Below the pieces are notes generated by a model. The model was not told the DNA's origin, made no database searches, and saw only the letters and a list, made by a program, of their open reading frames with translations. A program made the translations under genes and the position numbers. From assembly GCA_029263395.1 (NCBI GenBank), contig JAJCXO010000112.1, positions 1 to 64,000 of the forward strand: a DNA stretch of 64,000 bases, read 5' to 3'. Shown here piece after piece: positions 1 through 64,000 of this stretch (position 1 is its first letter; each line of letters opens with the position of its first letter). The DNA comes from Acidobacteriota bacterium. Its GTDB lineage: Bacteria; Acidobacteriota; Thermoanaerobaculia; Multivoradales; J023.

Positions 1-23
1 CAGCCCTCGACAACGAACCTCCG

Positions 24-635
24 GTGCCGCGCGCCAGCTTGACCTTCGACGGGTTACGCCGCAACTTTGGCCGCCTGCAGGTCCTGCAAGGCGTCAGCGG
101 TGCCGTAGAGAGCGGTCAGTTGCTGCTCATCTCCGGTTCGAACGGCAGTGGCAAGAGCACGCTGTTGCGCTGCTTGGCCGGTTTGCTGTCGCCCCAACGC
201 GGCACCATCGAGTGCCGGGTCGACGGCCAATCCCTGGATGTCGAGGAGCGACGCCGTGCACTCGGCTTTGTCTCGCCGGACCTCGAGCTTTATCCCGAGC
301 TCACCACTCTGGAGAATCTCGAGTTCTTCAGTCGCCTGCGCGGCATTGATCCACGTCGCGGCGGCGAATTACTCGACCTGATCGGCTTGCCACACGATCG
401 GGTGGCGGGTGCGCTCTCCTCGGGTATGACCCAACGCCTGCGCTGGGTCTGGGCGGTGCTGCACCAGCCGCCGATCCTGCTCCTCGACGAGCCCTTCCAA
501 AACCTCGACGAGAGCGGCCGCGGCGATGTGCTCCGGCTCTTGAACCAGCATCTCGAAACCGGCCTAGCAGTGGTCGCCAACCCGGACCGCCTGGAGCTAC
601 CGCATGTCGCGTCCCACCTCGTCCTGGGCAGCTGA
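24..635 (+). CDS. ccmA: ABC transporter ATP-binding protein, CcmA-like (haem exporter)
   Basis: A 203-residue ABC ATPase beginning at GTG. Walker A (GSNGSGKST) is at residues 38-46, the signature LSSGM at 131-135 and Walker B (ILLLDE) at 151-156. Size and the following CcmB-like permease fit CcmA, which energises the CcmAB(CD) complex of cytochrome c maturation at the inner membrane. Oddity: where an H-loop histidine is expected after Walker B the sequence reads AVVANPDRLE, with no His, so ATPase behaviour may differ. The gene overlaps the permease gene by 32 bp, which suggests translational coupling. Upstream sequence lies outside the window, so a longer start cannot be excluded. A c-type haem protein is encoded nearby at 2.9-4.2 kb. 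Another CcmA-like exporter with a different cargo remains possible. Confidence 0.85.
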   Translation: MPRASLTFDGLRRNFGRLQVLQGVSGAVESGQLLLISGSNGSGKSTLLRCLAGLLSPQRGTIECRVDGQSLDVEERRRALGFVSPDLELYPELTTLENLEFFSRLRGIDPRRGGELLDLIGLPHDRVAGALSSGMTQRLRWVWAVLHQPPILLLDEPFQNLDESGRGDVLRLLNQHLETGLAVVANPDRLELPHVASHLVLGS

Positions 636-1287
636 AACCCGCGCCATCTTCGCCAAGGAATGGCGCTCAGAGCTACGCACGCGGTATGCCCTGAATACGG
701 TGGGCCTGTTCGCCTTCACCACTCTGGTGGTGGTTAGCATGGCCCTTGGCCCGGTTGGCGCTTCGCCGGAGGCTCGCCAGTTCCTACCGGTTCTACTGTG
801 GCTGATCCTGCTGTTCGCCGCCAGCGCCGGATTACCTCGCACCTTCGTCCACGAGGAAGAGATCCACACCGCCACCGCCCTACGCCTGGCGGCACGCCCG
901 ATCAGCCTGTTCTGTGGCAAAGCGCTCTACAACCTGACCTTGATCCTTGCCCTCGAGTTGTTGATCGCACCGTTGTTCGCCGCCATGTTGCAGATGCCGA
1001 TCGCCGAACCGTTGCGCCTTGCTGCCGTCCTCGCCGCTGGCGGCTACGGCCTCGCCATTGGCAGCACATTGATCGCCGCCATGGTCGCCCAGGCCCGGGC
1101 ACGCGGTCCGTTGTTCGCCGTCCTCGCCTTCCCGGTTTTGCTGCCTTTGCTCAAATTCGCTATCGAGGCCACCCTCGCCACCGTCCTCGGCGAAACCACC
1201 GGAGCCGGCCTCAGCCTGATCCTGCTTTACGACGCCACCCTCACCGTCGCCAGTCTGATGCTGTTCCCCGCGATCTGGAATCCATAA
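604..1287 (+). CDS. ccmB: CcmB-like haem exporter permease
   Basis: A 227-residue integral membrane protein with about six hydrophobic segments, the typical length and layout of CcmB. It should form the membrane part of the exporter with the ATPase encoded just upstream, whose 3' end it overlaps by 32 bp. No ccmC or ccmD follows: the next gene is on the opposite strand and unrelated. If this is a true cytochrome c maturation locus, its other parts lie elsewhere. Assignment rests on topology, pairing with the ATPase and the general CcmB look (N-terminal FAKEWRSELRTRYALNT region), not on a catalytic motif. Confidence 0.8.
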   Translation: MSRPTSSWAAETRAIFAKEWRSELRTRYALNTVGLFAFTTLVVVSMALGPVGASPEARQFLPVLLWLILLFAASAGLPRTFVHEEEIHTATALRLAARPISLFCGKALYNLTLILALELLIAPLFAAMLQMPIAEPLRLAAVLAAGGYGLAIGSTLIAAMVAQARARGPLFAVLAFPVLLPLLKFAIEATLATVLGETTGAGLSLILLYDATLTVASLMLFPAIWNP

Positions 1288-1320
1288 CCAGATGTTCGGC
1301 TGGCTCCGCGCCCCACCGAA

Positions 1321-2631
1321 TCAGCTTCGACTCATCGCCGACCGAGCAAGCTCTTCGATAGGACACGGTCGGCCATGGACCCAGCCCTGCGCATAGTCCA
1401 AGCCGACGTCGCGCAGCCGTTCGAGTACCTCGTGACTCTCGACTCCTTCGGCGACGACGCGGATGCCGAGCACACGGCCGATCCGGTGGATCGATTCGAC
1501 CATCACCGAGTCGAATTCCTGGTCGAGCACGCCACGGACGAAGCTACCGTCGATTTTCAAGTAGTCGAGGTCGAGAACCTTCAGATAACGAAACGAGGCA
1601 TGACCACTGCCAAAGTCGTCGAGGGCAAAACTGCACCCGAGCTGCCTGAGCGCCGCGATGAAACGACGTGCTCGCTCGACATCATTCAGCGCCGCGGTCT
1701 CGGTGATCTCGAAGCAGACACGTTCCGCCGGGACGTTGTATTTCGCTAGGCACTGCGGCACAAGCTCTAGAAGTTCCTCATCGCCAACCGACTTCGCCGA
1801 CAGGTTGATGGAGACACCAACTGGGGTATCTCCGAACCATCGCCGATAGCCGGCCAAGACATTGGAGACCACCCAACCGTCGAGCCGGGTGGCAAGATCA
1901 TAACGCTCGGCGGCAAGCACGAAGGCACCAGGGTGCACAGTACCGCCGTCACCATCAGGCAACCGCAACAAGACCTCGACATAACGTGGTAGATCCTGGC
2001 TCAACGGCACGATCTCCTGCCCGAACAGCTGCAGCTGATTGTGTTCGATCGCTTGGACGAGCTCAACGGCACGCAAGATCTCGCGCTGGTGATGGGCTCG
2101 GCCGTTGGCGTCTGAACGGAAGACATGCACCCGATTGCCGCCGAGAGCCCATGCATCTTGGCAGGCCTGACACCCAGAATCGATCAACGCGTTTGCATCC
2201 TTCGCTTCGGCGCTGAACGGCACCACGCCGACGACGGCTCGATAGGTCGCCCCCTCGATGCCATCCATCATCAGGCTATTGATCGAATGCAACACGTCCA
2301 ACAGTTTGCGTGCGACGCCGGTCGCCTTCTCGAGCGGGCAGTGCTGAAGAATCAGGCCATAACGGTGCGTGTCGAGTTCAGCCAACGTGTCGCTTTGGCG
2401 AATCCGCTGTCTCAACAAGGTCGCAAGATGCTGCACGGCGTTCGCCGAAGCGTCCACGATCGGTTCGATCTCGATGACAGCTACAGCGTGGACCGAGCCG
2501 AGTTCCCGCGCACTCGCCACAATCTGCTGCAGCCGACGATGCAACTCGACGCGATCGACTCGCCGCTTGGTGCTTCCAACGTCGCGCTCAGCCAAGGACG
2601 TAGAGAAGCGTCGACCAGTGTCTGCCAACAC
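1321..2631 (-). CDS. Degenerate GGDEF plus EAL domain protein (cyclic-di-GMP phosphodiesterase)
   Basis: A 436-residue cytosolic protein. Residues ~25-170 look like a GGDEF fold without the GGDEF signature (RYGLIL and VVGVVPF strands). Residues ~175-430 form an EAL domain with EVLLRL (EVL instead of EAL), INLSAKS, FEITET, DDFGSG, LKIDGSF, AEGVES and YAQGW. The metal- and substrate-binding residues are therefore present, and c-di-GMP hydrolysis is likely; the GGDEF half is probably regulatory or dead. Start is GTG, with GGAAGGA 9 bases upstream. There is no membrane segment and no obvious operon partner. A long perfect inverted repeat (2665-2691) lies just upstream. Confidence 0.85.
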   Translation of the reverse strand: MLADTGRRFSTSLAERDVGSTKRRVDRVELHRRLQQIVASARELGSVHAVAVIEIEPIVDASANAVQHLATLLRQRIRQSDTLAELDTHRYGLILQHCPLEKATGVARKLLDVLHSINSLMMDGIEGATYRAVVGVVPFSAEAKDANALIDSGCQACQDAWALGGNRVHVFRSDANGRAHHQREILRAVELVQAIEHNQLQLFGQEIVPLSQDLPRYVEVLLRLPDGDGGTVHPGAFVLAAERYDLATRLDGWVVSNVLAGYRRWFGDTPVGVSINLSAKSVGDEELLELVPQCLAKYNVPAERVCFEITETAALNDVERARRFIAALRQLGCSFALDDFGSGHASFRYLKVLDLDYLKIDGSFVRGVLDQEFDSVMVESIHRIGRVLGIRVVAEGVESHEVLERLRDVGLDYAQGWVHGRPCPIEELARSAMSRS

Positions 2632-2664
2632 CGTAGACGTTCCTTCCTATGCGTGATGAGCCTA

Positions 2665-2691
2665 TGCGGGATGAGCCCTAGTCATCCCGCA
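2665..2691. terminator. Perfect 10-bp inverted repeat between haem-protein and EAL genes
   Basis: TGCGGGATGA and TCATCCCGCA form ten perfect base pairs around a 7-base loop. A near-copy of the left arm (TGCGTGATGA) sits about 16 bases to the left. The site lies downstream of the haem-protein gene and just upstream of the EAL gene, both read leftwards. It could be a terminator for the former (no clear T-run) or an operator for the latter. The rest of the 2632-2943 gap shows no convincing gene. Confidence 0.4.
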
Positions 2692-2943
2692 CGCCTTGCA
2701 TCTTTCTATGGATCTATTCATCCCCTTCGTACAGATCGAGTCTGTGGATGCAGCCGCGGTAAATTGACGAAACGCCCGGGCCCTCCAACGCCAGTGACAA
2801 AAAAATCGAACGGAGACCGAGGCTGCGCCTGCGGTGGGGTACGGATCCGTATCGGCTTTTCACGAACGGTTCAAACGGACGACCGGCTCGACCCCGAAAG
2901 CGTTCGCCAGGCGAAAATCCAGCTAGGTCGATTGAGAGCCATC

Positions 2944-4182
2944 TCAATTCCTACAAGATTGCTCGAGCTGACCAGTTGCTGAACAACAGTCTGCTCTCGA
3001 CTTCGGCTCGGTCGCCAGCTGCCACATAAAATCCGTCTGGTAAACGATCGGGGTGGCAGGGAAACTGGTTTGGGCAGGAAAATACCAGCTCGGATCCGGC
3101 GTCCCAACGAACCCTTCGAACGGCTGGATGCTCTTCAGGAATTCCAGACTGGTGCCAACCGCGTTGTACGTCGCCATCGCGTGACAAGTAGCGCACGAGG
3201 ACGTATTGCCAAATGTTGGTTCCAGTTCCGCGTTGCCGAGCAGATTGGGCCGACCGGTGGCATCGGTGAAAGACGTCATGGTCCCCATCAGCCGGTAGTG
3301 ACGCCAGACGGAGTCTAGGCCAGCCTCATCGAGCAGGCGCCGAGCTTCAGGCGTCAACACCCCGGGATCATACGACTCACCCATCTGGCGATGCGGTGGA
3401 ATGGTGGCCGGATCGGAACCGAAATCATCGCGACAGCCGATGTAGTCGCAGCGTCCGAGGGTGTCGGCCTGGTTCCAGGTGGTCCAAACCCAATTGGGCA
3501 ACGCCTTGGTGACGATGTGGAAGGAGGACAAGCCGAGTAACAACTCCTCCGTCTCCGGCAGATCGCTGATGCAGGCGCTGTTTTTGCCGAAGGCGTTCTC
3601 ATACTCGGTGCGACTCACCAATCGCCAATGGTACTTCGACCTCTGGTCAGGTTCGATCAGCTTCCAATCGGCCTTGAACACCACCGCTTCGGTGGGTAGG
3701 TCGATACCGTCCGTGCTGATCTGGTTGATCACCCCCTCTTGGTACCAGAGGTCGTGATCGACGACGTAGTTGAAGAACGGCCGGTTGATCTTGACCTGCT
3801 GAAGACTACATTCGCCAGTCAACTGATCGAAGGCGTCCTCTACCAGCCCCTGGCTCTTCAGGATGGTCACCAGCCGCGAGCCTTGCCCCGGTGGCTCCCC
3901 CAGGTCGACACCCGGCCATTCCGGGGCTTCACATGGGTTGCCATAAACCACCGTCTGCTCGGCCCAAGTCTGCCAGCGTACTTGGTTGGTGGCGCCGACC
4001 GTCGACTGATTCACTGCGGCAAACAGGTGCCAGGCGAACTGATCGGTGTCGTTGGCCGCCATGTTGGGATCATTCAACGGGGCGTCGCTGGCCAACGCCA
4101 CCGGCTGATGGCAAACGACGCCAAGCACCAGAGCCCAGGTGATGGTGAGTACTTTGCGGGATACGGTGAGCTTCGTGTCCAT
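2944..4182 (-). CDS. Secreted c-type haem protein of unknown function
   Basis: About 412 residues from ATG 4182, chosen because GGAGGA lies 8-10 bases upstream; an upstream in-frame extension has no such site. The N-terminus (MDTKLTVSRK then a hydrophobic stretch ending in ALAS) is a signal peptide. A single haem-binding CATCH motif lies near residue 335, so one covalent c-type haem in the periplasm is expected. The rest is Trp- and Tyr-rich with conserved-looking blocks (FAWHLFAAVN, NWVWTTWNQ, HYRLMGTMTSF) that I cannot assign to an enzyme family. It may be an electron carrier or an oxidase-type haem protein. It could use the exporter genes at the left edge for maturation (inference). Confidence 0.75.
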   Translation of the reverse strand: MDTKLTVSRKVLTITWALVLGVVCHQPVALASDAPLNDPNMAANDTDQFAWHLFAAVNQSTVGATNQVRWQTWAEQTVVYGNPCEAPEWPGVDLGEPPGQGSRLVTILKSQGLVEDAFDQLTGECSLQQVKINRPFFNYVVDHDLWYQEGVINQISTDGIDLPTEAVVFKADWKLIEPDQRSKYHWRLVSRTEYENAFGKNSACISDLPETEELLLGLSSFHIVTKALPNWVWTTWNQADTLGRCDYIGCRDDFGSDPATIPPHRQMGESYDPGVLTPEARRLLDEAGLDSVWRHYRLMGTMTSFTDATGRPNLLGNAELEPTFGNTSSCATCHAMATYNAVGTSLEFLKSIQPFEGFVGTPDPSWYFPAQTSFPATPIVYQTDFMWQLATEPKSRADCCSATGQLEQSCRN

Positions 4183-4272
4183 GATCTCGTTCCTCCTTCG
4201 GTTAGCCCCCAAATCCAGAGTGGGACGAGAGCTCAGAATGTCGCACCCAAGCGTCGGTGAAGAGGTCCACCA

Positions 4273-4336
4273 GGGTCACGAGACACCAGGGTCACGAGAC
4301 ACCAAGGTCGCAAGACACCAAGGTCGCAAGACACCC
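4273..4336. repeat. Four tandem 16-bp repeats
   Basis: Two copies of GGGTCACGAGACACCA are followed by two copies of AGGTCGCAAGACACC(A/C), head to tail. They lie between the divergent haem-protein and SPFH genes, so they are upstream of both. No protein reading is supported. They may be a regulator-binding array or simple tandem slippage. Confidence 0.8.
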
Positions 4337-4430
4337 AATACATCCAAACCCGAATAATCAAAAGACTCGACCGTATGATTCCAAAGTGATATCATTTTGA
4401 CATCGAACGAACGACCAAGGAGAGACATCC

Positions 4431-5363
4431 ATGTTGAAAGAAGAACCCTTCAAGGCCATATCCGGGTGGCTGGCCCTGGTGATCCTGCTGGTAGGCCTGG
4501 TAGCCGCCTTTGCACTGGCCCTGAACGGCCCCAACGTCGAAAGTCGGGTCTTCAGCCTAGTGGTCGCAGCGGTCGCCACCATCATTGCTCTCTGCGGCTT
4601 CATCGCTGTGCCCCCCAACACCGCCCGGGCCCTGCTGCTGTTCGGCAAATACAAAGGCACGGTGAAAGATTCCGGCTTCTTTTGGGTCAATCCCTTCTTC
4701 ACCAAGAAGAAGCTATCCCTGAGGGTGCGGAACTTCGAAACCGGCTCGACGCGGACGTCCGAAAAGAAGAGCGAGATGGGCACCGTGATCGAAAAGGGTT
4801 CGCGGTCTAGCGGTCGACCCTCCAAAGTCAACGATCGCGACGGTAATCCGATCGATATCTCGGCTGTCGTAGTCTGGAGAGTGGTCAACACCGCCGAAGC
4901 GCTATTCGAAGTCGAAGACTACGAGCACTTCGTCGAGGTGCAGAGTGAAGCCGCCTTGCGTGTGCTGGCCAGCCGCCACCCCTATGACAGCGAAGACCAC
5001 GAAGTTTCGCTCCGCGGCAACCCCACGGTGGTCTGCGAACAGCTACAACACGACATTCAGGAGCGCCTGGACAAGGCTGGGCTCGAAGTCATCGAGGCAC
5101 GCATCAGCCATTTGGCGTATTCACCTGAAATCGCCGCCGCGATGCTGCAACGTCAGCAGGCGCAGGCTGTTGTCGCCGCACGCACCAAGATCGTCGAAGG
5201 TGCGGTCGGCATGGTACAAATGGCCCTTGAACACCTCGAGAAGGACAACATCGTAGAGCTCGACGATGAGCGGCGCGCAACCATGGTGTCCAATCTCCTG
5301 GTGGTCCTCTGCGGTTCGGCTCACACCCAACCGGTGATCAACACCGGCTCGCTCTACAACTAG
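4431..5363 (+). CDS. SPFH/band 7 domain membrane protein
   Basis: A 310-residue protein whose ATG is preceded by AAGGAGAG. Two hydrophobic segments (about residues 10-30 and 36-58) anchor it in the membrane. They are followed by a band-7/SPFH domain (FVEVQSEAALRVLASRHPYD, VIEARISHLAYSPEIAAAML, QAQAVVAARTKIVEGAVG). Such stomatin/prohibitin-like proteins oligomerise on membranes and organise microdomains or protease complexes. The adjacent small ribbon-helix-helix gene is a frequent partner of this subtype. The pair probably forms one transcription unit. Confidence 0.9.
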   Translation: MLKEEPFKAISGWLALVILLVGLVAAFALALNGPNVESRVFSLVVAAVATIIALCGFIAVPPNTARALLLFGKYKGTVKDSGFFWVNPFFTKKKLSLRVRNFETGSTRTSEKKSEMGTVIEKGSRSSGRPSKVNDRDGNPIDISAVVVWRVVNTAEALFEVEDYEHFVEVQSEAALRVLASRHPYDSEDHEVSLRGNPTVVCEQLQHDIQERLDKAGLEVIEARISHLAYSPEIAAAMLQRQQAQAVVAARTKIVEGAVGMVQMALEHLEKDNIVELDDERRATMVSNLLVVLCGSAHTQPVINTGSLYN

Positions 5364-5445
5364 CGCTTCCAAGCTGCAACGCGAACCCGAGCTGGCGGTG
5401 TCCACACCCTCCAACGGCACCGTCGGTTAGACCGGAGCTCGAACC

Positions 5446-5640
5446 ATGCCGAAAAAGCGCACCACCCGCGAGTCCTTCCTCTTGCGAACGGACCCCCGAG
5501 TGCTCAATGCCCTCCGCGCTTGGGCCAACGACGAGCTGCGCAGCACCAACGGTCAGCTCGACTTCATCCTGCGTCGCGCGCTGCGCGACGCAGGTCGGCT
5601 GCCGGGGAAGAAGCCGGCCGGTGGGAAAGACACAGTCTGA
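5446..5640 (+). CDS. Arc-type ribbon-helix-helix protein
   Basis: A 64-residue basic protein (MPKKRTTRESFLLRTDPRVL start) with the short beta strand plus two-helix pattern of Arc/MetJ DNA-binding proteins (LLRTDPRVLNALRAWANDEL, then NGQLDFILRRALRDAGR). Similar small proteins commonly follow SPFH genes and are annotated as Arc-family DNA-binding proteins. No toxin gene is beside it, so an antitoxin role is unlikely; it may bind the SPFH protein or regulate its promoter. It lies 82 bases after the SPFH stop. Confidence 0.8.
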   Translation: MPKKRTTRESFLLRTDPRVLNALRAWANDELRSTNGQLDFILRRALRDAGRLPGKKPAGGKDTV

Positions 5641-5669
5641 ATCCTTTTTCGCTCCGTAGCCCGTCTAAA

Positions 5670-5725
5670 TCTCAACTTGTCTCACGGCGTCTCTGCCGTC
5701 TCAATCGACGTCTCATCCTCTGAGA
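5670..5725. promoter_or_regulatory. TCTCA repeat array upstream of secreted-protein gene
   Basis: TCTCA occurs at 5670, 5680, 5699 and 5711, followed by an inverted TGAGA at 5721. Spacings (10, 19, 12) are close to helical turns. The 13-mer TTGTCTCACGGCG at 5677-5689 recurs exactly at 53809-53821, upstream of another secreted-protein gene in a similarly spaced array. This looks like an operator for one shared regulator. Confidence 0.55.
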
Positions 5726-5884
5726 TTTCGGTCCACCGCCGATTCTTGAGAAATCCTCGGCGAGTAGGGCTTCGCCTCGCCGCCGAGCGACCCTGCTGCC
5801 TCGGCACGCTCCTTGCGAACCCATCAAGACGCAGACACCTGTTCTTCAGGCGAAATTTCATGCGACTTGCAAGGAGCCACATCA

Positions 5885-6556
5885 ATGATTCGACAGCGCA
5901 GCCTTCTCACCTTCGCTCTCCTCATCTTCTTAGTTGTCCCAGCGTTTGCTGGCGACCTGCGACCAGCAGACTATCGATTCAAACCTCTGTCGACCGTTGC
6001 GGGCTGGGATTTCCTGACCGACCAAGATGTGTACTTGATCCGCCCCGATGCCGACGTGCCACTGTGGATCGGTGACGCCGCCGAACCATTGAAGGACAAG
6101 TTCCCGGCTGGCGCTCCCTATCCATCCGCTTCAGTTTTCGGCGACGTTATGTACACTCCGGCTTACGGAGGTGGCTACTTCGCCGACTCCCCAGGCGAAA
6201 ATGGGCTCATCTTCATTGTCCCGAATTGGCTCGTGAGCTCGCCCTTCAAACGCCTGCGGTTGCAGGTGACGTATCTGGGGACCCAACCCCCTACCACCGT
6301 GATTGGATACGCGGGCATTTCAGGGTCTCCGAACACCGTTGAAAGGCTCACCATCAAACGGGTGCCAATCCACGGCATTACTTTGCCGCCCGACAGTGGC
6401 TTCTTCTATGAGGACTGGATATTTTCCTCCAGCCCGACTTGGGAACAGGTTGTCGTCTTCATTCCAGAGGAGACGATCCTCCTGCAGGTGGTCATCGATA
6501 CCGTGATCGAGCCACCTGCGTCAATCTTCGATGACGAGTTCGAGCCCGGGGATTGA
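5885..6556 (+). CDS. Secreted hypothetical protein with EFEPGD tail
   Basis: A 223-residue protein. ATG 5885 is chosen because AAGGAGCC precedes it and a good signal peptide follows (MIRQRSLLTFALLIFLVVPAFAG); the longer in-frame ORF lacks both. The mature part is acidic and aromatic with no recognised domain. Its C-terminus (IFDDEFEPGD) resembles the FADGFESGD tail of the secreted proteins at 7315-8601 and 53982-55382, which suggests the same export or anchoring route. A TCTCA operator-like array lies upstream. Function unknown. Confidence 0.7.
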   Translation: MIRQRSLLTFALLIFLVVPAFAGDLRPADYRFKPLSTVAGWDFLTDQDVYLIRPDADVPLWIGDAAEPLKDKFPAGAPYPSASVFGDVMYTPAYGGGYFADSPGENGLIFIVPNWLVSSPFKRLRLQVTYLGTQPPTTVIGYAGISGSPNTVERLTIKRVPIHGITLPPDSGFFYEDWIFSSSPTWEQVVVFIPEETILLQVVIDTVIEPPASIFDDEFEPGD

Positions 6557-6845
6557 TTCCCCTTGGAGACCGCGCTAGCTTGCGTGATTGAGGCCGAGTG
6601 CTTGCCAAGTCGGGTGGCACCCCAACGGCAGCACCCCACGGATCGAGACCGGCCAAGAGTCGGCTGGATTGCCTCCAAGAAGGCTGTAGACGGCGGAGCA
6701 GCTACCCAATAAAGGTTCCAAGCCTCTTAGGGCCGCTGAGAAGGCTCTGGATTCTGTTTTAGAGCGTTGTGGGCGGCCGAGGACCCTCCAGTCATTTCCC
6801 CAAGCTCTCTGTGATCGGCTGAGGACGCTTTTATTTTTCCCCAAA

Positions 6846-7040
6846 GGCGTTCCTAGCGGTCAAAAAGCTCAATGGCATTTTGCCAACGGCGTTCTTAGCG
6901 GTCAAAAAGCTCAATGGCATTTTGCCAACGGCGTTCCTAGCGGTCAAAAAGCTCAATGGCATTTTGCCAACAGCGTTCTTGGCGGTCAAAAAGCTCAATG
7001 GCATTGAGCCCAACTCGTTCTTGGCGGTCAAAAACGGCTT
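6846..7040. repeat. 42-bp tandem repeat array, four copies plus a partial fifth
   Basis: The unit begins GGCGTTCCTAGCGGTCAAAA and ends CTCAATGGCATTTTGCCAAC, with copies at 6846, 6888, 6930 and 6972 and a degraded partial at 7014. Copies differ by only a few bases, so the array is young or homogenised. There are no spacers, so it is not CRISPR. Each unit contains GGTCAAAA, a motif that recurs as palindromes just downstream. Confidence 0.9.
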
Positions 7041-7066
7041 TGGGAAAACTCAAAGGAGCTAAAGTC

Positions 7067-7118
7067 GGTCAAACAGACCAATTTTCACGAAAATTGGGCT
7101 CGATCGGTCAAAATGACC
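7067..7118. promoter_or_regulatory. Cluster of three short palindromes
   Basis: GGTC-N5-GACC (7067-7079), AATTTTC-AC-GAAAATT (7080-7095) and GGTCA-AAA-TGACC (7106-7118) lie within 52 bases. They sit about 200 bases upstream of the secreted repeat-protein gene and share GGTCA half-sites with the tandem repeats to the left. They may bind a dimeric regulator; untested. Confidence 0.4.
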
Positions 7119-7314
7119 ACAAAGAGCCCAACAAGATCGGGACCTCCACCAGTGTCGCGTGTTTGCCGCCGCGTTGGCGTCCCGCCGGATTCGACGTCAC
7201 GAAAGGCCGGTCGTGATCACTCTCAGACGAGATTCTCGCCCTTGATAATGAAGGTAGACACACTGGACCCGGCACTCTGCGGCCAACAAACTGCTTCCCT
7301 AGTCTCGAGGTGCA

Positions 7315-8601
7315 ATGATGAGAGTTCAGATGATCCCTGCCGCGCTACTGCTCCTTCTTGCCCCGATATCTCGGGCTCAGCCGATCCCTGTCGGTGGCGA
7401 GTTCCAAATCAACTCGCACACTACCGAGCACCAGAACCGGTTGGATGTGGCAGCGGACGCAGAGGGCAACTTCGTGGTCGTCTGGCAGAGCTGGCTCCAA
7501 GACGGCGATGCTTATGGCATCCACAGCCAACGCTTCGACGCCGCGGGGCAACCTCTCGGTGGGGAATTCCAAGTGAACTCGTTTACGCCGTCGTTTCAGA
7601 CCTATCCGGCAGTGGCCGCTGACAGCGCTGGCAATTTTGTCGCCGTGTGGCAGAGCAGCGGCGGTCAAGATGGCGACGCATCGAGCATCCAGGCCCAACG
7701 TTTCGACGCCGACGGCAGCCCCCTCGGAGGGGAGTTCCAAGTCAACAGCTACACCACGTCCCGCCAGGCCCAGCCGGCAATTGCGATGAACGCCGGCGGC
7801 CAGTTCATCGTGGTCTGGGATAGCGGCACGATGGCGGTCCCTGGGCCCGACGGTGACGGCATCGGTGTTCAGGGGCAACGCTTCGACGCTCTCGGCAACG
7901 CTCAGGGCACCGAGTTCGAGATCAACGTCTTCACCACGGGCCTGCAGCGCTCTGCCGCGGTCGCCATCGGCGAACCGGGAGATTTTGTGGTGACCTGGAT
8001 GAGCAACAGCCAGGACGGCGACGGGTACAGCGTCCATGGTCGGCGTTTCGACGCCAACGGCGATCCACTAGACGATGAATTTCAGCTCAACGCCTACACC
8101 ACCGGCTTGCAGGCCAGCCCGGAGGTAGCCATCGATCCCCAAGGTCGGTTCGTCATCGTGTGGAGCAGCGAGGGGATCGACGGCGACGAGGTGGCGGTCC
8201 AGGGCCAACGCTTCGATGCCGCGGGGCAACCCCAAGGAGAAGCGTTCCAGGTCAACTCCTACACCACCGCAAGTCAGGGCGTTCCGTCAGTCGCCACCGA
8301 CGCGCAGGGGAACTTCTTAGTGGTCTGGCACACCGGATTCGGACAAGACGGCGACGGCCGCAGCGCCCATGGCCAGAGCTTCGATGCCGCTGGAACTCGC
8401 CGCGGAGGCGAGTTCCAGATCAACACCTACACCACCAATTCCCAGGGCTTCCCACACGCTGTGATCGGCACTGACGGCGTCTTTGTAGTCTGGCAAAGCT
8501 TAGGCCAGGACGGCGACAACTACGGCGTTGTCGGGCAACGCTACTTGAACGATGTGCTCTTCGCCGATGGCTTCGAGTCCGGCGACACTTCCCGCTGGTG
8601 A
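7315..8601 (+). CDS. Secreted beta-repeat protein with FADGFESGD tail
   Basis: A 428-residue protein with a signal peptide (MMRVQMIPAALLLLLAPISRA). The mature part is about seven repeats of ~50-55 residues, each with the pattern GGEFQVN-T-Q---P-VA-D--GNFVVVWQS--QDGD---V-GQRFDA-G-P. This resembles a beta-propeller or other all-beta surface fold with acidic, possibly calcium-binding QDGDG loops. It ends FADGFESGDTSRW, a tail shared with 53982-55382 and with the broken copy at 27.1-27.4 kb. GAGGTG precedes the start. Function unknown; probably exported or cell-surface. Confidence 0.85.
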   Translation: MMRVQMIPAALLLLLAPISRAQPIPVGGEFQINSHTTEHQNRLDVAADAEGNFVVVWQSWLQDGDAYGIHSQRFDAAGQPLGGEFQVNSFTPSFQTYPAVAADSAGNFVAVWQSSGGQDGDASSIQAQRFDADGSPLGGEFQVNSYTTSRQAQPAIAMNAGGQFIVVWDSGTMAVPGPDGDGIGVQGQRFDALGNAQGTEFEINVFTTGLQRSAAVAIGEPGDFVVTWMSNSQDGDGYSVHGRRFDANGDPLDDEFQLNAYTTGLQASPEVAIDPQGRFVIVWSSEGIDGDEVAVQGQRFDAAGQPQGEAFQVNSYTTASQGVPSVATDAQGNFLVVWHTGFGQDGDGRSAHGQSFDAAGTRRGGEFQINTYTTNSQGFPHAVIGTDGVFVVWQSLGQDGDNYGVVGQRYLNDVLFADGFESGDTSRW

Positions 8602-8700
8602 CTCTGACAACCCTGGAGTCAGCCTGCGAATCGTTACAGAAGCTGCTGACGATTGGCGCCTGACAATAGCCTGATCGACCCTAGTCGGAGGTGTCGAGAG
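8602..8700 (-). pseudogene. Remnant of the small Cys-rich gene found intact at 27403-27792
   Basis: Bases 8615-8690 match 27400-27410 and 27548-27615 closely (GCGAATCGTTACAGA is identical), with about 130 bases missing between the two matching blocks. Read leftwards the match encodes CQAPIVSSFCNDSQ against WQAPTVSSLCNDSQ in the intact copy, but with stop codons. This is a decayed duplicate and helps define the left edge of the inserted region. Confidence 0.65.
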
Positions 8701-8821
8701 TGCGACCGCCTGCGGTCAGAGCGTGAGTTGGAGCTCTGGAAAAGAGTGGGCTCGGCGTCCGACAGGGAGTCTCTGTAATACGGACGAGAGCTCCCCGGAC
8801 CTCCGAGCCCTTCTAATCGGC

Positions 8822-10228
8822 TCAAGGATTGCCGCCAGAAGTGCCAGCGTCTCCCTCGGCGAGTGCCTTTTCGAAGTCGCGAATCTTCTTTGTTTCTTCG
8901 AGGATCTTGCGCTGGCGCGTCAGGATTTCGAGCTCATCCGTGCTCGCACGATCCTTCTCGATAACCCCGCTCACCGCGTCTGCGGCGCCGGTGATCAGCG
9001 CTGGATCAAGAGCTTCCGACTTGGCGGTCACCATTTTGATGGCGCCGGTATCTTCATAGAATTCGACAACGTAGGCACTCTGGGTCGTATTCTGCGGTGG
9101 CAACGCAGTGACAATGCCAGCTTGAGCAACGGCGATATCGGACCGTTGAAGAATTTCGGGCTGCCCAGATCCTTTCTGCTCGACGATGTCGACGCTCATC
9201 GTGGCAGGAACACGATAGTAGAAACCCTGGTCCTTTTTCCGCTTGATCTTGTCGACGTTCTTTGCCCTCAGCACTTCGGACAGTTGATCCGGATCTTTGT
9301 CCAGATCGAGCGAGATCAGCTTGGTCTCCTGCGAGCTTGGTGTAGATGCAGCCGCAAGCACAGCGGGGATGAGGCAATCCTCAGCGGTCACGGCCTCGGC
9401 ACCTTCGGTTGCAGAGAGCCGGAGCAGCGATAACTTATTGCTGTCCGAACCAGGGATGTACTCACAGTAGATACGCCCTTTGCCAGACTTCTTGGTCGAG
9501 CGGAAATTGACCAGGAGCTCCTTCTGGCGAGCCTCCAAGGAATCGAGCCTGAGCTTCAGAGCGTCAGCGTCCACTGGGGAGCTGACATCGATAGAGTCGA
9601 GCAGATCGTTGGCCTGTTTGCGGAGCGCCACCACCCCTTCAACCATTTTCTTACAGACAGGCTCGGCCGTCTTCGGCGATTCGGGCCCACCCACGAAGGG
9701 CTGCACCAAAGAAGCCGCGCTCTTCAGCGCTGCAACCGCGATGTCCACTCGTTTGTCTTGAAACTCGGACTCACCACGGGTGATCAATCCTTGCCTGGAG
9801 AGGTTCAGGCCGATTCCGGTCTTCTCGAGCGCCGAGGCGCTGATGTCGACCCGAAAGATCTCGCCCGGATCCGGTTCGGCGCGTTGGCGGAGCACCGGCT
9901 TCTCGAACGTCCACTTTTCCTTGGCCTCGTTGGCCGGCACACCGAGGCATGCGGATATCGAAATCATACCCTTGGGGCCGCAGTCGATCATTTCCTGCAG
10001 GGCGGCCGAGCACGCTGCTTCCTTGACCAACGTCGTTTTCTCGCCCAAGACTTCCAAAGTCAGCACGGTTCGAGGTAACGCGTAGTACAACGCCTGTGGA
10101 TCGGAAGCATCCGCATGCTGGATGTCACGAACGGCGTGCCCACTACACGAAGAAAGGAGGACGGCGAACGCTCCAAGACCGGTGACCATCCAAGCCGTCT
10201 TACGAAAGTGCGCGTATCCTCGAGTCAT
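8822..10228 (-). CDS. Lipoprotein of unknown function
   Basis: About 468 residues from ATG 10228, chosen because GAGGAG precedes it and a lipoprotein signal follows (lipobox LLSSC, Cys near residue 28). The body has no family I recognise. It has a regular mix of beta-like blocks (YYALPRTVLTLEVLGEKTTL, YYRVPATMSVDIVEQK, SAYVVEFYEDTGAIKMVTAK) and a C-terminal coiled-coil-like stretch ending in acidic residues. It diverges from the sigma-54 activator gene across a 647-base gap and shares the inserted block with the tubulin-like operon. It may be an outer-membrane part of that system (inference). Confidence 0.75.
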   Translation of the reverse strand: MTRGYAHFRKTAWMVTGLGAFAVLLSSCSGHAVRDIQHADASDPQALYYALPRTVLTLEVLGEKTTLVKEAACSAALQEMIDCGPKGMISISACLGVPANEAKEKWTFEKPVLRQRAEPDPGEIFRVDISASALEKTGIGLNLSRQGLITRGESEFQDKRVDIAVAALKSAASLVQPFVGGPESPKTAEPVCKKMVEGVVALRKQANDLLDSIDVSSPVDADALKLRLDSLEARQKELLVNFRSTKKSGKGRIYCEYIPGSDSNKLSLLRLSATEGAEAVTAEDCLIPAVLAAASTPSSQETKLISLDLDKDPDQLSEVLRAKNVDKIKRKKDQGFYYRVPATMSVDIVEQKGSGQPEILQRSDIAVAQAGIVTALPPQNTTQSAYVVEFYEDTGAIKMVTAKSEALDPALITGAADAVSGVIEKDRASTDELEILTRQRKILEETKKIRDFEKALAEGDAGTSGGNP

Positions 10229-10875
10229 CGAATTCTCCTCGGTCTCTAGGTCGTGTCGAAGCGGGACGACGAATCCGGGTGTGTCATCCAGCGCTTGACA
10301 TTCCAAGGTCTCCGTCTGTTACAGCGCAATCCTGGTCTCGAATCCACCAAACGCTCCATCTAGATGCCTGACAGAGTTCCGTCAGGTCGGTCTCTTGTGG
10401 GTGGCTCGCGATCGCGTCCTTGACTTCGCAACTCGGCGCAAGGTAAGGTTGTGCGGCCTTATCTATCACAACTGCAAGTGAGCCGGTCGATCGAGTCAGA
10501 AGAGCGATCTACCTAATTCACGACAAGTTATCCGGTCTGTGAATACGTTGCGAGAGGGTTTGACGATTTATTGATCTATTACGATTTATCTTCGCGGCCG
10601 GTCCCCTTCTTGGGAGGCAAGGGTGCATGTTGCGGAGAAGGCAGTTAGTTTTTCGCGGTTGTAAGCGGACGTGTGCCGACTGGTATTCGGCATGAATTGA
10701 ATTTGGTGCTGAACTGAGCCTCAAAACGATGAGGAGTCGTCTATCGGGCTTGTTTGCTGGCAGGAATGGAGGACAGGAAGCTACGAGAACGCTTTTTGAA
10801 GTCTCGTGTGAAGATATTCGTATGCAGATAATGTATTGATGGAGGATGTGACGCGTCATCACCACGACGCTGAGC
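10229..10875. promoter_or_regulatory. Divergent regulatory region, lipoprotein / sigma-54 activator
   Basis: A 647-base gap between divergent genes, visibly AT-richer in its right half. It contains the hairpin-like pair CCTGAC (10367-10372) and GTCAGG (10381-10386), and a perfect 10-bp palindrome TGACGCGTCA at 10849-10858, 17 bases before the activator gene. On the left strand 10289-10305 reads with GG and GC ten bases apart, a weak sigma-54-like match. No small gene is convincing. Confidence 0.45.
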
Positions 10876-11952
10876 ATGGTTATTGTGCGGGAACATTTAT
10901 CTCCGATGCTGCCAGCCGCCGCTGAACAGCAGATGCAGGTCAAGCTGACTGCCGTTAAGAAGAACGATAGATCAGAGCCATCTCGAGTCAAAGAGTTTGT
11001 TGGGAAGTCCCCAGCTGTGCGACGTCTGCTACGTGAGGCGCGACTGGCCGCTCAGGGTTCTGATAGTCCCATTTTGATTACTGGCCCCGTCGGCTCTGGC
11101 AAGAGTCACTTGGCCCGGTATATTCATCAACACTCGGCTCGTGCCGAGGGGCCCTTGGCATTTGTTGATTGTGGCACGCTGCCACAGCTCGAGAATAATC
11201 TCTTCGGTCATCGACGCGGAGCCTTCACCGGCGCCGAGCGTAACCTCGATGGACTCCTGCAAAGTGTCCATGGCGGCATCTTGGTATTGGATGATGTCGA
11301 GCGACTCGATCGACCGAAACAAGACTTGCTGCATCGCGTAGTCGTCGATGGGGTGTTCAGGCCCGTCGGAAGTGGCTCGGTCCAGCGGGTCGATATCCGC
11401 TTCCTTGCCACCACCAACGTGGATCTCACGGTTGCCGTCCGTGAGGGCACCCTCGCTGCCGACTTCTTGAGCCGCCTGAGTTATCACGAGTTGCGTGTGC
11501 CACCGCTACAACAACGTCGTGAAGATCTGCCCGGTTTATGTCGAGAGTTGTTAGAGAGGAACTACCAGAAGTTGGTTCGAAAGGGCATCATCGGGGCGCG
11601 GGAAATTGTGTTCGATGACGCCTGTTGGCCCGGCCTCATGGCGCGCACGTTTGTCGACAACGTCCGCGGGCTCGACAAGCTCATGGTGCGCCTGCTCGCG
11701 TATCTCGAAGAGCGGACAGTGATCCGTCCACGCGATATCGACGCTGTGGCGCCGGTCGTAAGTGCTGCGCGAGAACCTTGGTTCGATCAGCCCAAGCCTC
11801 TACGTCTAGTACGGGAAGCCGCCGAACGGGAATACATCATTCAAGTCTGTCGTCATACCCGATTCAACCTGCGGGCTGCGGCTCGCGCCTTGGATATCAG
11901 CCCAAAATGTCTTTACGCCAAATTGAAGCAGTATGGCATCACGCGTCCTTGA
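10876..11952 (+). CDS. Sigma-54-dependent transcriptional activator without receiver domain
   Basis: A 358-residue AAA+ activator. Walker A (GPVGSGKSH) is near residue 70, GAFTGA (the sigma-54 contact loop) near 116 and Walker B (GGILVLDDVE) near 133. The C-terminus (RAAARALDISPKCLYAKLKQYGI) is a Fis-type helix-turn-helix. The ~40-residue N-terminus holds no receiver, GAF or PAS domain, so activity is probably controlled by another protein or by expression level. The start is uncertain (ATG 10876, 10906 or 10933). It overlaps the next gene and a strong sigma-54 promoter match lies at 17568, so it is the likely local regulator. Confidence 0.9.
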   Translation: MVIVREHLSPMLPAAAEQQMQVKLTAVKKNDRSEPSRVKEFVGKSPAVRRLLREARLAAQGSDSPILITGPVGSGKSHLARYIHQHSARAEGPLAFVDCGTLPQLENNLFGHRRGAFTGAERNLDGLLQSVHGGILVLDDVERLDRPKQDLLHRVVVDGVFRPVGSGSVQRVDIRFLATTNVDLTVAVREGTLAADFLSRLSYHELRVPPLQQRREDLPGLCRELLERNYQKLVRKGIIGAREIVFDDACWPGLMARTFVDNVRGLDKLMVRLLAYLEERTVIRPRDIDAVAPVVSAAREPWFDQPKPLRLVREAAEREYIIQVCRHTRFNLRAAARALDISPKCLYAKLKQYGITRP

Positions 11953-11959
11953 GGTGGGG

Positions 11960-13951
11960 ATGAGCGGGCTAAGTTTGAGGAAGTGGCGGCGGCCAGTAGT
12001 GATTTGCTTGGTTTGTCTGTTTTCAATGCTGCCACCGGCTTTGGCTAGGTTGGGGCCTGGAATTCTTGGCAAGCCCGATCCGCCGGTCGAGTGCGGCGAA
12101 GAGGACTCGACCGAGCCGCTTCATCTCCTGTACCTGGATATCTCAGGGAGCCTTAGGTCTCTCGAGCCCAGTGACAAGGAAGGTTGCTTTGAACTCTCGC
12201 CGGATCTGGAGAGCTTCCTGTCTGTGGTGATCAAAGATCCAGCCGCTCAGCAGTCGGACGAGGAGAAGATCGGAAGTAAACTTGAACAAGCGGTTCAAAG
12301 CAATTTGATTCAACTCTTTGTTTTCGCTGAGAATATCAGCGATGTCAAGAAAGTCGACGCAAAGGCTATCGAGCCCAAAGGTCGCTTTTGTGTGCCTCCA
12401 ACTACCAAAGAGAAGGTGAATTCGAAGCTGACAATGGTCCACAAGCCGCTAGTTCATGCTTCGCAAGCAGCTGCGGAATGTAGTCGACGGTTTATCGTCG
12501 CGACACTCGTGACGGACTTGGTCGACAATCCAGGAAAGTCGAATAGACCCACTGGTGAGTCGGTAACAATGCCGGGGAACTCAGATCTGATTGGCAGACA
12601 CAATCGCAGCAATCTACAACTCGACGTGGTAGTCGGGGCGACGTTGCCAAACCAGGTCAAAGATCTGTCACATATAGGGTATTCGCGAGCTGTTTTCGTC
12701 GATCTGCTGCTTGCGGAACTTCCCAAGAGCATCCGTTTTTCCGGCCTGAAGGACCTACCCGAGGATGCACTTCCGGGTGTTCGCACGGAAGCTGCGGTCG
12801 TTACGGCTCGAAGATATAAGCGACTGCGGAAGAGTTCTGCAGACTTACAGATTGACAGCGTGATCAATGGGTGGATCGTGGAAGTACCTGAGACCACGGC
12901 TCTCGAATCGGTCTCGCTGGCTTGTGGCAATCGCCTCGAAGATATCCAACTCGAATCGAGGCTACTGCCAAAAGCTATAGGCGCTAGCAGCAGTGCGTTT
13001 TTTCAAAAATATTTTGTGACAGCTCGAGATTGCAACATTAATCCCTGCTCCGACAATGTAACTCTCTCTCTTCGAGAGACAGGTGGAATGCTTCTATCTA
13101 AAATTGTCGAACAATTTCCAACGTTTCTCTGCAATGGGAGAGTGAGGCTATCGGATCATAGTTTTGGTTCGCTAGGGAGCAAGCTGGATCTGAGTCTGGA
13201 AATCCTGGGACCGGTAGAAAACCGACCAAATTTTGCCGGTTGCCCTATACTTGGAAATGTGAATTGGGACAGGGCAAGCTCTCGACCCGATTTGCAAATA
13301 GTGATGAAGCCGGAAGATGTTCACTCTTTCATAGCAAGCAAGGGAGGGACGCGGTATGGTTGCGAATGCTCGGCAGACCTTTCCTTGCAGCAGGCTAGCC
13401 GCCTGTCTTCTGCCTCCGTGGCTACCATTGTGACCCGGGCGACGGATGAGAGGACTATGCACTGGTCCGATCTCGACGTACTGGAGGGCGATTATTCTCC
13501 TCGTTTGTGGCGCACTATTTTTTTGATCTTCTTGTTCATTGATCTCATCCGACGATTAGTATGGAGGCGTCTGCATTTTGTAGGATGTTTAGGTATTGGG
13601 ATTGGAGTCCTCTCCGTTTTCGCGAGTCGGCCCCCCGGTGTACTGGAAGAGCTGTTAGTTTACTCCGGCGCCCCTTGGCTTCTTCTCCTGGTGATGTGTT
13701 GGTGCTTGGTATTGATTTGTTCTGAGGCCATCGAACGATGGGAGACGATCAAGCGCCTCTGTTTGATGGGACGCTTGAGTCTCGCAAAGGGTTGCGTACA
13801 GCAGTTGACGGCGTTGTTTTCGGGTCTGCTGTGGCTGCTAGCGAGTCTTACAATCATGACGGTTGTCGTGTCCAATCTGGCGACTGAGAGAGGGGATTCC
13901 CTAGTTTTCCAAACAGGTGGCGAGGTCACGTTGACATGCAAGAAGACGTGA
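11960..13951 (+). CDS. Membrane-anchored vWA-like protein A of tubulin-associated operon
   Basis: About 663 residues. ATG 11960 follows GAGGTGGGG and gives a clean signal peptide; ATG 11933, inside the activator gene, is the alternative. The mature N-terminus has LYLDISGSL, a MIDAS-type DxSxS of a von Willebrand A fold, so metal-dependent partner binding outside the cytosol is likely. A long middle region is followed by four hydrophobic helices in the last third (from about LWRTIFLIFLFIDL to ASLTIMTVVVSNL). The same order (signal, vWA, middle, four helices) recurs in the 17599 gene. The 3' end overlaps the next gene. Confidence 0.8.
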   Translation: MSGLSLRKWRRPVVICLVCLFSMLPPALARLGPGILGKPDPPVECGEEDSTEPLHLLYLDISGSLRSLEPSDKEGCFELSPDLESFLSVVIKDPAAQQSDEEKIGSKLEQAVQSNLIQLFVFAENISDVKKVDAKAIEPKGRFCVPPTTKEKVNSKLTMVHKPLVHASQAAAECSRRFIVATLVTDLVDNPGKSNRPTGESVTMPGNSDLIGRHNRSNLQLDVVVGATLPNQVKDLSHIGYSRAVFVDLLLAELPKSIRFSGLKDLPEDALPGVRTEAAVVTARRYKRLRKSSADLQIDSVINGWIVEVPETTALESVSLACGNRLEDIQLESRLLPKAIGASSSAFFQKYFVTARDCNINPCSDNVTLSLRETGGMLLSKIVEQFPTFLCNGRVRLSDHSFGSLGSKLDLSLEILGPVENRPNFAGCPILGNVNWDRASSRPDLQIVMKPEDVHSFIASKGGTRYGCECSADLSLQQASRLSSASVATIVTRATDERTMHWSDLDVLEGDYSPRLWRTIFLIFLFIDLIRRLVWRRLHFVGCLGIGIGVLSVFASRPPGVLEELLVYSGAPWLLLLVMCWCLVLICSEAIERWETIKRLCLMGRLSLAKGCVQQLTALFSGLLWLLASLTIMTVVVSNLATERGDSLVFQTGGEVTLTCKKT

Positions 13952-14757
13952 CATCCTTGGTTTGTTGTCTGGGCCAGCAAGCGTGCGACTCTGGCAGCAG
14001 GCTTGCTAGGCTGAGCGGCACTAGAGCCGCGTTCCTACCCGGTTCGGTTGCTTTCGCCTTGGTCCGAATGGTGGATCATGACCGATGCCCGTCGCCGGAC
14101 GATAGGGCCGGCCAGGGGCGATCGCTTATCCAAGAAGAGATTTGCTTACCGTTTCCGAATGCTGGAAGCAGCGCTCGATCGTCACATACAGGCCCAAGTC
14201 GGGCGACGTTCTTATCCGAGTCTGGATACTTTGATCTTTTGTGTGCGCGCTTGCGGCAGGCCGAGCATCGTCTCTTGCAGGGGAGATCTGAGGCAAATCA
14301 CAGGTGCGCTACCATTTTCGTTGCCCATCTCGAAGACGTGTTCGCAACATGCAGCCTGACGTGTCTTCTCAGATCGGTGTCGTCGCCGGAGCCTGCCGCT
14401 CGCACCGCCGTACTACTCGTTCCACCTGAACTGAAGAAGGGGTTTGGAGTCCGCATCTTGACTACCCTTCATGATTTGGTGGCAGCTCTAGAAAGACCAG
14501 TGCCTCCGACTGCCGGTATTCCGAGTAAGGACGAGGGGCGATGGCCGTTTTACTTGGTTTCAGCTCCCGGCTGCTTCGGAAGCTGCCAGAGCACACCACT
14601 GACGGCTGAAAGCGACCATCATCTTACGGAACTTTCATCGGCTCTCCTGGCTATTATTGCTGATGTGTCGCGAGCATCCTCGGGGAGCTTACCTGACCGC
14701 TCGTTGAGGGAGGTTCTGCCTTTGTGCTCTCACGCCGCTAAAGGGGTGACTTCATGA
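13936..14757 (+). CDS. Uncharacterised protein in tubulin-associated operon
   Basis: A 273-residue ORF overlapping the upstream vWA gene by 16 bases and the downstream zinc-ribbon gene by ATGA. This double overlap is the main reason to accept it. It has no signal peptide or clear membrane helix. The N-terminal half is Ser/Arg/Cys-rich and poorly protein-like; the C-terminal half looks more ordered (LLVPPELKKGFGVRILTTLH, LSSALLAIIADVSRASSG). No family is recognised. A competing frame covers 14048-14359, so a frameshift or later start is possible. It may be specific to this operon type. Confidence 0.5.
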   Translation: MQEDVTSLVCCLGQQACDSGSRLARLSGTRAAFLPGSVAFALVRMVDHDRCPSPDDRAGQGRSLIQEEICLPFPNAGSSARSSHTGPSRATFLSESGYFDLLCARLRQAEHRLLQGRSEANHRCATIFVAHLEDVFATCSLTCLLRSVSSPEPAARTAVLLVPPELKKGFGVRILTTLHDLVAALERPVPPTAGIPSKDEGRWPFYLVSAPGCFGSCQSTPLTAESDHHLTELSSALLAIIADVSRASSGSLPDRSLREVLPLCSHAAKGVTS

Positions 14758-16577
14758 TCCAGCCTCCGGACTCGACCTCGCAATTTGTGAGGATGCCGCC
14801 CCTCCAGTTCGATGATGGCTCGAAGGATTCAGCGGGCAACAGGTCAGGAGATGTTCAGAAAGTGCTCAAGGCTGCTGATGCTCTCCTGCGAGAAGTTGTC
14901 GATACCGCCAGCCGATTCTTCGCCGGCTTAAGATCGGCGGCTGCTTGGCAATCCGTTAGTGGCGCCCGCAAATATTCCAAGCAGCTGAGGGATCTCAGTA
15001 CTGCTCTGTTGGCAGAAAGTCCGGTCTGTACGTACGAGGCACTTCGGCACTGGATGGTGGCCGAGGAACCTACGCAATATTTCCTGCGTCAGGTCGATGC
15101 TTCAGGGCTGGATGGTAGACGTCTCTCTGATCAGCTGATCAATGCTCTACAGCACCTTCGAGGTCAGCGGACACAAGATCGAGACGCTGCCGAGGTCGCG
15201 GCAGCTCACATTCAACACATGGCTGGCCGAGAGCATCCAATACGGTCGGAAGTCTGGCGTTTTTTTCGGCAGGTGCTTGCCAACCACAATCCGGATGATC
15301 GTGTGGAGGATGCAGACTCGCCACGGATTCGGGTGCCGCAGTCGGCGGTTGCGATGGACACATTTGTTGCTTTGCTGTCGCAGCCACCGAATCGGCGGCG
15401 AGCACTATCGAATGTTCTAGCGGCACTTCAAGAGGCTTTACCGCAGGCGAATGCAAGGCAGCCGCCGCCTGCTGCATCGCCGCCAGGAGGCGGCAATGGA
15501 GTTATTCCCGATGACAAGGGAGCACGCGGTCCGACGGGAGTTCAAAAGGTCGAGGAGTCCAAGCTCCGGAAGGCCACATCCGCCTCGACGATGGTGAGAG
15601 AAGCGGCCTCGGGCACAGTGGGTGCCCCGCCTACAATCGACTCCCAGCCGCCAAACACCTTGCCACCGCCCGCCGAGATACCTGAGACCGCAGCGCCTTC
15701 CTGCTGCCCCCCCGTTTCGCTGTTCTTGCGCAATGGCGTCCGCTTGAGTGTTCGTAGTCATTTGACTCGTTTGACCCAGCGAACGGGCAAGCCACCGCTG
15801 CCACCTTCTCGCCCGCGCGAGCTATCCTGCGATACAGAGATCATCCCGGCTCCTATCCTCGATGCGGGTCCCGATCGGTTCGTATGTATCCGAGAGGGTT
15901 TGGCGGTCGAGGATCTCGTCTTCTTGGAGGCAGCGTTCTTGGAGTACAAACGTACCCCACGTGCCCTGCGCCGCCTCGAGCATAGCGACCCCAGCCGCGA
16001 GCTGTGGCCCCCGCTGATCCCGTCGTCGCTACGCGTCGGCTGCGGACGCCGGGAGTGTTCCGCCGATATCTCGCAGCTCGACCGAGCCGAGCGTATCTGC
16101 CCCGGTTGCAACCAGCCGATCCTGTCGCGTTGTGGCAACCCGGAATGCCAGGAAGAGTTCCTCCACCTCGACGCCGACGGCAAGGAAGTGGAATGCCAGG
16201 CGTGCGGCTGTCCGAACGTCAATCAATATTGGACCTGTCCCCGGCACAAAGACGAAGGACCCTTCTCCACCCTTCAGGACCCGTGTTGTCCCGAGTGCAT
16301 CCAGGAGTGGGGTTGGAAGGCCCGTCCGCGGCGCCCCGACCTGATCAGCAAAGGGGTGTTGCAGTGCCCGGGATGTCTCACCGTCGGGCGTCGATCACCT
16401 TTCCGGATCCCTCATCGTGTGCGAGAGTTGTTTTTGTCACAGGAGCCGATCCCCCGCGATCGGAATAAGGAACAGCTGTGTGTCGAAGCGGGATTGGGTC
16501 GTGAGGGATGCTGTCCACAATGCACCTCACAGTTGATTCCCTTCGTGGAAGAGGCGGCGAAGAGGTGTGCGTCGTGA
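14754..16577 (+). CDS. Zinc-ribbon protein sharing the tubulin-like protein's C-terminal tail
   Basis: 607 residues in three parts. A helical N-terminus (~1-230) is followed by a Pro/Ala/Gly-rich linker (~235-320). The C-terminus (~428-605) has many CxxC pairs: CGRREC, CPGCNQP, SRCGNPEC, CQACG, CPRHKD, CCPEC, CPGC and CCPQC. This tail aligns cysteine for cysteine with residues ~892-1075 of the tubulin-like protein at 19519-22758 (CPGCQRS, SRCGNPSC, CPGCGG, CPQCVM, CPRCRTALIPF). It therefore carries the same multi-zinc module without the GTPase part. It overlaps its neighbours by 4 bases on each side. Cytosolic; a scaffold or adaptor role is inference. Confidence 0.75.
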   Translation: MIQPPDSTSQFVRMPPLQFDDGSKDSAGNRSGDVQKVLKAADALLREVVDTASRFFAGLRSAAAWQSVSGARKYSKQLRDLSTALLAESPVCTYEALRHWMVAEEPTQYFLRQVDASGLDGRRLSDQLINALQHLRGQRTQDRDAAEVAAAHIQHMAGREHPIRSEVWRFFRQVLANHNPDDRVEDADSPRIRVPQSAVAMDTFVALLSQPPNRRRALSNVLAALQEALPQANARQPPPAASPPGGGNGVIPDDKGARGPTGVQKVEESKLRKATSASTMVREAASGTVGAPPTIDSQPPNTLPPPAEIPETAAPSCCPPVSLFLRNGVRLSVRSHLTRLTQRTGKPPLPPSRPRELSCDTEIIPAPILDAGPDRFVCIREGLAVEDLVFLEAAFLEYKRTPRALRRLEHSDPSRELWPPLIPSSLRVGCGRRECSADISQLDRAERICPGCNQPILSRCGNPECQEEFLHLDADGKEVECQACGCPNVNQYWTCPRHKDEGPFSTLQDPCCPECIQEWGWKARPRRPDLISKGVLQCPGCLTVGRRSPFRIPHRVRELFLSQEPIPRDRNKEQLCVEAGLGREGCCPQCTSQLIPFVEEAAKRCAS

Positions 16578-17446
16578 CGCGACGGACGCAGCTGCAATCG
16601 CTGGCTTGTGGCTATTGTGAATTCCCTCTCTTACCGTCGGCTGAGCGTTGTCCGCGTTGTCGTCTCGAGCTGGCGCAGTGCCCGGTTTGTGAGTTGCTGC
16701 CCGAGCGCGACGGACGACAAGCGGCCGGGCGGCCACCCGCGAAGTGGTTTCAGCGCAAGGGGCCCTTCTGTCATTGTGATCGTTGTGGCACCCGGCAGCT
16801 CCGTCTGCGCCATCGACCCAGCTTGCAAGATCTCGACGGTAACGTCTGCAGCAATCTATATGGATGCCCTGCCGGAGGGCTCCTCGTGAGTCCCGAGATA
16901 GCTGTCTTGCTGCCGCCCGGCTGTATCGTTTGCCCGGTGTGCCACGATGTCGATCGACCGCCAGTCGACCTCCTTGCGTTCTTGGGTGATGTCCGGCGGT
17001 GTGCGTCTTGTATAGCCGCGATGGGAGACCCACGAGAGTGGTCGACAGAACAGCTAGCTGGCCAAGCATCGTTGAACGGCGAACTGGCTGCACACTTGGA
17101 GCGAATTCATCTGCAGACACATACCTGCAGAATGTGTGGTCGAGGGCCGGGTAAGCCGTCTGGAAACCCGGTTCGGGAAGCCATCGTCGAAGGGGCCGCC
17201 CTCGAGTTGAGCCGCTTCTTGTGGATCGGCAAGCAGGATGAGGAGGCTCGCCGGCTAACGCGAGAGTATTGGCGAGTACTTGGGCCAGACTGGCCACGGC
17301 ATCGCCGTCGCGAGGCTGCCGAGGTCCTGGTCGCCCAAACCGATCCGCGGCATCACCACAATCTCTCACTGCGGCTCGAGATGCTGCTCGAGAGTCTCGA
17401 CCCGAAGGACACCGCAACGGGTGCAGACGGGGTCATGCCGGCGTGA
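16574..17446 (+). CDS. Zinc-ribbon protein, paralogue of the 22759-23763 product
   Basis: About 290 residues from GTG 16574, which overlaps the upstream stop (GTGA) and has GAAGAGG 8 bases before it. Its cysteine blocks CGYCEFP, CPRCRLEL, CPVC, CSNLYGCPAGGLL, CPVCHD and CRMCGRG match in order those of the 22759 product (CGQCDFP, CPRCQREL, CPVC, CTNLYGCPAGGLL, CPVCRD, CRLCGRN). Several structural zincs are expected. The helical C-terminal third is also shared in outline. It follows the other zinc-ribbon gene, as its paralogue follows the tubulin-like gene. Role unknown; probably a cytosolic structural partner. Confidence 0.8.
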   Translation: MTRRTQLQSLACGYCEFPLLPSAERCPRCRLELAQCPVCELLPERDGRQAAGRPPAKWFQRKGPFCHCDRCGTRQLRLRHRPSLQDLDGNVCSNLYGCPAGGLLVSPEIAVLLPPGCIVCPVCHDVDRPPVDLLAFLGDVRRCASCIAAMGDPREWSTEQLAGQASLNGELAAHLERIHLQTHTCRMCGRGPGKPSGNPVREAIVEGAALELSRFLWIGKQDEEARRLTREYWRVLGPDWPRHRRREAAEVLVAQTDPRHHHNLSLRLEMLLESLDPKDTATGADGVMPA

Positions 17447-17488
17447 CGTTACGGAAACACCCGTTTCCTCAGGGTAACGCATGCCGGT
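17437..17488 (+). terminator. Long imperfect hairpin after first half of operon
   Basis: GCCGGC-GTGA-CGTTAC pairs with GTAACG-CAT-GCCGGT, and inside it GGAAAC pairs with GTTTCC around ACCC. The structure begins in the last codons of the zinc-ribbon gene. There is no T-run, so it may be an attenuator, an RNA-stability element or a Rho-independent-like end. It precedes the sigma-54 promoter match. Confidence 0.5.
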
Positions 17489-17567
17489 TTGCTCACTCGA
17501 GCCCACGAGCTTCTTCAAAGTGCTGAAGTAATGCCACTTATAGTGCTGTAGGCAGTCGGCTTGAGAG

Positions 17568-17583
17568 TGGCAAGCTTGTTGCT
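17568..17583 (+). promoter_or_regulatory. Sigma-54 (-24/-12) promoter match
   Basis: TGGCAAGCTTGTTGCT has the invariant GG and GC separated by exactly ten bases, with TGGCA and TTGCT matching the -24/-12 consensus. The predicted start of transcription is about 17593-17595, only 4-6 bases before the vWA ATG at 17599, so the transcript would be almost leaderless. The activator gene at 10876 is the obvious candidate to work here. Confidence 0.65.
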
Positions 17584-17598
17584 TTCTATTGAGTCATC

Positions 17599-19509
17599 AT
17601 GCTGAGCAGAACTCTGAGAAAGACCACCGTCCGGCTCCTGGTGACCCTCTGTTTTCTAACCCTGGCGGTGCCCGCCCCGGTGGCAGCCGCTTGTCGCAAG
17701 GAGATTCTGGTCTACCTCGACATCTCGGGCAGCATGAATCCGTTGGTCCGGGATCCAAAGTCCTCACCGTTTGCTCGCACGGTCGACTCGTTGGGCGAAT
17801 TGTTCGCCCAACGAGATCTCGTGCAGGATGACGACGTCGTGACACTGCGGCTTTTCGGCGAACGCATCGAAGGTCGCGAGACCACCCGCGGACGTTCCGA
17901 CATCCGAGCCATGATCCAAGCTCTGAAGGCCAACAAACGGGACAGCAACCTGTCGAATATTGTCGAGGTGATCGAGGATATTGCCGGGGAGCTAGCAGAC
18001 GGAGACTCTGCTTTTGACCGCCGCCTGGTCATCATCGCCAGCGACTTCGTGCACGAACATGAGCTGAAGAAGTCCGCCAGTACCTACATCGACCATTGGA
18101 ACGAAGGCCTTGAGCGCCTCGGCGATTCGGCTAAGAGTGCCCTCGTTGGAACCGAGAAGCGGGTCTTCCTATTCTTGACGTTGCCCTCCTACACACCCAC
18201 TTTGGCATCCGTCCGCACCGCGGTGCTGGATACCCTGACCACCAACAACTCGGATGCCGAAGTGGATTTCGAGTCCGCCACTCCAAGTAAGGTTGCGGCC
18301 GAGATCAAACGCAGGCTGCTGTTTCCTCCGCAAGCGACTTCGCGGATCAAAAATGGAGGTAGTCCAGAGCTGATTGTGAACATCTCGAATCCGAACTGCC
18401 AAGCGGTTGATTTGGCAGAAGTGAAAGTGCGGTGTAAGGCTGGGGGGGACGCCATCCCGTTGCCACTGTCCCCTGATCCCTTCGAACTGGCGGCCGCCGG
18501 GCAAAAGGGGGCGACTGAAACGTTTACTCAGGCCCTATCTCAGATCGACTGTGACATCGGCGACGAAATCGAGATCTTCACGCGCCTCGAAGGAGGCCCC
18601 TCGGATACGACAACCGGGCAGGTTGCCAACCGGCTGGTCGTCAAGCCGTTCGGCGACTTGGCTAGCATCGCAGGTGTTGCGGAGAACCGAATTTTCAAGG
18701 ACTCGTTGTATCTCTATTTGCAACTCAAGGGGCAGTATCTCGAGCCTGAGACCTACGAATTTAGCCTGAAGCGAGACGATCGCAACGTGGCGATGGGCAC
18801 GTTCGAGTTGCCAGCAGATCTGTCAGAAGACTGGCAAATTTACCTGCTACCGCTGCGAGCGGCGTCCTTTGCAGAGGATCAGATCGAGATCGAATTGGAG
18901 GTTGACGAGGCCACGGTCGAGCAGTCTACGATTCGGATCCGCAAAGACAAGTTCGAATCGACCTTCAACTGGGCGTTCTTTCTTCTTTGTCTGGCGATGG
19001 CGCTGTTTGCTTCCTATGGCGGGATATCTCAAAAACAACGTGCCGTCTTTCGGAGCGCTTCTCAGCAGCTTTTGACCTGGGGGGCCCTCCTGATTACTCC
19101 ACTGAGCGTGATGGCCTACGACTGGTTCCGTTCGAACCCCTCGCTGACCCCTTGGTTCAAGGAGGCTAGGTGGCTAGGTCTTGTTCTGCCGTTTGCAGCG
19201 GCAGCGTTTCTTTGGCTTCGGCAACGCCGTCTCCACGAAATTGATCAGCAGATCGACGACCTGTTCAAGACTCAAGGGCGCGCCAGCGACTCGGGGTCGG
19301 AAGAGCCGAACCTCAATGCGGTGCAAGACGTCGTGAGACGGGTTGGATCGATTGCCGACCGAGGAGCCAGCGGCCTTCAGATTCTGCGCTGGGCCGGAGT
19401 TCTTGGCTTGGTCATCGCAGGCCTGGTCTATTTGACGTTGTCTTTAGCCCGCCCGGCCCCCCCAGTGACCTCGCAGCCGGCGGGTGTTCTGAAAGTGACT
19501 CAGAGGTAG
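17599..19509 (+). CDS. Membrane-anchored vWA protein B of tubulin-associated operon
   Basis: 636 residues. A signal peptide (basic start, hydrophobic core, cleavage near APVAAA) is followed by a vWA domain with LVYLDISGSMNPL (MIDAS Asp at ~41), VTLRLFG and RRLVIIASDFVHE. A middle beta-rich region (~240-450) leads to four hydrophobic helices (FNWAFFLLCLAMALF, LLTWGALLITPLSVMA, WLGLVLPFAAAAFLWL, ILRWAGVLGLVIAGLVYL). The vWA part should face the periplasm and bind a protein ligand through a metal ion. It shares its architecture with the 11960 product. It lies 9 bases before the tubulin-like gene. No clear ribosome site precedes ATG 17599, in line with a near-leaderless transcript. Confidence 0.85.
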   Translation: MLSRTLRKTTVRLLVTLCFLTLAVPAPVAAACRKEILVYLDISGSMNPLVRDPKSSPFARTVDSLGELFAQRDLVQDDDVVTLRLFGERIEGRETTRGRSDIRAMIQALKANKRDSNLSNIVEVIEDIAGELADGDSAFDRRLVIIASDFVHEHELKKSASTYIDHWNEGLERLGDSAKSALVGTEKRVFLFLTLPSYTPTLASVRTAVLDTLTTNNSDAEVDFESATPSKVAAEIKRRLLFPPQATSRIKNGGSPELIVNISNPNCQAVDLAEVKVRCKAGGDAIPLPLSPDPFELAAAGQKGATETFTQALSQIDCDIGDEIEIFTRLEGGPSDTTTGQVANRLVVKPFGDLASIAGVAENRIFKDSLYLYLQLKGQYLEPETYEFSLKRDDRNVAMGTFELPADLSEDWQIYLLPLRAASFAEDQIEIELEVDEATVEQSTIRIRKDKFESTFNWAFFLLCLAMALFASYGGISQKQRAVFRSASQQLLTWGALLITPLSVMAYDWFRSNPSLTPWFKEARWLGLVLPFAAAAFLWLRQRRLHEIDQQIDDLFKTQGRASDSGSEEPNLNAVQDVVRRVGSIADRGASGLQILRWAGVLGLVIAGLVYLTLSLARPAPPVTSQPAGVLKVTQR

Positions 19510-19518
19510 GAGGCAGGG

Positions 19519-22500
19519 ATGGCGATACCGACGTTGATTGTGGGGCTTGGCGGCACGGGCGTGCTCACCGTACGGGCACTCAAGCGGCTGCACGCCGAGC
19601 AGTCAGCTAGCGAGATTGTACCCGCAGGATTTCTGGCCATCGATTTTGACCGCTCCGCGACCGATGAAGCCACCGATGGTAACTACGCTGATCTCGAGGA
19701 CGGCGAATTCCTCTACCTTCGGCCGCAGAACATTCAGGATCCGTTGGCGAATCTCGATCGGGCGCAGGATGGTCGGCCGGCTTGGGAACGGGTGCACAAG
19801 TGGTTCCCGAGTCGTGAGGATGTCCAGATACCTAAGAGCGAGGTCGAGGCAAACGGTGCTGGGCAATTCCGTGCCTTGGGGCGCCTCGGCCTATTCACCC
19901 ATGTTGTCGAGATCGAGAACGCGCTGCGCAAGGCCCTCGAAGATCTACCGTGCGAATCCGACTCGAAAACCTTCACTCGCGATCGTCGCGTCATCATTGC
20001 GGCTTCTCTTGCCGGCGGAACGGGTTCAGGCATGTTGATCGACATGGCCTACCTGATCCGTCGCCAGCCTTCGCAGCCACGGGTTTCTGCCTACTTGATG
20101 TTGCCAGAGATTTTCGCTGAGGTCGATCAGGGTGGCCGCATTTATCAAAACGCTTACGCTGCGCTGCGCGAGCTGGCGCATTTCAAGGATCAGCAGATTC
20201 CGTTTCGAGCCGACTATTGGCGAGCACCGCCAATTGATATTCCGATCGGGGGAGAAGAGCCGTTCACTCGCATCTTCCTGTTTGGTCGCCAGCTCTGTTC
20301 TGGCGGTTCCCCGGTGGCGGCCGCGTGCAGAAATACGGCGAAAACGATCCTGGCGCAACTCAACCGAACGATTCAGGAAAAAACTCTGGCCGTTGTCGCC
20401 AACACGTCGTCAGCTGATTTTGCGGAAGAACGACGCCGACGTCGAACCCACTGCTTCAGCACGGCGGGGAGTGACAATTTGCGTTTGGGTATGGAGGAGA
20501 TCAATACAGAGGTAGTCCTTCGAGATGCGTTGCTGGCGTTGGGTAGTGACGAGCGCTTGCGAAAGGTTTTCAAGCCAGCTCTCGACGGCGTGACGGAACA
20601 ATCGAAACGGGCGCTCGATCCCACCGACAGCGATCAGGAATCCGAGACCTCCTCGCCAGAGTCTGAAACCGCCGAGTCTGAAAAATCGACCGAAGCTGGA
20701 GAGCGGGCGCGCAGCCTGGCGCGGAAATTCACCGGCGCGATCGAAGTCACCGCGGAGGACGGCCGCGATCGCGTCCTCGCCTGGCTACACTCGGAGCTCG
20801 ACCATGTTCATACCGCCGCTGCTGTCGATATTGCCGAAATCGCCGACCGCGCAGGTCAAGCGATCGAGAATCTCTATGAGATATTGCTGAAGAGCGCCGA
20901 AGAGGAACAACGAGCTGAACGGGGAGGATCGGTCGATCCCCAGTCGGAGCACGCATCTGGCGGCTCACCTCAGGAGCCGCCAGCCGCAGTTGAGGGGCAC
21001 GAGGGAGATGCAAACTCGAAGAGATCTGGCAACTCGCGGAATCAGCCACGAACACTCGAGTCGGTCCTCAAAGACTTCCGCCTCGCGGTGCCACCGTTCG
21101 CTGATATCGAACGGTCGATTCATCGTACGATCACGAACTTGTTGCAGCTTTCCCAGGACGTGCAAAGTCCCCGGGAGATCATGCTCAGGCACCTCTTCCT
21201 TTCCGAGCTGCTCCGCGACTTTCGCTTCTTCATGCTTTTCAAGATCGATGAGGCGCCACGGAATGCTCTGAGGGAGCAATGGCAAGAACTCGAGCGCGTG
21301 CTGTCAAAAAGCACGAAGCAGCCTTGGTGGAAGAATATCTTCTCACCCAAGCAAAAGCAAAAATTGTTGAGTGTCGGTCGCGCCGTCGTCCTGCGTCAGG
21401 CGATCAAGTTGCCCGAGCTAGCCACCTCCCTGAAGGCCCTTTTCCTGGCCCGGGCAGCGGCCGAGCTGCGAGGTCGCCTGCAGCGCGAGAAAAACAAGCT
21501 CGAACGCAAAGTTGAGCAGCTGCGTAAGGTGTGGACCGTTGATCTCATAGACGTCGAGGCGTTACCCAAAAAGCAGCTGCGCGAACTCCCACCAGCGCTA
21601 CGTTCAAGGCTCGATACGTTGCTGCAAGCCAAGGCACCAGAGATCCTTAGGGAAGCCCAAGAGAAGTTACAGTCGCAGCCCGATGACGAGCGCAAGCGTC
21701 GCATTCTGCGCAACATCCTGGAACACCATATCCTCGGCGACGCCACGCTACGTGCCGCACGGTTTCTTGTTGACGAGGACGATGGTTCTGCTGAGACCGC
21801 AAAGAAGAAAATCATTTCCAACTTCGTGGCGGCGCGGCAAGATCTTTTTGTGCGGCGGACGCCGAATCCGCAGCGAAAAGGTTTCTCGGTGATTTTGGCG
21901 CCTGAAGGCATTGTATGGCCCGATGGCACGCGTCGCCTGCATCGTTTTCTCGATACTAGTGCCGAGCAAATTCTAGAGTGTCGTTCGCAAACGGTGAGCT
22001 ATCGCGGTGATCGCCTGTGGTTCTACTACGAGGATCTGTTCAATCCGCCCGAGCACATTCGTAACCTCGACGACTATTACCATTCTTATAAGAGTCAGGC
22101 ACATCCAGAGCTTTTCCACATCGATCGCCGGCTGCTTGAGGACGACAATTTCCAACAGATTTATGCCGGCAGTCACCGTTTGGTGGTGTCCTGCGGCAAC
22201 GAAGGGTGCGGCACCAACATCGCTTACGAAGATCGGACGCTGGCGGTCTGCCCGGGATGCCAGCGTTCGATTCGATCGCGTTGTGGCAATCCATCCTGCA
22301 CCCTGGACGATGTCCATCGACACGCCCGGGGCACCGACAAGTCCTGTCCCGGCTGCGGGGGTTTCAACCATGGCGCTTGGTGGCGCTGCGAACGCCATGG
22401 CAAACAGGAAGTGTTGGTACCACTGGACAAGCCGCGCTGCCCACAGTGTGTGATGTTGCATCACGAAGATCCAGTGGTATACCCGGAAGACGAGATCGGA

Positions 22501-22758
22501 CGCCGGCCGGACACCATCGAAACGATCGAGTGTCCTCATTGTGCTTCGATGCGGCGCGATGACCCGCGACACGAGTCCTTTCGTATTCGGGCGGATTTGT
22601 TGCCGTTCTATCGCCACGGCGTCAACGGCCACGACCGTGAGCGCTTCCTGAGGCTGGCCCAACGCTACAAGCTCCCTGACGACTTTCGCTGTCCGCGCTG
22701 TCGCACGGCGTTGATCCCTTTTCATCATCGGGAGCTACAAACGGAAAGGTACGCTTGA
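19519..22758 (+). CDS. Tubulin/FtsZ-superfamily protein with C-terminal zinc ribbons
   Basis: A 1079-residue protein with a good ribosome site (GAGGCAGGG). The N-terminus has LIVGLGGTGVLTVRALK (nucleotide-binding loop, residues 7-23) and AASLAGGTGSGMLIDMA, whose AGGTGSG (165-171) is the tubulin/FtsZ signature. This fits the Tubulin_2 (PF13809) group of GTPases. The central part holds acidic linkers (~370-400, ~470-510) and a long coiled-coil-like region (~630-720). The C-terminus (~892-1075) has at least six CxxC pairs and is shared with the 14754 product. No membrane segment is seen. It probably binds GTP and may polymerise in the cytosol; the zinc module may dock partners. A catalytic T7-type motif is not evident to me. 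Confidence 0.85.
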   Translation: MAIPTLIVGLGGTGVLTVRALKRLHAEQSASEIVPAGFLAIDFDRSATDEATDGNYADLEDGEFLYLRPQNIQDPLANLDRAQDGRPAWERVHKWFPSREDVQIPKSEVEANGAGQFRALGRLGLFTHVVEIENALRKALEDLPCESDSKTFTRDRRVIIAASLAGGTGSGMLIDMAYLIRRQPSQPRVSAYLMLPEIFAEVDQGGRIYQNAYAALRELAHFKDQQIPFRADYWRAPPIDIPIGGEEPFTRIFLFGRQLCSGGSPVAAACRNTAKTILAQLNRTIQEKTLAVVANTSSADFAEERRRRRTHCFSTAGSDNLRLGMEEINTEVVLRDALLALGSDERLRKVFKPALDGVTEQSKRALDPTDSDQESETSSPESETAESEKSTEAGERARSLARKFTGAIEVTAEDGRDRVLAWLHSELDHVHTAAAVDIAEIADRAGQAIENLYEILLKSAEEEQRAERGGSVDPQSEHASGGSPQEPPAAVEGHEGDANSKRSGNSRNQPRTLESVLKDFRLAVPPFADIERSIHRTITNLLQLSQDVQSPREIMLRHLFLSELLRDFRFFMLFKIDEAPRNALREQWQELERVLSKSTKQPWWKNIFSPKQKQKLLSVGRAVVLRQAIKLPELATSLKALFLARAAAELRGRLQREKNKLERKVEQLRKVWTVDLIDVEALPKKQLRELPPALRSRLDTLLQAKAPEILREAQEKLQSQPDDERKRRILRNILEHHILGDATLRAARFLVDEDDGSAETAKKKIISNFVAARQDLFVRRTPNPQRKGFSVILAPEGIVWPDGTRRLHRFLDTSAEQILECRSQTVSYRGDRLWFYYEDLFNPPEHIRNLDDYYHSYKSQAHPELFHIDRRLLEDDNFQQIYAGSHRLVVSCGNEGCGTNIAYEDRTLAVCPGCQRSIRSRCGNPSCTLDDVHRHARGTDKSCPGCGGFNHGAWWRCERHGKQEVLVPLDKPRCPQCVMLHHEDPVVYPEDEIGRRPDTIETIECPHCASMRRDDPRHESFRIRADLLPFYRHGVNGHDRERFLRLAQRYKLPDDFRCPRCRTALIPFHHRELQTERYA

Positions 22759-23763
22759 ATGGCACCGCGTTTCCTCTTTCGCCATCCCCGTCGAAACGGT
22801 CATGTCTTCATTACCACCGAAGACCCGACCTATCGTTACGAAACGCTGTGCGGACAGTGTGACTTCCCGCTCGAGGCGAAGGATGATTCGTGTCCGCGTT
22901 GCCAACGTGAGCTCGAAGACTGTCCAGTCTGCCGCCAGCGGACCCACAAGCGTTCACCGATCGAGCGTGAGCCAGGGCGTCCTCAGATCGCCTACTGCCC
23001 GGTGTGCTACATCACGCGGCATCCCATCGGCTGGACCAAGTTGGCGTCGCTGGACGCCAGTTTTTGCACCAATCTTTATGGCTGCCCGGCGGGCGGCTTG
23101 CTGCTGCGCACGGACGAGTTGGCGCTGCTTCCGTGCAATGCCTCGATCTGCCCAGTATGCCGCGATCCCGACCTACGCCCGTTGTCTAGCACGAGTTTTC
23201 AGTACCTGCTGCGGCAGTGTTTATTCTGCTCGACGCTGTTCGGGTTCGGGGCCAACTGGTCCCGAGGTTGGTCGGATCAGCCGATCAACCGTCTGTCCAA
23301 AGACTGGGTACCGACAGGCACTGAGTCGTGCCGGCTGTGTGGCCGCAACGATCGCGTTCTCGAATCCGAGAGCCGATCTCAGGATGTTGTGGTTTCGGAA
23401 TCGATCTCCGACGATGGCGTCTTGGATCCGAAGATCGACGAGGGGATCCCAGTCGCGGCCTATCTGCGGGTGATCGAGTTGGCGCGTAGTCTCACTCTCG
23501 AAGTCGACAAGGACGAAGCTACCTTTCGCAGAATCCTCCGTCTATGGTTCGATGCCTCGGGCCGGGAGCCTGAGGAGAGGGAGGGGATGAGTGTCCGCAA
23601 GCTGGTCGATACTCTGGTGCGCGGCACACTGCGGGATGATGTCCGCCTGCCACTGCAGGGTCGCGTCGAAAGATTCGAGGCAGCCTGGCACCGTCATCTC
23701 GGTGTGGGTCTTGGCTATCGCGTGGCGTTCCTTCCTCCAGAGAGCACCAGCTCAGAGCGGTGA
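22759..23763 (+). CDS. Zinc-ribbon protein paired with tubulin-like protein
   Basis: A 334-residue protein starting directly after the tubulin-like stop (no gap), so translation is probably coupled. Cysteine blocks CGQCDFP, CPRCQREL, CPVCRQR, CPVCYIT, CTNLYGCPAGGLL, CPVCRDP, CLFCSTL and CRLCGRN should hold several zinc ions. The last ~120 residues are helical and charged. It is a paralogue of the 16574 product, and both follow a gene encoding the same C-terminal zinc module. This suggests that the two zinc proteins form a fixed pair. Cytosolic; function unknown. Confidence 0.8.
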   Translation: MAPRFLFRHPRRNGHVFITTEDPTYRYETLCGQCDFPLEAKDDSCPRCQRELEDCPVCRQRTHKRSPIEREPGRPQIAYCPVCYITRHPIGWTKLASLDASFCTNLYGCPAGGLLLRTDELALLPCNASICPVCRDPDLRPLSSTSFQYLLRQCLFCSTLFGFGANWSRGWSDQPINRLSKDWVPTGTESCRLCGRNDRVLESESRSQDVVVSESISDDGVLDPKIDEGIPVAAYLRVIELARSLTLEVDKDEATFRRILRLWFDASGREPEEREGMSVRKLVDTLVRGTLRDDVRLPLQGRVERFEAAWHRHLGVGLGYRVAFLPPESTSSER

Positions 23764-23776
23764 AGAGGAAGGTTCT

Positions 23777-24358
23777 GTGCATCTTTGCCCACAAGAATTG
23801 GTGGCGATCGCTGAGATGCTGCTGGTCGCCGCCATACCGGTCGGCCTGGTCGGGATCGCGTTCATGTTGCTGGTCCGAGATGATGGCTGGACGTTTTCTG
23901 ACAAGAAGTCGCCCCGCAGTCGCGAATTGCTGGCCTCGGGGGTGAGCCTCCTGACGACAACTTTGGGTGTAGCGGGTACCATCGGCGGGCTGGCAGCCAG
24001 GGCGGGGCAGAACGTCTGGCTAGCTTTGAGTTTGCTGATCGCGGGTATCGTTTTGATCTCGGGTGTCATTTGTGCAGTCCTCCAGGGAGGGCTCATCCGT
24101 TATGTGCATTGGTGGCTAGGGCAACAAGAAGAACTCACCTCGTCAGAGCCTTCAGCGAAGGCCCTGATGGTCCAGAATCGGCACTTGGAAGACTTGATGG
24201 CTCGTCGACACTTTGCAATTCTTGGCGCTCTAGGAGTTGCCCTGATTCTCGCAATCTGGACCGGTGTCGAGGGTCGATGTGACCAAGCTGACTCGGCGGT
24301 GCCGACTCCGGGCGTCCAGACCGATAGTGGAGTGTCCGATGCCGGAGCGTCTCAATGA
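23777..24358 (+). CDS. Four-helix membrane protein of tubulin-associated operon
   Basis: About 193 residues from GTG 23777, preceded by GAGGAAGG; a longer ORF into the upstream gene exists but lacks a ribosome site, and ATG 23816 is an alternative. Hydrophobic segments are MLLVAAIPVGLVGIAFMLLV, SLLTTTLGVAGTIGGLAA, WLALSLLIAGIVLISGVICA and FAILGALGVALILAIWTG, with a short polar tail. No domain is recognised. It overlaps the second tubulin-like gene by ATGA. It may anchor the cytosolic tubulin-like and zinc proteins at the membrane (inference). Confidence 0.7.
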   Translation: MHLCPQELVAIAEMLLVAAIPVGLVGIAFMLLVRDDGWTFSDKKSPRSRELLASGVSLLTTTLGVAGTIGGLAARAGQNVWLALSLLIAGIVLISGVICAVLQGGLIRYVHWWLGQQEELTSSEPSAKALMVQNRHLEDLMARRHFAILGALGVALILAIWTGVEGRCDQADSAVPTPGVQTDSGVSDAGASQ

Positions 24359-26658
24359 GTCGGCCATGTTTAGTTGTCGGGCTGGGGGGTATCGGCTGGC
24401 GGGCGGCTGCAGCTTGTCGGGAGGCGTATCACCAGATCCCTGAACCGTATCGCCTGCCTGCCAGCTTTCTCGGAATCGATCTGCGGGCCGGTCAAGGTGT
24501 CGCTAAAGATGATGACTTGGTGTTGCTCTCAGCGGCTGAGTTGCGTGAGGTGTTGGCGCACTTGGACACCCTCGTCGACGGTAGGCCAGCTTGGTCCACG
24601 GTACACGACTGGTTCCCGGACCGTCAGATTTTTGCTCATGTCCCGGAGCAGCCAGAAGGTACGGGCCTAGCCCGCCCACTCGGCAGGCTATCGTTATGGA
24701 TTCCAGCCCACACCGAACTGGTTCGAGGAGCGCTTTGGCGACGTTTGGAGGAGCTACGCGGTCGCGCGGGATCGCACGACGACCGGCGCCCGGATGTGAT
24801 TCTCATCGCCTCTGCTTGGGGTGGTACCGGGTCGGCCTTGGCGTTGGATGTCGCCAGTCTGGTGACCAGCTTGACACCCATCGGTCGACAGGATGTTTAC
24901 CTGGTATTGCCTCAGGATTTGTCCTCGAGCGGCCCAGGGGCGGCGAGCTTCGAGAACACTTATGCAACGTTAATCGATTTTGCCCTTGCGCCAAGGTTCC
25001 CTCAACGGGTGATCAAGGTGGACGGGCCGCCGACGATAGACTTGGTTCGCGAACGAGGGCGGACGCTCTCACCCTACGTTGTGCTCCGCCCGAATCTCGG
25101 GCGCAGCTCTGCGGTTGCCACAACTTTGGCTGAGATCGTGACGGCTCGCCTACGGCGCAGCCTAGCCTTGGCGCTCGCTGACCGGCGACAACGCACAGCC
25201 AGGGTTCACTTCCTCCCAAGGCCGATTCGTTGGCTATCGCGGCTGCGGTCGAGTGCCGCGGCATCGTTACCTCTGATCCGGATCGAACAGTTGCTGCCCA
25301 ACCTCGAGACTGTGCTGAGCGAAGAGTTGGTTGCTCAGGGTTTGGAGCAGCCCGAGTCCACGACGGCCGACGGATCGGCCCCGGAATCGATGTTTCGGGA
25401 GTTCGAAAGCGCAGTCGAAGTTCTGATTCAGAAACAGGAGAGCCTGCACACGCAGGTCAAGGCTCTTTTGGAGGCCGAGGAAGACCGCAAGGCTCACGGC
25501 GACGAGAAAGATAGGCTCCATCTCTTGTTGGAGGAACCCGCTGAGATCGACAATCCCAAAGAGCTCCATAGTCTGCTCGACGCTCTCGGAAGTTCCGCGT
25601 TGTACCACAGCCTGGAACGCTCCGCATCGGAGCTGGGGGGCAAGCTGGCGGAGTTTCCGGCAGAGCTCGTCGGCTCGGCTTTCCTGGATCAATGGCGGCA
25701 GCTGAAGAAGCGGCTGAAAGAACAACACCAAAACGGAGGTGATCTCGAGCCTCGGCGCCGGGCCTGGAAACTCTGTGTCGAGGAGATCCTAAGGTTCGAG
25801 CGAGCGCTCGACAACCTCCAGCCCTGGCGCCGGTTGCCTGTTCCTGCGCGGGTGCACCACCGCAACGCACAGATCAAGAAGGCATTGATAGTAGAATCGA
25901 TTGAACTCCATGACTGGCAGCACGCGCTGGACTCAGCTATCCAAGTCGGCGCACTGTTACTGCTGAAGGAGCACCTGCCGCTACTCCCGATCACCCGCGG
26001 GGATCTTGAGGCGACGCTTGAGTTGACACCTGAGCCGGTGGGCGCCGAGCCGGTTGATGAGGTAACAACTGAACGGGAGCTTGAGGCACTGCGCCATTTC
26101 ATTGCTTACCACCAGGAAGCTGCTCCGACCGATGCCGAGAGCATTTCAGCGCGTTTACGATCCTGCGTCGACAGCTTCGGGAGTCTCTTCCTCCCAGATC
26201 CGGGCGCCAAGAGTCTCGATAACTTGATTGCCTCTTGCCGGACCGATGCCTTCGCCGCTCGGGCTGCTTCGCCGTCTTTTCGGTCGTTGACAGTCCTGCT
26301 ACCTGAAGGGCTAATCTGGCCTGAAGGTGAGGACGCCTTGATACAGGTGATCCAACAGCAGGCCAAGGATGCTCTCGGCGTAAGAGCTGAGATCATTCGC
26401 GGTCCCTCGGACAAGATCGTTTGCTATGTGGAAGAGAGTGACCAGCCGTTGCAGAATCTCGAGCCTCTGGCTCAGTATCAGAGCGCCTATAGCTGCCATC
26501 CGCATCCATCGACGCTCCACATCGATCGTCGCTGGGTCGAGAGCGAAGATGGGCGAAGACTCCTAGAGGGGCTTCAGCCCGAGTCTGGAGTACAAAGTGA
26601 TGGGCTGACCATGGAACAAGACGGGTCGGGCGAGACGTTGCCAGGCCCGACGCACTAA
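24355..26658 (+). CDS. Second tubulin/FtsZ-superfamily protein, without zinc tail
   Basis: A 767-residue paralogue of the 19519 product. It keeps LVVGLGGIGWRAAAA (loop at residues 7-15) and SAWGGTGSALALD (tubulin signature near 152-164). Homology extends to the end of the shared core (LLPEGLIWPEG against LAPEGIVWPDG; STLHIDRRWVE against ELFHIDRRLLE), but it stops where the zinc module begins in the longer protein. The middle is a long helical, charged region with coiled-coil character. Two non-identical tubulin-like subunits in one operon suggest a heteropolymer or a GTPase plus a regulator. Substitutions such as GGIG for GGTG hint that nucleotide binding may differ. It is the last gene of the operon. 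Confidence 0.85.
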   Translation: MSRPCLVVGLGGIGWRAAAACREAYHQIPEPYRLPASFLGIDLRAGQGVAKDDDLVLLSAAELREVLAHLDTLVDGRPAWSTVHDWFPDRQIFAHVPEQPEGTGLARPLGRLSLWIPAHTELVRGALWRRLEELRGRAGSHDDRRPDVILIASAWGGTGSALALDVASLVTSLTPIGRQDVYLVLPQDLSSSGPGAASFENTYATLIDFALAPRFPQRVIKVDGPPTIDLVRERGRTLSPYVVLRPNLGRSSAVATTLAEIVTARLRRSLALALADRRQRTARVHFLPRPIRWLSRLRSSAAASLPLIRIEQLLPNLETVLSEELVAQGLEQPESTTADGSAPESMFREFESAVEVLIQKQESLHTQVKALLEAEEDRKAHGDEKDRLHLLLEEPAEIDNPKELHSLLDALGSSALYHSLERSASELGGKLAEFPAELVGSAFLDQWRQLKKRLKEQHQNGGDLEPRRRAWKLCVEEILRFERALDNLQPWRRLPVPARVHHRNAQIKKALIVESIELHDWQHALDSAIQVGALLLLKEHLPLLPITRGDLEATLELTPEPVGAEPVDEVTTERELEALRHFIAYHQEAAPTDAESISARLRSCVDSFGSLFLPDPGAKSLDNLIASCRTDAFAARAASPSFRSLTVLLPEGLIWPEGEDALIQVIQQQAKDALGVRAEIIRGPSDKIVCYVEESDQPLQNLEPLAQYQSAYSCHPHPSTLHIDRRWVESEDGRRLLEGLQPESGVQSDGLTMEQDGSGETLPGPTH

Positions 26659-27082
26659 ACGGTCCTCGACGATTTGATCCCTGGCAGCAGCAGCTTGCGC
26701 CATCGTAGGTAGGCAGTGCGGGGCTCTGCAGCTGGTCGAAGACCATCGCTTCATCATGAAGCCGGGACCCAAGACAAAGGGGAGAGGCGACCAGCATCCT
26801 TGACGATGGAGGGCTAAATGCCTGAATCGCGGCTGATTCGGTTCGTGATGACGCCGTTTCCATACGCGATTGACGTGGATGAGCCGGTGATCCTCTGGAT
26901 CAAAAAACTGCAACTTCCCACATCACGCGGCTCGGCGCGACCCTTCCGGCCAGTTTAATGGACGTGAGACCCACAAAGTAATCATTGCCTAGCTGCCCTT
27001 TCAAGCGCTAAGGGCTAGGTCGTGATCAGAAGCAATGGGAAGAATCACACCCCGGCGCGGCATCAAACCCCTTCCGCAGCCG
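26659..27082. other. Gap after tubulin-like operon, little recognisable content
   Basis: A stretch of about 420 bases with no convincing gene. A 46-codon ORF (26818-26958) has GGAGGG before its ATG, but its product (MPESRLIRFVMTPFPYAIDV...) is unrecognised; an overlapping 116-codon ORF lies on the other strand. This may be debris at the right edge of the inserted block. Confidence 0.45.
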
Positions 27083-27391
27083 TGACCCACGTCCCGCCAG
27101 GACCAGCCGGCGATAGCGATGAACACCAGCGGCCAGTTCAGCGCCCGCAGCGCCCATGGCCAGAGCTTCGATGCCGCTGGCGCTCCCCGCGGGGGCGAGT
27201 TCCAGATCAACACCTACACCACCAATCAACAGGGTTTCCCGCAGGCTGTGATCGGTGGCGATAGCACCTTCGTGGTCTGGCAGAGCTTAGGCCAAGGCGG
27301 CTACAACTACGGCATCGTGGGTCAACGTTACTTGAACGAAGCCCTGTTCGCGGACGGCTTCGAGTCCGGCGACACGTCCCGCTGGTTCTGA
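27083..27391 (+). pseudogene. Truncated copy of the secreted FESGD repeat-protein gene
   Basis: Bases 27083-27139 match 7755-7805, and 27146-27391 match 8360-8601, at high identity. The piece between them is missing, and there is no start codon context or signal peptide. The end encodes RSAHGQSFDAAG ... FADGFESGDTSRWF, nearly the same as the intact gene. It is an internally deleted, 5'-truncated duplicate lying in the same orientation about 19 kb from the intact copy, on the far side of the tubulin-like operon. Confidence 0.8.
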
Positions 27392-27402
27392 GAGACCCGG
27401 AG

Positions 27403-27792
27403 TCAGCCTTCGTCTCGCGGCCCATTAAACCTGAAGGCAACCACACAATCAGCGTAGGAATTCGCCGCCAGTTTGTCTCCTTCCACGCAGCAAATGGTTC
27501 TCGGCCCGGAACCACCGTCAGTGTCATCATGCCACTCAACGCAGTACTGCGAATCGTTACAGAGGCTACTGACGGTTGGCGCCTGCCACGTGCCACTCTG
27601 GCCGTAGTCGAGGTGTTCTCCCGCCTGTGAGTCGGTCGGCAGCAATAAACCGCCTAGGCAACACACGCCGAGAATTAGTGTTCGGATTCCCCAACTCTTC
27701 ACGATTCCCCAATGCTGCACGATTCCCCATTGCTGCATAATTCTCCATTGCTGCACGATTTTCCATTGCTGCACGATTCTCCATTGCTCCAT
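27403..27792 (-). CDS. Small Cys-rich secreted protein with hexapeptide repeats before signal peptide
   Basis: 129 residues from ATG 27792, preceded by AAGGAGAG at good spacing. Residues 1-33 are repeats of the form IVQQWR/IVQQWK/IMQQWG, encoded by 18-bp tandem repeats. They are followed by a hydrophobic stretch (IRTLILGVCCLGGLLL) that looks like a signal peptide or anchor, then a Cys-containing acidic tail (SSLCNDSQYC, RTICCVEGDK). It is unusual for repeats to precede an export signal; an in-frame start beyond the repeats (GTG codons) would give a normal signal peptide. A decayed copy lies at 8.6-8.7 kb. Function unknown. Confidence 0.65.
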   Translation of the reverse strand: MEQWRIVQQWKIVQQWRIMQQWGIVQHWGIVKSWGIRTLILGVCCLGGLLLPTDSQAGEHLDYGQSGTWQAPTVSSLCNDSQYCVEWHDDTDGGSGPRTICCVEGDKLAANSYADCVVAFRFNGPRDEG

Positions 27793-27795
27793 CGT
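27702..27795. repeat. 18-bp tandem repeats, about five copies, inside a coding start
   Basis: The unit GCTGCACGATTCTCCATT (plus-strand sense) recurs with small changes. Read leftwards it gives the QQWRIV hexapeptide of the small secreted protein. A multiple-of-three length keeps the frame open whatever the copy number. Confidence 0.8.
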
Positions 27796-27951
27796 AGCTC
27801 TCCTTGTCGATTCGGTCCGCTTGCCCCACTCTCGTCTCTTGTCCCATCCTCAGCAGTGAGATAGGTTCCCAACCTTAACGCGCAAAAAGTCTCACGAACG
27901 TGCCAGCCGGCTTCTGGAGAACCGCTCACAGTGTGCCGACAGCGAATCTAG

Positions 27952-28614
27952 ATGAACTCGGACCAACCTGGAAAACAACGCCTCAGCGGTGACGTCGCAG
28001 CGGTCGGGTCGACACCCGCAGACCCGACCACCATCACTCGCTATTTGCGAGCGTGGAGCGACGGGGACGCTGAAGCCAGGGAACACCTGTTCGAGTTGGT
28101 TTACACCCAGCTCAGCCAGATGGCGGCCAACCGGCTACGGAGCGAAAGAGGCGGCCTGACACTAGAGACCCGGGACTTGGTTCACGAGGCCTTCTTGCGC
28201 CTAGTCGACCAACGGCGGGTGCGTTGGCAAGATCGCGCCCACTTCTTCAACATCTCCGCCCGGATCATGCGCCGTATCCTGGTTGACCACGCCCGCCGAT
28301 CGAAGAGTCTGAAGCGAGGCGGAGACATGGTCTTGGAGAGTTTGGGTGACGTGGCCACCGTCGCGGTGAGCGGCGGCCCCAATCTCCTCGACTTGCATCG
28401 TGCCCTCGACGATCTGGAGCGACAAGATCTGCTGCTGGCCCAAGTAGTTCTGCTACGGGTGTTTGCCGGCTCAACTCAGGAAGAAGCTGCCGAGATCCTT
28501 GATATTCCGTTGCGCACCTTGGCTCGCTCGTGGCGCCGAGCCAAGGCCTGGCTCTACGCCCATATGACAGAAAACGACAACGTCGAAGGTACTCGCGGAA
28601 GGCAATCAAACTGA
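27952..28614 (+). CDS. ECF-type RNA polymerase sigma factor
   Basis: 220 residues with the layout of ECF sigma factors common in Acidobacteriota and Planctomycetes. Region 2 includes LETRDLVHEAFLRLVDQ and FFNISARIMRRILVDHAR. Region 4 is RVFAGSTQEEAAEILDIPLRTLARSWRRAKAWLY, the -35-binding helix-turn-helix. It is coupled to a kinase gene whose start overlaps its stop, the usual pairing for this group, in which the kinase is thought to feed signals to the sigma factor. There is no anti-sigma gene next to it. Start ATG 27952 is supported mainly by frame and length. Confidence 0.9.
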   Translation: MNSDQPGKQRLSGDVAAVGSTPADPTTITRYLRAWSDGDAEAREHLFELVYTQLSQMAANRLRSERGGLTLETRDLVHEAFLRLVDQRRVRWQDRAHFFNISARIMRRILVDHARRSKSLKRGGDMVLESLGDVATVAVSGGPNLLDLHRALDDLERQDLLLAQVVLLRVFAGSTQEEAAEILDIPLRTLARSWRRAKAWLYAHMTENDNVEGTRGRQSN

Positions 28615-31001
28615 CTCCTGAACGTTGGCAGCGAGCTTGGGACCTGTTTGACGCAGCCGCTGACCTGCCGGCAGCACAGCGTGACGTTTGGCTGACCACC
28701 CGCTGCGGCGACGACCCAGAAATCCAGCGGCTGGTGGCGAGTTGGCTACGCGCCGATGCCGACTCGCTAGACTTCTTAGAAGACGATTGGTTGGCCCGAG
28801 AAGTACTGGCCGCCCCCGACCTAATCGGGCGTCAGCTGGGATCCTGTCGGATCATCGAGCGTCTCGGCCAGGGCGGCATGGGCTCGGTGTATCTCGCCCA
28901 TCAGGTGGACGAGATCTTCGATCGCCAGGTCGCAGTGAAGGTGCTGAGCTGGCGCCCCTTCGGTCAAGAAGCCCAACAGCGATTTCAGACCGAGCAACAG
29001 GCATTGGGCAGGGTAGATCACCCGGCGGTGGCGCGTATCTTCGCCAACGGAACAACCACGGAAGGCTTTCCTTACCTGGTCCTCGAATACGTTCCGGGGC
29101 AACCGCTGGATCTCTACTGCGACCACCAAGGCCTGCCTTTGACCGACCGAGTCACCCTCATGCGCCGCGTCTGCCAGGGCGTTTCTGCGTCGCACCAGCG
29201 GCTGATCGTGCACAGCGATCTCAAACCCAGCAACATCCTGGTGCGCGACGATGGTCAACCGAAGCTGCTCGACTTCGGGATTGCCAGTCTGCTCGAACCC
29301 GGGGCAGATCGAACCGAGGATTCGTCCACTTCGATCTCGCGACCGCTCACCCCACACTTCGCCAGCCCAGAGCAGCTGGGGGGTGAACCGCTGTCAACTG
29401 CCAGTGATGTCTTCTCACTAGGCGTCGTGCTGCACAAGGTGCTTTGTGGCACCCTGCCAGCAACCGAAGACGTGGAGCCGTTTCTGCCGAGCGCTACCGT
29501 CTCGGATCAACAGCCGGGTCTGGCCAAAGCCCTGCAAGGGGATCTCGACAGTATCTTGTTGAAGGCCCTGAGCCGAGATCCAGCGAATCGTTACCCGTCG
29601 GTGGAGAGCCTTGACGAAGACCTGGGTCGTTACCTTGAAGGCTTGCCCGTCCAGGCCCGGCAGGGAGGCCGTGGTTATCGGGCGATACGCTTCGTTCGGC
29701 GGAACCGCTGGCCGGCGGCAACAACGATGGCGATCCTGGCGGCACTGCTCATCTTGTCCGGCGGCCTGTGGGTCCACAGTGTTCGGATCGAGCAGGAGCG
29801 CAACGGACTCCAAGAGGTCGCGCAGTTCTTCTTCAGCGTCTTCGAACAAGCAGGCCCCTTGGTGTCCGAGGGGGTCGAAATTTCCCTCGAAGAAGCCCTC
29901 GATCGGAGCTCGGATCACCTCGCCGCCGGTCCGGAAGGTGAGCCACGAATCCACGCCGCCTTAGTCTCGGTACTCGGTGAGATTTATCTTGCGTTGGGCG
30001 AGCCTGAGAAGGCCCTGGCCTGGTCCCAACGAGCCCACGATCTGCACAGCGTGCTGCGAGGTAAAACGAGCCACGAGGCCGCGGTTAGCCTAGACATGGT
30101 GGGCGCGGCGCAGCGTGAGTTGGGCAATCTCGACCAGGCTGAAGCGGCGAACCGGGCCGCCCTAGCGACCTTGCGGATCGATTCCGGACCCGACTTGCGC
30201 CCACTCATTCAAGGCCTCAACAACCAAGTCAACCTCGAATGCTGGCGAGAGAACTACCAAGCCGCCCTCCCCGCTTCTGTAGAAGCCTTGGCTTTGGCGC
30301 GAACCGAGTTGATGCCGGAGGACACCGAAGCCCTCGAGGCGCTGCTCCTTCACGCTCAAGTGACGAGCCATGTGGGTGACCCTGGAACCGCGGTGGCACT
30401 GTATTTAGAGGCCCAGGCAATCCTCGAGCGCAAATTCCCAGGCGGGCATCCTCACCTCGCCAAACTACACAACAATCTCGCCCGCATTTACTCAGCTCAG
30501 GGTAGGGAAGAGGACGAGATCGCTCAGCTGATGACCGCCGACCATCTTTACGAGAAACTCTTCGGACCGGACTTTTACGAACGTGTCAAGCCGCTGTCGA
30601 GACTCGCGGTCCGCGCCAGGGATCGCGGCGACGCCAAGCGTGCGGTCGAGCTTTATCACCTAGCTGCCGAGATTGGCCGCAAGACGAACTCACCCAGTTA
30701 CATTCTCCGCCCCACCGCCTCGTTAGCCAAATTCCTGCTAGCAGAGGGCCGCTGTGCCGAAGCTGAGGTAGCGCTGCGAGCGAGCTTAGGGAAGCTTGCA
30801 CAGCGCGTACAGAAACCTTGGCGATTCTTCGACGCTCAGAGCCTGCTCGGCGAGAGCCTGGCCTGCCAAGGCCAAAGGACCGAAGCTGCTCTCACCCTGC
30901 GCCGGGCCCTGACTGGGCTAGAACCGTTTCGCGAGCAGCTTCCCGAAGTTCATCAGCGAATCGCCGAACGCTTGGCACAGCTGGCGCAATCCTCCGAGTA
31001 A
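28611..31001 (+). CDS. Membrane Ser/Thr protein kinase with TPR domain
   Basis: About 796 residues. The start is taken as CTG 28611 (CTGA overlap with the sigma stop, GGAAGG 8 bases before), because the family usually begins MTPERWQR; the ORF's GTG at 28530 is the alternative. The kinase domain (~70-330) has GQGGMGSVY, AVKVL, HSDLKPSN (HRD changed to HSD), LLDFGIA and SPEQ. One transmembrane helix (AATTMAILAALLILSGGLWV, near 370) is followed by a TPR-rich periplasmic part to the end. The missing HRD arginine means activation-loop control may be relaxed. It probably senses an external signal for the paired sigma factor. Confidence 0.85.
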   Translation: MTPERWQRAWDLFDAAADLPAAQRDVWLTTRCGDDPEIQRLVASWLRADADSLDFLEDDWLAREVLAAPDLIGRQLGSCRIIERLGQGGMGSVYLAHQVDEIFDRQVAVKVLSWRPFGQEAQQRFQTEQQALGRVDHPAVARIFANGTTTEGFPYLVLEYVPGQPLDLYCDHQGLPLTDRVTLMRRVCQGVSASHQRLIVHSDLKPSNILVRDDGQPKLLDFGIASLLEPGADRTEDSSTSISRPLTPHFASPEQLGGEPLSTASDVFSLGVVLHKVLCGTLPATEDVEPFLPSATVSDQQPGLAKALQGDLDSILLKALSRDPANRYPSVESLDEDLGRYLEGLPVQARQGGRGYRAIRFVRRNRWPAATTMAILAALLILSGGLWVHSVRIEQERNGLQEVAQFFFSVFEQAGPLVSEGVEISLEEALDRSSDHLAAGPEGEPRIHAALVSVLGEIYLALGEPEKALAWSQRAHDLHSVLRGKTSHEAAVSLDMVGAAQRELGNLDQAEAANRAALATLRIDSGPDLRPLIQGLNNQVNLECWRENYQAALPASVEALALARTELMPEDTEALEALLLHAQVTSHVGDPGTAVALYLEAQAILERKFPGGHPHLAKLHNNLARIYSAQGREEDEIAQLMTADHLYEKLFGPDFYERVKPLSRLAVRARDRGDAKRAVELYHLAAEIGRKTNSPSYILRPTASLAKFLLAEGRCAEAEVALRASLGKLAQRVQKPWRFFDAQSLLGESLACQGQRTEAALTLRRALTGLEPFREQLPEVHQRIAERLAQLAQSSE

Positions 31002-31044
31002 ACCTTCCGCGGGCGGCGGCCGCTTGAGGTGTGGCGGACAGAAT

Positions 31045-31060
31045 CGGAGATTTTTCTCCG
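31045..31060 (+). terminator. Short perfect hairpin after kinase gene
   Basis: CGGAGA-TTTT-TCTCCG, six perfect base pairs with a four-base loop, 44 bases past the kinase stop and 135 before the next gene. No T-run follows, so termination is uncertain. Confidence 0.35.
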
Positions 31061-31194
31061 CGTGTGGCATGCCCGCGCCTCGGTTTGCGCGTCTCGGGTT
31101 GACTGCCGCTCAATTCGACCTGCCCGTGCCCCCATGGGAGCCACCTCATGGAGACCTCGGACACGGTTTCACAACAACCAGAAAGGGGCTGTTC

Positions 31195-31746
31195 ATGTCC
31201 GCCAATTTCCGCGTCTATTCCATTTTCCTTCATGGTGCCTTGGTCGCTCTGGCGATGTGCTCACTCCTGCTGGTTCGCCAGAACCGCCTCCTCGGCGACC
31301 GTCTCACGTTGCAACAACCGCAGCAGTCAGCCTTCCAGATTGGAGAACCCTTGACCCCCTTCGAAGTCCAGGCGGCAGACAGCAGCCCGCAACTCCTGGA
31401 CATCGGTGCCTCCAAACGCCCCCGCCTGCTCTTTTTCTTCAACACCAGCTGCGGCGCTTGTCGTGAGAACCAGACTCGCTGGCGCGCGCTCTATGAAGCG
31501 CTGGCAGACTCCACCGAAGTGATCGGAGTGAGTCTCGACGGTCCCGAACCAACCCGCGCCTACGTCGACGAGATGGAGTTGCCCTTCCCCACCGTCAGCG
31601 TAACTGACCCCGCGTCCCTCGCCCAAACTCTGGGACTGAACCTGATCCCAGAAACTGTCCTGGTGGATACCCAAGGAAAGGTCGCCGACGCCTGGCTTGG
31701 AGTGCTGACCGACGACAACCTCCAACAGCTCGGGCTCGATTCCTAG
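31195..31746 (+). CDS. Membrane-anchored thioredoxin-like (TlpA/redoxin) protein
   Basis: 183 residues from ATG 31195 (GAAAGGGG upstream); the longer ORF has no ribosome site. One N-terminal helix (IFLHGALVALAMCSLLLV) anchors a periplasmic thioredoxin fold with CGAC active site (FFFNTSCGACRENQ), a peroxiredoxin-like VSLDGPEP turn and cis-Pro region (LIPETVLVD). It should reduce or isomerise disulphides outside the cytosol. The next gene, 66 bases away, encodes a small protein with ten cysteines, a plausible substrate (inference). Confidence 0.88.
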   Translation: MSANFRVYSIFLHGALVALAMCSLLLVRQNRLLGDRLTLQQPQQSAFQIGEPLTPFEVQAADSSPQLLDIGASKRPRLLFFFNTSCGACRENQTRWRALYEALADSTEVIGVSLDGPEPTRAYVDEMELPFPTVSVTDPASLAQTLGLNLIPETVLVDTQGKVADAWLGVLTDDNLQQLGLDS

Positions 31747-31809
31747 AGTTTCCGGTTCGCGGCGGATCGTGTGGATCCGTCTTCCGATGACCCCAACCCA
31801 CAAGGAGAC

Positions 31810-32079
31810 ATGATGAAGAGTTCATCCACTTGGAAGATCGCATTTTCGACCATGTTACTCGCGGTGCTGATGCTGGCCGGTTCGACAGCTTTTGCAAAAG
31901 TTGCACCTCCCCCCTGCACATGGATAGGCAACTGTCCGGTAGCGTTCTGCTCCTCGAGCTCCGACGGTTCGTTCGTGCGCAGATGCAGCGAGTGGGAGCC
32001 CTGCACCGACTGCCAGCGCGATTGCGACGTCCGTCTTGTAGACGGGGCGCAGTGCAAAACCAACTGCGACTATTTCTAG
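31810..32079 (+). CDS. Small Cys-rich secreted protein
   Basis: 89 residues starting at tandem ATGs (31810/31813) just after AAGGAG. The signal peptide ends near GSTAFA; the mature ~57 residues hold ten cysteines (PPPCTWIGNCPVAFC, RRCSEWEPCTDCQRDCD, QCKTNC). It is probably an exported peptide held by disulphides. The thioredoxin-like gene directly upstream could act on it. No known peptide family is recognised, and no modification enzyme (radical SAM, LanM, YcaO) is nearby. Confidence 0.75.
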   Translation: MMKSSSTWKIAFSTMLLAVLMLAGSTAFAKVAPPPCTWIGNCPVAFCSSSSDGSFVRRCSEWEPCTDCQRDCDVRLVDGAQCKTNCDYF

Positions 32080-32151
32080 TTCCCGCCTCCGAGTCCCCGG
32101 GTCCTACCGGGGGCTCGCCCCAACCGATGACCTGTCGCCGACGACACTCGA

Positions 32152-33036
32152 TCAGGCCGGCAACCTCGGCCGCCGCGCCACGATCAGCGAACCGGAAAGC
32201 ACCAGCAGCGAGCCGACGATCGTCCACGGCCCGGGCTGCTCCCCGAGGAAAACAACGCCCCAGAGTGTGGCAAACAGGATCTGCAGGTAGAGGATCACGC
32301 TGCCGCGTCCCGCTGGCACATGTTTCATGCCACGGGTGAGGTAGATCTGCCCACCTTGTGCCGCCAGGCCCACCGCTAACAACAATAGACCATCCCAGGC
32401 GGACGGCCACACCCAGCCTGAGGCCGCGAAGACCAGGGACCCCGGCACCGCGATCAGCGGAAAATATAGGATGATCACCAATTCGTGTTCGTCGTTGGCC
32501 AGCCGCCGCACCATCACATGGGCCCACGCCGTCAAGAACGCACCGGCCAACCCAACCGCCACCGCGACAGCCGGCAACTGACTCGAGCTGGCGCCGAACA
32601 GCACGGGTGGCCGTGCGATCAGTGTCAGCCCCGTCAGGCCGAGCCCAATTGACGCCCATAACCGCGCCGACGCCTGTTCACCCAAATACACCCAGGCGAT
32701 CAAAGCGGTGAAGATTGGGCTGAGAAATTGGATGACCGTCGCTTCGGCGAGCGGCATGTGGGTCACAGAGTAGTAGACGCAAGCCAACGCCGCAAAACCG
32801 AACGCACCACGTGAGAACAACAACCACCGGTTGTGCCCCCACCAATTATCGAGCCTGGACCGTCGCAGCAACGCAAGCGTGATCGCCAACGTCACCATCG
32901 AGCGCGCAAAAACGATCTCGAGGCTCGGGATACGCTCCCCGGCCAGGCGAGCGAACAGCGTCATCAGGCTGAAGCTGAACGCTGCCAGCACCAGGAAACG
33001 GACACCGTGGCTGGGGTTTGTCGACCCTTCAATCAC
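32152..33036 (-). CDS. EamA/DMT-superfamily transporter
   Basis: 294 residues from GTG 33036, with ten hydrophobic helices in two repeated EamA halves (GAFGFAALACVYYSVTHMPL and LAEATVIQFLSPIFTALIAWVYLGE in the first; LYLQILFATLWGVVFLGEQPG in the second). The family exports small molecules such as amino acids or other metabolites; the substrate cannot be told. The C-terminus is short and basic. It stands alone, reading towards the Cys-rich peptide gene. Confidence 0.88.
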   Translation of the reverse strand: MIEGSTNPSHGVRFLVLAAFSFSLMTLFARLAGERIPSLEIVFARSMVTLAITLALLRRSRLDNWWGHNRWLLFSRGAFGFAALACVYYSVTHMPLAEATVIQFLSPIFTALIAWVYLGEQASARLWASIGLGLTGLTLIARPPVLFGASSSQLPAVAVAVGLAGAFLTAWAHVMVRRLANDEHELVIILYFPLIAVPGSLVFAASGWVWPSAWDGLLLLAVGLAAQGGQIYLTRGMKHVPAGRGSVILYLQILFATLWGVVFLGEQPGPWTIVGSLLVLSGSLIVARRPRLPA

Positions 33037-33104
33037 AAAGGCCGCAATTCTAGGAATCCAGGGTTCGGAACCAGAACAGCAACTAACGCCGGAACCAGCG
33101 CGTT

Positions 33105-33284
33105 CTAGGCAGCACTCTCATCTTTAGTACGAGGCTGATCAACGTTGCGGGATACAACCCGCCCCGGATGCCTCTCTTGTAGCTGTCGATAGTGCTCCAC
33201 CAATTTTCTCGGGTCGTGGTCAACGGAAGCCGAGATCTGATGGCGCACCGCACGAACGGCATCAATTGCTGGGTCCGATTTCAT
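33105..33284 (-). CDS. Putative antitoxin partner of PIN-domain toxin
   Basis: 59 residues (MKSDPAIDAVRAVRHQISAS start). Its ATG overlaps the stop of the upstream PIN-domain gene (ATGA), so the two are coupled. Proteins of this pattern (a short VRAVR--I helix, then a LVEHYRQLQERH helix) commonly follow such PIN genes. It has no classical DNA-binding fold that I can see. The toxin-first gene order is unusual for VapBC but usual for this subtype as I recall it. Confidence 0.65.
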   Translation of the reverse strand: MKSDPAIDAVRAVRHQISASVDHDPRKLVEHYRQLQERHPGRVVSRNVDQPRTKDESAA

Positions 33285-33757
33285 GACTGAACTCCAAGTA
33301 GCTCGAGCGGCGTCACGAGCGTCGGGACAAACAGTCCAAGTAGCGTGTTGATCCGGCGAATGGGGCCGAATTTGTTCGCGTTCGCCAAATGACGACAGTT
33401 CCATGTTAGCAGGAAGTCACATTTGTAGATTGACGCGATGGCCAGATGGAGCGCATCACCCACAGGATCGGCAGGCATCACGCGATGTGAGATGTAGGCC
33501 ACGACCGCGTCGGCTACCGGCTCGTCGATGTCGAGGAGCGGAAGCTCCCCTACAAGTTCGAGCGCACGGTCTTTTCCGGGGAAAGTACCGCCCTCGAGTT
33601 CCTCGATCACGGCTTCGCTAGTGTAAGCATCGTAGGCAGAGAGGTGCTCACTCCACCACTCGCGTGTCCATTCACGACGAGAGACCATCTCTGGTTGCGG
33701 ACGAACTTCGTAGTAGAAGCTTGGGATCGTTGTCTCAATGTAAACGCTGGGTTTCAT
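33281..33757 (-). CDS. PIN-domain protein, VapC-like toxin
   Basis: 158 residues with PIN-type acidic positions: YIETTIPSFY at the start (Glu in place of the usual first Asp), SEAVIEELEGG in the middle and ADPVGDALHLAIAS later. It is likely a Mg-dependent ribonuclease of a type II toxin-antitoxin pair, with the small gene that overlaps its stop as antitoxin. It may also be a degenerate, inactive member. Confidence 0.8.
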   Translation of the reverse strand: MKPSVYIETTIPSFYYEVRPQPEMVSRREWTREWWSEHLSAYDAYTSEAVIEELEGGTFPGKDRALELVGELPLLDIDEPVADAVVAYISHRVMPADPVGDALHLAIASIYKCDFLLTWNCRHLANANKFGPIRRINTLLGLFVPTLVTPLELLGVQS

Positions 33758-33933
33758 GTTGTCCCAAAACCTTGGTCAGAGCCCCTCCCTTGTCAGCCCC
33801 CGTATCCTAGCAGGCTCCAGTGACGTGCTCGTTCGAACGGGTGATATCGGGACAGGTGTCGGCCCGAATGAGATAGCAGCAGGTAACATTCTCAATTTGG
33901 ATTAGGCTATCCAACGCTCGAAAGGAATCAACG

Positions 33934-34614
33934 ATGCCAACTCTCAACTCGGTGGTGATGATGGGTGCAACAGGTGCGGTCGGAGGGCACGTAGTTCAGA
34001 CCCTGGCGGGCATGCCGAAGATCGAACGGTTATCCCTTCTCGGCAGGCGGCCAGTAGAGGGTTTGGCAGGAGACCGGATTGCGCAACATACGATCGATAT
34101 TTTCGAGCCACAGACCTACACGCCCCGGTTGACCGGCCATGACGTCGCCATTTGCACCTTGGGCGTGGGGCAACCGTCCAAGATCAGTAAAGCAGACTTT
34201 GTAAAAATTGACCGCGACGCGGTGTTGGATTTTGCGTCCGCCTGTCGACAGGCTGGTGTTCGCCATTTTGAGCTGCTCAGCTCGGTTGGCGTCAGTGCCA
34301 CATCCAAGTCGTTCTATCTACGCACCAAAGGTGAACTGGAAGAGGGTCTGAAGTCGTTGGGATTCGAACGCCTGAGCCTGTTTCAGCCTTCGATGATTCT
34401 GACGCCAACCAATCGTTATGGCCTGTCTCAGGCAATCACGCTCGCCGTGATGCCCCTGATCAATCCGCTGCTCTTTGGCTCCCTGCAGAAATTTCGCGGA
34501 ATTCCAGTCGAAACACTCGGCGCCGCCATGGCACGGAACCTGGAGCAGGTTGGAGAAAGCGTGGAGACGCTGCATTGGCGTGACTTCATCGCGTTGTCGA
34601 ACCAGCAGAGCTGA
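33934..34614 (+). CDS. NAD(P)-binding atypical short-chain dehydrogenase-like protein
   Basis: 226 residues preceded by AAAGGA. The Rossmann start VVMMGATGAVGGHVVQTL has the GxxGxxG loop, followed by LLGRRP. FELLSSVGVSATSKSFYLRTKGELEEGL carries the Ser and Tyr-x-x-x-Lys region in variant form (YLRTK). The pattern matches the HTATIP2/YwnB-like group of NAD(P)H-binding proteins, whose substrates are mostly unknown. Stand-alone gene. Confidence 0.85.
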   Translation: MPTLNSVVMMGATGAVGGHVVQTLAGMPKIERLSLLGRRPVEGLAGDRIAQHTIDIFEPQTYTPRLTGHDVAICTLGVGQPSKISKADFVKIDRDAVLDFASACRQAGVRHFELLSSVGVSATSKSFYLRTKGELEEGLKSLGFERLSLFQPSMILTPTNRYGLSQAITLAVMPLINPLLFGSLQKFRGIPVETLGAAMARNLEQVGESVETLHWRDFIALSNQQS

Positions 34615-34699
34615 CACATCGCCGGTATGCACCGCATTCAACCAACAGCAAAATGCCGCGCTCGCCTTCGAGCACGGCGCCTACCGACCAGGGACTACC

Positions 34700-35071
34700 T
34701 CAGTCTTCGGCTGGCACGAAGTAGATCTCGTCACCTTCGATGTCTGCCAGGGCCTTACGGCAATTCTTGATGCGATCGGCAGCATCCCGGAAGGGAACCA
34801 TTGCTTTGCTCAACGAGCACTCCACGAACCGATAGTGGTAGATGGCATCCAGCGCGTTGTGGGTGACATCCTGAATGTACGTCTTGTAATAGGCGACATC
34901 CCGATTGGGCAGCGGTGCAGAAACTCGATATCCCAGAGCCTGGGCGCCGTCTCGGACGGCTTTGGCCGCTCCGGCGAGTACCTCATCGCTACAGTTGCTG
35001 TGATAGGCAGTATGTTGCACTTGCCAGCGTACGAATTCCCAAGCTTGGTCTTTGAGTTGATTGAGCCACAT
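34700..35071 (-). CDS. Hypothetical helical protein
   Basis: 123 residues with GGAGGA before the ATG. It is mostly alpha-helical by eye, with no signal peptide and no recognised family. His and Cys residues are scattered (QHTAYHSNCSDE, NALDAIYHYRF), and a helical-bundle fold is possible. It converges with the dehydrogenase-like gene. Real by ribosome site and length; function unknown. Confidence 0.6.
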   Translation of the reverse strand: MWLNQLKDQAWEFVRWQVQHTAYHSNCSDEVLAGAAKAVRDGAQALGYRVSAPLPNRDVAYYKTYIQDVTHNALDAIYHYRFVECSLSKAMVPFRDAADRIKNCRKALADIEGDEIYFVPAED

Positions 35072-35250
35072 GCGTCTTCCTCCAGGCGCTAGGTTGATGT
35101 TTCAGGCGCCGCGTTTCGGCGCCTTCGATCAGCCCAGTGCGGCTAGCTCGGAAGACCTCTCACCTGTTGTGGAACTTTTTTTGAGACAACGGAGCACCGC
35201 TACGACAGCACCTTGAACAACGCAGCATTCCAACAGGATAGAATAGCGCC

Positions 35251-35505
35251 ATGGTCAATGCTCCTAACAGTCTCATTCTGGCGTTACAACGCTTCGTCGG
35301 TCGCCTCAGGTCATCGCAACTCTTGCTGCTCGTCGGCTCATTGTTTGTGGTCGATCTTTTTATCCCGGACCCGATCCCGTTTGTCGACGAGATCATCCTC
35401 GGCATCATGACCGTGCTGATCGCGCGCTGGCAGAGTCGCCGGTCCGAGGACGAAGACGCCTTCGACGACAAGCCGCCACCGAAGAACGTCACGCCTACGA
35501 ATTGA
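35251..35505 (+). CDS. Small membrane protein, DUF6116-like
   Basis: 84 residues with two hydrophobic segments separated by the distinctive VVDLFIPDPIPFVDEIILGI turn and a charged C-terminus (ARWQSRRSEDEDAFDD). I associate this VDLFIPDPIPFVDE pattern with the DUF6116 family, whose function is unknown. A hairpin (35105-35123, GGCGCC pairs) lies upstream, and a strong one lies just past the stop. Confidence 0.7.
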   Translation: MVNAPNSLILALQRFVGRLRSSQLLLLVGSLFVVDLFIPDPIPFVDEIILGIMTVLIARWQSRRSEDEDAFDDKPPPKNVTPTN

Positions 35506-35534
35506 TCGTCGGGGACAGCCTGCCCAGCGGGGCG

Positions 35535-35558
35535 CCTTCAACCTTTGAAGGTTGAAGG
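35535..35558. terminator. Bidirectional 11-bp perfect hairpin between convergent genes
   Basis: CCTTCAACCTT and AAGGTTGAAGG pair perfectly around TG. It lies between the convergent small-membrane-protein and crotonase genes and contains the last codons and stop of the crotonase gene. It probably ends transcription from both sides. Confidence 0.65.
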
Positions 35559-36458
35559 CCCGAAGTCTCCGAAAGGCTCGTCGCGCTCTCGAACCGCCTG
35601 CTTGAAGCCGGCTTCGGCGGCGCGTTGCTGGAAGGCATACCCTTCTTTGGTATGGCGAGCGATACCGTCCAACACCACACCCAAGGTCTGGGACGCGTCG
35701 AGGCTCGGACTCGCCGCGGTTTGATGGATCAGCAGCTTCATCATCATCAACTGGTTGACCGGCATGCGAGCGATGCGCTCGAGCAGGATCTCGAACCGTT
35801 CGTCGAGTTGGTCGACGGCCGGCGCTTCGGTGGCCAACCCCCATTCGACAGCTTCTTTGCCAGAGAGACAATCACCGGTGAAGAGCAGACGTTTGGCACG
35901 CTCGATACCGATGCGCTGCACCCACAAAGCGGTGGTAGGAGCGCCCCAGACACGGGCGGGCGGATAGCCGATCTTGGCAGTCTCCTCGATCACCAACAAA
36001 TCCGAACACAGCGCCATATCGGTACCGCCCGCAACGCAGAAGCCTTGCACCTTGCAGACGGTCGGCTTGTCGCTGTGGAACAGGCTCATGAAACCACGGA
36101 CGTTGCGCCGCATCCAGGCATAATCGACCATTGGATCCCACACCCGAGATGGATCGTGGTTCGCCGCCTGGACCGCCCAGTCGGTGATCGATCCGCCGGC
36201 CGCTAGCGGGTCTTGGCCAGGCTCTGGATTCAGCCCCTTCTCGGCGGTAGCCACCAGATCGTAGCCGCCGCAGAAGCCCTTGCCGTTGCCGGTCAAAGCG
36301 ATCACGTGAATCTCCGAATCCACATTGGCACGCTCGACGCCTGCCGCCAACTCGGCCACCAACTCCGGGATAATGCCGTTGCCGCGCTCTGGGCGATTCA
36401 GGGTCAAGCGAGCGATGCGCCCGTCTTTCTCGTAGGTGACGATCTTCGAGCTCGACAT
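35538..36458 (-). CDS. Enoyl-CoA hydratase/isomerase family protein (crotonase fold)
   Basis: 306 residues with the crotonase signature: LTLNRPERGN, GNGKGFCGGYDL (oxyanion-hole region), VCKVQGFCVAGGTDMALCSD and IGYPPARVWG. It should bind an acyl-CoA and hydrate, isomerise or cleave it. The catalytic Glu of classical enoyl-CoA hydratases (usually in GxxxE after AGG) is Asp here, so the reaction may differ. An insert of ~45 residues before the second block (NPEPGQDPLAAGG...) lengthens it. It lies 46 bases downstream of the giant kinase gene on the same strand. Confidence 0.88.
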   Translation of the reverse strand: MSSSKIVTYEKDGRIARLTLNRPERGNGIIPELVAELAAGVERANVDSEIHVIALTGNGKGFCGGYDLVATAEKGLNPEPGQDPLAAGGSITDWAVQAANHDPSRVWDPMVDYAWMRRNVRGFMSLFHSDKPTVCKVQGFCVAGGTDMALCSDLLVIEETAKIGYPPARVWGAPTTALWVQRIGIERAKRLLFTGDCLSGKEAVEWGLATEAPAVDQLDERFEILLERIARMPVNQLMMMKLLIHQTAASPSLDASQTLGVVLDGIARHTKEGYAFQQRAAEAGFKQAVRERDEPFGDFGPSTFKG

Positions 36459-36504
36459 GCGGGTCTCCCTGGTTTCGCAACCGTCACCACGACGGCGGCG
36501 AAGC

Positions 36505-39500
36505 CTATGGTAACGCCGAGTTCGAACTCGGAAAGCCTGGTGCCAGCATCTGGGTCATCCGATCGGGACGCTCGATACCTTGGCCCTGCATCCAGGCATC
36601 AGCTTCCTCGATCAACCCTTGCCCGAGATCGTCGGCCAAAACTTCCCCGAGACGACGACGGGTGACGGCAACATACAGGCCCATCTCGGCAGCTTCGAAA
36701 CCACGCTCGGCGCGCCGCAACAACTTGCGGCATTGCGTTCGATCACCCGATACTTGGGCGGCACCGGCAAGCAACAAGGCGGACATGGGATCCGCCCAGG
36801 GCATACGAGCGGCCGCGATCTTGGCAGCATTCCGGCGGGCAAGCCGCAACATGCTGCGGACGGCAACCCCCGCGGCAGCATTGGCCAACGCGACTCTCGC
36901 TCTGGCTTGCAACGCTTCAACCCGTGCCAGCCGAATCCGCAGCAGCAGCGACCGCCGAATCTGTGGCCACCGCTGTTCGAGCCGCAGCCAAGCCGAACGC
37001 GGATTCCCACAGTACAGTTCGGCTTGAACGCGAGCCAACAACTCGTTGTAACGCCGGATTGTGAAGCCCATGGTGGCTTCTTTGGCCTCTACCGTTGCCA
37101 AGTAACGCAATGCGGTGGCGGTATCGTCGGCCGCTAGCCAGACCATGGTCCGCGCCCGCGCCGCGTTGGAGAGGTAGGTATCGCCACGCTCCTTGGTTTC
37201 CGCCAAGTGTAGTGGCAGCCGCTGGCGCAGCTCGGAGATCTCTCCGAGGTAGGTATGACTAGCGATCGAAAACCGACGACACATGGTCATTTCCCAGACC
37301 ACACCTCGGCAGCTTTCGCGAAACATGCGGTGGGCCTCCGCCAAGGCTTCTGATGCCTGACGCCAGGCGCCCTTGAAGTAGGCAACCATACCCACCTGCA
37401 TGGTTGCCAAACCGAGGGCATGCGGATGGTCGACTCGACGGGCGAGCTCCACCGCCTGGTCGCGGATCGCCTCGGCACGCTTCAGGTTACCGGTGGTGGC
37501 CAGGAACGAACCTTCCATAGCCAACGCCCGCGCCACCCGATAGGGTTCCCCGGCATCCAAAGCCAACAGCAAGTGGCGAGTCTGGAAATCGGCACCCCGC
37601 ACGGCATCGGCTAAGGACAGCCCATTGGTCACGGCCCAACAGGTATCGATGCGCACCAAATCGCGCTCCGGTATCTGGTCGGCGCTACGCTCGACAAACT
37701 TCAAGCCGCGCAGTCGCAGCCGCAGTCGGTTGAGGGCCAAAGAGGCCAACGCCCGACGTGGCCCGGCGGCCATTTCGAGGCCTACCGATGACAACACATC
37801 TCGGGCGACGGTCAGGCCGCGGTCAAGGTACCCACCGAGCAAATATTGCTCGGCAGCCCGACAGCGAGCTTCGAGCGCCTGATCGGGCTGCTGTACCGCA
37901 AGATCGAGATAGGCTGATGCCGCGTCCGACGAGTGCCCGGCATTGGCCAGGGACTGTGCCAAACCCCGCAGCAGCTCGGCGCGGTAGTCATCGTCCGCCC
38001 GCACTAGTTCCAAAGCCCGACGATAGAAACGTGCCGCAGGATCGAACGCCAGGGCATCAAAGGTTTTTTTTGCGGCCAAGATGGCAAAACCTGCAGCCGC
38101 GGTCTCGTCACCGGCCCCGAGGGTATGTTCGAACAAAGCCTCGGGATCGTCGAAGCCTCGCGCCTCGAGGGTCTCTGCCAGACGACGATGAATCCGACGG
38201 ATCTCGCCGCTGTCGAGCAACGAGACTAACGCCGTACGGATCCGATCGTGGTTGAGCTCGAGACGTTGCGCCGAGCCACTCGAGCGCACAAAGTTGGCGG
38301 CGCGCAGGCTGGCGATCAGTGACCGTTCGTCACCTTGCAAACGCGCCGCCTGGTAGGCCACCGCGGCATCGATCGGCCGATTGGCAGCCGCCATGGTGAG
38401 CAACAGCTGGCGAGCGCCCGCTGGCAACTGCCCCATGCGCTCCTCCAGCATCTCGACCAAGCTCGAGCCGGTCGCCAGGGCGTCACGATTGACCTGGGCA
38501 AACCGCGCCAGCTGCTCGGCCAAAAACGGACTACCGTGCGCTTCTTGGACAATTGCCGACAGCACCGGCTCACTGGCGTCCTCGGACGACAACAACGACA
38601 GGGCAAGCTCTCGTACCGCTTCGTCGCTCAGGGCGTCAACTTTGACTTGCCGGCAAGCATCGGTTCCAGTGCGTGACAGGAGATTCGCCAGAAACGGCTT
38701 GCGCTCGACCTCTTCACTACGAAACCCGGCCAACAGCAGCAGCGGGGGCGCATCCGGGGGGCTCACCAGGCTAGTCAACAGAGCGGCACTCTCGCCGTCG
38801 GCCCATTGCAGATCGTCGACAAATAGGATCACGGGACGGTCACGGGCAATTCGGCCCAGCAACTGCCGCAGCGCGGTGAATGCACGTTGGCGAAGGATCA
38901 ACAGATCTGGATTATCGGGTTCTGGACTCGGCGTCCGCGAGAGCGGAAGGATCCGCCGCAGCACCGGGAACAGTCGCATCAGAGCATGGAGACGATCGGG
39001 CAACAGTGCGCTGACTTTGCGGTCGTTGAGCGAGGTCAGATACCGACTGAGACTGTCGACTACTCCGTCCAGGGCTTTGTAGGGTACGGCCTCTCGCTCG
39101 TAACACCGACCGCGCAGCACCAAGGCATTGCGCCGCCGCATCTGAGTATCGAGAAAGGCATCGATTAGCGATGTTTTGCCCATGCCGGAGGCACCGTGGA
39201 TGTAGACCGAGGTTGCCAATCCTTCGCGGGTGCGGTCGATCGCATCGTCCAGCACAGCGAGCGGTTCGGCACGCCCCGCCAGGAAGTTGTCGCGGACAAT
39301 CGGAATGGAGCTGGTGGTGATCTCGGATAGTTCACGGCCGAGGACCTCCAGAATCTCCGGCCCGGTGGGGCGGTGCTCGGGCTCGATCGCCAACAGTCGC
39401 TCACACAAACGGACCAGGTCGGACGGCAGATCAGACACCAGCTCGGAGGGTGACGGCGGCGCCTTCTCCTGCTTACCTACCAATACGTCGTAGAGACTGC

Positions 39501-40305
39501 CGACAAAAGGCAACCGGCCGGTGAGCGCCTGGAAAAGGATCACCCCAACCGCGTACCAATCGGCTGCCGGGGTCGCACCCTCGGACTTGGCCTGCTCGGG
39601 CGCCATGTAGGCGACCGTACCTGACAATCCACTGTCGACGGTCTGGCGATTGAGTGCCAGCTCAGTGACCAAACCGAAGTCCAAGATGACCAACCGACCG
39701 TCGGGCTCAACCATCACATTCGACGGCTTGAGATCGCGATGCAACTTACCGGCATCGTGTAACGCCTGCACCGCTACTACCAACTGGCGGAAGGCATGGC
39801 GTAACCGCTCTGAATCCAACTGGCCGCCAACCTCTTGGCTGTCTCGGGCCCCGACAAAAGGCCTGACATTCGAGCCCGTCAGGGCGTCCGCCGGACGCGT
39901 CGCCTTCTCCGCAGCGAGCGGACGTACGTATTCGAAGAAGCTCTGGCCCTCGATGATCTCCATGGTGAAGAACCACTGGCCGTCTTCGGCGACCAGCTCG
40001 TAGAGGCTCACCAAGTTGGGATGAACCACATCGGCCAGTGAACGGAATTCTTTCTTGAATCGGTAAAGTGCCGAAGCGTCACTGGTGTGCAATATTTTCA
40101 GCGCCACCATCTCGCGTCGCTGACGATCGTAGGCCGAATAAACGACGCCCATACCTCCAGAGCCCAGCCGTTGCCGGAGGTCGAAGCGTCGGGAGTCCTT
40201 GAGTTCGCTCGAGTCGTGCAATCCTCGCCTCGGTGATCGGAAGGACCTGGCGCGGAATGACGACAGGTTGACTAGATAAACAGTCTTCGGGGACCAGTCC
40301 CTCAA
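36505..40305 (-). CDS. Giant Ser/Thr kinase - AAA ATPase - TPR signalling protein
   Basis: About 1266 residues. The N-terminal kinase (~40-310) has GSGGMGVVY, VALKIL, HRDLKPSNVMV, LDFGLVTEL and APEQ. It is followed by an AAA_16-type ATPase (~350-650) with Walker A GASGMGKTSL and Walker B VILFVDDLQWAD. A TPR-like helical C-terminus reaches the end. This layout resembles PknK-type kinases that join phosphorylation to STAND-like ATPase switching. The listed start is TTG 40305; TTG 40221, with a GAGGCGAGGA site, is an alternative. No transmembrane helix, so it is cytosolic. It is followed by the crotonase gene; the substrate is unknown. Confidence 0.88.
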   Translation of the reverse strand: MRDWSPKTVYLVNLSSFRARSFRSPRRGLHDSSELKDSRRFDLRQRLGSGGMGVVYSAYDRQRREMVALKILHTSDASALYRFKKEFRSLADVVHPNLVSLYELVAEDGQWFFTMEIIEGQSFFEYVRPLAAEKATRPADALTGSNVRPFVGARDSQEVGGQLDSERLRHAFRQLVVAVQALHDAGKLHRDLKPSNVMVEPDGRLVILDFGLVTELALNRQTVDSGLSGTVAYMAPEQAKSEGATPAADWYAVGVILFQALTGRLPFVGSLYDVLVGKQEKAPPSPSELVSDLPSDLVRLCERLLAIEPEHRPTGPEILEVLGRELSEITTSSIPIVRDNFLAGRAEPLAVLDDAIDRTREGLATSVYIHGASGMGKTSLIDAFLDTQMRRRNALVLRGRCYEREAVPYKALDGVVDSLSRYLTSLNDRKVSALLPDRLHALMRLFPVLRRILPLSRTPSPEPDNPDLLILRQRAFTALRQLLGRIARDRPVILFVDDLQWADGESAALLTSLVSPPDAPPLLLLAGFRSEEVERKPFLANLLSRTGTDACRQVKVDALSDEAVRELALSLLSSEDASEPVLSAIVQEAHGSPFLAEQLARFAQVNRDALATGSSLVEMLEERMGQLPAGARQLLLTMAAANRPIDAAVAYQAARLQGDERSLIASLRAANFVRSSGSAQRLELNHDRIRTALVSLLDSGEIRRIHRRLAETLEARGFDDPEALFEHTLGAGDETAAAGFAILAAKKTFDALAFDPAARFYRRALELVRADDDYRAELLRGLAQSLANAGHSSDAASAYLDLAVQQPDQALEARCRAAEQYLLGGYLDRGLTVARDVLSSVGLEMAAGPRRALASLALNRLRLRLRGLKFVERSADQIPERDLVRIDTCWAVTNGLSLADAVRGADFQTRHLLLALDAGEPYRVARALAMEGSFLATTGNLKRAEAIRDQAVELARRVDHPHALGLATMQVGMVAYFKGAWRQASEALAEAHRMFRESCRGVVWEMTMCRRFSIASHTYLGEISELRQRLPLHLAETKERGDTYLSNAARARTMVWLAADDTATALRYLATVEAKEATMGFTIRRYNELLARVQAELYCGNPRSAWLRLEQRWPQIRRSLLLRIRLARVEALQARARVALANAAAGVAVRSMLRLARRNAAKIAAARMPWADPMSALLLAGAAQVSGDRTQCRKLLRRAERGFEAAEMGLYVAVTRRRLGEVLADDLGQGLIEEADAWMQGQGIERPDRMTQMLAPGFPSSNSALP

Positions 40306-40369
40306 ACGCCGGCGAGATTTTTCCTCAGTCAGCGAAAAAGACTCAAGTCAGAGGAAAGAACGGATCAGG

Positions 40370-42766
40370 CTAAAAGAGCTCCAACTGACCGTCGTCGCCG
40401 ATGACTTTGTCGAACTCCAAGCCAAGAATCGCCAACACCGGCTCTGCGACCGGACGGATCTGTTTTTGGACGTAGTGCTCGTGATCCAACGGATGACGCC
40501 GCTCCCCAGCCGGTTCCGCACCATTGGAGGTCATGACGTAGGAGATTACTCGTCCTAATTTGCGCGACGATTTGCGGGCCGCCGCAACATGGGGCGGCGT
40601 GGTGGAGGTGTACTCGTCCAGATTCTTGCGCAGCCCTTTGCGATAAACCAGCAGATCGTCGAGCCGCCCATGGCGTAGGTTGTGGACCACCAACGACAGA
40701 TACTCTTGGAGCTCGTCACCGGCGAAAAGTCGCTGATACAGCTCGCGCTGAACTTTTTTGGCGAGATCCGTCCAATCCCGCCGCACCACCTCCATGCCAG
40801 TAAACACCACTTCGGCGGCGTCCCCTTCCCCGACCAATCCGACATAACGTTTGCGCGCACCGCCGCCACCGTGGCGCATGGCTGGCAGCATCAATTGACG
40901 GTAGAGCTTCTCAAGCTCGAGCTCCAAGCGACTCTCCACCTGCCAGCGTTCGGCGATCCAAGCGGCAACGTCGCGGTTCATGGTTGTCACCAACTGACGC
41001 CCGACTTCGAGCGCGGCCTCGGAATCGTCTTCTCCAGACAGCACAAAAAGGCTATCGGTATCGCCGTAAAGCACCCGATGACCATGGTGCTCGATGCGAC
41101 GCATCGACCATCGCAACACCTCCTGGCCGAAACTGGTAATCGCTGACGCCACCTCCGGCCGATAGAAGCGACAAGCACGGGCACCGAGCACGCCGTAGAA
41201 CGAATTCATGAGGATTTTGATAGCGTAGCTGCCAACATCGTCTCCCCGTTGCTTGGCGACCTCACGGCGTGGAAAAAGCTGATCCAAAAGCTCGGTCAGC
41301 ACCCCCGGTTGACGACGAAACCGGGCACCGTTGGGCGCAATAATCGGCTCGTCTTCAGGCCGTATCTCAATCGATCGGTCGGTGACCGATTTCAACGGTT
41401 GTGGTCCTGGCAAAAAACCCAGCGGATCAATTTGGAAAGTCCGAATCAAGCTCGGGTAAAGACTCTTGAAGTCGAATACCAAGACGTTGTGATGCAGGCC
41501 GGTGATCGGTTCCATGACATAACCGCCGAGTCCACTCGAGGGCTCGGCAGAAGTATCGACACTCGGCGCAACAATGCGGCGGCGATACAGCTCGCTCAGA
41601 TAGAGGAAGTCGAAGGCGGCGATTGAACCCGAGGTGCGGTCGAGCGGCAGGCCGGTGAGACGGCTGCGCTCAATCACCAGATCGAGTAGCTTGAGCTTGG
41701 TCAGGATATCGATCACCAGCCGGGCATCGGTCAAGTTGTAACGCACGAACCGCTCGCGATCGTGTTTGAAGGTATCCAAGATCTGCAAGGCTTTGTTGCG
41801 GTCCGGAGCTGCCGACGGCAGGTTCTCCATCCGACCCGGCACCGCGGTCACCACCTTGCCTTCTCCCAGCACCTCTTTGGCAACCGAATCCAACGCGTAA
41901 CTGTCCATCTGGATAAACGCACCGCGCACCAGATGGATACCATCAGCCACCACTCGGCCGGGGATGATGACTTCGTTGCTGCTCCAGGCCATGCGTGACT
42001 CGCGCAGATGGACCCGGCCCGAGCCCCGGCCGATATCGAGCACCTGGCCAAAACGTTTTGCCATGTCGAGCAAGACTCGGAGGTCGAAGTCCACCACGTT
42101 CCAACCGGTCACGATGTCCGGATCGAGCTCGCGAAAGCGCTTACAGAAAGCACGCAGCAAATCGCGTTCGTTGGCAAAACCGATTGCGCCTGCTGGCGTC
42201 TCGTAGTCGAGCGGCGAAAACAGCAGCACCTCCGACGCTCCACAGCCATGCAGGCCAACCGACAGTAGGCGCCGGATCTTGGGATCGGTCTCGATGTCGA
42301 TCGACAATGTCTGCAACTCGGGCGCCCAATCCGCCGGGGTCAACTCCGGGTTGTCATAAATTCGCCCGATACGGTCTCCCGCTTGCCAATCACCGTCGAT
42401 CGCCAACGATCCCTGGATTCCGCGATCGATCAACAGCCGCATTGCGAAACGCACATCAGCCTCATAACAGCGGATGCCAGCAGCGGTGAGGCGGTCGCGC
42501 AGCGGCGGCGTGTCGCTAGGTTTGCGCAGCTCGACTCGGGCCACCGCCTCACCTTCGAAGTTCACCCGGCGCGACGCGACGATCGACTCCACTCCTAACT
42601 GACGAGCGCGCTCGATGTGGGTCGCGGCGATGTAGAAATGCGGCACCTGCCGATCGTCGCGCACCAGGAACGTCTCGCCGGTCTCGAGTCGACCGAAAAG
42701 GTAGACCACTGGCTTGCCGCCTTCGGTACGATAGGTCGGCTGCAAAATGAAGCCACGCACACTCAC
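40370..42766 (-). CDS. polB: DNA polymerase II, family B
   Basis: About 798 residues from GTG 42766; a TTG 30 bases further out is the longest option. The 3'-5' exonuclease has SIDIETD, NVVDFDL and YALDSVAKEVL. The polymerase has motif A DFKSLYPSLIRTF, motif B KILMNSFYGVLG and motif C YGDTDSLF, then KRYVGL. All catalytic acids are present. It is slightly longer than the 783-residue E. coli enzyme, which acts in repair and replication restart. The start region overlaps that of the divergent SGNH hydrolase gene. Confidence 0.95.
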   Translation of the reverse strand: MSVRGFILQPTYRTEGGKPVVYLFGRLETGETFLVRDDRQVPHFYIAATHIERARQLGVESIVASRRVNFEGEAVARVELRKPSDTPPLRDRLTAAGIRCYEADVRFAMRLLIDRGIQGSLAIDGDWQAGDRIGRIYDNPELTPADWAPELQTLSIDIETDPKIRRLLSVGLHGCGASEVLLFSPLDYETPAGAIGFANERDLLRAFCKRFRELDPDIVTGWNVVDFDLRVLLDMAKRFGQVLDIGRGSGRVHLRESRMAWSSNEVIIPGRVVADGIHLVRGAFIQMDSYALDSVAKEVLGEGKVVTAVPGRMENLPSAAPDRNKALQILDTFKHDRERFVRYNLTDARLVIDILTKLKLLDLVIERSRLTGLPLDRTSGSIAAFDFLYLSELYRRRIVAPSVDTSAEPSSGLGGYVMEPITGLHHNVLVFDFKSLYPSLIRTFQIDPLGFLPGPQPLKSVTDRSIEIRPEDEPIIAPNGARFRRQPGVLTELLDQLFPRREVAKQRGDDVGSYAIKILMNSFYGVLGARACRFYRPEVASAITSFGQEVLRWSMRRIEHHGHRVLYGDTDSLFVLSGEDDSEAALEVGRQLVTTMNRDVAAWIAERWQVESRLELELEKLYRQLMLPAMRHGGGGARKRYVGLVGEGDAAEVVFTGMEVVRRDWTDLAKKVQRELYQRLFAGDELQEYLSLVVHNLRHGRLDDLLVYRKGLRKNLDEYTSTTPPHVAAARKSSRKLGRVISYVMTSNGAEPAGERRHPLDHEHYVQKQIRPVAEPVLAILGLEFDKVIGDDGQLELF

Positions 42767-43877
42767 CCGCTCAGGATATCTCGACGGCCCATCCAACGCC
42801 TTCGATCGTTGGTGTTTGCGCCTGGGCCGATTGACGGTGTTGATGACGCTGCTGGTGGTGCCAATCGTCTTGGCAGAAGCCGTGGCCCGTTGGCTCCATC
42901 AACCGGTTCCCATCCGCCGGGTCTATGACCCGTATGCCTACCGCATTCCGCAACCCTTGCTCGTCGACCAATTCGACACCCTCGACGGCGAGCCGATGAC
43001 AGTGCGTCTCAACGAACTCGGCATGCGTGGCCCGTCGATCGAAGAACCTCAGCCCGACGACGGCCTGACCGTGGTCTTCCTCGGTGGCTCGACGACCGAA
43101 AACTATGCCTTCCCCCACCAACAAACGTTCCCGGTGTTGGTTGGTCAACACGTTGCTGCCGAGCTCGGTCGGCCGGTGCGGGTGTTTAATGCCGGGATGT
43201 CGGCTGCTACCACCGGCACCAGCCTCGCCCGGCTACAACATCAGGTGTTGGACTTGGAGCCCTCGCTGATCGTGCTGATGCATGGTATCAACGACCTGGT
43301 GTTTGGCTTTCACCCCGCCTTTCGTACCGATGGTCGTCACTTGATTCGACCGCCGACCGCCGGCCATCAACCGCGCAGCTTCTTGTGGGATTGGGTGCGC
43401 CAGCGCCGGGAGCGCACCCGGGCTGCCAATCCCCTCCCCAAAGGTGCAGAGCGCCGTTTCGAAGCCTACGAGAGCTTCCCTGCGCTCCGGGTCTTCGAAC
43501 GTAACTTGCAATCCATGGCAGCAATCGCCCGTGGTCATCGGATCCCGATCGTCTTCCTTACTCAGGCGACGCTGTATCGAGCCGATCCACAGCCCGACGA
43601 CCCGGAGAGATTCCGCCTCGCCTCAGCCGTTGCCGCCCACGGTGGCATTCCTCCGGACATCCCGTCCTTGGCCCTGGGTATGGCAGCCTTCAATGCGGTC
43701 GTCCTGGATCTGGAGACCGACTCTTGGGTCCAAACCCACGATCTGGCGGCGAGTCTACCGCGCACTCGCGAGCTGATTTACGACGAGTGCCACTTCACTC
43801 GCGTCGGAAACTCGAAGGTCGCCGTCGAGCTTGCGCCGGTGCTGAGCTCGATCTTAAGTTCAGCTTCACCGGGCTGA
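42747..43877 (+). CDS. Membrane-anchored SGNH/GDSL hydrolase
   Basis: 376 residues. One N-terminal helix (VLMTLLVVPIVLAEAVARWL) precedes a periplasmic SGNH domain: VVFLGGSTTENY (catalytic Ser), FNAGMSAATTG (Gly), MHGINDL (Asn block) and YDECHFTRVGN (Asp and His). Likely an esterase or acyl/acetyl hydrolase of cell-envelope glycans or lipids. Its ATG lies inside the 5' end of the divergent polB gene, so one of the two starts may be misplaced or the promoters lie inside the neighbours. Confidence 0.85.
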   Translation: MKPRTLTRSGYLDGPSNAFDRWCLRLGRLTVLMTLLVVPIVLAEAVARWLHQPVPIRRVYDPYAYRIPQPLLVDQFDTLDGEPMTVRLNELGMRGPSIEEPQPDDGLTVVFLGGSTTENYAFPHQQTFPVLVGQHVAAELGRPVRVFNAGMSAATTGTSLARLQHQVLDLEPSLIVLMHGINDLVFGFHPAFRTDGRHLIRPPTAGHQPRSFLWDWVRQRRERTRAANPLPKGAERRFEAYESFPALRVFERNLQSMAAIARGHRIPIVFLTQATLYRADPQPDDPERFRLASAVAAHGGIPPDIPSLALGMAAFNAVVLDLETDSWVQTHDLAASLPRTRELIYDECHFTRVGNSKVAVELAPVLSSILSSASPG

Positions 43878-43902
43878 GCTACGGGACCAACGAAACATTG
43901 CG

Positions 43903-44196
43903 TCAAGGCATTGGGAGAGTACCGGACGCTGGTTCAGTCTCCGTCCATCGACGAACACTCTCTTGGAGCGCCCGAGTGTCTCCACCATCACTGGTCAGGC
44001 AATAGGCGCCGATGCTGAGCACACTGGTGACAATGGTTGCCGTAAAGAAGAACAAAATCAGCGTACTGGCGAAGAAACGTTGACGACGAGAAAAGCGACG
44101 GTGATCCGCCTCAGCGTCTTCAGGGAAGTAGTCTTCAGGGAAGTAGTCTTCAGGATATTCGACAACGCCTACGGGATTCACGCGGGGTATTTCCAT
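43903..44196 (-). CDS. Small single-helix membrane protein with YFPED repeats
   Basis: 97 residues from ATG 44196, preceded by AAGGAGG. The cytosolic-looking N-terminus contains YPEDYFPEDYFPEDAE, a tandem acidic repeat encoded by a 15-bp DNA repeat. A basic stretch (RRFSRRQR) then leads into one helix (FFASTLILFFFTATIVTSVL) and a polar tail. No family is recognised. Good ribosome site and architecture support a real gene. Confidence 0.65.
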   Translation of the reverse strand: MEIPRVNPVGVVEYPEDYFPEDYFPEDAEADHRRFSRRQRFFASTLILFFFTATIVTSVLSIGAYCLTSDGGDTRALQESVRRWTETEPASGTLPMP

Positions 44197-44322
44197 GCTG
44201 AACCTCCTTGGGTCAGGCACCGATAGATCAGGTCTTCACGGTGCTCTCGATCACCGTGCTCTCGGCCCAAAGATACGCTGCCCGACTGATGCGCGGATTT
44301 CAGCCAGACGTCTCGCTAGGCT

Positions 44323-44417
44323 GTATCTCACTAAGTACAGCGTATCTCGCCAAATACAGCGTGTCCCACTAAGTACAGCTTGTTTCGCCAATTACTGCGA
44401 GTTTCGCCAGATATAGC
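44323..44417. repeat. Five tandem 19-bp repeats reaching into a coding 3' end
   Basis: The unit GTATCTCACTAAGTACAGC begins at 44323, 44342, 44361, 44380 and 44399 with several substitutions per copy. The methyltransferase-like gene ends inside the third unit, so units 4-5 encode its C-terminus and units 1-2 lie beyond the stop. Not a terminator-type palindrome. Confidence 0.8.
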
Positions 44418-45055
44418 GTATGTAGGGGCCCCCCGTCACGACCGCAAGCCGGCACGTCTTCACGCCGTACTTCGAGGCCAGCGTTGTGTAAACGTCGTTC
44501 GAAGTTGGGTGCTTCGTCGGTCGACCACACCACCAGAGCACCACCGGGGGTGAGGGCAGCGGCGAGATGCTCAATACCGGCGGCAGTGTAGAGGTCGCCG
44601 TTGGACTCCAACGTGAAGGCGGTAGGCCCATTGTCGACATCGAGCAGGATGGCGTCGAAACTCTCTTTTTCGAGCAAGTGGGTGACGTCGGTTTCCTCCA
44701 CATGGACGCGCGGGTCGTCTAGGGGATGCCCCGCGAGATGCGCCAACGGGCCACGGTTCCACGTCACCACCTCAGGGAACACCTCGGCGACAACAATTTC
44801 GGCCCCGTCGAAAGCGTCGAGGGCAGCGCGCAGCGTAAAACCCATACCCAAGCCACCGATTAGCACCCGCGGTACCGGAACGTGCGGGATCGCTTCTCGC
44901 GCCAACACTCCCATCGCCTCCTCCGAGCCGTGGGCGCGGCTGGTCATCAACTCCAACCCGTTGAGGCGGATCTGATAATCGTCGTCGCGATGATAGAGGG
45001 TCAGGTCGTGTCCGTCGCGGGTCGTGACATAACCCACTGTTTCGAGAGGCTTCAT
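44369..45055 (-). CDS. Spermidine-synthase-like SAM-dependent methyltransferase fold protein
   Basis: 228 residues. LIGGLGMGFTLRAALD is the SAM-binding loop, VVAEVFPEVV the acidic strand, and FDAILLDVDNGPTAFT resembles the active-site strand of spermidine synthases. The protein lacks the N-terminal part of true synthases, so the substrate is open. The last residues are encoded by 19-bp tandem repeats, so the C-terminus may vary between strains. It lies 9 bases downstream of the TPR lipoprotein gene and is probably co-transcribed with it. Confidence 0.8.
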   Translation of the reverse strand: MKPLETVGYVTTRDGHDLTLYHRDDDYQIRLNGLELMTSRAHGSEEAMGVLAREAIPHVPVPRVLIGGLGMGFTLRAALDAFDGAEIVVAEVFPEVVTWNRGPLAHLAGHPLDDPRVHVEETDVTHLLEKESFDAILLDVDNGPTAFTLESNGDLYTAAGIEHLAAALTPGGALVVWSTDEAPNFERRLHNAGLEVRREDVPACGRDGGPLHTLYLAKLAVIGETSCT

Positions 45056-45064
45056 GCCGAGATG

Positions 45065-46585
45065 CTAACGCATTCGGCGCAAAGCATCCTGGCGCACCAA
45101 AGCAAAACCGACCGAGTTGAAGTTCCACTCGGCAACTTCCCGGAACATCTGGTTGGCCTTGTCGAGATGCCCCGCCCCTTCTTCGGCCAGAGCCAGGTGA
45201 TATTTCACGTAAATTTTGTTGAGGTCGGATTTGCCGAAGTGCTCGGCGGACTCGGAATAACGACCTTGCAGCAGCTCGACCAACCCGAGCAACCCATGGT
45301 AACCCTCAAACCGACGAGGGTTGTGGTCGTTCTCGAGGATCGTTCGATGCTCTTCGGCCTTGCGGCGAGCAGCGGCGTAGTCCCCTCGTCGAGCCGCCAG
45401 CTGGCTTTCCCACAACAGGATGTTGGCCTCCTGCTGGCGGGAGAACTCGGTATGGCCAACTTGCTCGGCATTGGCCCGCATCACCCTGGCACGTTGGGCG
45501 AGAATGCTCTCGGCTTCGTCCAGCAGTTGGTGATGCAGCGCGATCGTAGCCAGGTTGGTGAGCGTGAATATCTTGGCGCCAGAAGCCTGACTTTCCGGCA
45601 GGCCCGCAAGCTGCTCACCGGTGAGTAGCTGTCCGAGTTCGTCGAGCGCAGCACGGGGATCACCGGCGTGGAGATGAGTAAACGCCCGGTAATTGGCGTA
45701 GGTGATGCGGTTTTGCTCGACTGCGCCACTCACGCCGACATCGTAGTCGGCTCTGGCCTCGTCGAAGTTGCCGAGAAACGAGTTGATGTGCCCTTTCTTG
45801 AGACTGGCGACAGACAATGTCGAATCTATCTCGATGGCCTGCGTGTATGCCTCCCGAGCACGCTCGAGCTGCTTCATAGCGCGATAGACATCGCCCAAAT
45901 TCTCGTAAGCTTTGGCTTCGCCGGGGGCAATTTCGATCGCACGTCGCATTGCCTGCTCGGCGCGATCGAAGTTTTTGGGACCATTAAACAGATAGGAGCC
46001 CCAAACCGCAAAATGGACCGCCAGGTGGTCGCGGTCGAGGGCAAGCGCACGGCTCAAGGACTCACGCGCTGCCTCATGCTGGTTGAGCCCACTCTGAGTG
46101 CCGGCCAAGGTGAGCCAGGCACGAGGGCTGTTGGGATACTCCTGGACCATTTTCCGCGCCAATATGATGCGCTCTTCGGCATCATTGGCGAAATACGTTG
46201 CACTGATTTCGACCAACAACCGTTCGCCGACGCTTTTACCCTCCAGGTTACGTGCCGCCAGCTGGAGGTTGTCGTTGAATTCCTGCGCCGAGGCCGAGGT
46301 ATGGGCGGTATTGAGATAAGCGTAGGCGAACCCCGGGTCGGTCGCGGTCGCGTTTTCGAACCGCTGGTTGGCTAGCTGATATCGGCCGACATCCATCGCC
46401 TGCTGCCCGGCTCGGAACGCTTCGAGCGCCGCTTCGGAGTCCGTCGTCACCGGAATCTCTACAACCTCTGGCGCCTCGCTAGTGGATGCCGTACCGTCGG
46501 ATGCACCACCGTCAGGCCCTGCCTGGCAGCCGGCGAGGAAAACCAACGCCGTAAAACCGAAGGCCAAGTCTTTGCATGGCTTCAT
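45065..46585 (-). CDS. TPR-repeat lipoprotein
   Basis: About 506 residues from ATG 46585, chosen over an upstream in-frame start because a GGAGAGGAG site precedes it and a lipoprotein signal follows (FTALVFLAGCQAG). A Ser/Thr/Glu-rich linker (~25-50) precedes many TPR units (for example AYENLGDVYRAMKQLERARE and RADYDVGVSGAVEQNRITYA). It is a periplasm-facing scaffold. Partners unknown; the methyltransferase-like gene follows at once. Confidence 0.85.
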   Translation of the reverse strand: MKPCKDLAFGFTALVFLAGCQAGPDGGASDGTASTSEAPEVVEIPVTTDSEAALEAFRAGQQAMDVGRYQLANQRFENATATDPGFAYAYLNTAHTSASAQEFNDNLQLAARNLEGKSVGERLLVEISATYFANDAEERIILARKMVQEYPNSPRAWLTLAGTQSGLNQHEAARESLSRALALDRDHLAVHFAVWGSYLFNGPKNFDRAEQAMRRAIEIAPGEAKAYENLGDVYRAMKQLERAREAYTQAIEIDSTLSVASLKKGHINSFLGNFDEARADYDVGVSGAVEQNRITYANYRAFTHLHAGDPRAALDELGQLLTGEQLAGLPESQASGAKIFTLTNLATIALHHQLLDEAESILAQRARVMRANAEQVGHTEFSRQQEANILLWESQLAARRGDYAAARRKAEEHRTILENDHNPRRFEGYHGLLGLVELLQGRYSESAEHFGKSDLNKIYVKYHLALAEEGAGHLDKANQMFREVAEWNFNSVGFALVRQDALRRMR

Positions 46586-46860
46586 GGCTCGATCTCCTCT
46601 CCTCCTGCAGGTGCCGAAAGACACCCGGAACAATACCTTTTACCTGACCCATATAAGCTCAACCTGAACCCACCACAACTCTCACATCAGCGCGAGGTGC
46701 TCGATGATACGCAAACCAGGACGCAAGGTTCGTATCCCAGGCTCGGGGACCTCGATGTCACAACCCGACGCGGCGCATGATGATACCTTGCGTGACACGC
46801 GACGCAACGATACCGTTACGGCTCCTCGATTCGAAAGAACCCTCTGCAAGGGAGCGCGAT

Positions 46861-47829
46861 ATGCACTTCTCGATCAGCGAAGCGCAACGTCTGGTCGCTC
46901 GACTGGGCGACAACATCGCCACCGGCATCGTCGGTCAAACCGATCTGGTGGATGGGCTGCTCCTCGCCCTGCTGGCCAACGGCCATGCCTTGATCGAGGG
47001 TGTGCCGGGTCTAGCCAAGACCCGTAGCGTCAATCTCCTCGCCCGCGCTTGCCAGGGTAGCTTTCACCGCGTCCAATTCACTCCCGACTTATTACCCGCG
47101 GATATTGTCGGTACCGAGATCTACAACCCATCGAGTAGCTCGTTCGAGACCAAAACCGGACCGGTGTTCGCTAATTTCGTTCTGGCCGACGAAATCAACC
47201 GCGCGGCCCCCAAGGTGCAATCCGCGCTGCTCGAAGCGATGCAGGAACGGCAAGTGACGATCGGCGAAACGACGTTTCCGCTGCCGCAACCGTTCTTCGT
47301 CTTCGCTACCCAAAATCCGGTGGAGCAAGAGGGTACCTATCCGCTGCCCGAAGCCCAGGTCGACCGCTTCTTGATGAAGCTGATCGTCCGATACCCAGCA
47401 CGCGACCAAGAGCGCAAGATCGTCCGCATGGTGATCAACGAAACCGAGCTGCCGAACCTCAAGCAGTTGGTCGACGGCGCCGACATTCTCGCGTTGCAGG
47501 CGGCGGCGCGAGAGATTTTCGTCGAAGACAAAATCCTCGACTACGCCACCAACCTGACTGGCGCCACCCGTGAACCGGGACACTATGGGCTCGATCTCGA
47601 CGCGATGATCCAACTCGGCGCCTCGCCACGGGCGTCGATCGCGCTGGTTCTGGTGGGCCGCGCCCGAGCCTTGATGGCGGGCCGCGACGCGGTACTGCCC
47701 GACGACATCAAGGCCGCGGCTCACGATGTCCTGCGCCACAGAATCTTGATGACCTACCACGCCGATGCCGAGGGCATCACCTCCGATCAGGTCATCGACC
47801 GTTTACTCGAAGCCGTGAAGGTCCCGTAA
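46861..47829 (+). CDS. moxR: MoxR-family AAA ATPase
   Basis: About 322 residues from ATG 46861 (AAGGGAGC upstream); an 84-base longer in-frame start is less likely. Walker A is degenerate (GVPGLAKTRS), Walker B is FVLADEINRAAPKVQ, sensor region FVFATQNPVEQEGTYPLPEAQ and arginine-finger region VDRFLMK. MoxR proteins act with vWA partners as chaperones for assembly of other proteins. It heads the five-gene operon that runs to 52265. Confidence 0.93.
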   Translation: MHFSISEAQRLVARLGDNIATGIVGQTDLVDGLLLALLANGHALIEGVPGLAKTRSVNLLARACQGSFHRVQFTPDLLPADIVGTEIYNPSSSSFETKTGPVFANFVLADEINRAAPKVQSALLEAMQERQVTIGETTFPLPQPFFVFATQNPVEQEGTYPLPEAQVDRFLMKLIVRYPARDQERKIVRMVINETELPNLKQLVDGADILALQAAAREIFVEDKILDYATNLTGATREPGHYGLDLDAMIQLGASPRASIALVLVGRARALMAGRDAVLPDDIKAAAHDVLRHRILMTYHADAEGITSDQVIDRLLEAVKVP

Positions 47830-47875
47830 TGGTGACTCCGGTATCGGTCGGTCTTGTGAGTGGATAACACGCGTC

Positions 47876-48784
47876 GTGGACGCCAAGCTGCGTGACCTTC
47901 TCGCCCGGGTCCACGAGCTGGAGATTGTCGCTCGGCGTAATGTTTCATCGCTATTCGCCGGTAACTACCTGACAACAATCCCGGGTCGCGGGCTCGAGTT
48001 TCACGAGGCCCGCAAATACGTCCAAGGCGAGTCGATCCGACGCATCGATTGGAAGATGACCGCCCGCCTTGGCTTCCCTCACGTCCGGACATTTCTGGAA
48101 GAACGGCAACGCGAAGTTTTCATCGCGCTCGACGTCAGCCCGTCGATGGCTACCGGTTGGCAGGAAAAAACCAAGCTCGAAGTAGCGGTCGAGACCGCCG
48201 CCACTTTGGCCCTGTCGGCGGTTAATGCCGGTGATCGCATCGGCTTCGTGACCTTTTCCGATCAGGTACTCGAGTTCGATCGGCCCCGGGGTGGCAAGAA
48301 GCAGCTATTTCGTTCCTTGAAGGCCTTCGCCCAAGCCCTGGATCGGCCACCTGAACCTTGCCTACTATCGGATCCACGCTGTGCGATTCACGCAATGCAA
48401 CGCTTCCGTAGCCGCAGCTTCGTGGTGTTCTTGATTTCGGACTTCATCGATCACGATGTACCGGAAGATCTGAAGTACCTGAAACAGCGCCACGACGTTT
48501 CGCTGATTCAGGTTTACGATCCTCTGGAGTATGCATCGACCGAGCTTGTTCGTCTGCCCGCCTACTCTCCCGAGGGCCGCGCTAGCATCAGCGCAATCAG
48601 TCCCGGTCTCCGTGCCCGCGCAGCGGGTGCAAGTGGGGCCGGCAGCTTGGAAGAGATCGTCGGCTACTTGAGCGGTGAAGCGGTGAAGTACGGCATCCAA
48701 CTCAGCAGTCTGGCGACGGATCAACCCGTCAACGGTGCCCTGCTCGAGCTGTTTCAGGCCAAACGCCGGAGGCTCAACCGGTGA
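47876..48784 (+). CDS. DUF58 domain protein with vWA-like region
   Basis: 302 residues from GTG 47876. The conserved DUF58 block GRGLEFHEARKYVQGESIRRIDW is near residue 38, followed by a vWA-like fold with IALDVSPSMATG (MIDAS-like DxSxS). It is the standard partner of MoxR. The gene follows moxR by 46 bases and overlaps the next gene by GTGA. Probably cytosolic, helping the ATPase recognise its client. Confidence 0.92.
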   Translation: MDAKLRDLLARVHELEIVARRNVSSLFAGNYLTTIPGRGLEFHEARKYVQGESIRRIDWKMTARLGFPHVRTFLEERQREVFIALDVSPSMATGWQEKTKLEVAVETAATLALSAVNAGDRIGFVTFSDQVLEFDRPRGGKKQLFRSLKAFAQALDRPPEPCLLSDPRCAIHAMQRFRSRSFVVFLISDFIDHDVPEDLKYLKQRHDVSLIQVYDPLEYASTELVRLPAYSPEGRASISAISPGLRARAAGASGAGSLEEIVGYLSGEAVKYGIQLSSLATDQPVNGALLELFQAKRRRLNR

Positions 48785-49323
48785 ATCCGCTGCCGGCTCC
48801 AGCCGCGCCTCCGCTGTACATCCTGCCGCCAGCGAGCCTACTGGCGCTGGCCGTACTCGCGGGCCTCATACTATTCGCTTTGCTGCTTGCTCTAGCCTGG
48901 AAGCTGTGGCGCCGCCAAAGGTCGAAGCCACCATCGACACCGCCCTTGCCAACGCCCGCCGGTCGGCAAAGGGTGAAGACCGGTAGCCTGGGCTCAGCAA
49001 TCGAATCGCTGGAGCAGCGTACCCTGCGCACCAAGGCGTTTCGGGACGGCTGCCACGCCTTGGCTGTGCTGATCAAGAAGCATCTCGAGCAGGTGACGGG
49101 GCTCGGTGTCGAGGAGATGACCAGCGTCGAGATCGAAAAGACATTTGTGGGTGGTGTCGCTTCCCACGACGGCGCCCGAATCGGCGGCGCCATGTTGGGC
49201 GCGTTCATGACTGGCCTCAGCGCTCGCCGGTATGGCCGCGAGGAACCTCGGCGTCGTCACTTTGTTGCTGCGTGCGAGGAAGCCCGTCGATTGCTGACCG
49301 ATGACTCGGCAGGTGGACCCTAG
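48781..49323 (+). CDS. DUF4381-like single-helix membrane protein of Bat operon
   Basis: 180 residues, GTG start overlapping the DUF58 stop. An N-terminal Pro-rich end and one helix (LLALAVLAGLILFALLLALAW) precede a basic linker and a helical cytosolic part (TKAFRDGCHALAVLIKKHLE). In most MoxR-Bat operons a protein of this type sits between DUF58 and BatA. No catalytic motif. Confidence 0.8.
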   Translation: MNPLPAPAAPPLYILPPASLLALAVLAGLILFALLLALAWKLWRRQRSKPPSTPPLPTPAGRQRVKTGSLGSAIESLEQRTLRTKAFRDGCHALAVLIKKHLEQVTGLGVEEMTSVEIEKTFVGGVASHDGARIGGAMLGAFMTGLSARRYGREEPRRRHFVAACEEARRLLTDDSAGGP

Positions 49324-50322
49324 ATGGTGGCCTTCAACACACCGTGGGTGCTTGGTGCTCTGCTGCTAATGCCCCTCTATGGCGTGTTGCGTCATCGTCT
49401 GTTACGACGTGCCGCGGTGCCTTTTGCGCCGTTGCAATACGCTCGTCCGACCGGCTTGCGCCCCCTACTGATGCGCTTTCAAGTGCCTTTCGAGCTCCTG
49501 ATCCTGATCACCGCACTCGTCGCCTTGGCAGGCCCCCATCGTCGCGACACGATCGACCTGGTGGGAGAAGAAGGGCTCGATATCGCCCTCGCCCTCGACA
49601 TCTCGGCCAGCATGCAAGCAGCCGACTTTCCCCCCAACCGGTTGGAAGCCTTGAAGGGATTGGCGGTCGACTTCGTGCGCCGCAGCGGCAACGACCGGAT
49701 CGCCGTTTATGCTTTTGCCAAACACGTCTTCTCGCAAACTCCGTTGACCACCGATCGTGGTGCCTTGTCGAGCTTGATCGAGGGCCTGGCCTACAAAACC
49801 ATTGATCATGTCGATAGTGGCGGCACGGCGTTGGGAGACGCCTTGATCGCCGCAGCGGATGGGTTGCTGCGATCTCGGATGCCGGATCGCGATCAGGTCA
49901 TCGTTCTGATTTCGGACGGGCAGAGCAACGCTGGCGCTGATCCGATCTTGGCGGCGCGCTTCGCCAAAGAAAACAGCTTCGCGCTCTACGTGGTCGGTGT
50001 GGGAAGCGACGAGCCGGTAGAGGTTTACGTCGACGGAAAACCGTTCATCACGATCGAAGACACGATTCTGAGAACCCAACTCGACGACACTCAACTGCAG
50101 GAGATCGCCGCCACCGCCGACGGGCAGTACTTTCGCGCCAAGGAAATGGATTCCTTGGCTGCGATCTTCGACGATCTGGCTCGGCTCGACACCAGCCCGC
50201 TCGAGATCGAAACCGTCGAGATCCGCCAGGCCTACACACCACGCCTGGCCGCGTTGGCAGCGATACTGTTCGCTGCCTGGCTCCTGACCGATGGATTCTT
50301 GCTGCGGAGGCCTCTGCGATGA
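49324..50322 (+). CDS. batA: BatA-type membrane vWA protein
   Basis: 332 residues with the Bat layout: helix, vWA domain with ALDISASMQAADF (MIDAS), RIAVYAFAKHVFSQTPLTTD, DQVIVLISDGQSNAG, and a final helix (LAALAAILFAAWLLTDGFLL). The domain faces the periplasm. The ATG directly follows the preceding stop, and the 3' end overlaps the next gene by ATGA. Confidence 0.92.
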   Translation: MVAFNTPWVLGALLLMPLYGVLRHRLLRRAAVPFAPLQYARPTGLRPLLMRFQVPFELLILITALVALAGPHRRDTIDLVGEEGLDIALALDISASMQAADFPPNRLEALKGLAVDFVRRSGNDRIAVYAFAKHVFSQTPLTTDRGALSSLIEGLAYKTIDHVDSGGTALGDALIAAADGLLRSRMPDRDQVIVLISDGQSNAGADPILAARFAKENSFALYVVGVGSDEPVEVYVDGKPFITIEDTILRTQLDDTQLQEIAATADGQYFRAKEMDSLAAIFDDLARLDTSPLEIETVEIRQAYTPRLAALAAILFAAWLLTDGFLLRRPLR

Positions 50323-52265
50323 GCTGGGAGCACCCCACCATGCTGCTGCTGGCGGCGCCGTGGGCAATCACCTTGGTGGTCCTGGCTGTCCGGCAGAAGC
50401 CGCCGTTATATTGGATCCAGTTACGGGTCGCACCTCGCTGGCAACGTGACCTGACCCGCTACACCGAACGCAATCTGCCATGGCACTTTGTGCTGCTCTT
50501 TGTGCTCGGTAGTCTGCTGATCGCTGCCGCTGCGGGCCCCTTTGTGATCACCGCGGCGGAGAAGACGGTCGAGTCGCACACGGTGCTTTTTGCCCTCGAC
50601 GCTTCCTTGAGCATGGGAGCTGGGGACATTTCACCGCATCCCGTCACCAGCGTCGAAGCCGACAGTCGTTTCACCCAGGCGCGGCAGTTGATGACCGAGC
50701 TCATCGTCGCCATGCCGGAAGCAGCGTTTGGCCTCGTCTCCTTCAGTGGAGTCACGGTGGTGCATTCTCCACCGAGCCGTGATCATCGCGCCCTGACTTC
50801 GCTGCTCAAGACCCTCACCTACCACGTCAACCTGACACTCTCCGGTACTCGCTTTTCTTCGGCCTTCGACGCCCTCATCCACATGGTGCAGCACCAGCCG
50901 GGGAGCTACCAAGTGGTGCTGTTGAGCGATGGTGAGCTGCCACAGAGTGACGCGTACGGGGATGCTTTGGACGTCCTCACCGAACTTGTCGTGCCGATCC
51001 ACACCGTCGCCTTTGGCACCACAGAAGGTGAAAGTCGGCTGATCTACGAACCCGATGACGTCCTCAACAATATCGACGAAAAGCGCATCGCACGGGAGTA
51101 TCACACCCGCCGTGTCGACACCGAGCTGCAGACCATCGCGGACCAAACGGGTGGTCAATCGCTGATTGTCGAAGACGGCGCATGGGTACAAGATCTGGTG
51201 CCAACCCTATTGGCCTCCGAGCCGACGGTAGTCGACATCGAAGGCCAAGACAAAGAGGATCTCTCGGTCTATCCCCTGCTCGGGTTTCTGCTCGGCTTCC
51301 TGGTCGAGACCCTGATCTTCTGGCGTCGCCGAGGAGCCAACACTAGCAACAATCGACCCCGCATGGCGGTCTCGCCAACCGTCGCCAGCCTCTTGATCGC
51401 CAGCCTCTTGCTCTACGGTTGCCAACTCGTCGACGCTCCGGCTCGCAGCCTGCCGATGCGTATCCTCAACGCGGTTTACCACAACGATCTCGGCGTCGGG
51501 TTGTTGGAGGCCGGTCAGCACGCAGACGCCGAAGCTCGCTTCGAGAAAAGCATGAGCTACCGAATACGCCGCCACATCCCGCTGTACAACCTGGGCAAAA
51601 GCAGCGCTGAGCAAGAGGAGTTTGCCGTCGCCCACGATTTCTTCCAAGAAGCGATGCTGGAGGAGCCACGGTTGGTCGAGGCTCACTACAACGACGGTCA
51701 CGCGCTCTACCAATGGGGCGAACAAGAGATCGACCGCGAAGAGTGTCGCTTCGAACGCGGCCGGCAGCTTTGGAGTCAGGCGATCCAACGGTTTCAGGAC
51801 GTCATCGAACTTGCCGGAGCCAACAGCAAGTTGGGAGTACGCTCCCAGGAAAGCGCAGCGCATATCGAGGCTCTCCTCGTTGAGCTCGATGCGCTCGAAG
51901 CTGCTGACTGCCAGCCGCCGCCACCTCAAGATCCGACACCGGAAGGCGAAGGCGGCGGCGGAAGCAGCGAAAGCGAAGGTGAGGGTGGAAGCGAAGGTGA
52001 AGGTGGGGGCGAAGGCGAAGGTGAAGGCGGGGGCGAAGGTGAAGGTGAAGGTGAAGGTGAAGGTGAAGGTCAGGGTGACGGATCCCCTGAGAATGGCTCA
52101 AGCGGTGGAGGTGGCTTGAGCGAAGACGAGACCGAGCAGATTCGCGCCGCCCTGGAGCGAATTCAACAGGAAGCGTCCTCTGCATCGGGTTATCGGCAGA
52201 GCGCACATCAACAGATCAATGAGGAAACGGTCGGCGAGGCGAAGGGCCGAGAGTTGTGGTGGTAA
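50319..52265 (+). CDS. batB: BatB-BatC fusion: vWA, internal lipobox-like segment, TPRs, acidic Gly tail
   Basis: 648 residues. Two N-terminal helices precede a vWA domain with FALDASLSMGAGD (MIDAS) and VVLLSDGELPQSD, then a helix (LLGFLLGFLVETLIFW). A second hydrophobic segment ends ASLLLYGCQ, lipobox-like with Cys 368, and TPR units follow (YHNDLGVGLLEAGQHADAEA). The tail has a Glu/Gly region encoded by GGTGAA/GGCGAA hexanucleotides, then a helical end. Normally BatB and the TPR lipoprotein BatC are separate; here they are in one frame. Last gene of the MoxR-Bat operon. Confidence 0.88.
   Translation: MSWEHPTMLLLAAPWAITLVVLAVRQKPPLYWIQLRVAPRWQRDLTRYTERNLPWHFVLLFVLGSLLIAAAAGPFVITAAEKTVESHTVLFALDASLSMGAGDISPHPVTSVEADSRFTQARQLMTELIVAMPEAAFGLVSFSGVTVVHSPPSRDHRALTSLLKTLTYHVNLTLSGTRFSSAFDALIHMVQHQPGSYQVVLLSDGELPQSDAYGDALDVLTELVVPIHTVAFGTTEGESRLIYEPDDVLNNIDEKRIAREYHTRRVDTELQTIADQTGGQSLIVEDGAWVQDLVPTLLASEPTVVDIEGQDKEDLSVYPLLGFLLGFLVETLIFWRRRGANTSNNRPRMAVSPTVASLLIASLLLYGCQLVDAPARSLPMRILNAVYHNDLGVGLLEAGQHADAEARFEKSMSYRIRRHIPLYNLGKSSAEQEEFAVAHDFFQEAMLEEPRLVEAHYNDGHALYQWGEQEIDREECRFERGRQLWSQAIQRFQDVIELAGANSKLGVRSQESAAHIEALLVELDALEAADCQPPPPQDPTPEGEGGGGSSESEGEGGSEGEGGGEGEGEGGGEGEGEGEGEGEGQGDGSPENGSSGGGGLSEDETEQIRAALERIQQEASSASGYRQSAHQQINEETVGEAKGRELWW
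51945..52078. repeat. Hexanucleotide GGNGAA repeats coding a Glu-Gly tail
   Basis: About 130 bases of mostly GGTGAA/GGCGAA units in the batB 3' part, giving EGEG. The copy number could vary without a frameshift. Confidence 0.8.
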
Positions 52266-52300
52266 GTCCCCAATCGTTCATCTGATATCTTCCCGCCATC

Positions 52301-53536
52301 ATGGATGATGCAGCCAAGACCCTAGTCGCCTCGCCCGAGGGGGTCCTCGCGATCCTCGTTGCCGTCTGCGCTTTCTGGTTCTACATTGAGCAGAAGACCC
52401 AATGGAAGCTCTTCCAGTTTCTACCGCCGTTGATCTTCATCTACATGACGCCGGTGGTGTTGAACAACACCGGCGTGATTCCAGGAGACTCGCCGGTCTA
52501 CGGCGTCCTGGGCGACTTCGCGCTGCCGGCCTTGATCTGCCTGTTGCTGTTGGCAGTCGACGTCGGCGCAGCGGTGCGTATCATGGGCAAAGGTGTACTG
52601 GTGATGCTGCTTGGCACTCTCGGCATCATGGTCGGCGGTATGGTGTCCTACTTCATCGTTCACCGCTGGCTGGCGCCCGACGCCTGGACTGGCTTTGGCG
52701 CCCTCGCCGGTAGTTGGATCGGAGGCACCGGCAATATGGCAGCCGTGGCCGAAGGCATCGGCACCTCCCCTGAGCAATACGGGTTGGCAGTGCTGGCGGA
52801 CAACGTGATTTATGTCGTCTGGCTACCGATCTTGCTGGCGTCGAAGAACTTCGCCGAACGCTTCAACCGGTGGGCGCGGGTCGACGAAAACCGCCTCGCA
52901 GAAATGGAAGCTGCGGCAGATCTCGAAGTCAGGACCAAGCATCCCCCAAAAATGCGCGACTACCTCTATCTTGGAGTACTGGCCTGTGGCGTCACCTGGA
53001 TCGCGGCCGCCAGCGCTCCGTGGGTAGCAACCCAAAGCGTCGCTGGGATAACAGCAATCGCACCACTCTGGTTGCTGGAGATCGTGAAACCGATCCTGAC
53101 CGTCAGTGTGTTCAAGATCCTGATTATCACCACCATAGGCATCGCATTGTCTTTGACCAAGGCCCGCGACTTGCCCGGCTCCCACGAGCTGGCAATGGCG
53201 ATCGTCTACGTTTTCGTCGCCGGGATGGGAGCACGAGCTTCCCTCGCTGGCCTCGACCAGGCTCCGGCGTTCTTGTTGGGCGCCTTTATCTGGATCTTCA
53301 TCCACGGCGCATTCTGTCTCTTCGGCGCTTATATTTTCAAAGTCGATATCCACACCGTCGCCATCGCTTCGGCCGCCAATGTTGGCGGCGCAGCCTCCGC
53401 CCCAGTGGTCGCTGCAGCACATCGTGAAAAACTGGTGCCGGTGTCGATCCTGATGGCCCTAATCGGTTACGCCGTCGGCACCTACGCTGCGACGATGACC
53501 GCCGCCATGTGCCATTGGGTGGGCGGCGGCGGTTGA
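52301..53536 (+). CDS. DUF819 (YjcL-like) multi-spanning membrane protein
   Basis: 411 residues with about ten to twelve hydrophobic helices. GALAGSWIGGTGNMAAVAEGIG and ASAANVGGAASAPVVAAAHR are the mirrored Gly/Asn-rich turns typical of DUF819 (YjcL-like) proteins, suspected transporters related to sodium-dependent carriers. The substrate is unknown. The gene starts 35 bases after the Bat operon but is probably a separate unit; no clear ribosome site is seen. Confidence 0.85.
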   Translation: MDDAAKTLVASPEGVLAILVAVCAFWFYIEQKTQWKLFQFLPPLIFIYMTPVVLNNTGVIPGDSPVYGVLGDFALPALICLLLLAVDVGAAVRIMGKGVLVMLLGTLGIMVGGMVSYFIVHRWLAPDAWTGFGALAGSWIGGTGNMAAVAEGIGTSPEQYGLAVLADNVIYVVWLPILLASKNFAERFNRWARVDENRLAEMEAAADLEVRTKHPPKMRDYLYLGVLACGVTWIAAASAPWVATQSVAGITAIAPLWLLEIVKPILTVSVFKILIITTIGIALSLTKARDLPGSHELAMAIVYVFVAGMGARASLAGLDQAPAFLLGAFIWIFIHGAFCLFGAYIFKVDIHTVAIASAANVGGAASAPVVAAAHREKLVPVSILMALIGYAVGTYAATMTAAMCHWVGGGG

Positions 53537-53555
53537 TTCGACGAATGGTTTGATA

Positions 53556-53738
53556 TCAGCCGCCACTATGCAACTCGTACCAGTGGTGGATCGCGATAAA
53601 GGCGATCCCCACGGCGAGTAGCACAGCGTGCATCCATTCGAAGTCGCGTGCTAGGAGACAACCGACCATCGTTGCGGCGCAGGTTGGAGGCCCTAGCTTG
53701 CCGAGCAACTCGATCCAGAAACGCGGATGGTTGGCCAT
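53556..53738 (-). CDS. Small hydrophobic protein
   Basis: About 60 residues from ATG 53738 (MANHPRFW; a further ATG lies at 53759). One hydrophobic helix (AVLLAVGIAFIAIHHW) and an N-terminal amphipathic part. No family recognised. Supported only by codon pattern and position in the convergent gap after the DUF819 gene. Confidence 0.4.
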   Translation of the reverse strand: MANHPRFWIELLGKLGPPTCAATMVGCLLARDFEWMHAVLLAVGIAFIAIHHWYELHSGG

Positions 53739-53802
53739 GGGTTCGATGTTATCAACCATCGAATCTCTTGGTACCGATCCGCTCGGTAGAAGTCGATTCT
53801 CG

Positions 53803-53846
53803 TCTCAGTTGTCTCACGGCGATCTGAGACATCTCAGGCAATCTCA
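53803..53846. promoter_or_regulatory. TCTCA repeat array upstream of FESGD secreted-protein gene
   Basis: TCTCA occurs at 53803, 53812, 53832 and 53842, with CTGAGA-CA-TCTCAG (53824-53837) forming a palindrome. The spacing (9, 20, 10) mirrors the array at 5670-5725, and TTGTCTCACGGCG is identical between the two. It lies about 140 bases before the start codon at 53982. Confidence 0.55.
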
Positions 53847-53981
53847 CCCCTCAGGGCCTCGGAAACCCTAGAAACATAGGGTTTTCCGGCTCCCCACAGG
53901 CCTGGGCGCTGGCATGAAGGTTGCGATGACCAAGACCAGATCCTCACATCTGCAACCTCATCCACCGGGGAAAGGGACATC

Positions 53982-55382
53982 ATGATTTATCTCAAACCCG
54001 AGCTTACCCTGCTTGCTGTTCTCGCGTTAGTTACCACTACTCCGGCCCTCGCTGGCCCCGTCGTCGTACCGACCGCCGAAGGCCAGATCGGCGAAATGCC
54101 CGGCGCCGGGGACCAGCTCTTCGGCCCAAGCTTCGAGTCGATCCGTGGCCAGCGTGGCGAGCTGATCCTCGGTTCTATCAGCGCCTTCGGCGGCGCAACG
54201 CCACCGCCGCCCGAGTTCCAATTCTTAACGGACCGTATCCACGGAACCCCGAATCCGACGCCGGTAGGTTCGATCACTTCCCTGTTCGAATACCTCGAGA
54301 AATTGGGGCCCAGCTCGAGCTACGCGCGCCTATCCGATGACATGGGCGACTATGTCGTCTTTAGCTTCGCGATTGATGGCGGCTCAGTAGATTCAATCAC
54401 TGTGCGCATCGCGGGCTACGACGAGACGGGTACCCCCCTCTTCCAAGGACCTATCGCCGAGGATATTCCAACCTTCACCTTGATCCCAGATCCCCGATTC
54501 GCCAAGACTGGTGTCGCTGTTGACAACCAAGGACGCGCAACAGTCGCCTATACCGAGCTCAGCATGGCGGGCTTGCCACGGGTCAGAGCGACGCGAGCCG
54601 ATGCGGTGGCCGGAACGATCATTGATCCCGACTTCATCATCAACGACAACATCCGCGGCAACCCGGATGTCGCTTTGCTCGATCCCGCCGGCAACCGCCT
54701 GATCATCGCTACCGAAGAACTCACTGCCGGCCCAGGCATCAAAGGCAACATCGTGGATTTCTCGGGCGGAACTCCTGTTGTTCTCCCCGAGTTCACGGTC
54801 AACAACACGGCTGCCGCTTTCGGCGACGTCAGCCCCGCCGTCGCAGCCGACCCGACAACCGGCACTTTCACCGTCGCCTGGGAACATGTGACCACCACTC
54901 AAGGTGATCCGATCGACGTACGCGCGCGTCGTTTCGACTCGATGGGCAACCCGGTCGCCGACGACTTCCGAGTCAACACGACGACCGCCAACGCCCAAGC
55001 ACAGCCCTCGGTCGCCTACGGGCCCGATAATCTGTCGGCGATCGCCTGGGCTGGGGATTCGACCATGCCGATGGGCGTCAACGACCTCGATATCTTTCTA
55101 CAAGTCTTCGATCCGTCCGGCAACCCGATCGGTGGTGAAGTTAAAGTCAACACCTTCGACACCAACACCCAAGACCGACCGGCGGTTCGGTTCCTTCCTG
55201 ATCGAGACGCTTCCGGTCGACCGCAGGTTGCGGTGGTGTGGCGCGACGTCGGGAATTCCGGCGGCTTCAATCCCCGCGGCACCGGCACCAGTTACCGCTG
55301 CTTCTCGATCAACGGCTTCGACCAAGTTGATCCAATCTTCGCTGACGGGTTCGAGTCTGGCGACACCAGCTCGTGGCAATGA
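53982..55382 (+). CDS. Secreted repeat protein with FADGFESGD tail
   Basis: 466 residues with a signal peptide (LTLLAVLALVTTTPALAG). The second half carries repeats like those of the 7315 product (VSPAVAADPTTGTFTVAWE, RRFDSMGNPVADDFRVNT, NPIGGEVKVNTFDTNTQDRP), so a related all-beta fold is likely. It ends IFADGFESGDTSSW. AAAGGGAC precedes the ATG. Upstream lies the TCTCA operator-like array shared with the 5885 gene. Probably exported to the surface or outside; function unknown. Confidence 0.83.
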   Translation: MIYLKPELTLLAVLALVTTTPALAGPVVVPTAEGQIGEMPGAGDQLFGPSFESIRGQRGELILGSISAFGGATPPPPEFQFLTDRIHGTPNPTPVGSITSLFEYLEKLGPSSSYARLSDDMGDYVVFSFAIDGGSVDSITVRIAGYDETGTPLFQGPIAEDIPTFTLIPDPRFAKTGVAVDNQGRATVAYTELSMAGLPRVRATRADAVAGTIIDPDFIINDNIRGNPDVALLDPAGNRLIIATEELTAGPGIKGNIVDFSGGTPVVLPEFTVNNTAAAFGDVSPAVAADPTTGTFTVAWEHVTTTQGDPIDVRARRFDSMGNPVADDFRVNTTTANAQAQPSVAYGPDNLSAIAWAGDSTMPMGVNDLDIFLQVFDPSGNPIGGEVKVNTFDTNTQDRPAVRFLPDRDASGRPQVAVVWRDVGNSGGFNPRGTGTSYRCFSINGFDQVDPIFADGFESGDTSSWQ

Positions 55383-55420
55383 TCAATTCTCAGCCACCGA
55401 TTTCAACTAGCGGTCTGTTA

Positions 55421-55450
55421 GCCTTGGTCATTCCTGAACCCAACCAAGGC
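55421..55450 (+). terminator. 8-bp perfect inverted repeat after secreted-protein gene
   Basis: GCCTTGGT (55421-55428) and ACCAAGGC (55443-55450) pair around 14 bases, 38 bases past the stop. There is no T-run. Possible terminator. Confidence 0.35.
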
Positions 55451-55518
55451 GCCGATTGAATACGAGCTTCTCTCAAGCGACGGTGTCTGCGGTGCTTTCG
55501 CTGTCCTGGAGAACGCAC

Positions 55519-58455
55519 ATGAACGTAGCTAGTTCCCGGCCCGTTTTGCCTTGTTCGGCTCGAGGAGGGAGATCTCGCGGAGCGAGCAAGCAGCGAGCGT
55601 GTTTGAGCTTCGCAAGCTTGAGCCTCTCGTATCCGTTGGCATCACGAGGGCTCAGGCATTTCACAAGAGATCCGGCGAGTTCGGAGCTGCGGCACAGCCC
55701 ACGAGACCGACCGACCTCTCGATGCCTTCTAGCTAGCCGATGCCTCATAGCTCTAGCTTTGATCCTTGGGTGGCCCTTGGCAGCAGGGGCCCAGCCGATC
55801 CCGGCTCCGGAGTCGGTGCTCGATGCGCCGGTAGGTGAAGACTTTTTTCTTGCCACTTACGAAGAGTCGATCAACTACTTCCAAAAACTGGCGGCGGCTA
55901 GCGACCGTGTTGAATTACGGCAGATCGGCAAGAGCTCCTTCGGACGTGACTGGTACTTGGCGATCATCTCCTCGCCAGCCAATCTTGCCGACCTCGACAA
56001 TATCCAAGCCACCTCCCAGCGTCTTGCGCACCCTGAAGGCCTGAGCGACGAAGACGCCCGACGCTTGGCGCGTGAGGGCAAGGCCATCATCCACATCGAC
56101 GGCGGTCTGCACGCCACCGAGGTAGCTCACGCCCAACATACCATTCAGCTCGCCTACAACCTGGCAACCGCCGATGGCGATCCCGAGATCCAAGCGATCC
56201 TCGACAACGTGGTGTTGCTGTTGTGGCCATCGATCAACCCCGATGGCCAGACAATTGTCGCGGACTGGTACCGCAAGAACTTGGGCGGCCCCTACGAAGT
56301 CTCCCCCTTGCCAAGGCTTTACCAGAAGTACATTGGTCACGATAACAATCGCGACGGCTACATGCTCAACACGCATGAGTCACGAGTCGCCACCCGAGTG
56401 GTCCGTGAGTGGGAGCCGCAGATCCTCTACAACCATCACCAGACCTCCCCCTTCCCCAGCCGCATCTGGATTCCACCGTTCGCCGAGCCAATCTCAGAAT
56501 TTGTCCACCCATTGATGTGGCGCACGGTCAATTTGGTAGGGATGTCGATGGCTCAAGCGCTGGAAGAGCGAGGACAGAAGGGCGCGGTGCACATGGGCAC
56601 CGGCTTCGACAACTGGTACCCCGGCTTCCTCGACCACGCCAACAACTTTCACAACGTCGCTGCCTTCCTCACCGAAACTGGCCTCTACCGCTACGCCACA
56701 CCCCACTTCTACACTATCGAGGACTTTCCAGAATCGTCCCGCGACCTAAGACCACAGTCGCTTTATGCCAGCCCATGGGAAGGCGGCTGGTGGCGATTGC
56801 GAGATGCGGTCGACTACATGCTGACCGCGTCGATCTCGGTGCTCGATGTCGGTGCGAAGTACAAGAACGACCTGCTGTACAACCGCTACCAGGCTGGCCG
56901 AGACGTTATCGCGTCCTACCGAGACAATCCGCCATTCGCCTACTTTGTACCCCGAGAACAACGCGACCCGGTGGCAGCAGTTGAGCTGTTGCGGCGCCTA
57001 GCGTTCAACGGTATCGAGATCTCACAGCTTACCCGGCAAGTAGCCTTCGAAGGCCAGACCTACCCCCAAGGGACTTGGGCGATTGTGATGGATCAGCCCT
57101 TCGCCAACTTTGCCCGGCAGCTGTTCGCGGTTCAGACTTACCCCGATCTCCGACAGTATCCAGAGGGCCCCCCGGATCAACCCTACGACGTTGCCGGCTG
57201 GACACTGCAGTACCAGATGGACGTCCATGTTGTCGCCGCCACGTCACCGTTGGATGACGAGTTCCGCGACGCGCTCGAACCTCTGAACGGGTCGGCCCTG
57301 GCCTGGGATTCGGACACCATAGATGCCACGCTGTTCGATAGCCCACGCGGTGTCGGATATGACAGTCACGATGTTGCCACCGCTATCACTCCACCGGCCG
57401 GCCAGGCCAGGGGCTCCGGACCTGCGCTTATTCTAGACATGGCACAGAACAACAGCTATCGGGCTATGAACCAAGCCTGGAAGACCGGTGCCAAGGTGTC
57501 TTTTATCCCTGGGAAGGCCGGCGAAGAGAACCAAAGCAGCACCAGCGGCCACTACGCCATTACCGGCCTGAACGAAGCCGACAACCGTGCCATGGTGCAG
57601 GACCTCGCCCTGCAAGCCAAGCGCTCTGGTGCTGACGGCCCTCGAATAAAGCAACCCCGTATCGGCCTCTACAAACCCTGGGACCCGAGCATCGACGAAG
57701 GCTGGACTCGCTGGCTGCTGGAGCGTTACGACTTCGACTTCACCAACCTGACTAACGCGGAGGTTCTCGCCGGCAATCTCAGGAACCATTTCGATGTGCT
57801 CTTGATCGCTGACATCGCAACCGATGACATGCTGGAAGGTTTTCCCAAGGGCAGCGTTCCACCGCGCTACGTCGGCGGCTTGAAGGGCGCTGGCGTCCGC
57901 GCCCTCGATGCCTTCGTTCGTGCCGGGGGCACTCTCGTGACCCTCAACCGCAGCGCTTTGTTCGCTATCGAACACTTGCACTTGCCAGTAAAGAACGTGG
58001 TCGCGGATCTCGACCCAACCGACTTCTTCATGGGCGGCTCGATCCTGGAGATGATCGTCGACCCATCCCACCCAGTAATGACCGGCATGCCGGAACGCGC
58101 CAAGATTTTCGTGTCCCGCAGCCCGGTCTTCACCACCACAGAAGGTTTCGAAGGTGCCGTGCTGGCCAAGTATGCCGAAGCTGGGTCGCCGCTGCTCTCC
58201 GGCTACCTACTGGGAGAGCAACACCTCCAGGGTTACGCCAGCGCTCTCGACGTCCGCCACGGCAAAGGTCATGTGATCCTGCTCGGCATGCGTCCCCAGT
58301 GGCGAGGTCAGCCCTTCGGTACCTTCCGGATCCTCTTCAACGCCGCGTTCTACACGTCGCGACTGGCGGAGTTTGTCGACCAGGAATCGGCATTCTGGTC
58401 TGCGCCCGCTATCGCGTCGGAAGCACCAGCTGCCCTAGACAGCCACGACGACTAG
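55519..58455 (+). CDS. M14-family zinc metallopeptidase
   Basis: About 978 residues from ATG 55519 (GGAGAACG upstream). The peptidase domain (~130-430) has HIDGGLHATEVAHAQ (zinc-binding HxxE), NNRDGYMLNTHES, ILYNHHQTSPFP (third His ligand region) and FLTETGLYRY (catalytic Glu), as in carboxypeptidase-like M14 enzymes. The C-terminal part resembles the glutamine-amidotransferase-like extensions of large secreted M14 proteins (KQPRIGLYKPWDPSIDEGWT). A signal peptide (CLIALALILGWPLAAGA) begins only ~65 residues in, after an Arg/Ser-rich stretch. The true start may be later or the 5' end altered. Confidence 0.85.
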   Translation: MNVASSRPVLPCSARGGRSRGASKQRACLSFASLSLSYPLASRGLRHFTRDPASSELRHSPRDRPTSRCLLASRCLIALALILGWPLAAGAQPIPAPESVLDAPVGEDFFLATYEESINYFQKLAAASDRVELRQIGKSSFGRDWYLAIISSPANLADLDNIQATSQRLAHPEGLSDEDARRLAREGKAIIHIDGGLHATEVAHAQHTIQLAYNLATADGDPEIQAILDNVVLLLWPSINPDGQTIVADWYRKNLGGPYEVSPLPRLYQKYIGHDNNRDGYMLNTHESRVATRVVREWEPQILYNHHQTSPFPSRIWIPPFAEPISEFVHPLMWRTVNLVGMSMAQALEERGQKGAVHMGTGFDNWYPGFLDHANNFHNVAAFLTETGLYRYATPHFYTIEDFPESSRDLRPQSLYASPWEGGWWRLRDAVDYMLTASISVLDVGAKYKNDLLYNRYQAGRDVIASYRDNPPFAYFVPREQRDPVAAVELLRRLAFNGIEISQLTRQVAFEGQTYPQGTWAIVMDQPFANFARQLFAVQTYPDLRQYPEGPPDQPYDVAGWTLQYQMDVHVVAATSPLDDEFRDALEPLNGSALAWDSDTIDATLFDSPRGVGYDSHDVATAITPPAGQARGSGPALILDMAQNNSYRAMNQAWKTGAKVSFIPGKAGEENQSSTSGHYAITGLNEADNRAMVQDLALQAKRSGADGPRIKQPRIGLYKPWDPSIDEGWTRWLLERYDFDFTNLTNAEVLAGNLRNHFDVLLIADIATDDMLEGFPKGSVPPRYVGGLKGAGVRALDAFVRAGGTLVTLNRSALFAIEHLHLPVKNVVADLDPTDFFMGGSILEMIVDPSHPVMTGMPERAKIFVSRSPVFTTTEGFEGAVLAKYAEAGSPLLSGYLLGEQHLQGYASALDVRHGKGHVILLGMRPQWRGQPFGTFRILFNAAFYTSRLAEFVDQESAFWSAPAIASEAPAALDSHDD

Positions 58456-58676
58456 GTAGATCCCGTCTAGAAACGCCGATTGCCCCCTATGGACTGCGTG
58501 GCCTGGGCGGCCCCCTGGCTGCGTAACTCGTATCGGCGCCTAAATGTCCGCCAACCCTCTTGGTTACAATAGTTTGGAGAGCTAGGAACTGTCTTCTTGC
58601 TCATCATACTCGCTGCGTGCTCGCTCCACAGGGGGCTCCCTGAGAGGCGAGAAACAGGTTTCTGGATGCAAAGACA

Positions 58677-59459
58677 TTACCGAGGTGCTGCCATACGCCG
58701 TCGCTTTAGCACACGGCTAGCGACGCCGACCAACAGAATACCCAACACCACCAGGCCTCCAGCGCCCAGCGTCGGCACGTCGATCGCGGTGATAAAACTC
58801 GAGCGCCCCCGGACCATCATCGAGCGATGATTTCGGAATATCGGATCGATGGTCTCGAATACGCTTGTCCATTCGCCCTCCGATCGATCATCTCGGAAAA
58901 AGACTTCAACTGGCTCGGTACTCTCAGAATGGTCTGCACAGACGAAAAAGAATTGATCGAGCGATGCATCCCAACGCACGCCGATATACGACGGGCCGAC
59001 AGGAATCCTGACTCCGATGACGTCGACTTCCGTAAACGTCTCGGCGATCCCCATCGGCTCGACCATCGCATCCGCCGGCACTATGGCATAGGGACTTGAG
59101 GCTGGCATACCGCCGACATCGTCGTAGAACACCACTTCGAAATCGATGAGGGTGTCATTGTCGTTCGTCCGAATCCAACAGACACACACCGATTCGAGGT
59201 TGCGAGTCAGGAACAGCGAGGTCGAAAAGCGCTGCACGAACTCACCCTCGATGACACTCGGCACCCAGCCGTATCCGGTTTCGGCAGTGCCATCGTCGAG
59301 TACCACGTAGCCATCTTCGACGGTTCCATTGCAGGCGTCCTCCCCCTGAGCCTCCGCCCGCTGGGAAGTGGGAGCCATCGGCTGAGCCAAGAGCGCAACG
59401 CTTGGCACCAGCAACAGAAGGGGCATCAGAGCATAAAGGCGTCGTAGCTCGGAGGTCAT
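58677..59459 (-). CDS. Secreted protein with IPTL-CTERM-like sorting tail
   Basis: About 260 residues from ATG 59459 (AAAGGAC upstream; two longer starts exist). A signal peptide (LMPLLLLVPSVALLAQP) precedes an acidic beta-rich body with Cys pairs (ESVCVCWIRTND). The end, AIDVPTLGAGG, then a helix (LVVLGILLVGVAS) and RVLKRRR, matches the PTL-helix-basic pattern of IPTL-CTERM tails, which are processed by exosortase-like enzymes in other bacteria. No such enzyme is in the window. Confidence 0.75.
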   Translation of the reverse strand: MTSELRRLYALMPLLLLVPSVALLAQPMAPTSQRAEAQGEDACNGTVEDGYVVLDDGTAETGYGWVPSVIEGEFVQRFSTSLFLTRNLESVCVCWIRTNDNDTLIDFEVVFYDDVGGMPASSPYAIVPADAMVEPMGIAETFTEVDVIGVRIPVGPSYIGVRWDASLDQFFFVCADHSESTEPVEVFFRDDRSEGEWTSVFETIDPIFRNHRSMMVRGRSSFITAIDVPTLGAGGLVVLGILLVGVASRVLKRRRMAAPR

Positions 59460-59724
59460 AAGCGTCCTTTGTGTTTGCATGTTGAACGGACTCTGCTCAG
59501 AGTCAACTACCGTCATAGAACTTCGCTGCCCACAGAAATCGCCGACGCAGCGCCCATGCTGACACAGGAACTCCTCTGAGGACTATCGCTGTCGTTGCTT
59601 GCCGGCGCTGTGGGCTGCGCGGGGCCAAAAACAACTTTCTTGGTGCCAACTCAAAGATCGGAGAGACCTTTTACGTCTTATGTAGATCGAGACCTTTCAA
59701 CATGAACCCAGAAGGAGACCTGCC

Positions 59725-60132
59725 ATGTGGAAACGTTCCCGATCAGCCCGCTCTGCCAAACTCACAACCCGTCTTCACGTCCGATGCGATTGGATCAGGC
59801 ACCTGTTGCACTCAGTCGAGTGTCGGTTCATCGGTTCCCGTACCGAGCTCGAGGCTCACCAGGCGCTGGAGATCGCTGGTGACCAGGCCGAGGTCCGCCC
59901 GAGCGATCTTTGCCATCTGAATCGAATTGGCGATCTGCTGGCCAGAGCTGGACGGATCGAGCCCGGTATCGCCTTGTTCGAGCGCGTCGCTCGTGCTTAT
60001 GCCGAAGATGGTTTTTGGGCCAAAGCGATCGCTATCTACCACAAGATCCTTCGCTACGATCCAACTCGCGCCGATATCGAGAGTCACCTAGCGTGTCTCT
60101 ATCAGCGGAGCGGCCTACCGATCCGGTCGTAA
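59725..60132 (+). CDS. Small TPR-like protein
   Basis: 135 residues with GAAGGAG before the ATG. The C-terminal half is two TPR-like helix pairs (HLNRIGDLLARAGRIEPGIA, FERVARAYAEDGFWAKAIAI), a pattern common in larger TPR proteins of Acidobacteriota and Deltaproteobacteria. The N-terminus is basic. It may be an adaptor or a fragment of a longer TPR protein. It converges with the efflux fusion gene, 7 bases away. Confidence 0.65.
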   Translation: MWKRSRSARSAKLTTRLHVRCDWIRHLLHSVECRFIGSRTELEAHQALEIAGDQAEVRPSDLCHLNRIGDLLARAGRIEPGIALFERVARAYAEDGFWAKAIAIYHKILRYDPTRADIESHLACLYQRSGLPIRS

Positions 60133-60139
60133 GCAGAGA

Positions 60140-63100
60140 TCAGAGGAGCTCGACCGCGCCAACTCCATCGGCCTCGTTACCCATAGCGAGGCCAAGCTCG
60201 AACCAAGCGCGCAGGATATCGATCTGTGCCAAGTCGCTCTCAGTCCGCTGGCGCCTGAGAGCTGCTTGCGCATCGAGGAGGTCGTTGGTGGTTGCACGAC
60301 CGAATCGATTGCGCTCGCGTTCGACGCGCAACGTTTCCGACGCCAACTCGACACCACGACGCCGCACGCGTGCGGTTGCGTTGGCAGACTCGAGTCGGGA
60401 CAAGGCGCCCCGGACCTCTAACTCAATCATCTGGCGAAGCTCTGCCAGGTCCGCAGCGAGAGCCTCCTTTTCAGCCTCGAGAGCGGCGATACGAGGCGCA
60501 CGGGTACCGGCGGCAAAAGGGCTCCAGCGGACGCCAACGCCGCCTTCGAATAACTCCTCGGGGCGGAACGGATCGCTATCCGATGTCACCCAACTGGCTC
60601 GCGCCGAGAGTTTGGGGAGTCGTTCGGCACGCACCGCCCCAGCCCTCAACTCGAGCGACCGAACACGAGCGGTCAACGCAGCAATATCGGGCCGGCTGAC
60701 TAGGGCCCGCTCGATCAACACACTCGCAGCCGACGACCCAGAGCTCTCGACATACGCCGCGATGGTCTTGGATTCCAAGCTGCTGAGATCTTGAGTATCA
60801 CCCTGTCTGGGTTCGACGGGACCTTCATAGCCAACGGTTCGGCCGAGATCGTAGAGTGCGACATTTCGCCGGTTCTGCAACACATGTTGATCGAGCATCG
60901 CCGACTCGAGATCCAAACGTACCTTGAGAGACTCAGCTTCAAGAGTTTTGCCGGCTTCGACCCGTTCTTCGACTTCTACCAGACTAGCTTCGAGGCTGGC
61001 GATGAAAGCATTTGTGGATCGTAGGTTGGCGTCGAGTGCAAGGACCTGCAGAAAACTGTAAGCAGCCTCGATAGCGAGTTGCTGTCTGATCCGCAGCGCT
61101 TGCTGTGCAGCCGCGGCGGCATCCGAGCGAGCGGCCTTGGAACGGTAGAACAACTGTGCAGGATCGAGCAGTGGCTGAACAACCTCGAGTGTGGTCGCGG
61201 TCGAAGTCCGATCACCTAGGACAAGGTCACCCAACGGGGTAGAAAACGCATAATCGCGGTCACGGCGAGCGATATCGAGCGCCACACCTATGGTCGGCAA
61301 GATCGCGACTCGACGCTCCGCCCAGGCGCCTTGCGTGGCAGCTTCGGTACGACGTTCCGCTGCCGTCAACCTCGGTCGTTTCACTGCGCGGGCGACCGCT
61401 TCATCGAGTGTCAAAAGGAGTGGCTCGGCAGTCGGCAATGGCCGTTCCGCCACAGCACCAATCAAGGGATTGTCGACCGGTCGAGCCTCACTTGGTGGGG
61501 CCATGAAGCAGGCCACAACAACCGCTGCAGCGCCTGCGGTTGCCTTACGGCTACCAAACACACCCCAAAAGGGACCGACACGAGGTGTGAAGAGCACCTT
61601 GTAGAGGGCCGGAATCACCAGCAGTGTCAACGAGGTCGAAGCGATCAGCCCAGAAATCATGGCCCAGGCTAGGGGTGGCCAGAGGGTCGTTCCGGAAAAC
61701 GCCAACGGCAGCAACCCGGCGACAGTGGTGACCATCGTCAAGACGATCGGCCGGGTACGCCGAGCAACGGCTTCGATCAGGGCCTCCTCCAACGTTAAGC
61801 CCTCAGCACGCAACGACTCGATCACATCGAGCAGTACGATGGCATTGTTGACGACGATGCCGACCAACGAAACGACGCCTAACATCGACATGAAACCGAA
61901 CGCCTGACCGCTCAGCAGCAAACCCGGAACAACCCCGGTGGCAGCCAAGGGCACGGTCACCAAGACGATACCCACCCGTCGGAAAGAGTTGAATTCAGCC
62001 AGCAGGAAAAACAGCAGCAGCAGCAGCCCTAAGGGCATCGCTCCGAAGATGGCTGCGTTGGCTGAGCCAGATTCCTCGCGCTCGCCGCCAAGCTCCAAGC
62101 GAACCCCAGGAGGCAAGTCGAGCTTGGCGAGCCGCGGTTCGAGTTCGGCGAGTACTTGATTCGACGTCACTCCCTCCGCCAACTGAGACATGACCTTGAC
62201 CGACCGGCTGCGTTCGAAATGAGAAATCGCAGCCGGTCGCCACTCGACCCGCAACCTCGCCAGTTGCGACAAAGGCACCGGTTGGCCGCCGGGCGCTGTC
62301 ATATCGATAGTTGCTAGATCTGCAACCGGAAACTCTTGGCCCGCCGAAGAACGCACCACGATTGGTATCGGATCTTCGCCGACGCGATACTGTCCAATCT
62401 CAGCTCCCAAAGTGCGCCCTCGCAGTGCGGTCGCAACGTCCGAGCGCTCAAATCCGAGGCGACTAGCTGCTGCATCGTCAATATCGAACACCACCGTTGG
62501 GACCCCGAGCCCAAGGTCGTGTCGGGTATCACGGGTGGCAGGAATCTGCCTCAACTGGGCGAGCACATCGTTAGCCGCCGTCTCCAGGTCTTCGAGATCT
62601 GCACCCATGACGCGAACTTCGATCGGCGCCTCGATCGGTGGTCCCTGCTCTAGCCGCCGTGCTACGACTTCAGCTTCGGGCAACTCGCTTCGTGCGTAAC
62701 GACGCACCCACACAATCAACCGTTCGACCGCTGCCAAGCTGGAAACCTCAGCGAGCAACTGAGCTCGATGTGGACTGTTGGGTTGGCTGAGTAGGTTGTA
62801 GTAGAACTTGGGCGCCGCCCGACCGACGAAAGACGCCACCGACTCGACCTCGGGATGGGCCGACAGGGCGGCTTCGAAGCGTCGCGTCACGGCATCGGTC
62901 TCTTCCAGGTGGGTGCCCTCGGGCATCTCGAGGCTAGCGATAACCAGCGTCCGGTCTGCGGCTGGAAAGAACTGTTGGTCGAGCCGACCAGCGGCCACGA
63001 GTGTCAACAGCAGCAATACTGCAGCTCCGGTCAGCACCCAGCGCGGTCGACGCACCGCTATCGACGACACAAAGTTCGCGACCCGAAGGGTGAATCCAGT

Positions 63101-64000
63101 CTCGGAGGTCCGCATTGCGCCAGGGCGCAGCAGGAACTCCGCCAGCACCGGCGTCACTAGCACAGCAAACAGATAGCTCGCTGACAGCGTGAGCATGATC
63201 AGGATCGGGATCGAGCGGGTGAAGTCCGCGGTCCCTCCCTTGGACACCAACATCGGTACAAACGCCGCCAGGGTCGTGCCGGTGGCTGTGCCGAGAGGCA
63301 ACGCTAGTTCACGCACCGACTCGATCGCCGCCTGTCGAATCTTCAGACCTCGATCCAAGCGCCATTGGATGTTCTCTGAGACGACGATGGCATTGTCGAC
63401 CAACATACCGAGGGCGATGACCAGTGCCGCGATGGAGATCTGATGCAGAATTCCACCCGTCGCAGCAAAGATGGCGATCGCCCCAAACGTCACGAGCGGC
63501 ACCACTACCGCAACCAACAACCCAAGCCTTGGGCCCATGGCATAAAACAGTACGCCCGCGACGATCAGAATGCCGAGCCTCAACGACCACGTCAGATCCT
63601 TCAGACGGCTTTCGACCTGATCGGGCTGAAACACAACCTCTTCGATCCGTAGCGGCTCGAGCAGCGGCTGCATTTCGGCCACTCGCTCACGCACTTGACG
63701 ACCATATTCGATGCGGTCCAGGTTATCCTTGGGGATCACACCCAGGCCCACTGCTGGTTCGCCCTTCCAATACATGCGCTCGGCAGCGGGCTCGGCCGGC
63801 CCCTGCCGCACTCGCGCCAACTCCCGTAGCTCGACAGTATTGCCGGAGGGTAGCAGCACAGACGTTGATCGGATTTCTTCCAGCGACGCGAAGTCCGTGT
63901 GGGGACGCAGGTTGGCACTTTTGGCACCGAGATGGATCAGCCCTCCGGGCTGAATCGAACTGCGCTTGGCCAGGGTGCTCCCGAGCACCTGCGGATCGAC
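60140..64000 (-). CDS. RND efflux pump fused to TolC-like outer-membrane factor (5' end outside window)
   Basis: At least 1286 residues in one frame, entering from the right edge. The RND part (to about 61560) includes helix 4 with GMLVDNAIVVSENIQW and the closing helices (LLPLAFSGTTLWPPLAWAMI, STSLTLLVIPALYKVLF). It is followed by a basic, hydrophobic, Ala-rich stretch ending PPSEARP (~61490-61545) that looks like an internal signal peptide. Then comes a TolC-like part to the end, with the two repeated outer-membrane-factor halves (LLTLDEAVARAVKRPRLTAA, ALVSRPDIAALTARVRSLEL). A proteolytic release of the TolC part is likely. A GTG at 61561 is a weak alternative start for it. Substrate and adaptor are unknown. 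Confidence 0.88.
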   Translation of the reverse strand, partial: VDPQVLGSTLAKRSSIQPGGLIHLGAKSANLRPHTDFASLEEIRSTSVLLPSGNTVELRELARVRQGPAEPAAERMYWKGEPAVGLGVIPKDNLDRIEYGRQVRERVAEMQPLLEPLRIEEVVFQPDQVESRLKDLTWSLRLGILIVAGVLFYAMGPRLGLLVAVVVPLVTFGAIAIFAATGGILHQISIAALVIALGMLVDNAIVVSENIQWRLDRGLKIRQAAIESVRELALPLGTATGTTLAAFVPMLVSKGGTADFTRSIPILIMLTLSASYLFAVLVTPVLAEFLLRPGAMRTSETGFTLRVANFVSSIAVRRPRWVLTGAAVLLLLTLVAAGRLDQQFFPAADRTLVIASLEMPEGTHLEETDAVTRRFEAALSAHPEVESVASFVGRAAPKFYYNLLSQPNSPHRAQLLAEVSSLAAVERLIVWVRRYARSELPEAEVVARRLEQGPPIEAPIEVRVMGADLEDLETAANDVLAQLRQIPATRDTRHDLGLGVPTVVFDIDDAAASRLGFERSDVATALRGRTLGAEIGQYRVGEDPIPIVVRSSAGQEFPVADLATIDMTAPGGQPVPLSQLARLRVEWRPAAISHFERSRSVKVMSQLAEGVTSNQVLAELEPRLAKLDLPPGVRLELGGEREESGSANAAIFGAMPLGLLLLLFFLLAEFNSFRRVGIVLVTVPLAATGVVPGLLLSGQAFGFMSMLGVVSLVGIVVNNAIVLLDVIESLRAEGLTLEEALIEAVARRTRPIVLTMVTTVAGLLPLAFSGTTLWPPLAWAMISGLIASTSLTLLVIPALYKVLFTPRVGPFWGVFGSRKATAGAAAVVVACFMAPPSEARPVDNPLIGAVAERPLPTAEPLLLTLDEAVARAVKRPRLTAAERRTEAATQGAWAERRVAILPTIGVALDIARRDRDYAFSTPLGDLVLGDRTSTATTLEVVQPLLDPAQLFYRSKAARSDAAAAAQQALRIRQQLAIEAAYSFLQVLALDANLRSTNAFIASLEASLVEVEERVEAGKTLEAESLKVRLDLESAMLDQHVLQNRRNVALYDLGRTVGYEGPVEPRQGDTQDLSSLESKTIAAYVESSGSSAASVLIERALVSRPDIAALTARVRSLELRAGAVRAERLPKLSARASWVTSDSDPFRPEELFEGGVGVRWSPFAAGTRAPRIAALEAEKEALAADLAELRQMIELEVRGALSRLESANATARVRRRGVELASETLRVERERNRFGRATTNDLLDAQAALRRQRTESDLAQIDILRAWFELGLAMGNEADGVGAVELL

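Follow-up and report, generated by a model that had tools for sequence, protein, structure and literature searches.

The window, a stretch of 64,000 nucleotides from an Acidobacteriota contig (JAJCXO010000112.1), holds a cluster of ten genes on the forward strand between positions 10876 and 26658 (Table 1). The cluster encodes a sigma-54 activator devoid of a sensor domain (EBP), two membrane proteins with a vWA motif, zinc-ribbon proteins, a small membrane protein and two proteins of the Tubulin_2 (FtsZl1) family. All ten reading frames were present and run consecutively, as stated in a preliminary description made from the sequence alone; they overlap or are separated by no more than 13 bp except at one 152-bp gap (17447–17598). 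Pfam searches gave no match at E up to 1 for vWA1, p273, ZnA or ZnB, and OmpA, kinase and GTPase families were not matched by any gene product of the cluster. At the same threshold none of the ten proteins matched a TRAFAC GTPase or a PspA/IM30 partner; P-loop matches were confined to EBP. GAP1 and FNIII-repeat proteins had no match in the cluster with this Pfam library, which may not hold these exact families. Nine of the proteins (TM4 was left out) were compared with PADLOC models, and matches were obtained only for EBP (AAA-type) and Tub2 (GajB, E 0.07). No MoxR AAA+ ATPase is found in the operon, its AAA+ protein being the sigma-54 EBP; a MoxR gene at 46777 of the window is part of a separate cluster. 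From its sequence, the dyad listed in Table 1 is a possible activator-binding site or terminator; no counterpart was seen in other loci.

Table 1. Genes and sequence elements of the cluster (positions in the window)
Feature	Position	Strand	Description
EBP	10876..11952	+	sigma-54 activator composed of AAA+ and Fis-type HTH; intact GAFTGA loop; lacks receiver and CARF sensor domains
vWA1	11933..13951	+	N-terminus hydrophobic; YLDISGS motif; TM segments at the C-terminus; vWA by motif and layout
p273	13936..14757	+	function unassigned; weak coding signature; 4-bp overlap with next gene (ZnA)
ZnA	14754..16577	+	unrelated N-terminal part followed by a zinc domain homologous to the C-terminus of Tub1; tubulin domain not detected
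ZnB	16508..17446	+	zinc-ribbon protein; true start possibly downstream, about 16565–16574 (start codons)
Dyad, imperfect	17441..17480		holds GGAAACACCCGTTTCC at 17453–17468
-24/-12 (sigma-54) promoter-like element	17568..17583	+	TGGCAAG-N4-TTGCT; in the cluster's only large intergenic gap
vWA2	17599..19509	+	N-terminus hydrophobic; YLDISGS in the vWA; TM segments near 458 and 592
Tub1	19519..22758	+	Tubulin_2/FtsZl1; predicted split tubulin fold, helical insert, C-terminal zinc domain
ZnC	22759..23763	+	zinc-ribbon protein; matches C-terminal part of the Azospirillaceae tubulin-zinc fusion
TM4	23777..24358	+	small multi-helix membrane protein; GTG at 23777 after GAGGAAGG; listed ORF from 23591
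Tub2	24355..26658	+	second Tubulin_2 protein, lacking a zinc domain; GGTGSA as T4 loop

Tubulin, zinc and membrane proteins

Tub1 and Tub2 are paralogues (BLASTP, 3e-27) and the only Tubulin_2 genes of the 10.7-Mb genome, in which a canonical FtsZ is encoded elsewhere. Both exceeded the curated cut-off (27) of PF13809 (Tub1, 2.7e-51 and 175.4 bits; Tub2, 4.9e-16 and 59.4 bits). When a profile of 26 tubulins was compared with PDB sequences, no tubulin was among the best 60 of 75 matches, which were mostly coiled-coil and helical-bundle chains, and a fold search was therefore needed. The best PDB matches of both AF2 models were CetZ tubulins (Tub1 against CetZ1, Z 25.9 with 310 of 330 residues aligned; Tub2 against CetZ, Z 25.3 with 299 residues aligned to a 360-residue chain), at 13–16% identity and with a low mean pLDDT in both models (59.8 and 61.1). 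Structure prediction thus bears out the two FtsZ/tubulin-superfamily proteins first proposed from their loop motifs. In contrast to CetZ, about 446 additional residues in Tub1 and about 310 in Tub2 are placed between strands of the C-terminal domain. In the available text of Makarova and Koonin (2010; PMC2875224), the C-terminal tubulin domain of FtsZl1 was not found; since the models match CetZ over most of its length, the domain appears to be present, split by the long helical insert. Judging by the models, FtsZl1 proteins may be complete tubulins in which this domain carries a large helical insert. The T1 and T4 loops are GLGGTG and GGTGSG in Tub1 and GLGGIG and GGTGSA in Tub2; the Ala replacing the last Gly of the Tub2 T4 loop occurs in this protein alone among 26 sequences and counts against the response system proposed below. 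A conserved T7 acidic residue could not be safely assigned.

Three zinc-ribbon proteins had been recognized before; all three stand, and to them must be added Tub1, the zinc domain of which matches that of ZnA (BLASTP, 5e-24). ZnB and ZnC are paralogues (BLASTP, 2e-25), and ZnC gave a Pfam match to DZR below the cut-off (0.03). An HMM of the tubulin-zinc fusion found in Azospirillaceae (see below) matched Tub1, ZnA (4.8e-25), ZnC (7e-12), Tub2 and ZnB (5e-6); by sequence comparison, each of the window's five zinc and tubulin proteins can be mapped onto this fusion.

The vWA assignment is firmer for vWA2, which matched VWA_2 below the cut-off (Pfam, E 0.0019) and an HMM of the Azospirillaceae vWA partners (2e-9), than for vWA1, assigned by YLDISGS and layout with a non-significant profile comparison to the vWA partners (hhalign, probability 3%). 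To this extent the earlier assignment of two membrane vWA proteins holds. vWA2 ends 9 bp before Tub1, which thereby has the vWA neighbour characteristic of the Tubulin_2 family. TM segments were predicted by hydropathy in both vWA proteins, the vWA domains of which would face the periplasm. In a relative (L076), the vWA frame (996 aa) has no C-terminal TM segments, which counts against the response system proposed below. TM4 had been described as a four-helix protein; the hydropathy scan gave three TM segments, and a Pfam match to DUF6732 (4.5e-4) was below the cut-off.

Sigma-54 activator, promoter elements and related loci

EBP matched Sigma54_activat (2.8e-41) and HTH_8 (2.7e-9) and combines an AAA+ sigma-54 domain carrying GAFTGA with an HTH, so that the sigma-54 activator gene of the preliminary description is confirmed. 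Its closest AAA-HTH models in NCBIfam and PADLOC are those of RtcR (CARF-AAA-HTH); unlike RtcR, EBP has no CARF domain, scoring 200 bits against a cut-off of 650 (NCBIfam), and its match to RtcR_PspF2 CARF_AAA_HTH (PADLOC) is limited to the AAA-HTH part (145–480 of 481). The genome has an rpoN gene.

The element at 17568 agrees with the consensus at 11 of 12 positions and is the only such site in the window; its score was never reached when the 120-nt upstream region was shuffled 1000 times. It precedes vWA2-Tub1-ZnC-TM4-Tub2, and in the 569 bp before EBP-vWA1-p273-ZnA-ZnB no site scored above 6/12; assembly on demand, as first proposed for the whole operon, may thus apply to its second half and not to its first. 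The element lies 31 nt before the ATG used for vWA2, nearer than in relatives, and this short spacing counts against the response system proposed below. Two-mismatch sigma-54-like sites were about as common in the window (34) as in shuffles (29.8); single sites therefore mean little, and the case rests on recurrence across loci.

A compact relative of the cluster, consisting of an EBP, a vWA protein and one tubulin-zinc fusion, was found in 7 of 82 Azospirillaceae genomes and in one other Pseudomonadota genome, and the core of the gene set thus co-occurs elsewhere, so that the preliminary description is not refuted on this count. The order in these eight loci is EBP-vWA-tubulin in all but one. 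Counting the window, EBP is present in all nine loci, once as a relic, and in none of 22 other FtsZl1 loci (tblastn). No full match was found in 395 other genomes sampled from the window's phylum; partial matches in three genomes (G106, G384 and G691) span only 119, 67 and 62 positions, respectively, and were left out of the count of relatives. The zinc-domain alignment used as query retrieved one locus, in Azospirillum sp. TSO22-1, where the neighbouring SrfB/SrfC genes were taken as incidental (phmmer gave none in the other flanks examined). Tub2 alone gave no match in genome contigs, as the pattern search reaches close relatives only. Among plasmid records, ZnC had no match and Tub1 had ten, of which only that of A. 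brasilense extends into the C-terminal part; viral contigs contained no relative.

Promoters were compared in the window and seven Azospirillaceae loci, counting -24/-12 elements that lie no more than 120 nt from the vWA start and score 9/12 or better. Seven of the eight loci have such an element ahead of the vWA gene (the window and six Azospirillaceae loci, at -50 to -64 in the latter). It is missing only in L074, where EBP has lost Walker A, the ATPase motif. The chance of sharing these elements is about 2e-10 if the loci are independent, or 6e-9 without L054; a further element (G975; 9/12, at -89), looked at later, does not enter into the probability. None was found before 17 vWA-like genes of other FtsZl1 loci. 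Together with rpoN, the common elements support the proposed sigma-54 control, and promoter activation itself is predicted from them.

Proposed function and alternatives

From the computed gene content, the predicted tubulin fold, the three-gene core in other genomes and the shared promoter elements we infer, tentatively, a sigma-54-inducible, membrane-anchored tubulin response system resembling the Psp response; the inhibition in trans, trigger, polymerisation and purpose set out here are likewise conjectural. At rest, EBP would be made together with vWA1, p273, ZnA and ZnB and held inactive in trans, by analogy with PspF and PspA, the likeliest holder in this cluster being the tubulin-free zinc module. 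The membrane vWA proteins would sense a cell-surface disturbance, upon which the zinc/tubulin scaffold would be drawn to the membrane and EBP freed to switch on the promoter at 17568, so that vWA2, Tub1, ZnC, TM4 and Tub2 would be made in a burst. Tub1 and Tub2 may then assemble on GTP, with their long inserted helices standing out from the tubulin body, and the scaffold would dock through its zinc tails to the vWA membrane anchors. It could patch, seal off or remodel the membrane, most probably to protect the cell from an invader or from damage to its envelope. The nSTAND_NTPase5 genes next to four of the seven Azospirillaceae loci (see below) speak for this reading; against it stand the absence of nSTAND from the subset of window proteins scanned, the few PADLOC matches and the low mean pLDDT of both models. 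That the smaller versions keep the same stress-type switch suggests a scaffold built only on alarm. As in the Psp response, described in the available part of its source (PMC3128695), a sigma-54 activator without sensor domain is combined with a promoter before genes that, here, would protect the membrane; in contrast to Psp, no PspA match was found among the ten proteins and the effector would be a tubulin, so that the likeness is one of working only.

In a stronger and doubtful form, the tubulin polymer would control its own genes: the zinc/tubulin scaffold would hold EBP, assembly at the membrane would free it to make more scaffold, and ZnA/ZnB would be the resting lock. If true, a bacterial tubulin would be wired directly to transcription; the conflict or envelope-emergency system concerned would then span distant bacterial lineages, probably belonging to two phyla.

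As far as the consulted part of PMC2875224 goes, the role of the family was left open in 2010 and a reviewer doubted whether and how FtsZl1 polymerises; the insert in the C-terminal domain bears on this doubt. No experimental study of Tubulin_2 was among the literature matches listed. The shared promoter and regulator indicate when the system is made, and its inducers could be screened with a reporter; the small three-gene version in the soil bacterium Azospirillum brasilense offers a second handle.

A strict counter-invader (anti-phage) system is unlikely. In it, nSTAND-like or vWA sensors would command a tubulin scaffold that confines the invader or kills altruistically, the transcriptional switch having replaced the GTPase of GTPase-centred relatives. 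nSTAND_NTPase5 genes lie divergent from EBP in four of seven Azospirillaceae loci (two with a metallophosphoesterase domain) and hint at conflict with invaders, and the presence in Azospirillaceae is patchy. Kaur et al. (2020), in the part available to us (PMC7159879), describe in Firmicutes GTPase-centred conflict systems (GAP1-N2/DO-GTPase) with two coiled-coil tubulin genes, zinc ribbons and two vWA proteins, one of which has TM helices and places its vWA outside the cell; the doubled tubulin, first regarded as unfamiliar, therefore has a precedent. The present cluster differs in that no GTPase was found in it, zinc ribbons are on or beside the tubulins and a transcriptional switch is present instead. 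A Meiothermus plasmid also carries a vWA-Tubulin_2 pair in the same gene row as Swt1-HEPN and brxL, but this tubulin belongs to another branch of the family. Against the conflict reading, no nuclease, toxin-like or pore domain was identified in the cluster (Pfam, ten proteins; PADLOC without TM4), and no nSTAND gene was present among the subset of window proteins scanned.

Quite unlikely is a constitutive membrane-remodelling or vesicle machine of the FtsZl1 type proposed in 2010, with EBP as a local regulator without special feedback. The accessible part of PMC2875224 presents a vWA gene beside Tubulin_2 as a general theme, and other Tubulin_2 loci compared here show it too; the cluster shares with those systems this neighbour, the long helical middle of Tubulin_2 and a canonical FtsZ encoded elsewhere, and both window vWA proteins have TM segments. 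However, it adds an EBP kept across loci, -24/-12 elements, zinc domains and a second tubulin, and differs from them in having no OmpA, kinase or GTPase matches; its models also show a C-terminal tubulin domain that was not recognised in 2010. The shared element and branch-specific EBP point to conditional expression, and the sporadic distribution, both in Azospirillaceae and in the window's phylum, is unlike that of a housekeeping function.

In the alignment, all six Azospirillaceae EBPs with a preserved Walker A carry a changed GAFTGA loop (DAYTSS in two, and DAYTSA, DAYTGA, GAYTNA and GAFTSA in one each), which counts against the sigma-54-inducible reading; according to the part of PMC3162934 consulted, activation is reduced or largely lost when the central F or T is changed. 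That EBP is instead mainly a remodelling ATPase that disassembles the scaffold, the -24/-12 elements serving other activators, would agree with these loops and with the relic retained in L074 but is highly improbable, as the C-terminal HTH region is retained in the alignment, the promoter element is absent from the locus that lost the ATPase motif, and the loop is GAFTGA in the window and GGFTGA in G975.

Gene content and predicted tubulin folds

The ten consecutive genes of the preliminary description all proved to be genuine open frames on a single strand, overlapping or at most 13 bp apart except at one gap. The product of the first, EBP (a sigma-54 activator), matched an AAA+ domain (2.8e-41) and a Fis-type HTH (2.7e-9) in Pfam, and its GAFTGA motif was unaltered in the alignment; it has no receiver domain, and RtcR/CARF-type models matched over the AAA-HTH part only. 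PF13809 (Tubulin_2, the FtsZl1 family) exceeded its curated Pfam cut-off in both Tub1 (2.7e-51) and Tub2 (4.9e-16), the sole Tubulin_2 proteins of a genome that also encodes a separate FtsZ and gave one rpoN match. vWA2 matched VWA_2 below threshold (0.0019) and an HMM made from the Azospirillaceae vWA partners at 2e-9. vWA1 was called a putative vWA protein from its YLDISGS motif and layout only, and its profile comparison with the vWA partners gave no significant result. p273 has a weak coding signature and no match in a Pfam search.

Features of the window and of related loci
Locus	Feature	Position	Strand	Description
Window	DUF4831 protein	8822-10306	-	DUF4831 3.4e-15; lipoprotein-like N-terminus; divergent from EBP
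Window	Cluster	10876-26658	+	EBP, vWA1, p273, ZnA, ZnB, vWA2, Tub1, ZnC, TM4, Tub2
Window	Gap in cluster	17447-17598		152 bp
Window	-24/-12 element	17568		11/12 consensus positions; inside the gap
Window	MoxR and vWA genes	46777-52265		Separate MoxR (AAA_3 7.9e-64), vWA and vWA-TPR genes; resembles an ordinary MoxR-vWA cluster
L034	Second large TM-segment protein	3553-6798		Downstream of main Tubulin_2 gene; partial Tubulin_2 match 8e-14; T1-like loop GLGKHG
L035	Second large TM-segment protein	11874-14645		Downstream of main Tubulin_2 gene
L038	Second large TM-segment protein	5206-8418		Downstream of main Tubulin_2 gene
L054 (A. brasilense plasmid p1, 1.8 Mb)	Upstream of vWA-tubulin-EBP set	9077-12870		Genes read by eye as recF, gyrB
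L055 (Meiothermus taiwanensis pMtWR-220)	BREX-like island	1-14765		vWA-Tubulin_2-hypothetical trio, preceded by DUF1156, Swt1-HEPN and ATP-binding genes; brxL after
L056 (Azospirillum sp. TSA2s plasmid p2)	Tubulin_2 gene and neighbours	7916-22952		Amid three caspase-family, three OmpA-family and two DUF4384 genes
L057 (Azospirillum sp. TSO22-1)	Downstream of triad	12177-20774		vWA protein (1.8e-11), 474-aa protein, SrfB (PF07520), Virul_Fac (PF10139)
L074 (Azospirillaceae)	EBP relic	18016-18894	-	Retained before vWA gene; sole Azospirillaceae locus without a -24/-12 element

AlphaFold2 models were built from 23-row alignments, with a mean pLDDT of 61.1 for Tub1 and 59.8 for Tub2. The N-terminal 330 residues or so mostly scored 60-93 (dips below 50 in Tub2 at 230-249 and 275-294) and a C-terminal stretch (about 790-870 in Tub1, 640-740 in Tub2) mostly 70-88, the middle being mostly at or below 55. 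The tubulin core proposed for both proteins is supported by alignment of the models with CetZ structures in VIA-align: Tub1 with CetZ1 4b46 (Z 25.9, rmsd 4.2, 310/330 aligned, model range 3-862) and Tub2 with CetZ 3zid (Z 25.3, rmsd 4.1, 299/360 aligned, model range 2-719); Foldseek matched the Tub2 model to CetZ2 4b45 at 1.1e-6. Such coverage appears to require both tubulin domains (VIA-align gives only the first and last residues), and both seem to be present in the models. The Tub1 model runs from a strand (313-322) and a helix (325-342) through a helical insert to a strand (789-795), a helix (801-818) and two strands (822-828 and 832-842). This predicted order fits a tubulin C-terminal domain interrupted by an insert between the probable S7/H9 and S8. 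The last Gly of T4 is Ala in Tub2 only, 1/26 sequences, which suggests that Tub2 may be the less active member of the pair. The available text of the 2010 study of the family (PMC2875224) gives T6-H7 and the C-terminal domain as not identifiable, and a reviewer there raised the question of polymerisation.

Compact relatives and repeated modules

A plasmid search with Tub1, with similarity reaching into its C-terminal part, led to plasmid p1 of Azospirillum brasilense MTCC4039, where adjoining genes encode a 1363-aa vWA protein, a tubulin-zinc fusion (in a frame of 1586 aa) and an EBP of 348 aa. The order in Azospirillum sp. TSO22-1 is EBP, vWA, fusion. The zinc domain was found in 7/82 Azospirillaceae genomes, among them TSO22-1 (G444) and, counted by position, A. 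brasilense (G742); in each of the remaining five the fusion is accompanied by genes for a vWA protein and an EBP. L074 retains only a relic of the EBP, 292 aa long and lacking Walker A, which Sigma54_activ_2 still matches weakly (5.8e-7); the vWA frame of L076 has 996 aa and no C-terminal TM segments, and in the alignment the zinc domains of L076 and L077 lack their first part. The triad also occurs in a further Pseudomonadota genome, G975.

Rarity was counted as sampled genomes bearing the zinc domain by either of two query alignments (A1 or A2), in overlapping samples. Full matches were found in 0/395 other genomes of the window's phylum (two partial matches excluded), in 1/289 genomes of the class of G444 (G444 itself; one partial match excluded), in 2/398 of the Pseudomonadota sample (G444 and G975) and in 1/48 of the order of G975 (itself). 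Among 22 genomes listed from the Pseudomonadota sample none recurs in the sample around the window, whose phylum is thus probably a different one. Tubulin_2 alone is commoner, with 19/297 genomes of the window's phylum (15 above cut-off) and 10/72 of its order, the window's own genome counted in each. In a tree of 26 N-terminal tubulin domains one branch (96/98) parts Tub1, Tub2 and seven Azospirillaceae proteins from 17 others; the pairing of Tub1 with Tub2 (89/73) is unsure because the Tub2 branch is very long.

The cluster is made of repeats of a single module. In protein comparisons within it, the C-terminal zinc domain of Tub1 resembles that of ZnA (5e-24), ZnB resembles ZnC (2e-25), and Tub1 and Tub2 match over their N-termini (3e-27) and a C-terminal segment (4e-16). 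When an HMM was built only from the seven Azospirillaceae fusions, it retrieved Tub1 (2e-79), ZnA (4.8e-25), ZnC (7e-12), Tub2 (5.5e-11) and ZnB (5e-6); along the fusion, the Tub1 tail and ZnA share one place and ZnC and ZnB the next. By this placement Tub1 and ZnC look like one fusion divided over two genes, ZnA and ZnB are a probable second set in which a tubulin domain was not detected, and Tub2 is a probable third set, without zinc.

Promoter elements and probable sigma-54 control

A tblastn search found the EBP in 0/22 other FtsZl1 loci, which ranged in length from 6.9 to 24.6 kb. The window's -24/-12 element is its single site at 11/12, and since chance alone would give about 0.7 such sites across the window, it proves little by itself. 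The 120 nt preceding the vWA start were scored in eight loci for sites that keep GG and GC and reach 9/12 or more; the starts in L057, L073 and L075 were assigned by us to inner methionines. A site was present in 7/8 loci (window 11; L077 10; L054, L057, L073, L075 and L076 9 each), the six Azospirillaceae sites lying at -50 to -64 relative to the ATG. In L074, the locus of the EBP relic, the best score in these 120 nt was 6, with no site of at least 9; L074 is a natural loss of the switch. A site in G975 (9/12, poorer, at -89) was excluded from the count.

Depending on the region, 1.1 to 5.5% of shuffles attained 9. For independent loci, 7/8 would have a probability of about 2e-10 (6/7 without L054, about 6e-9); the loci are related and the true chance is higher. 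Among 136 regions upstream of predicted genes at the same loci 8 attained 9, including those of two vWA genes and the L073 tubulin gene. At other FtsZl1 loci, 0/17 vWA-like genes (picked by motif, at least one doubtful) attained it. No site of at least 9 was found in seven regions preceding the EBP or between the EBP and nSTAND genes, nor in the 569 bp before the window's own EBP.

Against sigma-54 control counts the GAFTGA motif, which is changed in all six Azospirillaceae EBPs having Walker A, with the central Thr and an aromatic residue retained in the alignment; according to the available text of PMC3162934, single changes there weaken or mostly abolish such activators. Sequence and recurrence across loci support a putative sigma-54 switch.

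Proposed mechanism and related systems

At nine loci the EBP has a vWA protein and a tubulin-zinc protein as neighbours. Lacking a sensor, the window's EBP must be controlled in trans or through its level; the known example is PspF, likewise without a sensor, which PspA inhibits for as long as the membrane keeps its integrity (PMC3128695, available text). The promoter element in the gap divides the cluster after ZnB. In the simplest reading, the genes before it would form a basal sensor/lock half, with ZnA and ZnB as the lock, and those after it an inducible scaffold half; we infer the lock, the trigger and scaffold assembly.

The pairing of Tubulin_2 with vWA was already known (PMC2875224). 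The GAP1-N2 systems, in the available text of PMC7159879, have two tubulins and two vWA proteins in one cluster, as here, their zinc ribbons being on GTPases; a term search of that main text gave no 'sigma-54', 'sigma54' or 'enhancer-binding' (an indexed count gives one 'sigma-54'), and there is one general remark on NtrC-like ATPases. The Tubulin_2 group is left aside as divergent in the available part of PMC9871819. Within the literature searched (preprints and most subscription journals lay outside the search) no paper on an EBP-vWA-tubulin-zinc cluster was found.

An nSTAND_NTPase5 gene is divergent from the EBP in 4/7 Azospirillaceae loci (1.9e-26, 1e-13, 1.9e-21 and 2.2e-12), and two of the four proteins also bear a metallophosphoesterase domain. 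Counter-invader systems repeatedly feature STAND NTPases coupled to effectors, the calcineurin type among them (PMC8195603, available text). No nSTAND was found among the 20 window proteins scanned with Pfam. A BREX survey from 2026 (PMC12839542) does not use the word 'tubulin' in its main text, by term search. In other FtsZl1 systems, a membrane-tethered pseudo-tubulin may serve as partner.
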